From contig MNXM01000284.1 in NCBI GenBank assembly GCA_001872605.1, positions 1-41,648 on the forward strand: DNA of 41,648 nucleotides. Reading direction: 5' to 3'. The notes under the pieces were generated by a model. That model made no database searches. It was not told where the DNA came from and was given only the letters and a program-made list of their open reading frames with translations. A program made the translations under genes and the position numbers. Origin of the DNA: Armatimonadetes bacterium CG2_30_59_28. Lineage in GTDB: Bacteria > Armatimonadota > Abditibacteriia > CG2-30-59-28. Positions 1 to 41,648 of the stretch are shown piece by piece (position 1 is the first letter of the stretch; each line of letters begins with the position of its first letter).

Positions 1-284
1 TCAAACCCCCTGATTCGGAAGGTCTCCACGGCGAGATAAAGAACGTACACACCTCCCGCGAGAGAGATGACACCGAGGATGTTCTCGTTGTGGGCGGCGC
101 GGCTGAGGAGCAGCAGCGACGCGGCGATGATCGGCAGGTCGGTCATCAGCGGAGCGACGGCCACCTTCACACCTTCCTTGAGTCCGTGCCTCAAGGTTTG
201 CGTGATGACGAGCGTCGACAACGGCCCCGGCGAGAACCCCGCCGTCAACCCCATCACGATACCGGCAAGAAGTGAAGAGAGCAT
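1..284 (-). CDS. LysE/RhtB-family amino-acid exporter, N-terminal part (cut by window edge)
   Basis: The minus strand from the ATG at 284 is open to the window edge (94 codons). The protein starts MLSSLLAGIVMGLTAGFSPG, followed by PLSTLVITQTLRHGLKEG. This is the N-terminal signature of the LysE/RhtB/CadD translocators: a first hydrophobic helix, a Gly/Pro turn (SPGP) and the amphipathic T.TL..G...G segment. Two further hydrophobic helices follow (about residues 45-64 and 70-88). The family has about 200-210 residues and six helices, so a little over half is missing beyond position 1. Known members export amino acids or related small solutes across the inner membrane; the substrate cannot be told here. 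The start is chosen because the family motif begins about 15 residues after this Met; no strong ribosome-binding site is visible. Family assignment is good, function generic. Confidence 0.82.
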   Translation of the reverse strand, partial: MLSSLLAGIVMGLTAGFSPGPLSTLVITQTLRHGLKEGVKVAVAPLMTDLPIIAASLLLLSRAAHNENILGVISLAGGVYVLYLAVETFRIRGF

Positions 285-777
285 TGTGAGCGACCACCAA
301 GTCGAGAACAGGATACAGGATATCACGTCCCGCCTTGCCGTGGTGTAGTGAGCACAACGCCGGTCATACCAGACCGTTCTTCGCCCCACTTCTCCCGATT
401 GGCGTACTCAATCCCCGCGCACCACCCCTGCGGACCTATCCCACCAAACCGACATCCGAAATCCGCATTTCCACGGGAGAGGGTTAGCCTGCCCCGACAC
501 CTCGGTTGGGGTGAGGTCCCACCGCCTGCAAATAAATCTTCTGCGAACCCTTGACACATCAATTCCCTTTCACATAAAATCACCGCCGCAGCATTTCATC
601 GCAGCAACAATCGCAGCCGTCGTTTTGTGTAGCAACGATCGCAACGATCACACTGATCGCAACGATCGTGTCGGCACCTTCCGGTCCGGCGCGAGAAGAA
701 TCTTTCGTTCTCTGATTTCTTGATGCCAATGGGGCGCCCTCATAATGGGCGGCATCCGTGGCAGGAAGAGGTTCACG
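285..777. other. Long gene-poor stretch with short repeats
   Basis: No convincing coding sequence on either strand: the open frames here have arginine/proline-rich translations without recognisable motifs. The 13-mer GATCGCAACGATC occurs twice (637-649 and 655-667) with an 18-bp period. The last 60 bases hold the candidate promoter annotated separately. Confidence 0.6.
720..751 (+). promoter_or_regulatory. Possible promoter upstream of the (CT)12 leader
   Basis: A CATAAT box (741-746, one mismatch to TATAAT) is preceded by TTGATG (720-725) at a short 15-bp spacing. A 5-bp dyad, CGCCC (735-739) and GGGCG (747-751), brackets the -10 box and could be an operator. It points at the ATG at 778. 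The spacing is suboptimal, so this is tentative. Confidence 0.3.
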
Positions 778-909
778 ATGCGCCTTAGAAGCTCACACGG
801 CGGCAGCCGCAAAACACCTCAAATAACCACCCTCCCCACGGGAGCGAGAAGAGACCTCTCTCTCTCTCTCTCTCTCTCTGTAAACGCGGCTGGTTTCCGC
901 CGTTCGTAG
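778..909 (+). CDS. Short leader frame through a (CT)12 tract; possible out-of-frame start of the M23 gene
   Basis: An ATG at 778 follows a strong Shine-Dalgarno (AGGAAGAGG, 6 bases upstream). As read, the frame encodes 43 residues, runs through the (CT)12 tract as a Leu-Ser repeat and stops at TAG 907-909. The M23/dockerin frame downstream is open from 789 but has no ATG, GTG or TTG before 1140, which lies inside the catalytic domain. Loss of one CT unit, or gain of two, would join this ATG to that frame. It could therefore be the 5' end of a phase-variable gene in its off state. Alternatively it is a chance frame and the M23 gene has a one-base frameshift near 965. The initiation signals and frame arithmetic are seen; the switching is inferred. 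Confidence 0.35.
   Translation: MRLRSSHGGSRKTPQITTLPTGARRDLSLSLSLSVNAAGFRRS
856..879 (+). repeat. (CT)12 dinucleotide tract
   Basis: Twelve uninterrupted CT units. Such tracts inside or just before a coding region are classic sites of slipped-strand mispairing. Here the tract sits between a well-placed start signal (778) and a frame lacking a start, and a change of one unit would restore the frame. Confidence 0.95.
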
Positions 910-962
910 GGAACGGGCGACGTAGCCGGATACTATTCCCCGTTTCCTGCACCTATCCAAAA

Positions 963-3263
963 TGGTGCGTCACCTTACTACTCCCCCTGCTACTCGTCAA
1001 TCCTTTTGCGGCCTATGCGAAGAGTAAGAACGCAAAAGGCTTCTATTACCCAACCGACACCGTTCTGAGCAACAACGGCAACTGGCTGGACACCGAATGT
1101 GATAATTACCTAACTGGAAAGTATCATCTTGGACAGGACGTGTGCCGGTCAATTGGTGATAAGGTTTACGCAGTGGCAGATGGCAAGGTTGTCAACGAGC
1201 AGCACGGCGGGAATGTAACAGAGAGCCAACTCATTTGGATTGAACACTGCGTTGATGGGGGGAAGTTCTATGCCATCTATGCTCATGTGAATCACTCAAA
1301 AAGGGTCGATGACGAAGTTAATGCTGGAGACGAGATTGCGACGGTCGCGGATTACTTAGGATCCTGTGACCATTTGCACTTCGGCATAAACCCCAACGGG
1401 ATCGTGACAACCAAGGTGAACGGCATTGGCTGGGGAGCCGGTCCCTTACCCGCAGATTGGGACTGCAATAATCAGGACAAGAGCAAGCTCGAGACGCGGG
1501 GGTTTGTAGCTCCATATGACTACCTGAATTCGCACACACCTTGCGGTGGTGGTGGTGGCACCACCTACACCGTGACTGTCCGCACGAAGGTAGACGGTGG
1601 GAGTTACAACGCTGCGGCGAAGTTGAGCAAGTGGGTGAACGATCATTGGGAGACTGTCCCGGATTGTGATTGGGCGACTACCCCCTATTCCAAGGGCGGC
1701 CTGCCCGCGGCGCGTTATCGTTGCGAATACGGCACCACGGTCCCTGGTGGCAACGTGCCGGCCTGGTACAACGTCCCGGCGGCGGAGGAACACGGCAGCC
1801 CCATCACCGGCGACTTCACCTTCGAGCAGGAATATCAGCGCAAGGACTGGTATGCTCGCTACATGGGCCAGAGCATTGATATGTCGCCCATGGTGCCTGG
1901 TGAGACGAGAGTCTTCAGGTACACCTTCCGGAACGAAGGGAAGAACGCCTGGGACCAAAATGTGCGCCTGGGCACCGTGAATCCTCAGAACCGCGACAGC
2001 GCCTTCTGCACCTCCGGCGACTGGATTTCCTGCGGCCGTCCGACCGCGGCAAACGAGAACCCGGTGAACGGCGGGGGGGCGGACGGCAACCTCGACTTCG
2101 TAGTGACCGCGCCTTGCACGCCCGGCCACTACGAGGAGCACTTCAACATCCTCTACGAGAACCACTTCTGGTTCGGTGGGGACAGCGGCGGCCAGGATGT
2201 CAGCTTCGCTGTGGACGTTGCCGCTCCCTCCGCCCCTTCCGCGCCCACCCTTGCCTCGCCTCAACCGGGTTCCTGCGGTGCCTCGCCCACGCTCACGTGG
2301 AATGCTGTCAGTGGCGGGCCGTGCGGCGGCACTGTCTCCTACTTCGCCGAAATCAAAGGGGCAAATCCACCAAACAACAGCCGTGATTGGATTACCGGCA
2401 GAAGCTGGACACCGACGGGACTTGCCCCGGGCGCAAATTGCACCTGGCGGGTGAAGGCGAAGTCCAACGTGGGCGAGAGCGCCTGGAGTGGGGAGTGGAC
2501 TTTTCATGTCAACCAGGCTCCCAACAAACCCACGCTGAGCAGCCCGGCGAATAACGCGTGTGTGGGCAGTCGCGCGGTGCAACTGTGCTGGAACGATGCG
2601 GGAGACCCGGACAACTGCCCCAGCGCGCGCACCTATCGCGTTGTCGTGCCGGGCGCTTTCGATCAGTCCGGCATTGCCTCCACCTGTCAGACTGTTACCG
2701 TCAATGCAGACGGAGCGTTCTCCTGGTACGTGCTGGCGTATGACGGTCAAGCGTGGTCGGCGGCAAGCGACACGCGGAGCTTTACGGTGGATGCCACCCC
2801 TCCCAACGCCCCCACCGGCCTCACCGTCGCTCCCGATCACTTCACGGCGACGCTTGCGTGGACGGCGCCGGTGGAGACGGGGTGTTCCGGGGTGGCGGGG
2901 TACAACGTGTACCGGAGACGCAATGGCAGCAGCGGATATGTGAAGGTGAATACCACGCCCGTGACGGGCGTGACGCACACCGACACCCTCGCCAACGGGG
3001 TGGCGTATGACTACGCCGTGGCCGCGGTGGATACGTTCGGACGGGAAGGCGCGAAGGTGGAGGCGACCAACAAGGTCATCGGCAAACCCGGCGACATGAA
3101 CGGCGACGGAGAGATCGATATTGCCGACGTCATCAAGTGCATTAATGTTATCAACGACCCCAACGCCAGCGCGGTGGACAAGGCGTTGGCGGACTACAAC
3201 CGGGATAACAAAGCCGACGCAGCGGATGTGGAAGCGATGAAGAAGGCGATTCTTGGAAAATAA
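963..3263 (+). CDS. Secreted M23 endopeptidase with NBR1-like, FnIII and C-terminal dockerin domains (start unresolved)
   Basis: About 766 residues counted from 963. A hydrophobic signal-like segment (VTLLLPLLLVNPFAAYA) is followed by an M23/LytM peptidase domain with its metal-site residues intact: HxxxD in YHLGQD (His at 1125, Asp at 1137), VYAVADGKV, YAHV, and HLHF (His at 1371 and 1377). A start at 1140 would delete the first His, so the real start is upstream. An NBR1-type Ig-like domain follows (about residues 299-422; N.G...W, ending WFGG), then FnIII-like domains (about 424-516, 517-611, 612-705) and a type I dockerin-like module (about 707-766) with loops DMNGDGEIDIADV and DYNRDNKADAADV. 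M23 enzymes cut peptide bridges in peptidoglycan. No start codon lies in frame before 1140: either a CT-tract phase switch (ATG 778) or a +1 error at ATGG 962-965 explains this. The 3' third is nearly identical in DNA to that of the gene at 8093. Confidence 0.8.
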   Translation, partial: WCVTLLLPLLLVNPFAAYAKSKNAKGFYYPTDTVLSNNGNWLDTECDNYLTGKYHLGQDVCRSIGDKVYAVADGKVVNEQHGGNVTESQLIWIEHCVDGGKFYAIYAHVNHSKRVDDEVNAGDEIATVADYLGSCDHLHFGINPNGIVTTKVNGIGWGAGPLPADWDCNNQDKSKLETRGFVAPYDYLNSHTPCGGGGGTTYTVTVRTKVDGGSYNAAAKLSKWVNDHWETVPDCDWATTPYSKGGLPAARYRCEYGTTVPGGNVPAWYNVPAAEEHGSPITGDFTFEQEYQRKDWYARYMGQSIDMSPMVPGETRVFRYTFRNEGKNAWDQNVRLGTVNPQNRDSAFCTSGDWISCGRPTAANENPVNGGGADGNLDFVVTAPCTPGHYEEHFNILYENHFWFGGDSGGQDVSFAVDVAAPSAPSAPTLASPQPGSCGASPTLTWNAVSGGPCGGTVSYFAEIKGANPPNNSRDWITGRSWTPTGLAPGANCTWRVKAKSNVGESAWSGEWTFHVNQAPNKPTLSSPANNACVGSRAVQLCWNDAGDPDNCPSARTYRVVVPGAFDQSGIASTCQTVTVNADGAFSWYVLAYDGQAWSAASDTRSFTVDATPPNAPTGLTVAPDHFTATLAWTAPVETGCSGVAGYNVYRRRNGSSGYVKVNTTPVTGVTHTDTLANGVAYDYAVAAVDTFGREGAKVEATNKVIGKPGDMNGDGEIDIADVIKCINVINDPNASAVDKALADYNRDNKADAADVEAMKKAILGK

Positions 3264-3276
3264 ACCGCACGCAGAG

Positions 3277-3351
3277 ACGCGGAGACGCAGAGAAGAAGTG
3301 TTCAGTAATCAGTAATCAGTATTCAGAAATCAGTTCTCTGCGGCTCCGCGT
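3277..3351. repeat. Imperfect inverted repeat flanking a TCAGT-rich loop
   Basis: Arms 3277-3294 and 3334-3351 are complementary over 18 bp with one mismatch, and enclose a loop of ATTCAGT/AATCAGT units. This is a shortened relative of the perfect element at 10235-10338, also located directly after a dockerin gene. Confidence 0.75.
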
Positions 3352-3373
3352 GAGGAATCTTTGGGAGGCTACA

Positions 3374-3412
3374 GTGGACGCGATGAAGAAATTCATCTTG
3401 GGGAGGCAGTAA
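3374..3412 (+). pseudogene. Remnant: last 12 codons of a third dockerin gene
   Basis: GTG at 3374 to TAA at 3410-3412 encodes VDAMKKFILGRQ. This matches the C-terminal dockerin helix of the two complete genes (VEAMKKAILGK and VEAMKKFILGK). Immediately upstream, 3334-3373 matches the leader of the fibre gene at 10360 (inverted-repeat arm, then GGGAGGCTAC), but the fibre gene is missing and the sequence jumps to this dockerin tail. It marks a recombination junction that removed one fibre gene and most of one dockerin gene. Confidence 0.7.
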
Positions 3413-3474
3413 CCACGAATGGACACGAATGAACACGAAAACTGTAGGGGCGGACTCTGTCCTGCCCGTGTCAC

Positions 3475-3576
3475 TCAGGGAAGGCGAGTGTAAATCATGA
3501 TGAGCAGGGTTGCTTCCGTTATCCACGAGGCGACAAGCACAAGGATGGAGAGGAGGAACAGGCGACCGCTTTTCAT
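3475..3576 (-). CDS. Possible 33-residue membrane peptide
   Basis: ATG at 3576 opens a 33-residue frame with one hydrophobic segment (LFLLSILVLVASWI, then LLIMIY) ending in TRLP. It lies 13 bases downstream of the 79-residue coiled-coil/membrane protein, on the same strand. No family is recognised. The hydrophobicity and position suggest a membrane peptide co-transcribed with its neighbour, but so short a frame could be chance. Confidence 0.3.
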   Translation of the reverse strand: MKSGRLFLLSILVLVASWITEATLLIMIYTRLP

Positions 3577-3589
3577 CTGTCCACCATGA

Positions 3590-3829
3590 CTAATGACCCC
3601 GGAGGGAGAGTCCGATAATGAGACCAGCGAGCGTGAGCCACGATGTGAGAACAAGACCGGCGACCCATTTGAGTCCGGAATCCAAGCGGGTTTCGAGTCC
3701 GCCCATCCGCGCCTCAATACCGCTGATGCGTTGGACAAGTTGCTCAACGACCCCGCGCAAATGCGCCATCTCGTGCCGTATATCGGAAATGTCTTGATCG
3801 GTTCTATAGGTTTGCAGGTCAACCGCCAT
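3590..3829 (-). CDS. Small coiled-coil protein with C-terminal membrane helix (XhlA-like)
   Basis: 79 residues from the ATG at 3829. Residues 1-50 are a charged heptad-like helix (DISDIRHEMAHLRG, then ISGIEARMGGLETRLDSG), followed by a hydrophobic helix (WVAGLVLTSWLTLAGLIIG) and a short basic tail. The layout resembles hemolysin XhlA-type proteins, which in prophages accompany holins and endolysins, and also many unassigned small bacterial membrane proteins. It lies between the M23 hydrolase and the first fibre-like gene, on the opposite strand. Longer upstream readings exist, but they run through dispersed repeat sequence, so this Met is preferred although no clear ribosome-binding site is visible. 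A role with the hydrolases is only suggestive. Confidence 0.55.
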   Translation of the reverse strand: MAVDLQTYRTDQDISDIRHEMAHLRGVVEQLVQRISGIEARMGGLETRLDSGLKWVAGLVLTSWLTLAGLIIGLSLRGH

Positions 3830-3883
3830 AGTGGATGCAGTATACCAAACCACAGGAGAGAGTGCAACACTGCCAAAGGATGA

Positions 3884-3930
3884 AGGATGCTGAAACCTGA
3901 CACCTGAAACCTGACACCCGAAACCCAAAC
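3884..3930. repeat. CCTGACACCTGAAA tandem repeat
   Basis: Degenerate tandem copies of CTGAAACCTGACAC just upstream of the first fibre-like gene. It is a low-complexity dispersed repeat of the same kind as the GTGTCAAGTGTCAA run near 7174-7197. Confidence 0.7.
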
Positions 3931-3949
3931 ACTCAACAGGAGGTTACAA

Positions 3950-4390
3950 ATGAAAACGTTTCGCAGCATTCTGATCGGGCTAACAATCGCCTCGGTGGCG
4001 CGTGTGGGCGCGGAACCGATTGGCGACATCATCTCCTATCAGGGGAAGCTCACCAACGCCGACGGCACGCCGGTGGAGAACGGCAAGCACAGCGTGACAT
4101 TCAAGATCTACGCCAATGGCTCCGACAGCGGTTACAGCCAGACGATGGATGTGAACACAATCGGCGGAGTGTTTTCGGCTTTTCTCAGCGTCGGAGCCCT
4201 GACCTTCGATCCGACCAAGATCTACGAGCTGGGGATTGCGACAGACGGCGGGAGTGAGACGAAGCACACGATCTCCAGCGTGCCCGTGGCGAGAGCCGTC
4301 GCCGCGAACGGAGTCAACACGAGCTCTATCCAGGACGGATCCGTTACACAGGCGAAGGCACCGTGGGCCCCCCAGATGTACGGTTTATAG
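3950..4390 (+). CDS. Fibre-like secreted protein, copy 1: N-terminal module, stopped by TAG
   Basis: 146 residues, with GGAGG 10 bases before the ATG. Signal peptide MKTFRSILIGLTIASVARVGA is followed by a beta-rich module starting EPIGDIISYQGKLTNADGTPV and ending near SVPVARAV, then SSIQDGSVTQAK. The module is nearly identical to those at 5606 and 10360. Its pattern (YQG.L....G.PV.NG......I......, GGVFSAFLGVGAL.FDP...YE.G) is the common N-terminal domain of bacterial surface and tail-fibre-like proteins whose C-termini vary. The frame ends at TAG 4388-4390, six codons after the conserved module. The same frame stays open for 95 more codons of protein-like sequence, so the tip appears cut off by a nonsense codon. 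Export is inferred from the signal peptide; ligand unknown. Confidence 0.75.
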   Translation: MKTFRSILIGLTIASVARVGAEPIGDIISYQGKLTNADGTPVENGKHSVTFKIYANGSDSGYSQTMDVNTIGGVFSAFLSVGALTFDPTKIYELGIATDGGSETKHTISSVPVARAVAANGVNTSSIQDGSVTQAKAPWAPQMYGL

Positions 4391-4678
4391 GGACCAGCTT
4401 CCGGTCTAAAGATTGTTGTATGCGCATGGATGTTTACAGCAACGGGTGGAAATGTTTCTGAGACCTTCACGCCGGATATCAGTGGTGCAGGTCTTTCTGA
4501 TCGTCCCCTTGCAGGCGCTTTGAACTTTAGCTGTTGTGACGTTTCGAAAACCCAGGCTCTGTACAATTGGGATGCGTCCACCTCAAAGAATGCTGCGGTT
4601 ACTGTCACCAGATTGAACGGCGAAAAAATTTATGCTGGTGCACTATTCAGGGTAACCGGGATACTGATTGGAAAGTAA
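4391..4678 (+). pseudogene. Tip module of fibre copy 1, beyond the in-frame TAG
   Basis: In the same frame as the 3950 gene, the sequence after the TAG reads GPASGLKIVVCAWMFTATGG and continues through DISGAGLSDRPLAGALNF to RVTGILIGK, stopping at 4678. The composition (beta-prone, Gly/Thr/Asn-rich, no Arg/Pro runs) is that of a folded secreted domain. It has no similarity I can see to the tips of copies 2 and 3. It is translated only if the TAG is read through or if the ATG at 4430 is used, and that ATG would give no signal peptide. Confidence 0.55.
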
Positions 4679-4680
4679 AG

Positions 4681-4767
4681 ATGTACGTCGGTGAGAGGAT
4701 CGGCAACAACCCACAGCTTTTGAAGAAAGGCAAAGGCGTTATCGAGGTGCTGGTGGTGCAGAAGTAA
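4681..4767 (+). pseudogene. Displaced C-terminal tail behind fibre copy 1
   Basis: In a different frame from the fibre gene, 4681-4767 encodes MYVGERIGNNPQLLKKGKG then VIEVLVVQK and TAA. The final GKGVIEVLVVQK recurs at 6546 and, with one change, at 11125. Each copy sits behind a different tip and out of frame with it. It is probably the remnant of the original C-terminus of the ancestral protein. Confidence 0.6.
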
Positions 4768-4825
4768 TGGGTAATGGGGAAATGAGAGTGAGGGGGCGGA
4801 TGGCAGATTGCTGATGGCAGGCTAT

Positions 4826-5086
4826 TCAGGGATTGCGGAGCACTTCGTCGTGGCTCCCGATGGCGCGGAGGACGAGCACGCCCCGGTCGTAGTGAAAGGT
4901 AAAACGGTGATGGATGTCTACACGGCCTTCCAAGACCCCGCGTTGGCGTTGAACTCTCTTGGTGTGCAGAGAGGGATGGCGAGGGTTGTCGAGCAACACG
5001 TCGAGTTGGTCATAGAACTGTTCTCTGACCCGGGGCTCCAGGTCGCGAAGGTTCCGCTCGAACCTGGCCGTGGTGCGGTATCTCAC
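4826..5086 (-). CDS. RelE/ParE-fold toxin of a type II TA pair
   Basis: 86 residues, starting MRYRTTARFERNLRDLEPRV and continuing FYDQLDVLLDNPRHPSLHTK, then RVDIHHRFTFHYDRGVLVLRAIGSHDEVLRNP. The layout (two N-terminal helices, NPRHPSL.TK, a beta-strand core with HHRFTFHY, and a terminal GSHDEVLR) is that of RelE/YafQ/ParE-like toxins, many of which are ribosome-dependent mRNA interferases. The ATG overlaps the last four bases of the upstream antitoxin gene (5083-5086), indicating translational coupling. Known relatives are neutralised by the co-translated antitoxin. The subfamily cannot be set from sequence alone. Confidence 0.75.
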   Translation of the reverse strand: MRYRTTARFERNLRDLEPRVREQFYDQLDVLLDNPRHPSLHTKRVQRQRGVLEGRVDIHHRFTFHYDRGVLVLRAIGSHDEVLRNP

Positions 5087-5373
5087 GCGTTACCCTCGAT
5101 CTTGCGGCGCAATTCGTCGACGGTGTCATATTCGTGGACGCGCCCGGCGGCAATGTCGGCGTCGGCGGCGCGTTCTTTCTCCTGCCACTCGGGGGTCCAG
5201 AAGTACGCCTGGTCGGGGTCAATCTTGTTGACAAGCGGTCCCAGCCTGAGGAAACGAATGAAGTCGCGCACCTTGCGGAGTTGCCCGGGGCGCAGACCTG
5301 CTAACTCCTGGGCGACAGATTCTCGGAGAGAGATAGAAGTTCCCGATTTTCGCGGGAGGGTTTGTGTGGGCAT
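5083..5373 (-). CDS. Antitoxin partner of the RelE-like toxin
   Basis: 96 residues from the ATG at 5373, which has AAGGA seven bases upstream. The middle is helical (SVAQELAGLRPGQLRKVRDF), and the C-terminus (AADADIAAGRVHEYDTVDEL) is the typical extended toxin-binding tail of RelB-like or DUF2281-like antitoxins. It precedes and overlaps the toxin gene by 4 bases. A longer reading to 5451 exists, but it contains low-complexity sequence and overlaps the promoter. It probably binds DNA to autoregulate the pair; no operator could be identified. Confidence 0.7.
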   Translation of the reverse strand: MPTQTLPRKSGTSISLRESVAQELAGLRPGQLRKVRDFIRFLRLGPLVNKIDPDQAYFWTPEWQEKERAADADIAAGRVHEYDTVDELRRKIEGNA

Positions 5374-5404
5374 GGCAACATCCTTAGTTGTTTCAGTTGG
5401 CGTG

Positions 5405-5433
5405 AGTATAGCAGGGGGACCAGAAGAGCGCAA
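5405..5433 (-). promoter_or_regulatory. Promoter for the RelE-like TA pair
   Basis: Read on the minus strand: TTGCGC (5428-5433), 17-bp spacer, TATACT (5405-5410), about 31 bases before the antitoxin ATG at 5373. The -10 is one mismatch from consensus; the -35 keeps only the TTG. Confidence 0.5.
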
Positions 5434-5496
5434 GCGGACCCGAGAAACCACGGATGGACACAGATAGTCGGGGTCGTAGAGCGGAGGCGGAGTCTA

Positions 5497-5512
5497 CCCC
5501 GATGCCTCGGGG
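5497..5512. repeat. CCCCGA-TCGGGG hairpin
   Basis: Six-bp stem with a TGCC loop. The same stem recurs at 15747-15762 and, in longer form, at 11174-11192. No T-tract follows, so a terminator role is uncertain. Confidence 0.6.
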
Positions 5513-5605
5513 TCCCCGCCCGCGTTGCGTCGCCCACGGCCTATTGGAGAACGGTAGTCGGCAAGGACGGAGCACCCGCCCTACGCACAACACAGGAGGC
5601 AACAA

Positions 5606-6406
5606 ATGAAAACGTTTCGCAGCATTTTGATTGGTCTGGTAATCGCCTCGGCGGCGCGGGTGGGCGTCGTACGCCCCGTATGGGCGGAACCGATTGGCGA
5701 CATCATCTCGTATCAGGGCAAGCTCACCAATGCCGATGGCACGCCGGTGGCGAACGGGACGCAGAGCGTGACCTTCAATATCTACGAGAACGGCTCACCG
5801 GTCTTCACGCAGAACTCCTCCGTCGCGACGGTGGGCGGCGTGTTCTCCGCCTTCCTCGGCGTCGGCGCTCTCAACTTCGACCCCGTGAAGCAGTATGAGA
5901 TGGGGGTGACCTTCGGAGGAACGGAGACGAAACACTCGATTGCCAGCGTGCCGGTGGCGCAAGTGGCGAAGTCTGTTACCGTCGACGCGATTGCTGGTTC
6001 GGAATGGAGGACTTACACGCCGATCTGGGCTATGACTGCGGGGAACCAACCGTCAATTGGTAACGGCGTTATCCGAGGTAGCTACCAGAAACTTGGCCGA
6101 GTGGTCTACTTTGAGATGCAGGTGGCGACAGGGAGTACAACGACATTTGGGTCCGGCGGAGGGGTATACGAGTTCACGCTACCGCTGCCAGCGGCACAGG
6201 ACACAGTGAGCAAATTCACCGCATACCTTTTCGAGGCAGGCACCGCGCACTACCTCGCAATTGGCATACCTCAGGGGCAGGGCGGTCCCAGTTTCCGAGT
6301 CTACCAGAATGGGAACACGGGGGCTGGTATCTCTCCTACGGTGCCCTTTCTGTGGCGTTCAGGTTGCAGCCTTTCGGTTTCCGGCACCTATCAGGCCGCC
6401 GAGTGA
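5606..6406 (+). CDS. Fibre-like secreted protein, copy 2, with phage-tail-like tip
   Basis: 266 residues; AGGAGG lies just before the ATG. Signal peptide MKTFRSILIGLVIASAARVG, then the shared module EPIGDIISYQGKLTNADGTP through SVATVGGVFSAFLGVGALNF to SVPVAQVAKSV (about residues 30-130). The tip (about 131-266) starts GSEWRTYTPIWAMTAGNQPS and continues IGNGVIRGSYQKLGRVVYFE, then GSTTTFGSGG and FTLPLPAA. This W..YTP.W....QPSIGNG...G.Y...G..V.F pattern occurs in C-terminal domains of phage tail-fibre and receptor-binding proteins. The protein stops at TGA 6404-6406; the conserved ancestral tail follows in another frame (6433-6546). This is the only copy with both the shared module and a complete, well-formed tip. 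Location is probably cell surface or secreted; binding target unknown. Confidence 0.8.
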   Translation: MKTFRSILIGLVIASAARVGVVRPVWAEPIGDIISYQGKLTNADGTPVANGTQSVTFNIYENGSPVFTQNSSVATVGGVFSAFLGVGALNFDPVKQYEMGVTFGGTETKHSIASVPVAQVAKSVTVDAIAGSEWRTYTPIWAMTAGNQPSIGNGVIRGSYQKLGRVVYFEMQVATGSTTTFGSGGGVYEFTLPLPAAQDTVSKFTAYLFEAGTAHYLAIGIPQGQGGPSFRVYQNGNTGAGISPTVPFLWRSGCSLSVSGTYQAAE

Positions 6407-6432
6407 GGTCTCGCGTTTCTCCACCTGCGACC

Positions 6433-6546
6433 ATGACATGGATGCGACCTGGGGAGTCGAAGCTGCTGGGCGCGGCGCTGGGCAAGGCGCTGCAACCGCT
6501 GAGTTCAGGCAAGGGCGTGATCGAGGTGCTGGTGGTGCAGAAGTAA
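6433..6546 (+). pseudogene. Displaced C-terminal tail behind fibre copy 2
   Basis: Frame +1 relative to the fibre gene encodes MTWMRPGESKLLGAALGKAL, then QPLSSGKGVIEVLVVQK and TAA at 6544-6546. The DNA of the last 80 bases closely matches 11042-11125. The form (PGE..LLG.ALGKALQPL.SG.GVIEVLV) resembles C-terminal ends of intact bacterial surface/fibre proteins. It begins 27 bases after the stop of the tip, out of frame, as expected for an old C-terminus left behind by tip replacement. Confidence 0.65.
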
Positions 6547-6605
6547 TGGGTAGTTGGGTAATTGGGTAACTGGGTAACTGGGTAATTGGGTAATGGGGTG
6601 GGTAG
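6545..6605. repeat. GGGTAATTGGGTAACT tandem repeat
   Basis: About six imperfect copies of the 8-mer TGGGTAAT/TGGGTAAC directly after the displaced tail. Shorter runs of the same unit follow the tails of copy 1 (4767-4782) and copy 3 (11127-11155), so the repeat travels with the 3' end of the fibre unit. Confidence 0.85.
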
Positions 6606-6664
6606 TAGATAGCAGTTGGCAGATGGCTGATGATGGATGGGGCGGAATCTGTCATGCCCACAGG

Positions 6665-6934
6665 TCATCTGCGGCGGTAGGTTTTCTCGCTCCGGCGGGC
6701 AACTTTGTCAATGACGACGCGACGGGATATGTCATGGACGGTGTAGATAACTCGATAGGAACCCACTCGGACACGATAGGTGTCGCCACCCAGTTTTCGG
6801 CAGCCGGGAGGTCGCGGGTTGGCGCCGAGGTCCTTAATGGCCGCCACGACCGCTTCAAAGTGCGTATCGGGCAAGACATTGAGTTGCTTCTCCACCCGCG
6901 AGCTGGCGTTGTCGACTCTATACGGATGCTGCAC
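6665..6934 (-). CDS. RelE/ParE-family toxin
   Basis: 89 residues if started at the GTG at 6934, which overlaps the antitoxin end by 17 bases. It contains SRVEKQLNVLPDTHFEAVVA, AIKDLGANPRPPGCRKLGG and DTYRVRVGSYRVIYTVHD, ending ARRSEKTYRRR. The string NPRPPG.RKL.G...YRVR.G.YRVIY is the hallmark of RelE/ParE toxins, including the C-terminal Arg/Tyr cluster typical of ribosome-dependent mRNA interferases. A longer reading to 7012 adds residues unlike the family. The antitoxin lies upstream on the same strand. Confidence 0.85.
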   Translation of the reverse strand: MQHPYRVDNASSRVEKQLNVLPDTHFEAVVAAIKDLGANPRPPGCRKLGGDTYRVRVGSYRVIYTVHDISRRVVIDKVARRSEKTYRRR

Positions 6935-7148
6935 GTTGGCGCCGCTCCCGCAGGTAGTCTTCGAAGGGACGACCTTTGCCGCGTGCATACTCAGCCTCGG
7001 AGATACGCGCATCGCGGAGATCTTCGAGGTCTTCGAGCAATTCCTGTAGCGTCCGGACCTCTTCGGAGTCGTCGTCGCCGTTGTGCGAGTGGACGACTTT
7101 GCGCAACGCGCCGATTTGTTTGTTGGTAAGAGTCAGAGTCACGCTCAT
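6918..7148 (-). CDS. Antitoxin of the second RelE-type pair
   Basis: 76 residues from the ATG at 7148. It begins MSVTLTLTNKQIGALRKVVH, has an acidic helix (SEEVRTLQELLEDLEDLRDA), and ends with RGKGRPFEDYLRERR, a toxin-clamping C-terminus of the RelB/YefM type. Its stop (6918-6920) lies inside the toxin gene. Three tandem TTGACACT units lie upstream (7174-7197), and TTGACA-like repeats there might serve as promoter or operator, but no well-spaced -10 box was found. Confidence 0.7.
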   Translation of the reverse strand: MSVTLTLTNKQIGALRKVVHSHNGDDDSEEVRTLQELLEDLEDLRDARISEAEYARGKGRPFEDYLRERRQRAASV

Positions 7149-7173
7149 GTTGCATCACCGAAGGGAGGGTAAC

Positions 7174-7197
7174 AGTGTCAAGTGTCAAGTGTCAAGC
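7174..7197. repeat. GTGTCAA tandem repeat upstream of the second TA pair
   Basis: Three copies of AGTGTCAA in tandem. On the minus strand each contains TTGACAC, so they could provide -35-like or operator sequences for the antitoxin gene starting at 7148. Confidence 0.6.
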
Positions 7198-7252
7198 GGC
7201 GGATAACAGATAGCTGATGGCGAATAGCGGATGGAGTGAAACATCTGCCATC

Positions 7253-7306
7253 TCACATCCGAGTTCCCACATCGGGACGTCATCCCACATCCGAGATTGG
7301 GGGATG
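7253..7306. repeat. Dispersed repeat ACATCCGAGTTCCCACAT/CCGAGATTGGGGGA
   Basis: The segment ACATCCGAGTTCCCACAT, followed by CCACATCCGAGATTGGGGGA, recurs at 11238-11267, in both cases just downstream of the last gene of a minus-strand two-gene module. The 7253 copy carries about 19 extra bases in the middle. Confidence 0.7.
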
Positions 7307-7313
7307 GAGGGGG

Positions 7314-7646
7314 TTACAGAACTTCGACGGCAGATTCGGTCATGAAGAGGATTTCCTGGTCCAGCCAGTCAGATGATTGCCAGAGGCGTTTGTGATGTTC
7401 GAGGAATTCGCGGGCAGAGTTGATATCGTCGGAGAAAACGCCGTAGATTTTCACGTCTTCGGTTTGGGTGAAGCCAAACCCGGTCCAGGAGCCTTGCATG
7501 GAGAAGAGTGGCTGCTCGAACCGAGTCAGCCCGCCAAACCGCTGGATCAAGGACTCTTGAATGGCCAGAAATTTCGCGGCTTCGATGGACGAGCCGTCGT
7601 TGTAGCGATAGGGAAGAAACACGTTGTACCACGCGCCGTGTTTCAT
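7314..7646 (-). CDS. Hypothetical protein, second gene of a two-gene module
   Basis: 110 residues, starting MKHGAWYNVFLPYRYNDGSS and continuing IEAAKFLAIQESLIQRFGGL, then SWTGFGFTQTEDVKIYGVFS and HKRLWQSSDWLDQEILFMTE. It looks like a real alpha/beta cytosolic protein, with no signal peptide or membrane helix, but I do not recognise a family. The ATG overlaps the stop of the upstream gene by four bases (7643-7646). Position, size and coupling mimic the neighbouring toxin-antitoxin pairs, so it may be the effector of an unrecognised TA-like module; that is inference. Confidence 0.65.
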   Translation of the reverse strand: MKHGAWYNVFLPYRYNDGSSIEAAKFLAIQESLIQRFGGLTRFEQPLFSMQGSWTGFGFTQTEDVKIYGVFSDDINSAREFLEHHKRLWQSSDWLDQEILFMTESAVEVL

Positions 7647-7891
7647 CGGACAGGTTCTCCGTTATTGCGGTGGGACTTCCTCCGGGCATTCACCGGCGAC
7701 ATGAGCCAGGGGGGACGTGCGCTACGGGGGTCTTTGGGACGAATGCGTACCCCTCCGGTTTTCAGGGCCGCAAGGGTTTCGTCACTGACAACGTAGATGT
7801 GTCGGGGAAACATGGAGCACGTAGCCCCCGTGCTGGAGAGGATTTCCTCCGCTTTCAGGAGGTCCTTCACTGGAATTTGAATGGTTGGCAT
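7643..7891 (-). CDS. Hypothetical small protein, first gene of the two-gene module
   Basis: 82 residues from the ATG at 7891, with GGAG seven bases upstream and a near-consensus promoter. The sequence begins MPTIQIPVKDLLKAEEILSS, then FPRHIYVVSDETLAALKTGG and VRIRPKDP, ending in a basic, disordered-looking tail (RRKSHRNNGEPVR). A compact alpha/beta N-terminus plus basic tail would suit an antitoxin or nucleic-acid-binding partner. No family is recognised. Confidence 0.6.
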   Translation of the reverse strand: MPTIQIPVKDLLKAEEILSSTGATCSMFPRHIYVVSDETLAALKTGGVRIRPKDPRSARPPWLMSPVNARRKSHRNNGEPVR

Positions 7892-7923
7892 GGCTGGGCT
7901 CCTTTAAGGATCTGTCGGTGACG

Positions 7924-7953
7924 ATTATAGGCGAGGGGTGTTTGAGGTGTCAA
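7924..7953 (-). promoter_or_regulatory. Consensus sigma-70-type promoter of the 7891/7646 module
   Basis: Read on the minus strand: TTGACA (7948-7953, perfect), 18-bp spacer (7930-7947), TATAAT (7924-7929, perfect). The predicted transcript starts about 26 bases before the ATG at 7891. It is the closest match to consensus in the window. Confidence 0.8.
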
Positions 7954-8092
7954 CGGTGCGGGTTAATCGAGGTAATGGGGTCGTTACGTAATGAGGCAAT
8001 TGGGTGACAGAGAGAAGCCCCGACATGGTCGGTGGCGCTTCGACTTCCTGTGCATCACTCACCGGTCACCAACCAACAACTGAGATGAATTG

Positions 8093-10231
8093 ATGAAACG
8101 AGAACGCAATAGTCTGTGGAAGGTAGCGGCGGCGATGCTGGTCGCTATGTGGACCGGGTGCGGCAGCACGTGGGCGCGAACACAGGTGTGCGGGACGGAT
8201 ATCGACAACTACTTGAGGAACAATGGCAACTACATGACCGGCACTGGCGCGGCGTATGTGAAGTGGGGGAAGTACTTCAATGTTGATCCCCGCCTAATGG
8301 TGGGAATCTCCAATGCCGAGAGCACTTTGGGGAAGACCCCATGCGGAACGAACGAAACCGGCACGTGGAACGCATGGGGATGGTTTGGCGGGATTGGGTA
8401 CTGTTGGCCTTACTTCGCCCCCGGATGGGACAGTGACTGTAATCGAGCGGAATTTGCTGACGCGCCTGGCTACGTGGCGGGCAAGGGCATCGAGATGGCA
8501 ACCGGCTGGGAGGATGGGATATTCTGGGTGACCCGCACAATCCGCAAGGAGTACCTGAATGCTGGATATGACACCGTAGCCAAGATCCGCCCCAGGTACT
8601 GTCAGAGCCGCTGTGAGAACTGGGAGAGCAATGTCAACGCTTCCCTCAGTGCATTGATCGGAGACCCGAACCAGCTCGACTTCCCGGGAGAAAGTTGCAC
8701 CGGTGACACCTCCCCTCCCTCCGTCGTCTTCACCAGGGAAGACGGCAAGGGCGGATGGACGAATGACCGGAACAAGGTTGTGGTCGAGTGGCGGATTGAG
8801 GATTCCGGAGGGAGTGGGGTCAAGGGGTTCCACCAGCGCTGGGATGAAACGACCCCAACGGATGACAATGTGCTGCAATCTTCTACCGGTTCCCTCAGCC
8901 TCGGTCAGCATCCGACTCTCACCAACGGTTGGCACACCGCCCACGTCCGGGGAAGGGACAATGCCGGCAACACGAGTGACGACAGGACTTCCGGGCAATA
9001 TGGTTTTGATGGCAGTCCGCCGACGGTGACGATCACCTCGGGTCATGTCAACGGCGGGACCTACAACTCACCGGGCCCGGTAACCTGGAGCCTCGCCGAC
9101 CCGCATTCAGGAGTGAAGGGCTTCGGTCAGGCATGGGACAGTGTTCCACCGTATCAGTTCAACACCGACACCGGGTGGCTGGACTTGCCGGAGGGTACGC
9201 ATACACTTCACGTACACGCCTGGGACAATGCGGGCAATGACAAAGACTGGACTTGGACGTTCACCTACCAGCCTCAAGGCACCCTCTCCGTCACCACCAT
9301 TAGCAACACGCAATGCGGGGTAAGCGGGCCGGTGTCTGTGGATGGGACCGCATGGGGCAATGCTCCGCAGTCGAAGAAGGTGAACACGGGCAGCCATACC
9401 GTCAGTTTCGGCGCGGTGTCGGGCTACAACACACCGGGGAACCAGACCGTGACTGTGAACAAGGACCAGACGACGAACGTGTCCGGCAAATACACCGACA
9501 CCACCAATCCAATCATCAATGTCACCGCGCCGGCGGTGAATACGTGCCTGCCGCCTCTGCAGACGGTTTCATGGACTACGACCGATATTTGTACCGCCGG
9601 ACTGACGGTGCAATATTCCTGGGATGGCGGGACTTTCCAGACCACAAGTCTGTCTGGCAGCCTCACCGTGCCGGATGGGACTCACACCCTCAAGCTGAAG
9701 GGCACGGATGCGGCGAGCAACATGGGTGATATCACGGTGGGGCCGTTCATCGTTGACACCACCCCTCCCGCCGCTCCCACCGCGCTCACCGTCACTCCCG
9801 AGCATTTCAAGGCGACGCTGGCATGGGCGGCGCCAGCCGCTGATGGCGGTTGTTCGGGTGTGGTGGGGTACAACGTGTACCGCAAGCGCAATGGCAGCGG
9901 CAGTAATGCGAAGGTGAACACCACGCTCGTGACGGGCGTGACGCACACAGACACCCTCGCCAATGGAGTGGCGTATGACTACGCCGTGGCCGCGGTGGAT
10001 ACGTTCGGACGGGAAGGCGCGAAGGTGGAGGCGACCAACAAAGTCGTCGGCAAACCGGGCGACATGAATGGGGATGGGGAGATTGATATTGCCGACGTCA
10101 TCAAGTGCATCAATGTCATCAACGACCCCAACGCCAGCGCGGTGGACAAGGCGTTGGCGGATTACAATCGCGACAACAAAGCCGACGCGGCGGATGTGGA
10201 AGCGATGAAGAAATTCATATTGGGGAAATAG
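8093..10231 (+). CDS. Secreted glucosaminidase/lysozyme-fold protein with Ig-like, FnIII and dockerin domains
   Basis: 712 residues from the ATG at 8093; an adjacent TTG at 8090 is possible. The signal peptide ends near TGCGSTWA; the Cys at WTGC is a poor lipobox. Residues about 30-200 form a lysozyme-like domain: GAAYVKWGKYFNVDPRLMVG, SNAESTLGK with the likely catalytic Glu76, NAWGWFGG, and a late EDGIFWVTRTIRKEYLNAGY. This layout matches bacterial endo-N-acetylglucosaminidase (GH73-like) domains that cut peptidoglycan glycans. Ig-like repeats follow (about 203-306 and 306-393, with RDNAGN/WDNAGN), a PEGA-like segment (394-470), another Ig-like domain (471-556), FnIII (557-650) and a dockerin-like C-terminus (653-712; DMNGDGEIDIADV, DYNRDNKADAADV). 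It complements the M23 enzyme: glycan-strand versus peptide cleavage. The upstream ribosome-binding site is weak. Confidence 0.8.
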   Translation: MKRERNSLWKVAAAMLVAMWTGCGSTWARTQVCGTDIDNYLRNNGNYMTGTGAAYVKWGKYFNVDPRLMVGISNAESTLGKTPCGTNETGTWNAWGWFGGIGYCWPYFAPGWDSDCNRAEFADAPGYVAGKGIEMATGWEDGIFWVTRTIRKEYLNAGYDTVAKIRPRYCQSRCENWESNVNASLSALIGDPNQLDFPGESCTGDTSPPSVVFTREDGKGGWTNDRNKVVVEWRIEDSGGSGVKGFHQRWDETTPTDDNVLQSSTGSLSLGQHPTLTNGWHTAHVRGRDNAGNTSDDRTSGQYGFDGSPPTVTITSGHVNGGTYNSPGPVTWSLADPHSGVKGFGQAWDSVPPYQFNTDTGWLDLPEGTHTLHVHAWDNAGNDKDWTWTFTYQPQGTLSVTTISNTQCGVSGPVSVDGTAWGNAPQSKKVNTGSHTVSFGAVSGYNTPGNQTVTVNKDQTTNVSGKYTDTTNPIINVTAPAVNTCLPPLQTVSWTTTDICTAGLTVQYSWDGGTFQTTSLSGSLTVPDGTHTLKLKGTDAASNMGDITVGPFIVDTTPPAAPTALTVTPEHFKATLAWAAPAADGGCSGVVGYNVYRKRNGSGSNAKVNTTLVTGVTHTDTLANGVAYDYAVAAVDTFGREGAKVEATNKVVGKPGDMNGDGEIDIADVIKCINVINDPNASAVDKALADYNRDNKADAADVEAMKKFILGK

Positions 10232-10234
10232 GAG

Positions 10235-10338
10235 CTCACGCGGAGTCGCGGAGCCGCGGAGAAGAAGTGTTCAGTGTTCAGTAATCAGTATTCAGTATTC
10301 AGAAGTCAGTTCTCCGCGGCTCCGCGACTCCGCGTGAG
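10235..10338. repeat. 29-bp perfect inverted repeat with TCAGT loop
   Basis: Arms 10235-10263 and 10310-10338 are exact reverse complements over 29 bp. The 46-base loop is built of TTCAGT/AATCAGT units. The element starts 4 bases after the dockerin gene's stop and ends 21 bases before the next fibre gene. It may act as a transcript-end hairpin or recombination site. A degraded copy is at 3277-3351. Confidence 0.95.
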
Positions 10339-10359
10339 GAATTCTTAGGGAGGCTACAA

Positions 10360-11133
10360 ATGAAAACGTTTCGCAGCATTTTGATTGGTCTGGTAATCGC
10401 CTCGGCGGTGCGTGTGGGTGCGGAGCCGATTGGGGACATCATCAGCTACCAGGGCAAGCTCACCAACGCCGACGGCGCGCCGGTGGCGAATGGGACGCAG
10501 AGCGTGACGTTCAAGATCTATGAGAACGGCACCCCGGTCTTTACGCAGACCTCCTCCGTGGCGACACTCGGCGGCGTCTTCTCCGCCTTCCTCGGCGTCG
10601 GTGCCCTCAACCTCGATCCGGCAAAGCAGTATGAGATGGGCGTGACCTACGCGGGGAAGGAGACGAAGCACCAGATTGCCAGTGTGCCGATGGCGAAATC
10701 CGTCGCCGCGAACGGAGTCAGCACGAGCTCGATCCAGGACGGAGCGGTGACCCAGGACAAGGCGCCCTTTGCATTGGCCGGGAGAGACCCCCGGAGTTTC
10801 ATTCAGTCGGGGGTTTGGATAGGGGACACAGACGCCACAGGCGCTTGCGTCATCCCTTATCCCAAGCCCTTCAATGGCATTTCTTTCGCTATCGCAATGA
10901 ATGGTCATTACGACGCTACTGGATCTGTCGTCATCAACGGAAACGGTCTCGGTTTTTATGACGGGCTCCACCTAAAGACCAACCGGCCGAACCTTCATCT
11001 ACAGATATGGCGGATGGCGATTGGGTGGAAACAGGTGGAAGATGCTGGGCGCGGTGCTTGGCAAGGCGCTGCAACCGCTGAACTCGGGTACAGGCGTAAT
11101 CGAGGTGCTGGTGGGGCAGAAATAACTGGGTAA
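10360..11133 (+). CDS. Fibre-like secreted protein, copy 3, with a third tip
   Basis: 257 residues; GGGAGG lies 9 bases before the ATG. Signal peptide MKTFRSILIGLVIASAVRVGA and the shared module EPIGDIISYQGKLTNADGAP through GGVFSAFLGVGALNLDPAKQ to SIQDGAVTQDKAP. The tip begins about residue 141: DPRSFIQSGVWIGDTDATGA, CVIPYPKPFNGISFAIAMNG, then VVINGNGLGFYDGLH. The pattern (SG.W...DA.G...I.YPKPF.., later GF) is that of phage tail-fibre distal beta domains. After about residue 225 the frame runs into the conserved tail region in the wrong frame, so the last 30 residues (Arg/Gly/Ala-rich, ending AGGAEITG) are probably not ancestral. Neighbours are the dockerin-bearing hydrolase upstream and a converging DUF433/DUF5615 pair downstream. 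Confidence 0.75.
   Translation: MKTFRSILIGLVIASAVRVGAEPIGDIISYQGKLTNADGAPVANGTQSVTFKIYENGTPVFTQTSSVATLGGVFSAFLGVGALNLDPAKQYEMGVTYAGKETKHQIASVPMAKSVAANGVSTSSIQDGAVTQDKAPFALAGRDPRSFIQSGVWIGDTDATGACVIPYPKPFNGISFAIAMNGHYDATGSVVINGNGLGFYDGLHLKTNRPNLHLQIWRMAIGWKQVEDAGRGAWQGAATAELGYRRNRGAGGAEITG
11042..11125 (+). pseudogene. Displaced C-terminal tail, overlapping the 3' end of fibre copy 3
   Basis: In frame +1 relative to the fibre gene, 11042-11125 encodes MLGAVLGKALQPLNSGTGVI then EVLVGQK and TAA. It closely matches the tail at 6433-6546 in DNA and protein. Here it overlaps the fibre frame, which reads through it out of phase to 11133. Confidence 0.6.
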
Positions 11134-11173
11134 TGAATGAGGGTAATTGGGTAATGTCGGAGCGAAGCGGAGA

Positions 11174-11192
11174 TCCCGACGAGACGTCGGGA
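11174..11192. repeat. TCCCGACG-CGTCGGGA hairpin
   Basis: Perfect 8-bp stem with a 3-base loop in the intergenic repeat zone between two converging units. It lacks a T-tract. It is related to the CCCCGA hairpins at 5497 and 15747. Confidence 0.65.
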
Positions 11193-11274
11193 GGGTAATG
11201 GGGTGCGTGGCGGATGGGATTTGACATCCCACACCAAACATCCGAGTTCCCACATCCGAGATTGGGGGAGGGTG

Positions 11275-11700
11275 TCAGGGGATGGGGAAGGTTCGTTCCT
11301 CCGTCTCGCCTGTGGCGCGGCGGATGCGACAACGACCGAATTCAACAATGGTGGTGGCGTGACGCAGGTTCTGAATAGGTATGGAGCGCAGGAAAGACAG
11401 GATGAGCGAGATGATGGCATCCCGCTTCAGGTTTTGCACCTTGAGAACAATGATGCCGGGGTTGCTGCCCGGCGGATAGGCCAGGATGTCGGCAAAGTCG
11501 AAGTCGCGAGTGACAATCATTGCTTGCAGCTCTCTCGCGGTGGTTGCGATGTCTTCATCGGGAATGCCAGGCGCCGCTTCTTCTCTGATGTCGTGGACGG
11601 TGTGTCCCGCTGTTCGTAAGGCGTCTGCGGCAGCGACGGGGATATTGGCGTCAAGCAAGAGGATGGAAGATGGGTCGCTGTCAGTGTCCATTCCCGCCAA
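11275..11700 (-). CDS. DUF5615-type PIN-like toxin
   Basis: 141 residues (ATG at 11700; the Met at 11691 is an alternative). Core motifs: ILLLDANIPVAAADALRTAG, HTVHDIREEAAPGIPDEDIA, and MIVTRDFDFADILAYPPGSN, then PGIIVLKV. LLD.N.P....D.LR..GH.V, D..I...A, and VT.D.DF is the signature of DUF5615 (PIN-like/Mut7-C-like) proteins, which keep the acidic residues of PIN nucleases and are paired with DUF433 antitoxins. The gene overlaps the upstream DUF433 gene, in the usual antitoxin-first order. Nuclease activity in this family is mostly inferred from fold. Confidence 0.85.
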   Translation of the reverse strand: MAGMDTDSDPSSILLLDANIPVAAADALRTAGHTVHDIREEAAPGIPDEDIATTARELQAMIVTRDFDFADILAYPPGSNPGIIVLKVQNLKRDAIISLILSFLRSIPIQNLRHATTIVEFGRCRIRRATGETEERTFPIP

Positions 11701-11950
11701 TCCTCTCCGTCAATGCTGCTGCGAAGCGGAGGGCAGCATCAACGTCGGCAACGGTGACGGGCGGATAGTCCGCCGCTATCTCGGCGGGTGTATGCCCTGC
11801 GGCCAAAGCGTCCAGAATGACATAAACCAACACCCTGGTGCCGCGGATACATGGCTTGCCGTGGCATACCTCGGGATCGATGGTGATACGGTCATCATCG
11901 AGGATGCGCACGGCTGGATAAACGGTGATTGGTTTTGTGAGAGTTGCCAT
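11681..11950 (-). CDS. DUF433 antitoxin
   Basis: 89 residues from the ATG at 11950. The core reads RITIDPEVCHGKPCIRGTRV, then YVILDALAAGHTPAEIAADY and PPVTVADVDAALRFAA. I.IDP.V..GKP.IRGTR..V..IL..LA.G.T..EI...YP..T..D..AAL is diagnostic of DUF433, a winged-helix-like antitoxin family partnered with DUF5615 or PIN toxins. The longer reading to 11992 runs into the promoter, so the internal Met is preferred. The stop lies 20 bases inside the toxin gene. Confidence 0.88.
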   Translation of the reverse strand: MATLTKPITVYPAVRILDDDRITIDPEVCHGKPCIRGTRVLVYVILDALAAGHTPAEIAADYPPVTVADVDAALRFAAALTERIGGNGH

Positions 11951-11982
11951 CGGTTCTCGCCTCAGTTCCACTATCGATGTCA

Positions 11983-12012
11983 ATGATACCACGTAGAAGA
12001 TATGGCGTTCAA
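11983..12012 (-). promoter_or_regulatory. Promoter of the DUF433/DUF5615 pair
   Basis: Read on the minus strand: TTGAAC (12007-12012), 18-bp spacer, TATCAT (11983-11988), 32 bases before the ATG at 11950. Both boxes are close to the sigma-70 consensus. Confidence 0.6.
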
Positions 12013-12073
12013 CAACTAACCACGGGAATTATGAGTGCGTGAATGCGGGAGTGAGTCAAATGGAGGTAGTAAG

Positions 12074-15000
12074 ATGAGACGATACTCTGTTCTGTTGAGC
12101 CTGACGGTTCTGGCGGTCACAGCTCTTACAGGGCGTGCCAACGCCGAGATGCCTGCCGGCGCGGCGACGGCGGGTGGCGTGGTGGCGCTGCCGGGCGGTG
12201 GCGCGGGTGGTTTCGCGGGTGCATTGGGCCAGTTGGCAATTGGGCACTCGGACGATGGCACAATCTGGAGCGGGTTGATTACGCCGGATGGACTGCCCGC
12301 CTCGTATCAGTCTGAGATATCCATCCCCTCAGACCTGACGGCCACTCCGGGGGCCACGGTGTCGATCCCCATCTATCTCAAGGGACAGTCCCCCTTTGCC
12401 GGCGCGCAGGCGTTCATCGGATTCCAGTCGAGTGTGCTGTCGTTTGTGAGCATCGCCAAAGGATCGCTCATCGCCTCCGATGCGGACTGGATTGTGGAAG
12501 CGAACGTGGTCAATGGGAATCAGTTGCGGCTGATTGCGTATCCGGGGATGACATCGAAGACCGTATCACCCGATCCCACCAAGCCCCTGGCCGTGGTGCA
12601 GATGCAGGTGAGCGCGTCCGCCACTCCCGGCAGCACGATGGATCTCACCTTTGCGCGGATCACCAAAGCGGTTGCCCGGAATGGCGATACGCTGCCACTG
12701 CGATGGTTGAATGGTAAGGTGAAGATTGGCACGCCTCGCCCCGACCTGCTGATCAAGAAGGACTCCGAGGCAGACACTGCCTTTGCGATCAACGATGTGT
12801 ACCAGACGAGTCCTTCCGGAGACCAGATTGAGACTCAGACCACCGATGCGAACAAGGCCGCAGCTTTCCATGTGAAGGTGCAGAACGATGGCGACGCGGC
12901 GCAAACGTATTTCCTGAAAGCCACGGAGAGCGATGGGGCGGGTTGGACCATCACGTACAAACTCCTGCCTTCGCAGGAAGACATCACCGACAAGATGCGA
13001 GCCGGGTACACGACCCCGACGATCAATATCGGGGAGAGCGTGGTGATCGTTGTCCAGATGACACCCGCCACTACCGTCGCAGGGGGAAACAGCAAGAGCG
13101 TGACCATCGCTGCGGTTGGGAATGCCGCAGACACGCAGGTCAAAGACGCGGTGATGGCGACGGCAACGGTTGGTGTCTATTCCATCTCCGGTATCGTCAC
13201 CCTCAACGACACCACCGATGCTTCCGGTGTGAAGGTGGAAGCAGGCGGCAAGTCGGTGACGACACTCGCGGACGGGAAGTATACGATTGGAGGTCTCGTC
13301 TCCGGCACGTACCCGGTGAAGGCCAGCAAGGCGGAATACACCTTCACCGACCAGAACGTGACGCTCGGCCCGGATAAGACCGAAGTTAACTTCACAGGAA
13401 CGCGGAAGACCTACTCCATCTCCGGCACGGTGACTCTCAACGACACCGCCGATGCTTCCGGCGTGAAGGTGGAAGCAGGGGGCAAGTCGGCCACAACGCT
13501 TGCGGACGGGAAGTACACGATCACCGGTCTGATTCCCGGCACGTACACGGTGAAGGCGACCAAGGCGGAATACACGTTTGCCCCTGCGACGATGAACGTA
13601 ACGGTGGGACCCGTAGGTCAGACAGGCGCCAATTTCACAGGCACCCGCAATACCTACTCCATCTCCGGCGCGGTGACTCTTAACGACACCGCCGACGCTT
13701 CCGGCGTGAAGGTTGAAGCGGGTGGCAAGTCCGTCACCACCATTGCGGACGGGAAATACACGATCGGTGGTCTCGTCTCCGGCACGTACCAGGTGAAGGC
13801 CAGCAAGGCAGAATACACGTTCACCGACCAGAACGTGACCCTCGAACCGGACATTACCGGAGTCAACTTCGCGGGAATGCGGGTTACTCCCGACCTCCTT
13901 ATCAAGAAGACTGCGGAGACGGACACGGCGTATCAGATCAACAACGTCTATCAGACTTCGCCTTCGGGAGATCAGACCGAGAAAGACGAAGCCCCACCCA
14001 AGGCGAGCGCGTCTTTCTCGGTCAAGGTGGAAAACGATGCGACGGTCGCACGCGCGTTCGTTCTAAAGACGGAAGCGTCATCCGAGGCGGGATGGACCGT
14101 TGTCTACAAGAGCGGCACGACGGACATAATGACCCAGATGGTGAGCGCGTCGGGCTACACGACCGGCAGCCTCGCCCCGGGAGGCAGCCAGGTTGTGACC
14201 GTGGATATGACACCGGATTCGAGCGTGATCGGAAGTACCTCCAAGAGCGTCACCATCAAGGCGTTCCTCGACAGCTCGGACACAAGGGTGCGTGACGCGG
14301 TGATGATGACAACCACGGCAAAGGTGGTGGCTCAGCCCGACGCTCTCATCAAGGAATCCGGGGCGCCGGATGCGGAGTATCAGATTAACGATACCTACCA
14401 GCCTACACCCACAGGCGGGCAGATTCTGCAGCGGAAGGTACAGCGGAACAAGACGGTGGCTTTCAGCGTGAAGGTCGAAAACGACGGGAACACCGATCGT
14501 GGTTTTGTCCTGAAGTTGCAGGTGACAACCGAAACCGGCTGGACCGTAGTGTACAAGTCTGGAACTACGGACGTTACTTCCTCAATCACGCAGTCAGGCG
14601 GTTATCCGACGAAGACGTTGTCTCCCAGGGAGGCGGAGACTATCACTGTGGAGATGACTCCCAGTGCGCGGCTCAGTAACGGCAGCACGAAGAGCGTGAC
14701 CGTGAACGCCTTTCTGGATAGCTCGGACAGCGCCGTCCGCGATTCAGTGAAAGCGATCGGGGAGGTTACCGGAGCATCCCCTCCGACAATCGCGAGCATT
14801 ACACCGAATGAAGGTGCAAACAACCAGGCGGTGGATATCACAAACCTGTCGGGAGGCGGATTCCAGCCCGGCGCGGCGGTGAAGCTGAAGAAGGAGGGAC
14901 AGAGCGATATCAACGCCACCGAGGTGAAGGTGATCTTGTCGACGAAGATTACGTGCAAGTTCGACCTCCAGGGAAAGGCAACGGGATTGTGGAACGTGGC

Positions 15001-15739
15001 AGTGGTTAATCCTGATGAGCAGGACGGGTATCTGCTCAATGGATTCACCGTGAACCCCCCGCCGCCGCCGACCGTGCAGTTCACCCTTGCCAGCCAGAGC
15101 AGCCCGGTGGAAAGCGGGGACCTGACCATCACGGCGCAGTTGTCCGCGGTTTCCGCACAAAACGTGACGGTTCCATACTCGATCAGTGGCACAGCGACGG
15201 AGAACGTTGACTACACCATCACGGCAAGTCCGATCACGATTCCCGCGGGTAGGACGACGGGGACAATCACGATCACGATCAAGGAAGACACGGTGGATGA
15301 GACAGACGAGACCGTCATCGTCACCATGGGAGACCCGACGAACGCGACCAAGGGCGCAACCACCGTGCATACTGCAACGATCGCAGATGACGATGGCTCA
15401 CCATCGCCGACTCACGACGTCGCCCTTACCGCCTTCTCCGCGTCACCCACCACGGTGAGCCGCGGGCAGAGGGTGACCTTCTCCTACACGGTGAAGAACA
15501 ATGAAACCGTGACGGAGACGAACCTGACCTTCCGACTGACGTACAACGGTCAACCCGTCGGTCAGCCGAAGCCCATTGCATCGCTGGGGACTGGGCAGCA
15601 GACCTCGGGAACGATCAGAATCAAGGTCCCGCGACGGCAGAAGACAGGTGACTACCTCATCACCGGCGCCGTTTCCACCGTCCCTGGTGAAACCAACACC
15701 GCGAATAATAGCCAGACGGTGAAGGTAACAGTGAAGTGA
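12074..15739 (+). CDS. Secreted multidomain protein with N-terminal cohesin-like domain (candidate scaffoldin)
   Basis: 1221 residues from the ATG at 12074 (GGAGG seven bases upstream; the GTG at 12035 lacks such a site). Signal peptide MRRYSVLLSLTVLAVTALTG, cut near RANA. Residues about 78-221 look like a cohesin: SIPSDLTATPGATVSIPIYL, GAQAFIGFQSSVLSFVSIAK, LAVVQMQVSASATPGSTMDL, then LRWLNGKVKIG. Three copies of a CARDB-like module start PDLLIK/PDALIK (about 222-366, 604-752, 754-898), with three carboxypeptidase-regulatory-like repeats (YSISG.VTLNDT.DASGVKV; about 368-602) between the first and second. An IPT/TIG domain (903-992), a Calx-beta domain (996-1108) and a C-terminal CARDB domain (1112-1221) follow. 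No cell-wall anchor or transmembrane helix is seen at the C-terminus. Cohesins bind dockerins; two dockerin-bearing murein hydrolases are encoded just upstream. Pairing is inferred. Confidence 0.75.
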   Translation: MRRYSVLLSLTVLAVTALTGRANAEMPAGAATAGGVVALPGGGAGGFAGALGQLAIGHSDDGTIWSGLITPDGLPASYQSEISIPSDLTATPGATVSIPIYLKGQSPFAGAQAFIGFQSSVLSFVSIAKGSLIASDADWIVEANVVNGNQLRLIAYPGMTSKTVSPDPTKPLAVVQMQVSASATPGSTMDLTFARITKAVARNGDTLPLRWLNGKVKIGTPRPDLLIKKDSEADTAFAINDVYQTSPSGDQIETQTTDANKAAAFHVKVQNDGDAAQTYFLKATESDGAGWTITYKLLPSQEDITDKMRAGYTTPTINIGESVVIVVQMTPATTVAGGNSKSVTIAAVGNAADTQVKDAVMATATVGVYSISGIVTLNDTTDASGVKVEAGGKSVTTLADGKYTIGGLVSGTYPVKASKAEYTFTDQNVTLGPDKTEVNFTGTRKTYSISGTVTLNDTADASGVKVEAGGKSATTLADGKYTITGLIPGTYTVKATKAEYTFAPATMNVTVGPVGQTGANFTGTRNTYSISGAVTLNDTADASGVKVEAGGKSVTTIADGKYTIGGLVSGTYQVKASKAEYTFTDQNVTLEPDITGVNFAGMRVTPDLLIKKTAETDTAYQINNVYQTSPSGDQTEKDEAPPKASASFSVKVENDATVARAFVLKTEASSEAGWTVVYKSGTTDIMTQMVSASGYTTGSLAPGGSQVVTVDMTPDSSVIGSTSKSVTIKAFLDSSDTRVRDAVMMTTTAKVVAQPDALIKESGAPDAEYQINDTYQPTPTGGQILQRKVQRNKTVAFSVKVENDGNTDRGFVLKLQVTTETGWTVVYKSGTTDVTSSITQSGGYPTKTLSPREAETITVEMTPSARLSNGSTKSVTVNAFLDSSDSAVRDSVKAIGEVTGASPPTIASITPNEGANNQAVDITNLSGGGFQPGAAVKLKKEGQSDINATEVKVILSTKITCKFDLQGKATGLWNVAVVNPDEQDGYLLNGFTVNPPPPPTVQFTLASQSSPVESGDLTITAQLSAVSAQNVTVPYSISGTATENVDYTITASPITIPAGRTTGTITITIKEDTVDETDETVIVTMGDPTNATKGATTVHTATIADDDGSPSPTHDVALTAFSASPTTVSRGQRVTFSYTVKNNETVTETNLTFRLTYNGQPVGQPKPIASLGTGQQTSGTIRIKVPRRQKTGDYLITGAVSTVPGETNTANNSQTVKVTVK

Positions 15740-15746
15740 CAGCCTG

Positions 15747-15762
15747 CCCCGACGCATCGGGG
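15747..15762 (+). terminator. Small hairpin after the cohesin gene
   Basis: CCCCGA-CGCA-TCGGGG, a 6-bp GC-rich stem 8 bases after the stop codon. There is no T-tract, so if it ends transcription it is atypical; it is also a dispersed repeat (compare 5497-5512). Confidence 0.35.
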
Positions 15763-15948
15763 AGTGGCAAGTGACAGATGGCGGTTAGCAGGTGGCGGAG
15801 AGGTTCCCTCTGTCGATCAGAGGCGATCCATAGGTCATATCGTCTTCCCGCCCAACCCAACCCGGCGAGACTCCTGAGGAGTGGCGCACAACGGCACCCC
15901 GCAGGCGAGTGTCACCCTTCGCGTTCCAGAAGACTACCAAGCGCACCA

Positions 15949-15977
15949 TTGACCCCGTCTCAATTCCCCGCTACAAT
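15949..15977 (+). promoter_or_regulatory. Sigma-70-type promoter of the aldolase-E1-isomerase genes
   Basis: TTGACC (15949-15954), exactly 17-bp spacer, TACAAT (15972-15977). Transcription would start near 15984, giving a leader of about 24 bases with GAGGAG before the GTG at 16008. It is the only good promoter found in front of the four metabolic genes. Confidence 0.75.
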
Positions 15978-16007
15978 TCGCTCATTCTCGGTTGTGAGGA
16001 GTGAACC

Positions 16008-16910
16008 GTGCCGCTGGAGTCTGTCCAGTCTTTGATGCAGAGAGCGCGAAGTGGCGGCTATGCTGTCGGGTACTTCGAGAGCTGGAATCTTGAATCGCTC
16101 CAAGGTGTGCTGGACGCAGCGGAGGAGACGCGGTCGCCCGTCTTCATCGGCTTCAATGGCGATTTCCTCAGTGGTCCGGACAGGCTCTGTCGTGAGCGTC
16201 TCGAGCTCTACGCGGCTGCGGGAGTTGCCGCGGCTGTATCCGCGTCGGTGCCGTGCGGGTTGGTGTTCAACGAGTGTGCCCGCGACGATTGGGTAGAGGC
16301 TGCCATCGGTCTCGGCTTCAATCTGGTGGTTCCCTCCGACCCATCCGCTTCTCTCGATGATTGCGTGCGGCGAGTGCGAACGCTGACAGAAGTCGCTCAC
16401 GCGCGCGGTGTTAGCGTCGAAGCAGAAGTGGGTGAATTGCCCTGCGGCGTGGCCTGCGGCGGGGCGGGCGGTTCGCTCACCGATCCCGATCAGGCCGCGG
16501 CCTTCGTCGCCGCAACCGGAGTGGACTTGCTCGCGGTGAGCGCGGGAAACGTTCACATCCAGGTTCAGGGGGAACAGCCACTCGACCTCGATCACCTTGC
16601 GGCGATTCGGGAGAGGGTCTCCGTTCCGTTCACTTTGCACGGCGGTACGGGCATTGCGGCAGACTCGTTGCGGGAGTCCCTTGCGCTGGGCGTGGCGAAG
16701 GTGAACTATGGCACGTATCTGAAGCAGCGTTACCTGCGAGCAGTTCGCGAGGCTGTGTCTTCTGACGAGATCAATCCGCACGCCCTCCTCGGGATGGGGG
16801 GAGCGGCAGACGTGATGGTGGCGGTACGTCTCGCCGTGCGGGACGCCGTGTTGGAGCGGATCGGGACGCTGGGGTGTTGCGGGAAAGCGGGACACCCGGT
16901 TCCGGAGTAG
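16008..16910 (+). CDS. Class II fructose-bisphosphate/tagatose-type aldolase homologue with altered active site
   Basis: 300 residues, GTG start with GAGGAG upstream. It aligns along its length with the FbaA/GatY/KbaY class II (metal-dependent) aldolases: GYAVGYFESWNLESLQGVLD (the G.A.GAFN..N.E...A... motif), VSVEAEVGELPCG, DLLAVSAGNVHIQ, and PFTLHGGTGI. The third and second zinc histidines (LHGG and GNVH) are kept. At the usual AIHLDH motif, however, the sequence is GLVFNEC, so the catalytic Asp is Asn and the first zinc His is Glu. The enzyme may therefore use another metal geometry, cleave an unusual substrate, or be inactive. It heads the cluster with a lipoyl domain, a 2-oxoacid dehydrogenase E1 and a lyxose isomerase-like cupin, which suggests catabolism of a sugar or sugar acid. 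Confidence 0.82.
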   Translation: MPLESVQSLMQRARSGGYAVGYFESWNLESLQGVLDAAEETRSPVFIGFNGDFLSGPDRLCRERLELYAAAGVAAAVSASVPCGLVFNECARDDWVEAAIGLGFNLVVPSDPSASLDDCVRRVRTLTEVAHARGVSVEAEVGELPCGVACGGAGGSLTDPDQAAAFVAATGVDLLAVSAGNVHIQVQGEQPLDLDHLAAIRERVSVPFTLHGGTGIAADSLRESLALGVAKVNYGTYLKQRYLRAVREAVSSDEINPHALLGMGGAADVMVAVRLAVRDAVLERIGTLGCCGKAGHPVPE

Positions 16911-17018
16911 GATAAAGCTCCAGCTTTGTCGTGTCGTTGGATCACAGAGCTGGAACTCTATCCCACCGAAGATTTGCGATTTGAGATGTCGGGTTCGCCG
17001 CCGCGGAGGTTAGTCGTA

Positions 17019-17261
17019 TTGGAATTGCAGATGAAAATGCCGGACCTCGCTACCAATGAGGGTGAGGAGATCCTCATCACTCAGTGGATGGTGGAGGTTG
17101 GGCAACCGGTGGAAAGGGGACAGGTTCTGCTGGAAGTCGAAACCGACAAAGCCGTGATGGAAGTGGAGTGCATTGCGGACGGCACGCTGAAGTCCATACA
17201 CGTTGAGTCAGGAGAGAGTGTCCCCGTGGGACACGTCATCGCAACGATCGAGGTGAGTTGA
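17019..17261 (+). CDS. Free-standing lipoyl (E2-type) carrier domain
   Basis: 80 residues if started at the TTG at 17019, which has GGAGG nine bases upstream; the ATG at 17031 is an alternative. It starts (M)ELQMKMPDLATNEGEEILIT and continues QWMVEVGQPVERGQVLLEVE, then TDKAVMEVECIADGTLKSIH. This is a complete biotinyl-lipoyl domain with the lipoylated Lys in ETDKAVMEV. Normally such a domain is the N-terminus of a dihydrolipoyl acyltransferase; here the protein ends right after the domain (HVIATIEVS), with no catalytic acyltransferase part. The next gene (fused E1) starts one base after the stop, so the two are translationally coupled and the domain is presumably the substrate of that E1. Confidence 0.85.
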   Translation: MELQMKMPDLATNEGEEILITQWMVEVGQPVERGQVLLEVETDKAVMEVECIADGTLKSIHVESGESVPVGHVIATIEVS

Positions 17262-17262
17262 T

Positions 17263-19275
17263 TTGGCGGAGTGTGATCGTGAGTTCAGGTTAAGTCTCTA
17301 CAAGCGGATGATGCTGATTCTCGAATTCGAGGAAACGGTGAAATTCCTGTTTCTCGAAGGCACGATGCCAGGCACCATTCACCAGTCCCAGGGGCAGGAA
17401 GCTACCGCTGTGGGAGTGTGCGCGGCTCTGCAGCCGGATGACTGGATCACATCGACCTTTCGGGGCCACGGACACGCTCTGGCGAAAGGACTGACACCGC
17501 GGGAACTGCTGGACGAACTTTTTGGGGCGCAAACGGGATGCTGCAAAGGCAAGGGCGGATCCATGCACGTTGGCAACATGAGCAAAGGGATGGTGCCGGG
17601 GATTGCCATCGTCGGCGGTGGAATCCCGCTGGCGGCCGGGATGGCGCTGGCCTTCCAGAGACAGAAGACGCCGCAAGTGGTCGCCTGCTTTTTCGGCGAT
17701 GGTGCGGTGGCAGAGGGAGCGTTCCACGAAGGCCTCAACATGGCGGCTATCTGGAACCTGCCGGTGATCTTTGTCTGCGAGAACAACCTCTATGGCGCTT
17801 CGACACGTGTGGACCTCGTGATGAGGAATACGAAAATCTCCGACCGCGCCGCGTCCTATGGTTTCCGCGGAGAAACGGTCGACGGCAACGACGTGTTGGC
17901 AGTTCACGAAGCGGCGCGCCGCGCGGTCGAGGAATGCCGCTCAGGCAACGGTCCGGTGCTGTTGGAGTTGTTGACCTATCGCCGCACGGGACACTCGCGC
18001 CGCGATCCATGCCATTACCAGCCGAAATCAGAACGGGAAGAATGGTTCGCCCGCGACCCGATCCAGCGACTCGCCGATACATTGGAGTTGGACGACGCGA
18101 CGCGCAAGGAGATTCGACAGCAGTGCCAGCAGACAATCAACGAAGCGGTTGAGCAGGCGAAGCACGCGCCGCAACCGACCGCAGCAGATGTTTCTACTGA
18201 TGTGTTTGCGGCCTGTAGTGAGGACTTCAGTCCGTCCATAGCAACCAATGTCGCTACCACAAGCGTGAAGCGGATGGGGATTGCCGAGGCCTTACGCGAG
18301 GCACTCGCCGAGGAAATAGAGCGCGATGAGCGCGTCTTTCTAATTGGCGAAGATATCGGGATTCCGGGAGGCTGGGGTGGCGCGTTCACCGTGACACTGG
18401 GTCTGGAGAAGAAGTTCCCCGATCGCCTTATCAACACCCCGATCGCGGAGCTGGGTTTTGCTGGCATCGCTATCGGCGCGGCGCTGATGGGGCTGCGTCC
18501 CATTGCGGATGTGCAGTACGGGGATTTCCTGTACCTCGCCAGCGACCAGATCATCAACAACGCCGCCAAAATGTGCTACATGTCTGGCGGCAAGGCGACG
18601 GTGCCGCTGGTCATGCGTGCGCCGGTGGGAGCGACCGGTCGCGGCGCGCAGCACGCCCAGAGTATGGAGCGCTTTTTCGCCGGTGTGCCTGGTCTGAAAG
18701 TCGTCGCCCCTTCGAACTCCTATGACGCGAAGGGTCTTCTGCGGGCGGCCGTGCGGGATAGCAACCCGGTGATGATCTTTGAGCACAAGCTGCTGTACGG
18801 ATCGAAGGGCGCCCGCGCCGAATCGGGCGCGGTGGACGCTACCAGCGAAGTCCCTGAAGGAGACTACATCGTGCCACTCGACAAGGCCGCCGTTCGACGT
18901 GAGGGTGAGCACGTGACGATCCTCGGATGGCTCTTGATGCTGCACTTCGCGCTGCAGGCCGCCGAGACGCTGGCTGCCGAAGGCATTGATGCAGAGGTGA
19001 TCGACGTCCGAAGCCTGTCGCCCATCGACTACGAGACGATTGGCGCATCGGTGGAGAAAACGGGGCGCGTGGTGATCGTGGAGGAAGGGCCAAAGACCGG
19101 CGGTGTGGGTGCGGAGATCGCCGCGGGACTTGCCGAGCGGTTCCCCGGCGTCAAGATTGCTCGCGTCGCATCGCCGGATGTTCCGGTTCCGTTCACGCCG
19201 GTGCTGGAAAATGCTTACCGGCCCGATCCCGACCGCATCGCCGCGGCGACGCGCGACATCATTGGCAAGGGTTGA
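17263..19275 (+). CDS. Fused alpha/beta E1 component of a 2-oxoacid (pyruvate/acetoin/branched-chain type) dehydrogenase
   Basis: 670 residues, TTG start one base after the lipoyl gene, with GAGGTGAG just upstream. The alpha half (about 1-320) carries GTIHQSQGQEATAVGVCAAL, RGHGHALAKG, KGKGGSMH and the thiamine-diphosphate motif FFGDGAVAEGAFHEGLNMAA, then LPVIFVCENN. The beta half (about 335-670) carries GIAEALREALAEEIERDERV, FLIGEDIGIPGGWGGAF, NTPIAELGFAGIAIGAALMG and RAPVGATGRGAQHAQSMERF. Alpha-beta fusions occur in bacterial branched-chain and acetoin-type E1 enzymes. It would decarboxylate a 2-oxo substrate (or cleave acetoin) and acylate the lipoyl domain encoded next door. No E2 catalytic or E3 gene lies in the window. 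Confidence 0.88.
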   Translation: MAECDREFRLSLYKRMMLILEFEETVKFLFLEGTMPGTIHQSQGQEATAVGVCAALQPDDWITSTFRGHGHALAKGLTPRELLDELFGAQTGCCKGKGGSMHVGNMSKGMVPGIAIVGGGIPLAAGMALAFQRQKTPQVVACFFGDGAVAEGAFHEGLNMAAIWNLPVIFVCENNLYGASTRVDLVMRNTKISDRAASYGFRGETVDGNDVLAVHEAARRAVEECRSGNGPVLLELLTYRRTGHSRRDPCHYQPKSEREEWFARDPIQRLADTLELDDATRKEIRQQCQQTINEAVEQAKHAPQPTAADVSTDVFAACSEDFSPSIATNVATTSVKRMGIAEALREALAEEIERDERVFLIGEDIGIPGGWGGAFTVTLGLEKKFPDRLINTPIAELGFAGIAIGAALMGLRPIADVQYGDFLYLASDQIINNAAKMCYMSGGKATVPLVMRAPVGATGRGAQHAQSMERFFAGVPGLKVVAPSNSYDAKGLLRAAVRDSNPVMIFEHKLLYGSKGARAESGAVDATSEVPEGDYIVPLDKAAVRREGEHVTILGWLLMLHFALQAAETLAAEGIDAEVIDVRSLSPIDYETIGASVEKTGRVVIVEEGPKTGGVGAEIAAGLAERFPGVKIARVASPDVPVPFTPVLENAYRPDPDRIAAATRDIIGKG

Positions 19276-19343
19276 GCCATACAGCACGACAGGAGTGAAT
19301 CATCGGACAAATTGGACACATCTGACAGATCGAGGAGGATGCA

Positions 19344-20030
19344 ATGAAAAGAAGTGAAATCAATGCCCTGATTGAGGACGCGAAGGAGCTGCTCCACAAA
19401 CACTACATGAAGCTGCCCCCGTTTGCCTACTGGAGTCCGGAGGACTGGAAACAGAAAGGCAGCGAGTGCGATGAAATCCGCGAATGCGGTCTGGGATGGG
19501 ACATCACCGATTTTGGCGCCGGCGACTTTGATCGAACGGGACTGGTGGTGTTCACGGTGCGGAACGGGCATCGCACTCTCGAACCATATACTGACAAGAC
19601 GTACTGTGAGAAGATCCTCATCGTCCGGAAAGACCAGCACACTCCCATGCACTATCACGTCTTCAAGCAGGAGGACATCATCTGCCGGTGCGGCGGAAAC
19701 CTGGTGTGTGAGGTATACAACCGGACCCCCGACGACCAACTTGCAGGCACTGAGGTGGAGGTTTCCCTTGATGGCGTGCGCCATCGCGTCCCCGCGGGGA
19801 CCCAGCTGGTGCTGACGCCGGGCGAGTCGATCACGCTCACCCCTTACCTGTGGCACGAGTTCTGGGCCGAGAAGGGAACCGGCACATCGATCGTGGGCGA
19901 GGTCTCGAAGGTCAACGACGACGCCACGGACAACGTCTTTCTCAAGGCACTCGGACGATTTCCGGACATCGAGGAAGACGCGCCGCCGATGCACTTGCTG
20001 TGCACGGAATACGAGGCTCCCGGTGCGTAG
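19344..20030 (+). CDS. D-lyxose isomerase-like cupin
   Basis: 228 residues; AGGAGG lies 5 bases before the ATG. The core is a cupin: KILIVRKDQHTPMHYHVFKQ, EDIICRCGGNLVCEVYN, PAGTQLVLTPGESITLTPYL, then WHEFWAEKG. The H.P.H.H...EDI pattern with a later H in PYLWHEF provides three His and one Glu for a divalent metal, as in the D-lyxose (D-lyxose/D-mannose) isomerases of the YdaE type, whose length (about 170-230) also fits. It would interconvert an aldose and ketose, such as lyxose and xylulose. Last gene of the metabolic set, 68 bases after E1. A small AGGCG-TTAT-CGCCT hairpin overlaps its stop codon. Confidence 0.82.
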   Translation: MKRSEINALIEDAKELLHKHYMKLPPFAYWSPEDWKQKGSECDEIRECGLGWDITDFGAGDFDRTGLVVFTVRNGHRTLEPYTDKTYCEKILIVRKDQHTPMHYHVFKQEDIICRCGGNLVCEVYNRTPDDQLAGTEVEVSLDGVRHRVPAGTQLVLTPGESITLTPYLWHEFWAEKGTGTSIVGEVSKVNDDATDNVFLKALGRFPDIEEDAPPMHLLCTEYEAPGA

Positions 20031-20100
20031 GCGTTATCGCCTCGGCCCAGGCAGCATGTGCGAGAGCCGTCTCGACAACTGAAGAGTGCTTTCTGCTCTG

Positions 20101-20109
20101 TGCTATAAT
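20101..20109 (+). promoter_or_regulatory. Extended -10 promoter for the retropepsin-like gene
   Basis: TGCTATAAT: perfect TATAAT (20104-20109) with the TGn extension. No good -35 box is at the right distance. The predicted start is about 22 bases before the ATG at 20138. Confidence 0.65.
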
Positions 20110-20137
20110 CGGCTCAACACAAAGGGAGGTGGACAGG

Positions 20138-20524
20138 ATGGGCATGTTCAAGGTTGACGTTACCCTGACGAATCCTAATGACAGGAGCCGCGCGTTCAGC
20201 GAAAAGTTCTGGGTGGACACGGGAGCCCTTTATTCCTTCGTGCCCGAGGACAGGCTGGAGAGCATCGGGATTGAGCCTTTGCGGCCGCGTGAACTCATCC
20301 TTGCGGACGGCCGTCGTGAACGACGATTGCTGGGAGAAGCCCTCTTCGAAGTGGTAGGCCAGGAAGAGCAACTGACATGCCAGGTCATCTTCGCCCCGAA
20401 GGATTCGCTCTTCCTGTTGGGGGCCACTGCTCTCGAGGCCTTTGGTCTGGACGTGGATCCCACCACAAAGTCCCTCAAGCCAATGCTCGCAGTGATCGGC
20501 GGCTTCCTCGCCTCCGCAGCCTGA
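20138..20524 (+). CDS. Small retropepsin-like (clan AA) aspartic protease
   Basis: 128 residues; GGGAGG lies about eight bases before the ATG at 20138 (an ATG six bases later is possible). Longer upstream frames are Arg-rich and lack signals. It starts MGMFKVDVTLTNPNDRSRAF, then KFWVDTGALYSFVPEDRLES with the catalytic Asp-Thr-Gly-Ala, LILADGRRERRLLGEA, and LLGATALEAFGLDVDP near the C-terminus. The order (strand, VDTGA, G-rich flap region, LLG..AL...GL.VD) matches single-domain retroviral-type aspartic proteases of the AF_0612-like prokaryotic family, which must dimerise because each chain supplies one Asp. It has no signal peptide and its own promoter. Cellular targets are unknown. Confidence 0.82.
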   Translation: MGMFKVDVTLTNPNDRSRAFSEKFWVDTGALYSFVPEDRLESIGIEPLRPRELILADGRRERRLLGEALFEVVGQEEQLTCQVIFAPKDSLFLLGATALEAFGLDVDPTTKSLKPMLAVIGGFLASAA

Positions 20525-20619
20525 TTGGTGAATAACCGGCAACCCAACGAATGTCTGTGTATCAACGCATCCTGCCGGTCAGGAAATGCGCTTGAGCAGT
20601 TCAGGGGGAATGAGAGCTA

Positions 20620-21846
20620 ATGAAACCCGGAACCCACATCTTTGCCCAACTCTCATTGCTGGCGTGGGTCGCCAGTTCCGCCTTTGGCCAAGTCATCGTC
20701 GGCAAAATCGAGCGACAGGAATCCAAACCGGATGCGCAGCAGGTCCGGTTTGTCGGCGAGAACGTCGAGCTGTCCAATGGACGGTACAGCAACACGATCT
20801 GGTCGAACTATGCGCTGGATGCCCAGGGCAGATATCGCAGACCGGATCCTCAATCATCGGGAATGGGTCTCGGAATCGGTCCCAGTTCCGCCGGGTTTTA
20901 CCGAAAGGGAGGTGGATTTCTAACTGTTCTGGTGAACGGTCGTCCGTTCCTGCCGGACACCCAAGCCGCCATCGAAACCTTCACCAGCGGCAACCGAGGA
21001 GGCGTCGTGCTGACCTGGAAGAATGCGGAAGGCATGCGGTTGATTGCCACCTTCGTTCTGCAGGAGAGTGTGGATGCCCTCTTGGTGCAGTTTGAAGTCC
21101 AGGGCAATCCGACACCTGTTGAGGTCGTGCAGTTCAACTTCAACACTTACCCCTACTACTTCCCCCAGAAGGATCAGCCGAGTCGGCGGATGCTGACGAC
21201 CTCGGAGCGGACGGTCGAGGGACCCAATACAACCGACGGGGCTGCTGTCAATGTGAGTCTGCGGTTGCCCCAGGAGCAGTGGCTCTGCCTCTGGGACGCG
21301 CATCTGCAAATGGGTGGCCCCATCGCGCTGGCGTTTCCCGGTGAACAGGTGGAGGAGGCAGCGGTCGAACTTAGCGGCTACTCCGTACCCGTTCGCATCA
21401 AACTACCCAAGGGGAAGACGGCTTTGCGCGCGGTGATGTGGGAGCCGCAGGCGATGGAACCCAAAGGAGGTCTTGCGCTGTGGAAGGCCCTCGCACCGGA
21501 GGCTGTGCGTGCGTTGTCGGGCGAGGACTTCCAACCCGTGCATCGGGTGGCGATCGCGCAAGGCGCAACGATTCGCCTGGAGCAGTCAGGCGCGACCTAT
21601 GGCATTGATGATATCGTGCTCGAAAACGGGTTGCTGAAGGCCCGCGTAAGCCCGGCGAACGGAGCTCGTGTGAAGGAGCTTGTGCTCAAGTCGGCTGGCG
21701 TCAACCTCGCGTGTTACTCCGACAAGGTGGGCGGCCTGTTTGCGGACATGTCCCCCGCCAAAGATTTTACCGCCGCCATGCTGACGTCCGCTTACGAGTA
21801 CGAGATTCTTCAGCGCGGCCCGGAGCAGGTGTCGGTGAAGACGTAG
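20620..21846 (+). CDS. Large secreted GH42-like protein, N-terminal part up to an in-frame TAG
   Basis: 408 residues from the ATG at 20620. Signal peptide MKPGTHIFAQLSLLAWVASS then AFGQ. The rest is beta-sandwich-like (NVELSNGRYSNTIWSNYALD; GIGPSSAGFYRKGGGFLTVL; ITFN/FNFNTYPYYFPQ-type strands), as in N-terminal domains of large polysaccharide-active enzymes. It stops at TAG 21844-21846 after EQVSVKT, but the same frame continues without interruption for 1277 more codons (WTGKSGPLRGLRFAKEYILE and on), so the two parts are one gene of about 1686 codons broken by a single nonsense codon. Readthrough, a sequencing error (one base changes TAG to an ordinary codon) or recent inactivation are all possible. 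Confidence 0.75.
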   Translation: MKPGTHIFAQLSLLAWVASSAFGQVIVGKIERQESKPDAQQVRFVGENVELSNGRYSNTIWSNYALDAQGRYRRPDPQSSGMGLGIGPSSAGFYRKGGGFLTVLVNGRPFLPDTQAAIETFTSGNRGGVVLTWKNAEGMRLIATFVLQESVDALLVQFEVQGNPTPVEVVQFNFNTYPYYFPQKDQPSRRMLTTSERTVEGPNTTDGAAVNVSLRLPQEQWLCLWDAHLQMGGPIALAFPGEQVEEAAVELSGYSVPVRIKLPKGKTALRAVMWEPQAMEPKGGLALWKALAPEAVRALSGEDFQPVHRVAIAQGATIRLEQSGATYGIDDIVLENGLLKARVSPANGARVKELVLKSAGVNLACYSDKVGGLFADMSPAKDFTAAMLTSAYEYEILQRGPEQVSVKT

Positions 21847-24800
21847 TGGACCGGGAAGTCGGGCCCGCTGCGCGGACTTCGATTCGCGAAAGAGTACATC
21901 CTCGAATCCGGTTCGGCAAGTCTCAAGGCTCGACAGACGATCTCCAATGTGGGTTTGGCGCGCGCTTCGGTTGGCTTGCGGCAGCAGCACGTGGTCAGCT
22001 TTGACGGGGCCTTTGATCCGGCCGTTCACCTTCCACTCGCACCCGGTCCAGCAGGTGTGATCGTGCGGGACAACATGAAATTCTACCGCGACTTCGTGGA
22101 CGGCTGGATGGCGGTCGTGGATGCCAAGAAGGGGAACGGTCTGGTCACGGAACTGAACTATGACCAGTTGGACCAGGAACTCTTCTGGCTGCAGCCGGAG
22201 TCGCACAACACGACAGTTGAATGGTTGTATACCCCGGTCACGTTGAACCCCTCGGAGCGATGGGAGACAGAAACCCGCGCGGCTGTCTTCACCGGACTCA
22301 ATCGTGTTTCCTTCGCTCGACCCGAGCTGGTCGGGAATCTCACACACGAAGGAGACGCGCTTCAGCTCTCCGTGTTCGGTCTCGAAAGCGGGGAGTGGCG
22401 AGTCGCGGGCGCGGCGCAGCCGGGGGACAGGAAGTTGGAGGATAGAACCCTCTCTGTTGCCGCAGGGAAGATCAGCAGTCTGAACTGGCCAATTGGAGAG
22501 TCGCGAGTCAAGTGGGCGAATCTGACGCTGCAACGAGCGGCAGCCAAATACGAGATTCCTATCCGACTTGTGCCAGTCTCCGAAGCAGCCGATTTCAGGA
22601 TCGCCGCGGCGAAGAAGAATCCCCCACCCCTCGTAAAAGGTCCGTTGCCGGAGAAGATCGCCATCCGCGCGGATGAACAGAAGAAGGGATCGAGAATCCG
22701 CGTCCTTTCCGTCGCGGCGTCAGGGGAGGCCACCGACCTCACCTATCGCGCGCTGCGCGGGCGCGACCGCGTTCGCCATTTCCTGTCCGACAGGTCGGAG
22801 TTTGAGGTGGACTGCGCCCAGGACGCGACGCTTCTTTCCTTTCTGCCCAGGCTTTACTCCTACCATGTGCTGGTCATCGACGGTGCGCCGGGCAACCTGT
22901 TAGAGCCATACATTGCAGACCTGCAGAAGTGGGTGGAAAGCGGAAGAGGTCTTGTCCTGTTGGGCGGGCCGCTGAGTTTCGGGGGCAGCGATCCTCAACT
23001 GCCCAACTGGAAATCCCTCGCTCCGCTCCTGCCTGTCTCGATCCTTCAGTCCCCGGACTACGTCGTACAGAAGCCAGTTCTCGAAGGCGAGCGAAGAAAG
23101 TATCGCGAGTCGGGCGGGGAGAGAGAATACGTGATAGTGACCCACCCCGACGGCAAGGAGCCGTTTGCTGTGCCCGCTGAGGAGGCACCCGCCTTCCCGA
23201 CCCATGGGTGGTTGGCACAGGGGCGGAGGATACAGACCGTACTTCCCGAACATCCCGTCGCGAAGGACATCGACCTGGCTTCCCTGGCACCCTCGTATCA
23301 CCGTGTGGCGGTGCTTCCCGGCAGTGAAGTCATTGCTGAAATGACCGCAAGCTCCGCGTCTGCTGCGACCCGAGAGCCGATTCTCGTCACAAGGAAGCTT
23401 GGCAGCGGCCGTGTCGTGGTCTTCCTGGCAGGCGACCTGTGCAGGCTGCACGCGTGGCCGCAGACACCGGAGCTTGTGGCTCGAATGGTCACGTGGGCAT
23501 CCGGACGTGCAGTGGTCTCCCGAATGCCTCCTGCACTCGTTCCGGACCCGGTTGGCATCCGACTCAACTTCCATCGCAAACGCGCCTGGCTTCGGGGGGA
23601 GAAAGCGCCCTTCACCGTGGAACGATTGACCGACCAGCGCGAGGCTCTCCAGGTAACCGTCCGTCTCATCGATGAATATGGGCAGCAGGTCGCGCAGCAG
23701 CAACTCGCCCTTGCCGCCGACAAACCGTCTTGCGACGGCGTCCTCGACCTGGCCGACCTGGCCTTCGGGGCTTACCGTGTCGAAGCGGAGGTTGCCGGCG
23801 GCTTTCGGAGCGTGGACCGAATTGCGGTCGTGCCGCCGGTGAGTGCGGACTTCCCTGTGCTTTACTATGGCTGCGGCATGAGCAAGTACCAGGGAACCAC
23901 ACTTGAAAGTCTTGCGAAGGCGGACCTGCTCGCCGAACAGACGAACGTCCTCTTCACCGGTCGTCTGAGTCCGCCGACCACCGACGTTCGCGAGTTGCTC
24001 GATCACTGCGCCGAGAAAGGGATGGGAGTGCTGTTCTGGGATCGGCAGATTACGTCCATGGGTCCGCCGGACTGGAGGGCAAACGTTCAGCGTCACCCCG
24101 ACAAGATCAGCGCCGCCGTGCAGCAGGTTGTCGAGATCATGAAGGACTACGACCGCCATCCGGCTGCTTTTGGTATCTTTCTGGCTGATGAAGGGTCCAG
24201 CTTCAGCTACACCGATTACGACAGGAAAATCTTCCGAGAGAAGTACGGCATGGAGATGCCCGTCCCTCCGGCAACGGAACAGGAGCGGGCGCGGTCTCCC
24301 GTACTGAATCCGCCGAAGCCAACCGGCGAGGAAGAATTCAGGCTGCGGCTCAATTTGGCAGACTACCAATCCGAGAGTCTCGACCTCCTCTTCTCTGCGG
24401 CGGCGAAAGAACTGAGGCAGCGTTTCCCCAAACTGGTCGTTACTTCGTTGTTCACCATCTCAAGTCCGGGACAGTACGGTGTCTTCATGGACCGGGTATT
24501 TCGTCCCCTCGACAACCTGCTCGTCGATATCTACCCCGCGAGCGTCCACGGTGTCGCGCAATGCCAGGCGATGTATGCCATGCTCCGGTCAGCGGCGGCC
24601 CGCGCCAAGAAGCCCTGGTGGCTGGTCGCGGCAAGTTGGCGCAACAACCCCGCCGGAGCAAGGATGCAATACTGGATGGCGTTGGGGTCTGCAATGCGTG
24701 GCCTGGGTTGGTACTCCACGGTGGACTCTCTGCAAAGCGACGTGTGGGAGGCGTTGATTCCCTACAACCAGAAGCTGCTTGAATATGGTCCGCTGCTCGC

Positions 24801-25677
24801 GCGGTGGGAGAAGCCGGCCAGTAAGATCGCCGTGCTGTATGCCGATGCGGAAGTCGCCCGCACGGATTACTCCGACCACCACCGAGGTTTGTATCAGGTC
24901 TTCTCTGAACTCTACGCCCACGACCTGTATGCTGACACCGTGACCGAGGCTCAGCTTCGCGACGGTTCGGTCAACGAGTATGAGACGCTCGTCCTTCCCC
25001 GCAACCTGCAGCTTGAGCGAGATGTGGTGGAGAAGATTACCGACTTCGCCCGCCGCAAACCGGTCTACCTGGGACCGGAAACGCTGGTCGCCATCCCGGG
25101 CGCAAAGCCCTTCGACGCGGCCGAGATCCGCAAACGTATCCGGCCGGACTTCACCAGCCCCGATGCCAACGTGTACGTAGAACCGCTGATCTCCGGCGAC
25201 CTGCATTACGCCATCGCCTACAACCGCAACCCCGTCCCCATTGAGGAGACCATCACCGCGAGGGATTTCGTCCCGGTGGCAGTCTACGACCTGTGGACGG
25301 GCGAACGGTTCCCGGTGAAAGGTTGCAGTGCCACGGTTAAGCTCGCTCCCTACGAAGGCCGCATGCTGGCATGGCTGCCGTTTGATCCGGCGAAGCTTGT
25401 CGTGGAAGTGAAGGGGAAGCCATCGCCGGGAAACGCAGTGACCGTCGCTGTAAGTCAGTCGGCGCAAGGCAACAGGCGCGGCTTATTGCCGCTCAGCGTT
25501 GACGTGTTCGCACCTGACGGATCGCGAGTCGCTGGTTATTCCTTCAAGGCTGTCATGGTTGACGGTCGGCTGTCCTTCCCCATTCAGTTCGTGAAGAACG
25601 ATCCGGCTGGCAAGTGGCGCATCGTGGTCACCGACCTTGTGACGCGAAGGACGGTTGAGGCTTTGGTGCCCCGTTGA
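21847..25677 (+). CDS. Large secreted GH42-like protein, C-terminal part after the TAG
   Basis: About 1276 residues in the frame of the 20620 gene; the first possible separate start is GTG 21949. After beta-rich sequence comes a class I amidotransferase-like domain (YSYHVLVIDGAPGNLLEPYI; GRGLVLLGGPLSFGG; ILVTRKLGSGRVVVFLAGDL). Then follows a TIM-barrel region beginning DFPVLYYGCGMSKYQGTTLE, with FGIFLADEGSSFSYTDYD (likely acid/base Glu), LLVDIYPASVHG, KKPWWLVAASW and a second amidotransferase-like fold (KIAVLYADAE; LYQVFSELYAHDLYADTV), reminiscent of the GH42 barrel plus trimerisation domain. Such enzymes cut beta-linked galactose or related sugars outside the cytoplasm, but the real substrate is unknown. 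Without readthrough this part has no signal peptide. Confidence 0.7.
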   Translation, partial: WTGKSGPLRGLRFAKEYILESGSASLKARQTISNVGLARASVGLRQQHVVSFDGAFDPAVHLPLAPGPAGVIVRDNMKFYRDFVDGWMAVVDAKKGNGLVTELNYDQLDQELFWLQPESHNTTVEWLYTPVTLNPSERWETETRAAVFTGLNRVSFARPELVGNLTHEGDALQLSVFGLESGEWRVAGAAQPGDRKLEDRTLSVAAGKISSLNWPIGESRVKWANLTLQRAAAKYEIPIRLVPVSEAADFRIAAAKKNPPPLVKGPLPEKIAIRADEQKKGSRIRVLSVAASGEATDLTYRALRGRDRVRHFLSDRSEFEVDCAQDATLLSFLPRLYSYHVLVIDGAPGNLLEPYIADLQKWVESGRGLVLLGGPLSFGGSDPQLPNWKSLAPLLPVSILQSPDYVVQKPVLEGERRKYRESGGEREYVIVTHPDGKEPFAVPAEEAPAFPTHGWLAQGRRIQTVLPEHPVAKDIDLASLAPSYHRVAVLPGSEVIAEMTASSASAATREPILVTRKLGSGRVVVFLAGDLCRLHAWPQTPELVARMVTWASGRAVVSRMPPALVPDPVGIRLNFHRKRAWLRGEKAPFTVERLTDQREALQVTVRLIDEYGQQVAQQQLALAADKPSCDGVLDLADLAFGAYRVEAEVAGGFRSVDRIAVVPPVSADFPVLYYGCGMSKYQGTTLESLAKADLLAEQTNVLFTGRLSPPTTDVRELLDHCAEKGMGVLFWDRQITSMGPPDWRANVQRHPDKISAAVQQVVEIMKDYDRHPAAFGIFLADEGSSFSYTDYDRKIFREKYGMEMPVPPATEQERARSPVLNPPKPTGEEEFRLRLNLADYQSESLDLLFSAAAKELRQRFPKLVVTSLFTISSPGQYGVFMDRVFRPLDNLLVDIYPASVHGVAQCQAMYAMLRSAAARAKKPWWLVAASWRNNPAGARMQYWMALGSAMRGLGWYSTVDSLQSDVWEALIPYNQKLLEYGPLLARWEKPASKIAVLYADAEVARTDYSDHHRGLYQVFSELYAHDLYADTVTEAQLRDGSVNEYETLVLPRNLQLERDVVEKITDFARRKPVYLGPETLVAIPGAKPFDAAEIRKRIRPDFTSPDANVYVEPLISGDLHYAIAYNRNPVPIEETITARDFVPVAVYDLWTGERFPVKGCSATVKLAPYEGRMLAWLPFDPAKLVVEVKGKPSPGNAVTVAVSQSAQGNRRGLLPLSVDVFAPDGSRVAGYSFKAVMVDGRLSFPIQFVKNDPAGKWRIVVTDLVTRRTVEALVPR

Positions 25678-25830
25678 GATTCATCCTGGCGCGATTCCAT
25701 ATCTGCTTGGACATGCGTGCGGGTGGCGACATGGTAGCTTATCGGGCATACCGTGTGGTACTATTGGCCACGGGAATTTCGGAAGCAGAGCAATGTTGGG
25801 CGCCGCACCTGCTGAAGGGAGAAAGCAACC

Positions 25831-26202
25831 GTGCCGTATCGCACATCACCAATACACGTTCCAGAGCGGGAGTCGGGCAGCGCCTCTGACAGGGGAGTCG
25901 CACCAATTGATGCGACGCGCCTCAGCCGGCTTGACTTTGCCCACTTTGGTCTCTTCTGGGACCGGCCGGGCATGAACAACGATCGTTTCCTGGCTATCCT
26001 TTCCGATCCATCGAACCCCGAGCACCGTTGGGCGTGGGTGAGAACGCTTGAGCGGATCCCCTCATCCGTGTTGACACGGAACGTAACGCTTTCGGAATTG
26101 CAACGCATTATCAGGCTTGTGCGGCTTCGCCCGCCTCTGCAAGGAGCATGGGAAAGTGCCATCGACTATTGGTCCCAGGAAACACGGCGTCGTCCCGAGT
26201 AG
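25831..26202 (+). CDS. Hypothetical protein preceding an AbiEii-like nucleotidyltransferase
   Basis: 123 residues, GTG start with AAGGGAG about nine bases upstream. Recognisable stretches: LDFAHFGLFWDRPGMNNDRF, LAILSDPSNPEHRWAWVRTL and ERIPSSVLTRNVTLSELQRI. The sequence HRWAWVRTLER.PS..L....L.EL is common in small bacterial proteins encoded next to nucleotidyltransferase AbiEii/AbiGii-type toxins. It overlaps the next gene by about 47 bases if that gene starts at 26156. It is a candidate antitoxin; no DNA-binding motif is evident. Confidence 0.65.
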   Translation: MPYRTSPIHVPERESGSASDRGVAPIDATRLSRLDFAHFGLFWDRPGMNNDRFLAILSDPSNPEHRWAWVRTLERIPSSVLTRNVTLSELQRIIRLVRLRPPLQGAWESAIDYWSQETRRRPE

Positions 26203-26848
26203 TGTGATCGCCTCCATCGATCGTTTCTTCGCCCTGCGCGATTGGGCGGGACTTTGGCTGACGGGTGGTACCTGCCTGGCCGAATTCTATTTCGGGCATC
26301 GCGTCTCACTGGATATTGACCTGTTCACGGCGGACGAGGAATTGCTCCAAGCCGCCAGATTCTCCTTGCAGCAGCCACGGGTCTTTGGGGAACTTGGGGA
26401 GGTCGAGACAATGCGCGTGACCCCTTTCTTCTGCCAGTTCCTCCTTCGGTCGCCCGCAGGCGATACGGTGAAGATTGATCTCTCCAGAGACCTCCCGATT
26501 AAGATTTCAAACAAAGCACGATGTGGACAGATCTGGCTCGATTCGCTCCCGGATCTCGCCTCAAACAAAATGGGTTGTCTCGTCCACCGGGAAGAGGTCA
26601 AGGACTACGTGGACCTTTATTACCTGTTGCCGCATCTCGGGTTGGACGCCGAAGCCGCCATTCGACTGGGGCTGGAAAAGGAAGCAGGACTCGACCCATT
26701 GATCGTTGCCGCGCAACTGCAGTTTATTCAGGGCCATCCGAGACCTGACTTCCTCATCGCCGACATCGCGTGGGACGACGTCCAAGAGTACTTTCGCAGA
26801 TTCCGTGAGGAAGTATTGCGGATCATGCAACCGCCTGAGAAACTATGA
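26156..26848 (+). CDS. AbiEii/AbiGii-family nucleotidyltransferase-like toxin
   Basis: 230 residues if started at the GTG at 26156 (AGGAG nine bases upstream); GTG 26204 and TTG 26117 are alternatives. Core: FFALRDWAGLWLTGGTCLAE, FYFGHRVSLDIDLFTADEEL, VKIDLSRDLP, then MGCLVHREEVKDYVDLYYLL. The pattern LTGGT.LA....GHR.S.DIDLF, with the paired Asp of a nucleotidyltransferase, and K...R...KD..DLY.L defines the AbiEii (DUF1814) family. Relatives act as type IV toxin or phage-abortive-infection components that modify RNA with nucleotides. It forms a two-gene unit with the preceding small gene, inserted between polysaccharide-related genes. Confidence 0.85.
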   Translation: MPSTIGPRKHGVVPSSVIASIDRFFALRDWAGLWLTGGTCLAEFYFGHRVSLDIDLFTADEELLQAARFSLQQPRVFGELGEVETMRVTPFFCQFLLRSPAGDTVKIDLSRDLPIKISNKARCGQIWLDSLPDLASNKMGCLVHREEVKDYVDLYYLLPHLGLDAEAAIRLGLEKEAGLDPLIVAAQLQFIQGHPRPDFLIADIAWDDVQEYFRRFREEVLRIMQPPEKL

Positions 26849-26915
26849 AGAGGACTGGCGTCGCATTGCCATTTAGCTCCACATCCCAGATTCTCTGAAG
26901 AATTGGAGACAAGAC

Positions 26916-27767
26916 ATGCCAATGAAGACCAACCTTTTCCAGTTCCGTTTGCAATCCAGTTTCGTCTGGTGTATCGCCGTCACGGCTCTTGCGTGCGGCA
27001 AGGGCCGTCTCATTGCATCCGCAACGGGCGCCGATGAGCGTGAGGCGAAGAACAGTCTCGGTATGCAGTTTGTCCTTATCCCCGCGGGGGAGTTTACGAT
27101 GGGCTCCGGCAAGGACTTCAATGATGTCCCGCAACGGAAGGTCAAAATCACCAAGTCCTTCTATCTGTCTGTTTGCGAAGTAACCCAGGCGGAATTCAAA
27201 CAGGTGATGGGTCTCAACCCCAGTTGGTACGCTTACAAGGGAGACCGCCGTCCGGTGGAATGCGTGAGTTGGTTCGACGCGGCGGAGTTCTGCGAGCGCC
27301 TCGGTAAGAAGAAAGGAAAGACCTATCGCCTGCCGACAGAGGCGGAGTGGGAGTATGCCTGCAAGGCAGGAGTCGAGTGGATGGCGGCAACGGGTCCGAA
27401 TGAACTGACGGGCATCAGCGAGTTTGCCTGGACGCCCTCGAACACGCTGACCGAAACTTACCCAGTCGGTACGAAGAAGCCCAATCCCTGGGGGCTCTAC
27501 GACATGCTCGGCAATGTCTATGAATGGTGTTCGGATTGGTACAACGACATCGCCTACCGCAACGCGGCCGCAGTTGATCCAACGGGGCCGGAGCAGAGCA
27601 GCAACACGCTGAACCAGGGCGGCAAGGTTTCCCGCGGCGGCTCATCTCTGGGCGGGGGCATGAACTGCCTGCGCACCAATCGCTGCACATCGACGGCAAG
27701 AAATGCCTGGACGCCGTATGCGCGACATCGAAGTGTCGGATTTCGGGTAGTTCTTGAGAAAGAGTAA
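26916..27767 (+). CDS. Secreted FGE/SUMF1-fold protein, first copy (one catalytic Cys missing)
   Basis: 283 residues. The N-terminal hydrophobic segment (FVWCIAVTALACGKG) may be a signal or lipoprotein peptide. The FGE-sulfatase fold is complete: FVLIPAGEFTMGSGKDFNDV, VCEVTQAEFKQVMG, YRLPTEAEWEYACKAG, GLYDMLGNVYEWCSDWY, KVSRGGSSLGGGMNCLR and SVGFRV. In true formylglycine-generating enzymes the loop after RGGS has two Cys, three and eight residues on. Here the first is Gly and only the second (in MNC) remains, so classic sulfatase activation is unlikely. Bacterial FGE-fold proteins often have other oxygenase or carbohydrate-related roles. No sulfatase gene lies in the window. Confidence 0.85.
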   Translation: MPMKTNLFQFRLQSSFVWCIAVTALACGKGRLIASATGADEREAKNSLGMQFVLIPAGEFTMGSGKDFNDVPQRKVKITKSFYLSVCEVTQAEFKQVMGLNPSWYAYKGDRRPVECVSWFDAAEFCERLGKKKGKTYRLPTEAEWEYACKAGVEWMAATGPNELTGISEFAWTPSNTLTETYPVGTKKPNPWGLYDMLGNVYEWCSDWYNDIAYRNAAAVDPTGPEQSSNTLNQGGKVSRGGSSLGGGMNCLRTNRCTSTARNAWTPYARHRSVGFRVVLEKE

Positions 27768-27770
27768 CCA

Positions 27771-27960
27771 AAGGGGATAGGGAGATAAGGGAGATGGGGA
27801 TTTCAGAAGGCAGTTTTCGGCTTGAGTCGGAACAACCTTGTATGGGCATCTCCTTATCTCCCCGATCCCCACAATCTCCCCTCTTACACCCTCTGAACAC
27901 CGAGAACTGAACACTGAATCCTGAACACTGAACACTGGTCCCACCGGAGGTATCTGAACC
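27771..27960. repeat. Imperfect palindrome and ACTGAACACTGAA repeats between genes
   Basis: Arms 27774-27800 (GGGGATAGGGAGATAAGGGA type) and 27843-27870 are imperfect reverse complements. They are followed by tandem GAACACTGAA units (27896-27936), of the same character as the TCAGT loops elsewhere. No gene is seen. Confidence 0.7.
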
Positions 27961-29409
27961 ATGCACAACAACAAACAATTCAGTCTGTTCATACGAGTCG
28001 CACGACCGATTCTTTGCTCCTGTCTGCTGTTGGTCGCCCTTGCCCGATCAGCCTCTGCAGCGTTGGAGGTGAAACCCACCGATTCCGTTGACAGCCTCAA
28101 TGCCAAGATTCGTTCCCTGGCCGAGGAGGGAGGCGGTGAGGTGCATTTTCCGGCAGGGATCTACACGATGGACGCGCCCTTGCTGTTAGGAGACAACATC
28201 ACGGTCCGCGGCGACGGTCCGGGGGCGGTGTTGATCGCCTCTGACAGGTTCGACGAATTCCTCGTCCAGAACAAGGTCTATGGCGACGCGCCGGATATTA
28301 ACCTGTTTTTCTCTCCGAAGAGCGATTACGTTGGGATGCTGAATGTCAGGAAGGCGCGGGGAGTTCGCGTCAGCGGTATCACGCTTCGCGGCAGCCGCGA
28401 GAAGGTGCGCGCATTGATGGGCGTGCTGGTGCACGACTCCGAGGATGTCTCGATTCGGGATGTGACGATTGAGGACTGCGGTTCATCCGGTTTGGTGGTC
28501 CTTAGAAGTCACGATGTTACCCTCTCGGAGATCCGCAGTCGTCGCAACCACAACGGCATCATGATCGCTGGCCCTGCTGCGTCGACACACACGCTGTCGG
28601 TTACAAACTGCCGTGTCTCCGACAACCGCTGGAGCGGCATCTACCTCTGCGGGGAAGGTTCGGGGGCTGACAAGGCCAGGAACGGCCCCGCCGATGTCAT
28701 CATCTCCAACAACTTCATCTACCGCCACCTGTGCGATGAGGGTATCAAGTGCTTTGGGTTGAGCGACGCCATCATCACCGGGAACCGCGTGGACTTCGCC
28801 CTGGAAGCCGGTGTTTCGGTGGACGGACAGGACCTCGTCGTCGCCAACAACATCTGCACTCACGTGGATGATGGCATGGACAACAAGGGAAACGGGGTTG
28901 CCTTTCCCTACAGCAACCGCTCCGGCGACAAACTCAACGCTGTGATCCACGGGAACATCGCTCGCAACTGTAACTCCGGCATTTGGTCGGAGGATTTCCG
29001 CCGGGTGGGAGACAAACAACTGCCCATCGGACGGGTCGCCGTCGTGGGGAACGTCAGCGTGGACAATGTGACCGCAGGCATCGGCCACATCATGAAGACC
29101 GACGTAGCCTGCGTCGGCAACGTCTGCGTGGACAACGGCCACTCGCAACCTGATCCGTCTTCCCCGGCGGAGACGAACATGGGGATCATGGTCGGCGGCG
29201 GCACTCACCGGACTACGCTGATGGGAAACGTCATCAGCGACGACCGGGACGAAGCAATGAAGCGTCTCATGTACGGACTGGTGCTGCGCGGTTGCGACGA
29301 TGGCTTCGCCGCCTACAACTACGTTTCCGGCTGCAAGCTGGAGAACGTCAAGCAGCAGGCGCCCGGCAAGAACTACCTACATGAGAAAAATGGGGAAGTG
29401 GGGCGATAG
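27961..29409 (+). CDS. Secreted right-handed parallel beta-helix protein
   Basis: 482 residues. Signal peptide about 1-36 (ILCSCLLLVALARSASA). The start of the mature part, DSVDSLNAKIRSLAEEGGGE then VHFPAGIYTMDAPLLLGDNI, is the pectate-lyase-superfamily opening (G.I.FP.G.Y.....L.....I...G.G...). Repeated coils follow: RKARGVRVSGITLRGSREKV, VSIRDVTIEDCGSSGLVVLR, VTNCRVSDNRWSGIYLCGEG, ISNNFIYRHLCDEGIKCFG. Such proteins are polysaccharide lyases, glycosidases or epimerases, or merely adhesive. I see no family-specific catalytic set, so only the fold is called. Probably extracellular, within the glycan-related gene run. Confidence 0.85.
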   Translation: MHNNKQFSLFIRVARPILCSCLLLVALARSASAALEVKPTDSVDSLNAKIRSLAEEGGGEVHFPAGIYTMDAPLLLGDNITVRGDGPGAVLIASDRFDEFLVQNKVYGDAPDINLFFSPKSDYVGMLNVRKARGVRVSGITLRGSREKVRALMGVLVHDSEDVSIRDVTIEDCGSSGLVVLRSHDVTLSEIRSRRNHNGIMIAGPAASTHTLSVTNCRVSDNRWSGIYLCGEGSGADKARNGPADVIISNNFIYRHLCDEGIKCFGLSDAIITGNRVDFALEAGVSVDGQDLVVANNICTHVDDGMDNKGNGVAFPYSNRSGDKLNAVIHGNIARNCNSGIWSEDFRRVGDKQLPIGRVAVVGNVSVDNVTAGIGHIMKTDVACVGNVCVDNGHSQPDPSSPAETNMGIMVGGGTHRTTLMGNVISDDRDEAMKRLMYGLVLRGCDDGFAAYNYVSGCKLENVKQQAPGKNYLHEKNGEVGR

Positions 29410-29553
29410 CCAGTGGAATCTGGTTACCTCATGGGGTGCACCACGGAAGCAGACAACAGTTGCAGGGCTGAGAACCTGGTGGTGATGCACGCGGTGACCA
29501 TGAAAGGTCCCCCGAAGTGATGGTCCCTGTGTTGCGGTAAGTGCGTGTGTTCG

Positions 29554-29595
29554 TCCCGATTGCATTCGGGAGGATTCGTTCCTCCGGGAACGAAT
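29554..29595 (+). promoter_or_regulatory. Two adjacent hairpins in the intergenic space before the second FGE-fold gene
   Basis: First hairpin TCCCGA (29554-29559)/TCGGGA (29566-29571). The second, ATTCGTTCC (29574-29582)/GGAACGAAT (29587-29595), is a perfect 9-bp stem with a 4-base loop. They lie 48 bases before the ATG at 29644 and lack a T-tract. They could influence transcript stability or end the upstream message. Confidence 0.4.
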
Positions 29596-29643
29596 AGCGA
29601 GAAGGTGGACTCCGTAATCAGCGTGGGAGGAGGGAGCAAGTAG

Positions 29644-30462
29644 ATGAGAGAACACGCGAGGTTTTCGGCAAGGGGTTCCGCGACCTGGTTGCTCTCTGTT
29701 GTGCTGTTGGTTGTGAGCGTGTCGTGGTCTGTCGCCCAGGAGTTGGACATGGTACTGATCCCAGAGGGCAAGTTCACCATGGGCAGTCCGGGGAAAGCGA
29801 TTGACGAGGATGCGGCGGAGAGGCCCGTTCACGAGGTCTCCCTCCCTGCCTTCTACGTCGACAAGTTGGAGGTGACCAACGCTCAGTACGCGCAGTTCCT
29901 GAACGCCGTCAAGCGGACGCAGGGCGAGGACGGGCGCGAGTGGATCGGGGTCAACGAGTATCTTCAGTTAGAGCAGGTGGGGGGTGAGTGGCGCCCGAAG
30001 AAAGGCACAGAGAAGCTGCCGATGGTGAACGTCACCTGGCATGGAGCGACCGCCTACGCGAAGTGGGCCGGCAAACGGCTGCCGACGGAAGCGGAATGGG
30101 AAAAGGCCGCGCGAGGAACGGACGGGCGCAAGTTCCCGTGGGGAGAGACGATGGACGTCAGCAAGTTCCGCCTCGGAGTCGATCAGATGCTCCCCGTCGG
30201 CAGCTTTCCCGGCGGCGCGTCGCCGTACGGATGCCTCGACATGGCGGGTAACGCGTGGGAATGGACGAGTAGCCTCTTCAAGCCCTACGCTTATGTCGCC
30301 ACGGACGGCAGAGAAGATCCCGCCTCGACCGAACGCCGCGTGGCGCGGGGAGGGAGTTGGGCCGGAGAGCCTTTCATCGCCCACGCCGCCTACCGATTCA
30401 GACCCGAGCCAACCTTCAGACATCGGTATCTCGGATTCCGCTGCGCCAAGTCCGCACCGTAG
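29644..30462 (+). CDS. Secreted FGE/SUMF1-fold protein, second copy (both catalytic Cys missing)
   Basis: 272 residues. Signal peptide with core WLLSVVLLVVSVSWSVAQE. FGE-sulfatase fold: DMVLIPEGKFTMGSPGKAID, FYVDKLEVTNAQYAQFLNAV, LPMVNVTWHGATAYAKWAGK, RLPTEAEWEKAARGTDGRKF, GCLDMAGNAWEWTSSLF, RVARGGSWAGEPFIAHAAYR and YLGFRCA. After RGGS there is no Cys at either catalytic position (WAGEPFIA), so it is not a formylglycine-generating enzyme. It is probably a non-catalytic or differently active relative. It precedes the large CBM9/LamG gene by 24 bases and is probably co-transcribed with it. Confidence 0.85.
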   Translation: MREHARFSARGSATWLLSVVLLVVSVSWSVAQELDMVLIPEGKFTMGSPGKAIDEDAAERPVHEVSLPAFYVDKLEVTNAQYAQFLNAVKRTQGEDGREWIGVNEYLQLEQVGGEWRPKKGTEKLPMVNVTWHGATAYAKWAGKRLPTEAEWEKAARGTDGRKFPWGETMDVSKFRLGVDQMLPVGSFPGGASPYGCLDMAGNAWEWTSSLFKPYAYVATDGREDPASTERRVARGGSWAGEPFIAHAAYRFRPEPTFRHRYLGFRCAKSAP

Positions 30463-30486
30463 TCCGACCCAGAGGACGTCCTTGCC

Positions 30487-33400
30487 ATGAAGAAACCGCG
30501 AAATCTCGTATCCCTGCACCGTCTTTTCCTCGGTGCTGCCTTTGCCTTGCTGAACACGGTGCCCCGGAGCGCTGCCACGGCCTTTAACCTGTCCGATCCG
30601 CAGGCGCCGGTCCTTTCCGCCGGGCTTATTGCACCGCCACCGACGTTCACGGCAGACCTCAAGGTAGACGAGTGGAAATCCGCCAGTGCGTCGAACGTCT
30701 TCCATGGCCTCGCCAACGGTCAACTCCTCGAGAACGCTCCCGTCGTTCGGATTGGCTTCGACGACCAGTCTCTCTATCTGGCGGCCACGATGCCATTAAC
30801 GAAAGGCGTTCGTCCGCAGGTCACTGCGCGGAAACGGGACGGTCCGGTCTGGAGCGATGACGCGCTGGAGGTCTTCGTTGACCCCAGGCACGATCACCAG
30901 ACCGAGTATCAGTTCGTCGTCAACTCCGTGGGCACGCAGGCCGATCTTCTGAACCAGAACCTGGGCTGGAACGGCGAGTGGCAGGCCGCCGCGTCCGTCA
31001 AGCAGGATTCGTGGAGCGCTGTCCTTGTCCTCCCGTGGAAGACGCTTGGGTTGAGCGCCCCGAAGGATGGAGCCGTTCTGGGCTTCAACCTCGGATGGGA
31101 TCGGCAGACACCCACGCCCCTCCTTGCCTTGTGGGCGCCTCTGACCGGGGGCTTCCACCAACCGGCTCGGTTTGGGCATCTGGTGCTGCGGCGACGGGGC
31201 CCGACCGTGTCGTTCAGCAAGCGGCCCGAGTTGGGGGCTCTTGCCTTCGACGTGGAACCGGCAAGCGGCAACGCCGCCGCTGCCGAGGCGACCTTGCGGG
31301 TGACGCGAGAGACGGCAGTCATCGGCGCACAGTCTGCTGCTGTCGGCGGACACACCCGTCTGTCAGTGCAGCTCCCGATGAAGGAAGGCCGTCAGGAGGG
31401 CGGCGATTACCGGTGTGAGCTGCTCGCCCTTGCCAAGGGCGACGACTTGCCGATTGTGAGGGTTGCAGGAATGGCACACGTTCAACCTCCCGTTGCAGTG
31501 ACTTTGCGGAAGTACTTCCTGTCGGGGAAGCTTGTCGTGGAGACCGATGCCACCGCGTTGGGGAAGGAGGTCTCTCAGCCCTCCTTTGAGGTCACCCTCA
31601 TCTCGGCAGCAGGCGACGAGGTGTTGCGCCGGTCTCGCCAAGCCGTGGAGGGCGCGAAGGCGAGCTTCGAGTTCAGCATTGCCTCCCTTTCTCCGGGCAA
31701 CTACCGGGTGAATGTCGCGGCTCTCGACGCCTCGGCGAGGCGCCTCGCGACCGGTGAAGCTTCCTTCACCAAGCCGGAACAACCCACGTGGCTGCACTCG
31801 AAGGCGGGAATCAGCGACAAGGTGTTGCCGCCGTGGACGCCGTTGACTGTCAGCGGTTCGAGTCAGCGACCGGTCGTGAAGCCGTGGGGACGCGAATACA
31901 CCTTCGCAGGACTCCCCTTTCCGGAAAGCCTCAGGACTCGCGACGCCTCCATCCTCGCGCAGCCGATGCGATTCCGTGTGCGGGCCGACGGTCAGACGGT
32001 TGACCTGAAGGGCGACCTGAAGGTGGTGAAGAAGACACCGGCGCAAGTGGCGCTGCGCGGCACGGCGTCCGGTGGATCGCTGAAGTTGATCTCGACGGTG
32101 ACGATTGACTTCGATGGCAACGCGAAGGTGGACCTGCGGCTCGCGGCAACCAAACCGACGCTCCTTGAGGAGTTGGCGCTCGAAGCGCCCGTCAAAAAGG
32201 CGAACGCGAAGTATCGCTACTTCTTCCCCGGCGGATGGGGAACTTCGAGCAACGCCAGCGCTCTGCCTAAAGAGGGATGGCAGAACAAATTCGTCCCTTA
32301 CGTGTGGATTGGCGACGAGGACCGGGGCTTTGCGCTCTACACCGAATCCGACAAGAACTGGCATCCTGCCGATCCTGCGAAGGCTGTCGAGATCGTTCCC
32401 GACGGCGAGGCAATGACAATGCGGTTCAACCTCATCGGTCAACCGGTAACGCTGGGCGCGAAGGATGGCGTGGAAGAGCTCCCCTATACCTTCGGGTTCA
32501 TCGCTACTCCCGTGAAGAAGCCGGACAAGGACGTGTGGGACTACCATATCTGCCACTATGGGAACTACGGTCTCGAAAAGCAGAGGATGGGCCAGTCTTC
32601 TTCTCTGATTTACACCGGTGCGAAGAGCTTCAACCCCGACGCGGGGACGCTGGAGATGTGGGTGCGAGTGCGCTTCGACCCCGAGGCGCAGTTCACGGAC
32701 TACGCCTCGCGCGGGACGCTCAACCGAGACTTTCTGACTCTCACCGGCGGTGCGGACACGCTGGGCTTTTACTGGAATATTGACGACCGCGGGATGCGCG
32801 TCTACCTGAAGCGGGGCGACAGTTACCCGGCTTGCGCCGGCGCGAAGTCCACCTGGCGCGAAGGCGAGTTTCACCACCTGGCGTTGTCATGGGGCGAGGA
32901 GCTGCGCGCCTATGTAGACGGGAAGCTCACGGTCCGCAGTCCCTGTCGAGGGTCCGTGTCGGGCCCGCGCGAGAGCATCAGTCTCCAGTTCGGCGGAATC
33001 ATGCCGGGGTTTGACATCGACGAACTTCGCCTCTCCGACGTGCAACGCGAACCGGAGTTGAGCGATCAGCCCTACCGTGCCGACGGGCACACGCTGCTGC
33101 TGGAGCACTTCGACAAGGTTACGGTTGACGGTGGGGAGAAGACGACAGCCCCCGAAAAGGGGGAGACCGGCACAATCGCCGGCCGTGGCGGTGTTGTGGA
33201 AGGCAAGTTCGGTCAATCCCTGGCTATTGCTTCCGCCAGCACGATCCCGATGCTTGACTACCTGAAGAACCTCGGTGTGCGCACCATCGTCTTCCACGAG
33301 CACTGGACCGAGTATGAGAACTACCCGGAGACGATCGGTCACCAGGAGGAGTTGAAGTCGCTGGTGAAAGCCTGCCACGAACGTGGGCTGAAGCTGCTTC

Positions 33401-34377
33401 TCTATTTCGGCTACCTGATGGCGAACACCTGTCCGGAGTGGGAACCGTATCACGACGAAGTGCTTGTAACTCCGATGCTGGGCGGGTATATCCGCGAGCC
33501 GGCGCAGAAGGACTATTCCGTCTGCTACCGGAGCGCGTGGCAGAACTTCATCGCCGACGGTATCGAGAAGCTGATTGCGAAGTATGACATCGACGGAGTC
33601 TACCTCGACGGGACCGAGTATCCGTGGGCGTGCAACAACCGCGCCCACGGCTGCGGCTACGTCCGGCCCGACGGCACGGTGGCGCCGACGTTTGGCATCT
33701 TCGCCGCGCGGGGCATGGTTCGCCGCATCTACACTCTCGTAAAGACCGCGAAGCCCGACGGCCAGGTAAACTGCCACAACTCGACGTGCATGACGATTCC
33801 GTCCCTCGGCTGGGCGACCAGCTCGTGGGACGGTGAGCAGTTCGGCAGCATTCCTCGCGGCGCCGATGTCGAGACGCTCCTTCCGCTCGACGCTTTCCGC
33901 TGCGAGTTTATGGGCCGGCAATGGGGCGTGCCGGCCGAATTCCTCTGCTACGAGCGGCCCTATTCCACCCACGAAGCGCTGTCGTTCACGCTGCTGCACG
34001 ACGTGCTCGTGCGCGGCTCGGGGCCGGGGTTGGTGGAGGAAGCCTCACTTTGGAGGGCGATGGATGATTTCGGGCGAAAGCAGGCGACATTCCTTCCCTA
34101 CTGGAGCAACGCCGACTTCGCCCGCGTCTCGCCGGCCGGATGCTACGTCACCCTCCACTCGCGGCCGGGCAAGGGCGTGCTGTGCATCGTCTCCAACCTC
34201 GGCAAGGTGGCGGCCGAAGCGCAGGTCTCTCTCGACCTCGCGAAGCTGAAGCTTTCACCGGAGGTAAAAGCGACGGACGCACTCACCGGCGAGGCCATCC
34301 CGATCTCGAAGGGCGCGTTTGCCGTACAACTGAAGCCGTTCGACTACGCGTTGGTGAGGGTAAGCAGCGACGCATGA
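30487..34377 (+). CDS. Giant secreted carbohydrate-active protein: CBM9-like, beta domains, LamG, TIM barrel
   Basis: 1296 residues. Hydrophobic N-terminal signal (LFLGAAFALLNTV). Residues about 55-240 form a CBM9-like domain (FTADLKVDEWKSASASN; VRIGFDDQSLYLAATMPL; WSDDALEVFVDPRHDHQTEY). A LamG/concanavalin-like domain lies at about 705-860 (GTLEMWVRVRFDPEAQF; WREGEFHHLALSWGEELRAY; GFDIDELRLSD). The C-terminal third is a TIM-barrel glycosidase-like domain: GVRTIVFHEHWTEYENYPET, KACHERGLKLLLYFGYLMAN, AKYDIDGVYLDGTEYPWACN (candidate catalytic Asp/Glu), then VNCHNSTCMT. This order resembles DUF6067-type glycoside hydrolase proteins. It probably acts on a complex extracellular glycan; specificity cannot be read. 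Confidence 0.8.
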   Translation: MKKPRNLVSLHRLFLGAAFALLNTVPRSAATAFNLSDPQAPVLSAGLIAPPPTFTADLKVDEWKSASASNVFHGLANGQLLENAPVVRIGFDDQSLYLAATMPLTKGVRPQVTARKRDGPVWSDDALEVFVDPRHDHQTEYQFVVNSVGTQADLLNQNLGWNGEWQAAASVKQDSWSAVLVLPWKTLGLSAPKDGAVLGFNLGWDRQTPTPLLALWAPLTGGFHQPARFGHLVLRRRGPTVSFSKRPELGALAFDVEPASGNAAAAEATLRVTRETAVIGAQSAAVGGHTRLSVQLPMKEGRQEGGDYRCELLALAKGDDLPIVRVAGMAHVQPPVAVTLRKYFLSGKLVVETDATALGKEVSQPSFEVTLISAAGDEVLRRSRQAVEGAKASFEFSIASLSPGNYRVNVAALDASARRLATGEASFTKPEQPTWLHSKAGISDKVLPPWTPLTVSGSSQRPVVKPWGREYTFAGLPFPESLRTRDASILAQPMRFRVRADGQTVDLKGDLKVVKKTPAQVALRGTASGGSLKLISTVTIDFDGNAKVDLRLAATKPTLLEELALEAPVKKANAKYRYFFPGGWGTSSNASALPKEGWQNKFVPYVWIGDEDRGFALYTESDKNWHPADPAKAVEIVPDGEAMTMRFNLIGQPVTLGAKDGVEELPYTFGFIATPVKKPDKDVWDYHICHYGNYGLEKQRMGQSSSLIYTGAKSFNPDAGTLEMWVRVRFDPEAQFTDYASRGTLNRDFLTLTGGADTLGFYWNIDDRGMRVYLKRGDSYPACAGAKSTWREGEFHHLALSWGEELRAYVDGKLTVRSPCRGSVSGPRESISLQFGGIMPGFDIDELRLSDVQREPELSDQPYRADGHTLLLEHFDKVTVDGGEKTTAPEKGETGTIAGRGGVVEGKFGQSLAIASASTIPMLDYLKNLGVRTIVFHEHWTEYENYPETIGHQEELKSLVKACHERGLKLLLYFGYLMANTCPEWEPYHDEVLVTPMLGGYIREPAQKDYSVCYRSAWQNFIADGIEKLIAKYDIDGVYLDGTEYPWACNNRAHGCGYVRPDGTVAPTFGIFAARGMVRRIYTLVKTAKPDGQVNCHNSTCMTIPSLGWATSSWDGEQFGSIPRGADVETLLPLDAFRCEFMGRQWGVPAEFLCYERPYSTHEALSFTLLHDVLVRGSGPGLVEEASLWRAMDDFGRKQATFLPYWSNADFARVSPAGCYVTLHSRPGKGVLCIVSNLGKVAAEAQVSLDLAKLKLSPEVKATDALTGEAIPISKGAFAVQLKPFDYALVRVSSDA

Positions 34378-34423
34378 CCTTAGAACCCACAATCAGTAAA
34401 ATGCGAATTGGAGGAACCCTGGA

Positions 34424-37168
34424 ATGCTTGGCAATACTTTGATGATACTGACGGGACTATGCTTGGCCGTGGGAGTTCAGGCGCAGAAGGAGAAAGCCGT
34501 ATCGATCCGCTACTATGTCGCCACGCAAGGCAACGATGCCTGGTCGGGCAAGTTGCCGAAGGCGAACAAGAAGAAGAGCGATGGCCCCTTCGCCACGCTG
34601 GAGCGCGCCCGCGACGAGATCCGCAAGCTGAAGAAGGAAGGCGGCCTGCCGAAGGGCGGGGTCACAGTCGAGCTGCGCGGCGGCGTCTTCGAGCGGCAGC
34701 AAACCTTCGAGCTGACGGCGGACGACTCCGGGACTGCAGAGGCGCCCGTCGTCTACCGCGCGGCGAAGGGAGAGGAAGTGCGACTCGGCGGAGGGAAGGT
34801 TGTGACGGGCTGGAAGCCTGTGACAGACCCAGCCGTCCTCGACCGACTTGACGAGTCGGCCCGGGGCAAGGTGATGCAAGCTGATCTGAAGGCGATCGGT
34901 CTCACCGACTTCGGCAACGTGGTGGCCAGCGGGAAACGGCTGGAGTTCTTCTTCCGGGACAAGCCGATGACCGTGGCGCGGTGGCCGAACGAGGGCTTCA
35001 CTCGTATCGTGGACGTGGTCGGCGGAGCGCCGCACAAGATCCACGGAATCCCCGGAGACAAGATTGGCAAGTTCACCTACGCGGGCGACCAACCCAAACG
35101 GTGGGCAGGAGAGAAAGATTTGTGGCTCCACGGCTACTGGTTCTGGGACTGGTCAGACCAGCGTCACCAGGTCGAGTCCATTGACACCGAAAATCGCGTC
35201 ATCACCGTGAAGCCGCCTTATCACGGTTACGGCTATCGAAAGAACCAGTGGTTCTATGCCTTCAACGCTCTTTCGGAGTTGGACCAGCCGGGCGAATGGT
35301 ATCTGGACCGCGAAACCGGCGTTCTCTACTTCTACCCTCCCGCTTCGATCAACGACGGCAAGGCGCTGGTCTCCGTTTTGCCGACACTGATAACGATGAA
35401 GGACGCGTCGTTCGTCACGGTTCGCGGGATGATCCTCGAAGCGACCCGCGGCACTGCTGTGAACATCAGCGGAGGGGCAGGTTGCCAGGTTGTCGGCTGC
35501 ACGATACGCAACACCGGCGCCTGGGCAGTCAACGTTGGCGGAGGCAAGGAGAACGGCGTCGTCGGTTGCGATATCTACGAGACGGCGAACGGAGGGATCT
35601 CCCTTCAGGGCGGCAACCGGAAGACCCTCACGCCGTGCGGACACTTCGCTGAGAACAATCACATTCACCACTACAGCCGGTGGGACCGCGTCTATCAGCC
35701 CGGCATCATGCTGCAGGGCGTCGGCTGCCGCGCCTCCCACAACCTGATCGACAACGCGCCCCACATGGGCATGGGATTCGGCGGCAACAACCACCTCATC
35801 GAGTATAACGAGATTCACAGCGTCACCTACGAGTCGAACGACGCCGGCGCCATCTATACCGGCCGCAACTGGACGATGCGCGGCACGGTCATCCGCCACA
35901 ACTACTTCCACCACATCAACGGCTTCGAGGGGCGCGGCTGCGTCGGCGTCTACCTCGACGACCAGTTCAGCGGCACGGAGATTTCCGGCAACCTTTTCTA
36001 CAAGGTGACTCAGGCCACGATGATCGGGGGCGGGCGCGACTGCACCATCGAGAACAACGTCTTTGTGGACTGTGTGGCCGCGACGCACGTGGATGCGCGC
36101 GGCCTCGGCTGGGCCGGGGGCGGCGAGAATGGCTTGAAGAACCACCTTAAGGAGTTGCCCTACACCGAATCGCCGTGGAAGGACCAATACCCGAAGCTGG
36201 TAACGATCCTTGACGAGGACCCGATGGCGCCGAGGGGCAACGTGATCGCGCGCAACATCTGCGTCGGTGGTCGCTGGGGCGACTTCGATGGCAAGGCGAA
36301 ACCACTCGTGACATTCACGGACAACCTCCTCGACCAGGACCCGCTTTTTGTCGGCGGGCCCAAACCTGCGGATAGCTGGCCCATCGGGAGCTTCCAACTC
36401 CGCGACGACTCGCCCGCTCTCAAGCTCGGATTCAACCGGCTTCCTCTCGATAAGATCGGCTTGCAGAAGGATGATCGACGCGCCTCGTGGCCGGTGACCA
36501 GCAAAATACGCGAACTGCCGGAGTCTCCCCCGGCCGTCAAGCGCGCCACGCGCACCGGCCCGCCGCCCACCTATAACGTGGCTCGCACCATCGCCGCGCC
36601 GCAGGTGGACGGGATTCTCAAGCCGGAGGAATGGAACGGCGCCGATCCGGCAAAGGCGATGATCCTTGAGCAAGGCATTCAAGGCGAGAAGGTGTCGCCA
36701 AGGAGTCTCGCCTGGCTGGCCTGGGACGACACCTGTCTTTACGTTGCCGTTGACAACTCCGTCAACCCCAAGTTCCCGATTCGTCCCGGCAACCAGTGGG
36801 GACAAGACGACGCGGTGGAGATCGCAGTGCGCAATCCGGCAGCAGGGAAGGATGCTCCCATCATCGTCTTGCGAGGGTTCCCCTCCGGACACTACGAAAG
36901 CAGCGACGAAGCCGGCGCGCCCGCGCAAGTCGTGAAGCGCACCGCTGAAGGCGTGAAGTATGCGGCGAAGATCGTGAATGCCAATCGTTGGACTGCGGAG
37001 TGGCGGATCCCCTTCGCTTCTCTCGGCATCGACCTGACTAAGCCGACGAAGTTCGCATTCAACCTCAGCGTCCGCAAAACTGCCGACGATCTCTGGGTCG
37101 AGTGGCAGGGGACGGGCGCACGCACGTGGGAGGTCGGGAACGCCGGGGTGATTGATCTGGTGAAGTGA
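34424..37168 (+). CDS. Secreted parallel beta-helix protein with C-terminal CBM9-like domain
   Basis: 914 residues; GGAGG precedes the ATG. Signal peptide MLGNTLMILTGLCLAVGVQA. The opening YYVATQGNDAWSGKLPKANK, with DGPFATLERARDEIRKLKKE, is the typical start of secreted right-handed beta-helix proteins. Helix coils run through about residue 620 (GMILEATRGTAVNISGGAGC; VGCTIRNTGAWAVNVGGGKE; ENNHIHHYSRWDRVYQPGIM; NLIDNAPHMGMGFGGNNHLI; TMRGTVIRHNYFHHINGFEG). A CBM9-like domain ends the protein (about 720-914: APQVDGILKPEEWNGADPAK; LAWDDTCLYVAVDNSVNPKF; WGQDDAVEIAVRNP). Proteins of this layout are annotated as putative polysaccharide lyases/hydrolases. It follows the 1296-residue gene at 46 bases, probably in the same operon. 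Confidence 0.85.
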   Translation: MLGNTLMILTGLCLAVGVQAQKEKAVSIRYYVATQGNDAWSGKLPKANKKKSDGPFATLERARDEIRKLKKEGGLPKGGVTVELRGGVFERQQTFELTADDSGTAEAPVVYRAAKGEEVRLGGGKVVTGWKPVTDPAVLDRLDESARGKVMQADLKAIGLTDFGNVVASGKRLEFFFRDKPMTVARWPNEGFTRIVDVVGGAPHKIHGIPGDKIGKFTYAGDQPKRWAGEKDLWLHGYWFWDWSDQRHQVESIDTENRVITVKPPYHGYGYRKNQWFYAFNALSELDQPGEWYLDRETGVLYFYPPASINDGKALVSVLPTLITMKDASFVTVRGMILEATRGTAVNISGGAGCQVVGCTIRNTGAWAVNVGGGKENGVVGCDIYETANGGISLQGGNRKTLTPCGHFAENNHIHHYSRWDRVYQPGIMLQGVGCRASHNLIDNAPHMGMGFGGNNHLIEYNEIHSVTYESNDAGAIYTGRNWTMRGTVIRHNYFHHINGFEGRGCVGVYLDDQFSGTEISGNLFYKVTQATMIGGGRDCTIENNVFVDCVAATHVDARGLGWAGGGENGLKNHLKELPYTESPWKDQYPKLVTILDEDPMAPRGNVIARNICVGGRWGDFDGKAKPLVTFTDNLLDQDPLFVGGPKPADSWPIGSFQLRDDSPALKLGFNRLPLDKIGLQKDDRRASWPVTSKIRELPESPPAVKRATRTGPPPTYNVARTIAAPQVDGILKPEEWNGADPAKAMILEQGIQGEKVSPRSLAWLAWDDTCLYVAVDNSVNPKFPIRPGNQWGQDDAVEIAVRNPAAGKDAPIIVLRGFPSGHYESSDEAGAPAQVVKRTAEGVKYAAKIVNANRWTAEWRIPFASLGIDLTKPTKFAFNLSVRKTADDLWVEWQGTGARTWEVGNAGVIDLVK

Positions 37169-37219
37169 GAGGACGCCGCATCCTCCGTGTGTCCATCAGC
37201 CCCGGGAGGAAATAAGACC

Positions 37220-39766
37220 ATGCTGACGAAACCCCATTTATTCCGGAAGGTTGTGTGCCGGGCGACGGCAGCCTGTGTATTGGTGACTATGCTGTGTGCC
37301 AGAGGCGCTCTCGCCTCCGAGCGCAAGGAAGCGATGGCTGTGGCTCACGAAGGAAATGCCGATTGTGTCGTGGCCACCGCGGCAGGGGCGACGGACGCGG
37401 AGACCTACGCGGCGAAGGAACTCGCCGACTACCTCGGCAAGATTACCGGCGCGGTGTTTCGAATTGTCGGGGAGGGTGAAGCCACGAGTGCCTCGCACCG
37501 CGTCTTCGTCGGTTGGACGGACTTCGCGGCCGAGCATAAGTGCGACGCCAGCAGGTTGGGCGATGAGGAGTGGATCATCCGCACAGTGGGACAGGGCCTC
37601 ATCATCACCGGCGGTCGGCCGCGCGGCACGCTCTACGGCGTTTATGAGTTCCTGGAACGCGAACTGGATTGTCACTGGTTGGACGAAAGTACGGAGGTGG
37701 TCCCGAAGTCCCCGGACCTGACGTTGGGAAAGGTGAACCGGCGCGGGCAACCCGCGTTCTGGATGCGCGCTATCAGCGGCGGATACTACTCGATTGAGTC
37801 CGGGCTGTATGGAAAGGATCAACCCTATCGCGCGAGGAACAAGGTCAATGGCGACAGCAGTGGCGGTCTTGGCGCCAAGTTCGGCTTCACAATCGGCTAC
37901 GGCTCGCCCGGCGGCTGCCACACCTTTGGCGACTATGCGAAGAAGTTCCCCGCCGACCGCCCGGAATACCTCTCAATGAACCCGCAGGGCAAACGGATCG
38001 GCGCGGCGGACGGCAGCGGCCCCGGTGGCATCTGTCTCATGCACCCCGAGGTGCGCAAGTTAGTGCTGGCGCGCCTGCGGGAGTTCATCCTCGCCGACCG
38101 GCAGCGATGTGCCAAGGCGGGAACCCCACCACCGCGCGTCTACGACATCAGCCAGAACGACAACCACTGGATGTGCCAGTGTCCGGACTGCAAGGCGATG
38201 AGCGCGCGGGAAGGCTCGGAGAGCGGACCGGTCATTGACTTTATCAACGAGATCGCCGACGGCATTCGCACGGAGTACCCCGACATCTTCGTTCAGACGT
38301 TTGCCTACTCCATCACCGAGCAACCGCCGAAAACGCTCCGCCCGCGTGACAATGTGATCATCCGCATCGCCGAGCTGAACGCGGAATGGGGACGCGAGTC
38401 CGACCTGTTCCATCCCATCACCCACAAGTCGAACCGCGCCCAACTGCAACGGCTGCAGGGCTGGTCGCGCATCGCCAGGAACCTCTCCGAGTGGGACTAC
38501 TGGATTCAGTATTCGCCCAACGACAAGTTCCCCACACCCTACGCGCCGATACGATGTATTCCACCCGACCTCGCGACCTTCCACAAGAACCACGTCAGCA
38601 CCATCTACGTTGAATGCGAAGACCCAGAGCGCACCAGCTTCTACGCACTCAAGCGGTGGCTCGGATTTCAGCTCATGCAGAACCCGCGGCAAGCTGCCGA
38701 GCCTCTCCTGAAGATGTTCTTTGCCGGTTACTACGGCCCCGCCGCCGCGAAGATGCGCGAATACCTCCGGTTCCTGGAGAACAGCATCGCCGCTGTGGAC
38801 GCGAATATGTCAGCCGTGAAGAACTACGCGCGACCATACCTGACGCTGCCGTTCTACCTGACCTGTGAGCGTCTCCTCGATGAAGCCGAAGCATTGTGCG
38901 CGTCGGACGCGAAGGCGCTGCTGCACGTCCGCCGCGAACGCCTGCCGGTGGACGCAGGGCTTTATCATACATGGACCGACCTCACACTCAATGTGCCGGC
39001 GGAGCAGAGACTGCCGTTCGACCGCGAGTTCCTGTTGAAGCGGTATGAGCCGTTTCGACTGGAGCAGATGGCCGCGTTCCGCACCGCGGAGGGGTTTGAG
39101 AAGGGCAGGCAGCAACTCGCCGAGGAGATCGGCAAGATGCAGGATTTCGTCCTGCTGGATCAGCGGAAACAACAGCCACCCCGCAAAGCCTCCATCCCGA
39201 ACGCGCCGGACAGCGCCGCTCAAGGTGACCCGACGAAAGTGGACTGGAGCAAGGCGGTTGCGCTGGATGGTTGGCTCACCGTCGAGGGCTTCTCCACAGA
39301 CCAGAAGCCGACGGGGTATCTTATCCACGATGGCGCGCACCTCTACGTGAAGCTGGAGCACGCCTGTGATGCAACGAAGCTGGAATCCGCGGAGCAGATC
39401 TGGTCCGGCGATGATTGGGAGATGTTCTTCGCCGCTCGCCGCCAGCCGCCCTATCGCCAGCTTGGGATCAACGCGCGCGGCGAGAGCTTCGCCTACGACT
39501 GGGAGAAACTCATCGGGAAGTGCAACCCCACAAACTGGGCGAGCGGGGCGCGCATCGTCTCCCGCCCGCAGGCAGACCGTTGGACGGTGCTCGTCTCAAT
39601 CCCGCTGGAGAACCTCGTCCCCGTCGGCGTCAAGCAGGGAGTTCCGCTCTATGCCAACTTCTGCCGGATCATGCGTTCTCCCACTCAAACGCTGCTGACG
39701 TGGACCCCGAACTTCGACAACAATTTCCACGTCCTCACGCGACTTGGGGAACTGCGGCCGGAGTAG
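37220..39766 (+). CDS. Secreted DUF4838 protein with GH67-like N-terminal and C-terminal CBM9-like domain
   Basis: 848 residues from the ATG at 37220 (GGGAGG upstream; an earlier start at 37187 lacks one). Signal peptide core AACVLVTMLCARGALAS. N-terminal alpha-glucuronidase-type domain: YAAKELADYLGKITGAVFRI, HRVFVGWTDFAAEH, GQGLIITGGRPRGTLYGVYE, FLERELDCHWLDESTEVVPK. DUF4838 core: YDISQNDNHWMCQCPDCKAM, GPVIDFINEIADGIRTEYPD, FVQTFAYSITEQPPKTLRPR. The C-terminal part (about 680-848) is a CBM9-like sandwich ending NFCRIMRSPTQTLLTWTPNF and DNNFHVLTRLGEL. DUF4838 proteins occur in glycan-degradation clusters; activity is unproven. Its last 50 residues recur almost exactly in the gene at 40814. 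Confidence 0.87.
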   Translation: MLTKPHLFRKVVCRATAACVLVTMLCARGALASERKEAMAVAHEGNADCVVATAAGATDAETYAAKELADYLGKITGAVFRIVGEGEATSASHRVFVGWTDFAAEHKCDASRLGDEEWIIRTVGQGLIITGGRPRGTLYGVYEFLERELDCHWLDESTEVVPKSPDLTLGKVNRRGQPAFWMRAISGGYYSIESGLYGKDQPYRARNKVNGDSSGGLGAKFGFTIGYGSPGGCHTFGDYAKKFPADRPEYLSMNPQGKRIGAADGSGPGGICLMHPEVRKLVLARLREFILADRQRCAKAGTPPPRVYDISQNDNHWMCQCPDCKAMSAREGSESGPVIDFINEIADGIRTEYPDIFVQTFAYSITEQPPKTLRPRDNVIIRIAELNAEWGRESDLFHPITHKSNRAQLQRLQGWSRIARNLSEWDYWIQYSPNDKFPTPYAPIRCIPPDLATFHKNHVSTIYVECEDPERTSFYALKRWLGFQLMQNPRQAAEPLLKMFFAGYYGPAAAKMREYLRFLENSIAAVDANMSAVKNYARPYLTLPFYLTCERLLDEAEALCASDAKALLHVRRERLPVDAGLYHTWTDLTLNVPAEQRLPFDREFLLKRYEPFRLEQMAAFRTAEGFEKGRQQLAEEIGKMQDFVLLDQRKQQPPRKASIPNAPDSAAQGDPTKVDWSKAVALDGWLTVEGFSTDQKPTGYLIHDGAHLYVKLEHACDATKLESAEQIWSGDDWEMFFAARRQPPYRQLGINARGESFAYDWEKLIGKCNPTNWASGARIVSRPQADRWTVLVSIPLENLVPVGVKQGVPLYANFCRIMRSPTQTLLTWTPNFDNNFHVLTRLGELRPE

Positions 39767-39925
39767 TCACGTGGAGGAGCATCAACGCAATGATTCTCAC
39801 TCATGGAAGTCTCACATAAGGGCGCGTCGCGCACATGCGGCGGGCAACGACGCAAAGGGGAAGAAGAGTTCTCGGCTTTGCGGTCTTTGCGTTGGAGGAC
39901 TTACTTTGGTTCCAGCTCTGCCGCC
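39767..39925. repeat. Intergenic segment with degenerate ACGCAAAG/CTTTGCGT repeats
   Basis: The space between converging genes contains ACGCAAAG and, about 35 bases on, CTTTGCGT, a short inverted repeat around GAAGAAGAG. It is of the same style as the CGCGGAG elements but shorter. No gene is seen. Confidence 0.5.
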
Positions 39926-40300
39926 TCAGGCTGCTTGTTTCAGCGGATACGGCTGGATGAGAGTTTCTACTGGAAGGCCGAGACCTTCGCTCAGCTTGCG
40001 AATCATTTGTAGGGTCAAAGGGCGCTTGCGGTTGAGCACCTCGGAGACTCGCGCCTTGCTGCCGAGAAAAGGCTCCAGGTCCCGACGGGATAACCCTCTG
40101 CTCTCCAAGTGGTAGATGATCGCCTCGACAGGGTCAGGTAGTGGGATGGCATAGTGACGGTCCTCGTAGGCTTCCACCAGCGTTGCGAGTATCTCCAGAC
40201 GATCGCCTTCAGGCGTGCCCGGTCTCGCAGCCAACAGTCGCTCGATTTCCTCCAGAGCGGCTTCGTAATCCGCTTCGGTTCTAACGGGTTTGATGTCCAT
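39926..40300 (-). CDS. higA: HigA-type antitoxin
   Basis: 124 residues from the ATG at 40300, with GGAGG nine bases upstream; a longer reading to 40366 overlaps the toxin gene and is less likely. N-terminal MDIKPVRTEADYEAALEEIE then LLAARPGTPEGDRLEILATL, and YEDRHYAIPLPDPVEAIIYH. The C-terminal helix-turn-helix (SRRDLEPFLGSKARVSEVLN; RKRPLTLQMIRKLSEGLGLP) is typical of the HigA/YgjM antitoxin group. It lies 16 bases downstream of the toxin gene, in the toxin-first order characteristic of HigBA. It probably represses the promoter at 40617-40645. Confidence 0.9.
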   Translation of the reverse strand: MDIKPVRTEADYEAALEEIERLLAARPGTPEGDRLEILATLVEAYEDRHYAIPLPDPVEAIIYHLESRGLSRRDLEPFLGSKARVSEVLNRKRPLTLQMIRKLSEGLGLPVETLIQPYPLKQAA

Positions 40301-40316
40301 CACGAAAAACCTCCAT

Positions 40317-40610
40317 TCAGATCGTCGCTGCATCGATTTTGTCATATTCCGAATGTGTGCCAACAAACCTCAGGTAGACGATTCCAGAGCGATAGGAAAC
40401 GACCACAACCAATCGATACTGGTTGCCCTTGAGGTTGAAGACCACACGGTTGCTGGCAAGAAAACTCGCATTGCGATACGTCCTCTTGATGTCGGCAGGG
40501 GTCCTCCAGTGCGCCTTTTGGATGTCGGTATACCAGGCCTCCAAAGCGCCACGAGCGTCCGAATGCCTTTCCCAGAATTCCCTGAGCTTCTTTCGGGAGA
40601 TGATTCGCAC
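40317..40610 (-). CDS. higB: HigB-type mRNA interferase toxin
   Basis: 97 residues, GTG start at 40610. It begins MRIISRKKLREFWERHSDAR, then ALEAWYTDIQKAHWRTPADI, ASFLASNRVVFNLKGNQYRL and YLRFVGTHSEYDKIDAATI. This matches the HigB_toxin (RelE-superfamily) group along its whole length, including the NRVVFNI.GN.YRL core and the terminal GTH.EYDKIDA motif. HigB toxins cut translated mRNA on the ribosome. The start fits the family exactly but lies about 7 bases from the -10 box, so the message may be leaderless. Confidence 0.92.
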   Translation of the reverse strand: MRIISRKKLREFWERHSDARGALEAWYTDIQKAHWRTPADIKRTYRNASFLASNRVVFNLKGNQYRLVVVVSYRSGIVYLRFVGTHSEYDKIDAATI

Positions 40611-40616
40611 AACGGC

Positions 40617-40645
40617 ATTATAACAAGTTCCCGCAATGGGAACAA
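40617..40645 (-). promoter_or_regulatory. HigBA promoter with overlapping palindromic operator
   Basis: Read on the minus strand: TTGTTC (40640-40645), 17-bp spacer, TATAAT (40617-40622). The spacer holds a perfect dyad GTTCCC-GCAAT-GGGAAC (40627-40643), the expected place for HigA autorepression. Transcription would begin near 40610, at the GTG start codon itself. Confidence 0.75.
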
Positions 40646-40813
40646 CGCCTTGTTGATTTGCTTCTCGGTCATCTCATACAGGAAACGGAGGCGACTTTGC
40701 GTGATCCGACTACCCCCACCCCTCGGACTCTGCGAGTTCGTTCCTTCCCCCGTCCCGACGCGGCGGGAAGCTATTGAATAGCGTCCGTATCTATCGAAGG
40801 GAGCAACCGAGTA

Positions 40814-41320
40814 ATGACTGAGAAAACACAATCCACTTTCGCCATCCTGAGCCTTCTTGCTCTGTCCCTCGGGACGGGAACCGCCGCTCTGGCGAAACCG
40901 GCCGGGTTCGCGCTGGCTCGGGAGGGAAAGCCGGTGGCGACCATCGTCGTCGCCAAAGAAGCAACGCCAGCCGCCGATCTGGCCGCCGCGGAGTTGAAGT
41001 ACCACATCCGCAAGATCACCGGCGCGACGCTGCCGATTGTCACGGACGAGACACCGGTTACCGGGCCGCGGATTCTCGTCGACGAAAGCGCGGCGACGCG
41101 CTCGCTCGGGTTACGTAGCGATGCCTTTAAGCCGTTGGAACGGCTCGTGCGCTTCTCAAAGGACACCCTCGTCCCCGGCGGCATGAAGCAGGGTGTTCCG
41201 TTCTATGCGAACTTCTGTCGGATCATGCGCTCGCCCACTCAAACGCTGCTGACATGGACCCCGAACTTCGACAACAATTTCCATGTCCTCACGCGGCTGG
41301 GGGAGCTGCGGCTGGAGTGA
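40814..41320 (+). CDS. Internally deleted relative of the DUF4838 protein
   Basis: 168 residues; AAGGGAG about 10 bases upstream. N-terminus: signal-like segment (FAILSLLALSLGTGTAALA), then ATIVVAKEATPAADLAAAEL and KYHIRKITGATLPIVTDETP, the opening of an alpha-glucuronidase-type/DUF4838 protein. At about residue 118 (DTLVPGGMKQGVPFYANFCR) it switches to the extreme C-terminus of such a protein and ends NNFHVLTRLGELRLE, nearly identical to the last 50 residues encoded at 39617-39766, in DNA too. The central 700 or so residues (DUF4838 core and most of the CBM9) are absent. Probably a recombination or deletion product still open as a small secreted protein; function doubtful. Confidence 0.7.
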   Translation: MTEKTQSTFAILSLLALSLGTGTAALAKPAGFALAREGKPVATIVVAKEATPAADLAAAELKYHIRKITGATLPIVTDETPVTGPRILVDESAATRSLGLRSDAFKPLERLVRFSKDTLVPGGMKQGVPFYANFCRIMRSPTQTLLTWTPNFDNNFHVLTRLGELRLE

Positions 41321-41493
41321 AGTCGTGTCGGACTCTGTCGCCCCCTGTTAGATGAACTGGCACGGACCGGGGAAAGAGGTTGCTGCTTATGACCGCAATA
41401 GACCTGCTGAAATTCCAGCATAAGGACGGAACCATGGTAACAGACCTACTGCATCCTTTCGTAAATTCTTCGACATTAGACGCCGGATCGCTT
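41321..41493. other. Intergenic stretch before the terminal palindrome
   Basis: No convincing gene. The short open frame from 41380 crosses the palindrome and has no recognisable features. Base composition is more AT-rich than the surrounding genes. Confidence 0.5.
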
Positions 41494-41648
41494 CAGCGTC
41501 CGGTAGCTCACACAACTGACTACCGAGCGCCAAGAAAGGACATCTTTTCTCCCCTTTCAACCCGTGTTCGTGCCGAACACGGGTTGAAAGGGGAGAAAAG
41601 GAGGGTAGCCTCCATCGTGTAGCTGCCTGTGTGAGCTACCGGACGCTG
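41494..41648. mobile_element. Concentric 155-bp palindromic (MITE-like) element
   Basis: Outer arms 41494-41514 and 41628-41648 are perfect 21-bp inverted repeats (outer motif CAGCGTCCGGTAGCTCACAC), the right one reaching the window edge. Inner arms 41544-41570 and 41574-41600 are perfect 27-bp inverted repeats with a 3-base loop. Both pairs share the same centre (41571-41572), so the whole segment folds as one long hairpin. Terminal inverted repeats without a transposase suggest a MITE or a large REP-like element. Part of it could also end transcription from the 40814 gene. Confidence 0.7.

Follow-up and report, generated by a model that had tools for sequence, protein, structure and literature searches.

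A putative phase-variable (CT)12 switch at the 5′ end of a predicted secreted M23 cell-wall hydrolase gene in an environmental Armatimonadota genome

A pure CT repeat separates a possible start codon, ATG 778, from an intact reading frame for a predicted exported M23 hydrolase that has no start codon of its own. This locus is read as a putative phase-variable secreted hydrolase gene caught in its OFF state, which would be ON at 11 or 14 CT units, and a probability of roughly 0.5 is assigned to this reading. In the proposed mechanism, the repeat at the 5′ end of the hydrolase gene would be hypermutable, with slipped-strand mispairing altering the number of units. At the present 12 units, ribosomes starting from ATG 778 would stop at 907 and no hydrolase would be made, while at 11 or 14 units their translation would continue across LSLSL-CKRGW and on into export signal and enzyme. 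The coordinates of the features are collected in Table 1, where positions refer to the window, i.e., the whole stretch of 41,648 nucleotides that was analysed.

Table 1. Features of the window that bear on the putative switch and on its paralogous copies (C followed by a number denotes a contig of the same genome).
Feature	Position	Strand	Basis
5′ part of a LysE-type translocator gene, running off the contig	1..285	-	LysE match in Pfam for the complete copy (C172)
Sigma-70-like promoter TTGACA-18-TAAAAT (11/12)	551..580	+	One match, against 0.2 expected from shuffles
SD-like AGGAAGAGG, six bases, ATG 778	763..780	+	~8% by chance
43-codon frame, putative OFF-state product	778..909	+	Frame reading
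Open but start-less frame for an M23 metallopeptidase with beta-sandwich/fn3 domains and a dockerin type I at the C-terminus	789..3263	+	Frame reading, Pfam
Leader segment kept in paralog C133	814..848	+	p ≤ ~0.002 against dinucleotide-shuffled sequence
(CT)12 repeat that may act as a slippage switch	856..879	+	Repeat search, shuffles, genome count
TCTCTCTCTCTGTAAACGCGGCTGG, common to C133 (24/25) and partly C98 (868-888, 21/21)	869..893	+	
Hydrophobic segment, AYA-type cleavage site	963..1022	+	Sequence reading
M23 catalytic core, HxxxD codon 1125, HxH codon 1371	1122..1401	+	Pfam, structures, residue check
C-terminal-half paralog with dockerin (57% identity, 324 aa), lacking an M23 domain and starting at a normal ATG	8094..10231	+	

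The repeat between ATG 778 and the start-less M23 frame is, base for base, the (CT)12 described in the original prediction. A tract of this length arose in 0 of 100 shuffles of the window and is therefore not a product of chance; in the 5.49-Mb genome it is the sole CT/AG tract of more than 6 units, and also the sole one of at least 10, with just one other site reaching 6 units. The frame of ATG 778 (shared by an upstream ATG at 745) encodes 43 amino acids, enters the tract and meets a TAG stop at 907-909 beyond it. Stops at TAG 786-788 and TAA 3261-3263 delimit the hydrolase frame, and a codon scan of the whole frame from 789 found no ATG, GTG or TTG upstream of GTG 1140 (only ATA 930 and CTG codons). 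Translation from GTG 1140 would lose the first zinc-binding histidine (HLGQD), whose codon is 1125. The two frames are joined at 11 or 14 CT units and not at 12 or 13, so that the loss of one unit or the gain of two would fuse them, and each of these frame relations had been correctly anticipated. Thus, features expected of a contingency locus occur together here, namely a pure repeat beyond chance length, a frame that shifts against an upstream start whenever the unit number changes and an intact downstream ORF; the shift is reckoned from ATG 778, whose identity as the real start is uncertain.

The hydrolase ORF remains intact over 824 codons, for which the chance of staying open under relaxed constraint is ~4e-9. 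The M23 domain scores 49.8 bits against a Pfam gathering cut-off of 28.7 and the C-terminal Dockerin_1 domain 35.7 bits against 22.9; fn3 likewise exceeds its Pfam cut-off, while an NBR1-Ig match is sub-threshold. All zinc ligands of the two catalytic motifs are kept, and the hydrophobic segment ahead of them reads as a signal peptide or an anchor. Relatives of the M23 domain with solved structures include the lytic endopeptidase 8s3m and the M23 peptidase 9gy1, with which the catalytic domain shares HxxxD and HxH, whereas the window protein adds fn3/Ig-like and dockerin modules as well as an out-of-frame 5′ end. The product is thus predicted to be an exported, dockerin-tailed cell-wall hydrolase of the M23 (endopeptidase) type, and its presumed bacteriolytic activity is deduced from the family.

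Signals for expression are present upstream of the tract. The sigma-70-like promoter match at 551-580 reads into both the tract and the M23 gene, and an SD-like AGGAAGAGG at 763-771 is followed, after six bases (ttcacg), by ATG 778-780. This start signal had been described as strong; the SD-like motif and its distance from the ATG are as claimed, but the strength is not borne out, because an SD-like motif with an ATG within 100 nt has an ~8% chance of occurring in sequence of the same composition. ATG 778 is therefore a suggestive rather than a strong start signal. Between the promoter match and ATG 778, four tandem GCAACGATC units occupy 632-668.

A codon signature in the hydrolase frame is present from 963 onwards, and none was found in any frame of 778-962. 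The leader just 5′ of the tract, which ends in ...CGGGAGCGA, is conserved as DNA with the paralogous contig C133. Conservation of the 778 frame (778-855) at the protein level was considered and rejected, as its similarity to the upstream part of C133 is not significant (p 0.79). The non-coding character of 778-855 is what would be expected if the tract acted within a 5′ untranslated leader, whether by setting the spacing, by altering how efficiently translation proceeds or by serving as a regulatory site shared between loci (CTCTCTCTGTAAACGCG), with translation from a non-canonical start. Such a role would also agree with the 5′ UTR tracts of some relatives (L138, L147, L110) and with contig C98, in which a 6-unit tract and GTAAACGCG stand in front of an unrelated gene. 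Nevertheless, it is very improbable, since no in-frame ATG, GTG or TTG occurs from the tract to the catalytic histidine, C133 has this sequence within an ORF that is in frame, and the leader has no match in Rfam.

Further evidence on the reading frame comes from the paralogous copies in the genome. Positions 1-457 of the window are 98% identical to C133 (LysE-type gene), after which the sequences diverge; C133 nevertheless carries TCTCTCTCCCTGTAAACGCGGCTGG, matching window 869-893 at 24/25 positions, inside a homologous M23-type ORF. The homology of the N-terminal/M23 region is significant (p<0.001), and tblastn similarity runs on upstream of 963 to ~804, through the tract in the hydrolase frame. 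In C133, the shared post-tract segment reads as ..NLSPCKRGW.., which is the hydrolase frame, and both a tract-adjacent ATG and TTG 557 share that frame. The hydrolase reading frame should therefore begin at or before the tract, given that the same post-tract sequence is in frame with upstream starts in C133. The distance from TTG 557 to the Cys codon of CKRGW is 99 nt in C133, and that from ATG 778 in the window is 101 nt at 12 units and 99 nt at 11.

The tracts of the three copies (12 units in the window, 6 in C98 and an interrupted (CT)3CCCT in C133) do not represent allelic variation, and that of C133 should be stable because it is interrupted. At the LysE segment, two different flanks meet on the left (C172 and C333) and two on the right (C205 and C133), which suggests that the loci in the window and in C133 are probably two genomic copies; strain alleles of one locus are accordingly disfavoured. 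A search for close orthologs of the locus within its family, class and phylum gave none, which counts against the phase-variable reading. As a separate observation, the 25-bp segment of CT tract plus GTAAACGCGGCTGG (window 869-893, L068 646-670, L069 14856-14876) is conserved far beyond its surroundings, perhaps through recombination or as a site. CTCTSTGTAAACGCG was also considered as a conserved element in relatives and was rejected, its matches being about as many as those of a reversed-pattern control.

Another rival is a consensus or assembly artefact, in which the deposited number of units would be wrong, or a single base inserted or lost around 962-975, and the gene would ordinarily be expressed from an ATG close to the signal peptide. 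An ATG at 962, directly before the hydrophobic segment, is out of frame by one base, and the locus of this draft MAG contig sits at an assembly fork of near-identical copies. The original prediction had itself named a one-base error near 962-966 as a possible refutation; such an indel would indeed put an ATG beside the signal peptide, but it is not needed, as homology to the coding frame of C133 extends upstream of 962 (CKRGW at 96% DNA identity). With no SD before 962 and a 24-bp tract well within read length, an artefact is distinctly unlikely.

The comparison with C133 also weakens the case for ATG 778. Doubt over the start of the window gene arises mainly because the ATG directly before the tract in C133 is absent in the window (GTAGAATGAATCTCTCTCCCTG in C133 vs GAAGAGACCTCTCTC in the window). 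The strongest rival to the phase-variable reading is therefore a decayed contingency locus, in which the ancestral start was lost from this position, no tract length would restore normal expression, the tract would be left over from a former switch and ATG 778 would be there by chance. With 12 units present, the window shares its phase with C133 from GGGAGCGA to CKRGW (39 nt in the window, 30 nt in C133), tblastn similarity crosses the tract in the hydrolase frame, and the other two copies are degenerate, C98 being short and C133 split. The splitting element in C133 is MITE-like (~237 bp, L068 945-1181), with perfect 19-bp terminal inverted repeats CTCGACTGTTGTGATTTGG. A 2.5-kb ORF free of stops and with all catalytic residues implies, however, that any such loss was very recent, and the tract is preceded by a strong promoter match as well as by an ATG with an SD-like motif. 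Decay is thus unlikely, although it has to be weighed seriously. The phase-variable reading, and with it the contingency-locus architecture of the original prediction, draws on the in-frame paralog, the intact 2.5-kb ORF with its zinc ligands, the near-consensus promoter and loci of the same anatomy in ON and OFF states across the phylum. It stops short of proof, the start codon being uncertain because the tract-adjacent ATG of C133 is absent in the window and 778-855 has no coding signature.

The phylum-wide comparison covered 291 Armatimonadota genomes, with one genome per species. CT/AG tracts of at least 8 units (in the form searched) were rare, being found in only 17 of the 291, and tracts of at least 10 units in 16, and 29 tracts were classified. 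A tract was assigned to the 5′ end of an ORF when a frame of at least 150 codons left the tract and reached upstream of it by at most 60 codons. This held for 17/29 tracts, compared with 18.4% of positions drawn at random from these loci (p=1.7e-6), and, where a hydrophobic export segment was also required, for 10/29 against 9.2% (p=1.7e-4); these values are to be read with the definition having been fixed after the first examples were seen and with the loci not being fully independent, as paralogs and homologs are included (three in G252, two in G139 and the hsdS pair). In this set, ORF 5′ ends are thus favoured positions for the tracts, and loci in the ON state occur alongside others that are OFF. 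AC tracts, taken as a control, are rarer (7 sites) and mostly lie away from gene starts.

Individual loci resemble the window in anatomy. A single genome (G252) holds three paralogous short secreted proteins (L144, L148, L149), each with the order ATG-(AG)8-10-signal peptide, one in frame (ON) and two out of frame (OFF), which makes the trio a clean candidate for a small phasome. Two further loci (L139, L141) are in frame, with an ATG, a CT tract and then an export segment, and in three others (L130, L146, L105) the upstream ATG is out of frame with an intact exported ORF (OFF). In the hsdS genes of two genomes (G114 and G149; L107, L109), (AG)11 and (AG)19 occupy the same site and the second Methylase_S domain is out of frame, marking them as candidates for phase-variable type I restriction specificity. 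The spacing in the window counts against the likeness: the distance from start to tract is usually 6-45 nt in the other loci, with the signal peptide directly after the tract, vs 78 nt and ~90 nt, respectively, in the window. Most of the tract-linked secreted proteins received no family assignment from Pfam. Apart from the CT/AG set, a genome of the window's own class (G003, L159) carries (AC)14 at ~1500-1527, after an SD and ATG and in frame with an exported TPR protein.

Other repeats also occur in the window. Intergenic arrays of 7-8-bp units (TCAGTAA, CTGAAAC, GTAATTGG, AGTGTCA and others) are located at 3302-3334, 3890-3925, 6543-6599, 7174-7196, 10266-10310 and 27893-27937, and resemble the short tandem repeats of cyanobacteria. 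At 13177-13882, a 243-bp unit occurs three times in tandem and encodes carboxypeptidase-regulatory-like domains of a 1234-aa protein.

On these grounds, it is tentatively proposed, with a confidence a little short of even, that scattered Armatimonadota carry a phasome of dinucleotide contingency loci, in which tracts of CT or AG, and possibly of AC, shortly downstream of the start codon would randomly switch exported proteins and type I specificity subunits. In the window, the target would be a secreted, dockerin-tailed cell-wall hydrolase, with bet-hedging over a bacteriolytic or wall-remodelling activity. To our knowledge, work on phase variation by simple sequence repeats (SSRs) has been confined almost entirely to host-adapted pathogens. 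If secreted-protein and hsdS genes of a deep, little-studied environmental phylum begin with slippery tracts, the known range of bet-hedging would widen, and a random switch on a secreted wall hydrolase, if true, would be an unusual target. A limited literature search for phase variation with Armatimonadetes or Armatimonadota found no paper (an absence that is not proof of novelty), and a 2025 review does not mention the phylum (PMC11868660). The switch is thus of a known kind and apparently unreported in Armatimonadota.

Among known systems, hsdS is a classical phase-variable gene, and the anatomy of SSR-switched hsdS genes is matched by the (AG)11/(AG)19 hsdS of the two Armatimonadota genomes, a likeness that concerns relatives and not the window. 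The opa genes of Neisseria carry CTCTT repeats in the signal sequence; they share with the window a repeat in leader codons and a translational frame switch of surface proteins, and differ in having a pentamer repeat, a multigene family and demonstrated switching. Phase-variable methyltransferases are treated elsewhere (PMC5149525, PMC7394358). In Helicobacter pylori oipA and sabA, CT repeats in the 5′ coding region (in oipA, the signal peptide) switch an exported protein by frameshift (PMC10564699, PMC4081817), so that the likeness extends to the dinucleotide itself, its place near the 5′ coding end and the ON/OFF switching of an exported protein. However, oipA and sabA are adhesins of a host-adapted pathogen whose variation and expression have been demonstrated, whereas the window holds a predicted hydrolase with a longer pre-tract leader, known from the sequence of an environmental Armatimonadota MAG alone.

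Follow-up and report, generated by a model that had tools for sequence, protein, structure and literature searches.

The window, a stretch of 41,648 nucleotides, is one whole contig of a genome (G000) of 5.49 Mb in 344 contigs, 90% complete, and contains the only cohesin and the only two dockerins of that genome within one 10 kb stretch. Both dockerins form the C-termini of secreted proteins with wall-hydrolase-type heads, and the cohesin belongs to the N-terminal part of a long stalk protein, also secreted. We give about even chances to the reading that this locus encodes a small docked display, directed outward and accompanied by chimeric fibres, in which a stalk with a single cohesin holds secreted wall hydrolases one at a time.

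The locus comprises six secreted-protein genes on the + strand (~0.9–15.7 kb) in the order M23-dockerin, fibre 1, fibre 2, lysozyme-like-dockerin, fibre 3 and cohesin protein (Table 1). Small minus-strand ORFs lie between them, one of which (11275–11700) matches DUF5615. Whole-genome searches returned one cohesin, two dockerins and three fibres, all inside this 15 kb cluster. Assuming random, independent placement, the odds that the dockerin and fibre families both fall within ≤12 kb of the cohesin by chance are ~2e-5; this is approximate, as the placement of neighbouring genes is not independent. The searches also addressed whether the dockerins might bind a different, genome-wide anchor, and no such anchor was found in the 90%-complete genome.

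Table 1 Features of the cohesin-dockerin locus (positions in the window)
Feature	Position	Strand	Basis or remark
Sigma-70-like promoter TTGACA-18-TAAAAT	551..580	+	upstream of cluster; 11/12 consensus positions
(CT)12 tract	856..879	+	between Shine-Dalgarno/ATG at 778 and M23 frame
M23-dockerin gene: signal-peptide-like stretch, M23, NBR1-type Ig, FnIII, dockerin	960..3263	+	Pfam, translation
Peptidase M23 domain with HLGQD and HLHF	1122..1400	+	E 3.5e-13
Dockerin type I, copy 1	3087..3254	+	PF00404 E 6.5e-10; best PDB match 3ul4_B
Fibre-like protein 1	3950..4390	+	in-frame TAG at 4388-4390; frame continues to about 4678
Fibre-like protein 2	5606..6406	+	phrog_13144 E 1.4e-13
Lysozyme-like-dockerin gene: signal peptide, lysozyme/GH73-like head, Ig-like domains, FnIII, dockerin	8093..10231	+	Pfam; weak head matches
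Probable lysozyme/GH73-like head with NAES Glu (codon 8318-8320)	8171..8698	+	weak profile/PDB matches
Dockerin type I, copy 2	10055..10222	+	PF00404 E 4.5e-10; 97% residue identity with copy 1
Fibre-like protein 3	10360..11133	+	shared N-terminal module
Cohesin stalk protein: signal peptide, cohesin, repeated beta-sandwich domains	12074..15739	+	Pfam
Cohesin domain (residues 75-221)	12296..12736	+	PF00963; AlphaFold2 model; PDB cohesin matches

The sequence-only reading had proposed a cohesin at residues 78–221 of the stalk protein, and both profile and fold bear this out. The PF00963 match at 12320–12655 scores 38.9 bits against a cut-off of 24.1. For the domain at 12296–12736, aligned with 27 cohesins from the phylum, AlphaFold2 returned a model with a pLDDT of 95.3 and a pTM of 0.89, and all 50 matches listed in the PDB fold search are cohesins or cohesin-like modules (E 6.6e-11 to 3.7e-6), with type I cohesins leading. 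The profile of the cohesin alignment retrieves solved cohesins by sequence, whereas a sequence search with the window cohesin alone retrieved none. As modelled, the domain has an unambiguous cohesin fold. The long beta-repeat spacers proposed for the remainder of the protein are likewise present: three CarboxypepD_reg repeats and a Calx-beta domain score over their Pfam cut-offs, NEW3/CARDB-like domains score just below theirs, and the gene carries 243-nt tandem repeats at 13177–13882. A Pfam scan recognised no anchor in the stalk protein, and the genome-collection scan found no relatives of it.

The two dockerins match PF00404 with 41.9 and 42.5 bits (cut-off 22.9), and each contains two intact calcium loops, DMNGDGEIDIAD and DYNRDNKADAAD. 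The FnIII domain that precedes the dockerin exceeds its Pfam cut-off in the M23 protein and is near-identical in the lysozyme-like protein, in agreement with the proposal that both hydrolases end in the same module. The DNA of the two FnIII-dockerin modules is 85% identical across the final 140 codons, locally up to 58/60, and the similarity extends beyond the stop codon. High identity and continuation past the stop codon together indicate that the module was probably duplicated recently.

The M23 head was correctly recognised from its motifs, its profile match reaching 50 bits against a cut-off of 28.7 with the HxxxD/HxH zinc ligands intact (HLGQD, HLHF). The proposed start near 963 is out of frame, and the M23 frame contains no ATG, GTG or TTG from the upstream stop at 786–788 to position 1140, past the first zinc ligand. 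The frame nevertheless encodes a signal-peptide-like stretch. An ATG at 778 with a good ribosome-binding site lies in a different frame, upstream of the (CT)12 tract, which is the only run of at least eight CT units in the genome, with none on the other strand. A changed number of CT units could join the frame of the 778 ATG to the M23 frame, as would fit phase variation; no less likely, the break reflects a decayed gene or an error of sequencing or assembly. Some genes at the locus may thus be decayed or misassembled, given the M23 gene that lacks a standard in-frame start and the stop in fibre 1.

For the second enzyme, support for the proposed glucosaminidase/lysozyme fold is weak: the NAES glutamate is present, but the head has no Pfam match. 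Weak matches were obtained to an endolysin (0.052), IagB (0.035), 8yxk (0.51) and 5wqw (0.56), and unrelated GDNF chains score similarly in the PDB search. These four weak matches come from three libraries and name the lysozyme/GH73 superfamily, with the aligned stretch leading into the NAES segment, which makes a lysozyme/GH73-like head probable. It has no close relatives in 291 genomes of the phylum and none among the phages or plasmids searched; a single viral match was dropped, as the matching stretch of the contig had no corresponding gene. The structure model of the head, with few relatives to align, reached a pLDDT of 31.

The proposed fibre-like proteins are present in the cluster; there are three, and their N-termini are 72–83% identical. 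The frame of the one at 3950 is interrupted by a TAG. The C-terminal 130 residues of fibre 2 match the ends of phage proteins, some of them annotated as pectate lyase. A repeated stretch of ~90 bases follows fibre 1 as well as fibre 2, and fibre 3 ends in a further copy that is out of frame; the stretch resembles the coding end of another fibre member, as if tips had been exchanged. The mosaic adhesive trimer (MAT) fibre family described in Bdellovibrio (PMC10769870) likewise combines a constant N-terminal module with variable tips, and in the window one tip is phage-like. The best match of the window N-termini to NCBIfam Bdello_MAT_N (NF053851, E 2.8e-7) is weak, however, reaching 30.5 bits against a cut-off of 60 and thus remaining below the family threshold.

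Taken together as a docked display, these components would operate as follows. The M23 endopeptidase would cut the peptide bonds of peptidoglycan and the lysozyme/GH73-like enzyme the glycan. Both enzymes would be secreted, each ending in the same FnIII-dockerin plug, and the genome encodes Omp85 and four secretins, which points to a diderm that may be able to secrete proteins across its outer membrane. The dockerins would bind, singly, the one cohesin near the N-terminus of the stalk, which would thus display either enzyme, while the three fibres with their differing tips may provide recognition of the target surface. The likeliest target would be the wall of other bacteria, be they competitors, prey or dead cells.

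We examined the other genomes of the class and phylum for the same association. Dockerins occur in two of the seven class genomes, the window genome and one of another family (G003). Strong matches to the window cohesin subfamily are limited to the same two class genomes (two cohesins of G006 follow at ~1e-6); as the subfamily profile was built from the cohesins of these two, the informative point is the absence elsewhere. Within the class, cohesin and dockerin are found together only in these two genomes, in G003 in one open frame. The sole dockerin protein of G003 (L143) begins with a putative papain-like wall-hydrolase head, whose C92 match is weak and not significant (E 0.29), and continues with the PEGA/NBR1-Ig/FnIII/dockerin layout of the window M23 protein (E 6e-18). 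The cohesin in its open frame has 22% identity to the window cohesin (pairwise E 6e-8) and lies below Pfam detection; a separate G003 cohesin has 35% identity. The stretch between dockerin and cohesin resembles sequence outside genes elsewhere in G003, so that hydrolase-dockerin and cohesin may be two adjoining genes read as one. The association is seen again in another family of the class, a co-occurrence that the sequence-only reading had suggested looking for. Neither domain was detected in G001, a 72%-complete genome of the same family as the window genome, which speaks against the display reading.

The phylum at large lends substance to the strongest alternative, which we consider unlikely and nonetheless the most serious: the cohesin would be an extra beta-sandwich spacer that does not bind dockerins, the dockerins would be calcium-stabilised C-terminal caps or bind another partner, and the genes would adjoin as secreted proteins whose shared modules were duplicated here. 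Genomes of the phylum commonly carry one of the two domains and lack the other: nine cohesins matched in G006, where dockerins are absent, and G009 and G098 are among those in which dockerins are numerous and no cohesin was detected. The signs of recent duplication at the locus also favour this alternative. It accounts poorly, however, for the confinement of the genome's only cohesin and dockerins to one 10 kb stretch and for a class co-occurrence limited to two genomes, one of which has both domains in one frame.

Elsewhere in the phylum, the NBR1-type Ig module occurs on Amidase_2, Amidase_3 and C39-like proteins and on related M23 proteins, none of them with dockerins. A phylum-wide type of secreted wall hydrolase thus seems, from these domain layouts, to have gained dockerins in this class. 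For most genomes the best dockerin locus was read, often partly, and further dockerin-bearing wall hydrolases in the phylum are possible.

A second alternative accepts the docking and turns it inward, the displayed hydrolases working on the producer's own wall or outer matrix in growth, separation or turnover. Exported enzymes of the M23 and lysozyme-like types mostly act on the wall of the producing cell in diderms, and the wide distribution of Ig-module hydrolases in the phylum would suit housekeeping. An accessory, outward role fits better with a presence in only two of seven class genomes, with fibres that include a phage-like tip and with tandem duplication, and we regard the own-wall reading as improbable. 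A further and more novel reading, a dedicated antibacterial docking weapon with interchangeable heads on the single-cohesin stalk, fibres that aim it with phage-derived, swapped tips, and on/off control by slippage at the unique (CT)12 tract ahead of the M23 gene, receives still less credence from us.

Least probable of all is a murein counterpart of the cellulosome with both hydrolases on one scaffold simultaneously, for which complementary bond specificities on nearly identical dockerins and other cohesin systems with dedicated substrates, such as amylosomes and mucinolysomes (PMC12997984), can be cited, but which the single cohesin limits to one enzyme per complex unless the stalk oligomerises, a scaffold missed at 90% completeness being conceivable and not indicated. 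Since one cohesin binds one dockerin, the complex that had been claimed to carry both enzymes together is unlikely. Nor does the locus qualify as a cellulosome-type multi-enzyme complex: we found one cohesin in the genome and no multi-cohesin scaffoldin, and the dockerins are borne by the M23 and lysozyme-like proteins, with no dockerin-bearing plant-polysaccharide hydrolases.

To our knowledge, cohesin-dockerin pairs have been studied almost exclusively as holders of polysaccharide-degrading enzymes. If the docked display is real, this diderm, which has no dockerin proteins other than those of the wall-hydrolase type, would show that the plug-and-socket pair can serve bacterial walls exclusively. 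With one cohesin and two dockerins, the locus offers a small, easily expressed set for direct testing and might also yield modular lytic enzymes.

The assembly had been put forward as new in kind, and in this respect there is precedent. RflaF_05439 of Ruminococcus flavefaciens combines two NlpC/P60 domains with an X-dockerin and docks on the ScaE cohesin (PMC3573020), and the cellulosome of R. champellensis includes dockerin-bearing wall hydrolases and lysozyme activity (PMC6403190). As in Ruminococcus, dockerin-borne heads of the wall-hydrolase type go to a single-cohesin partner, the pairing being predicted here. In Ruminococcus, however, the wall hydrolases make up a small part of the cargo of large cellulosomes that degrade plant material, and the hosts are monoderms, whereas the window locus has no other dockerin cargo, a diderm host and accompanying fibres. 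Cohesin-dockerin systems dedicated to a non-cellulose substrate are represented by the mucinolysome and amylosome, which comprise many enzymes and several scaffoldins in contrast to the one cohesin and two enzymes here. In Clostridium perfringens, NagJ/GH84C (2jh2, 2w1n) carries a non-cellulosomal cohesin-like module next to FnIII, with the same fold as the window cohesin; it sits on the enzyme, an arrangement comparable with the G003 frame of hydrolase, dockerin and cohesin, whereas the window cohesin sits on a separate stalk protein. A stand-alone locus with wall hydrolases as sole dockerin cargo together with fibres was not found in the open-licence literature searched. The sequence-only reading is thus partly supported, by the cohesin, the sole anchor and the recurrence in G003; the binding itself stays a prediction, and the joint complex and the lack of precedent are not supported.

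An origin of the whole cluster from a phage is not favoured, given signal-peptide-like N-termini and a composition like that of the neighbours; matches to phage proteins are confined to the tip of fibre 2. The promoter-like element upstream of the cluster is to be read as a consensus match only, since eight sites of this quality were observed against 5.5 expected. The genome-collection scan further showed that a dehydrogenase gene beside the cluster has relatives scattered across many phyla.

Each of the three fibre genes carries at its end a copy of the same repeated stretch, which lies out of frame, downstream of the gene or overlapping it, and terminates in GVIEVLVVQK followed by a stop codon. 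The arrangement reads as though the fibres had exchanged tips and the former end had stayed in place. The end of fibre 2 matches the terminal parts of proteins from Pseudomonas and Streptomyces phages, and some of these proteins are annotated as pectate lyase. In fibre gene 1, the frame beyond the in-frame TAG continues as plausible protein to ~4678.

Table. Sequence features of the contig (window positions)
Feature	Position	Strand	Remark
(CT)12 tract	856-879		between ATG at 778 and M23 frame
TAG, in frame	4388-4390		inside fibre gene 1
Repeated stretch, 3 copies	4677-4767, 6456-6546, 11035-11125		at ends of three fibre genes
Antitoxin-like ORF	5083-5451	-	judged by eye; without Pfam match
Fibre 2 C-terminal part	5984-6403		matches phage protein ends
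DUF5615/PIN-like ORF	11275-11700	-	
AbiEii-type nucleotidyltransferase	26117-26848	+	

The ATG that the (CT)12 tract separates from the frame of the M23-dockerin gene is preceded by a Shine-Dalgarno-like site. No other run of at least 8 CT units occurs in the genome (5.49 Mb), and the tract may serve phase variation.

We searched other genomes of the phylum for cohesins and dockerins. G006, a genome of the same class, contains nine cohesin matches, several of them within one frame of 2197 residues, and no dockerin was detected there. Three genomes of one genus (G036, G047 and G065) gave no cohesin in the search; in each, a dockerin gene lies ~2-3 kb from a gene that includes the NBR1-type Ig module, in opposite orientation (contigs G036:C145, G047:C1 and G065:C252).

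The antitoxin-like, DUF5615/PIN-like and AbiEii-type ORFs are scattered over the contig, the two on the minus strand among the fibre and hydrolase genes.
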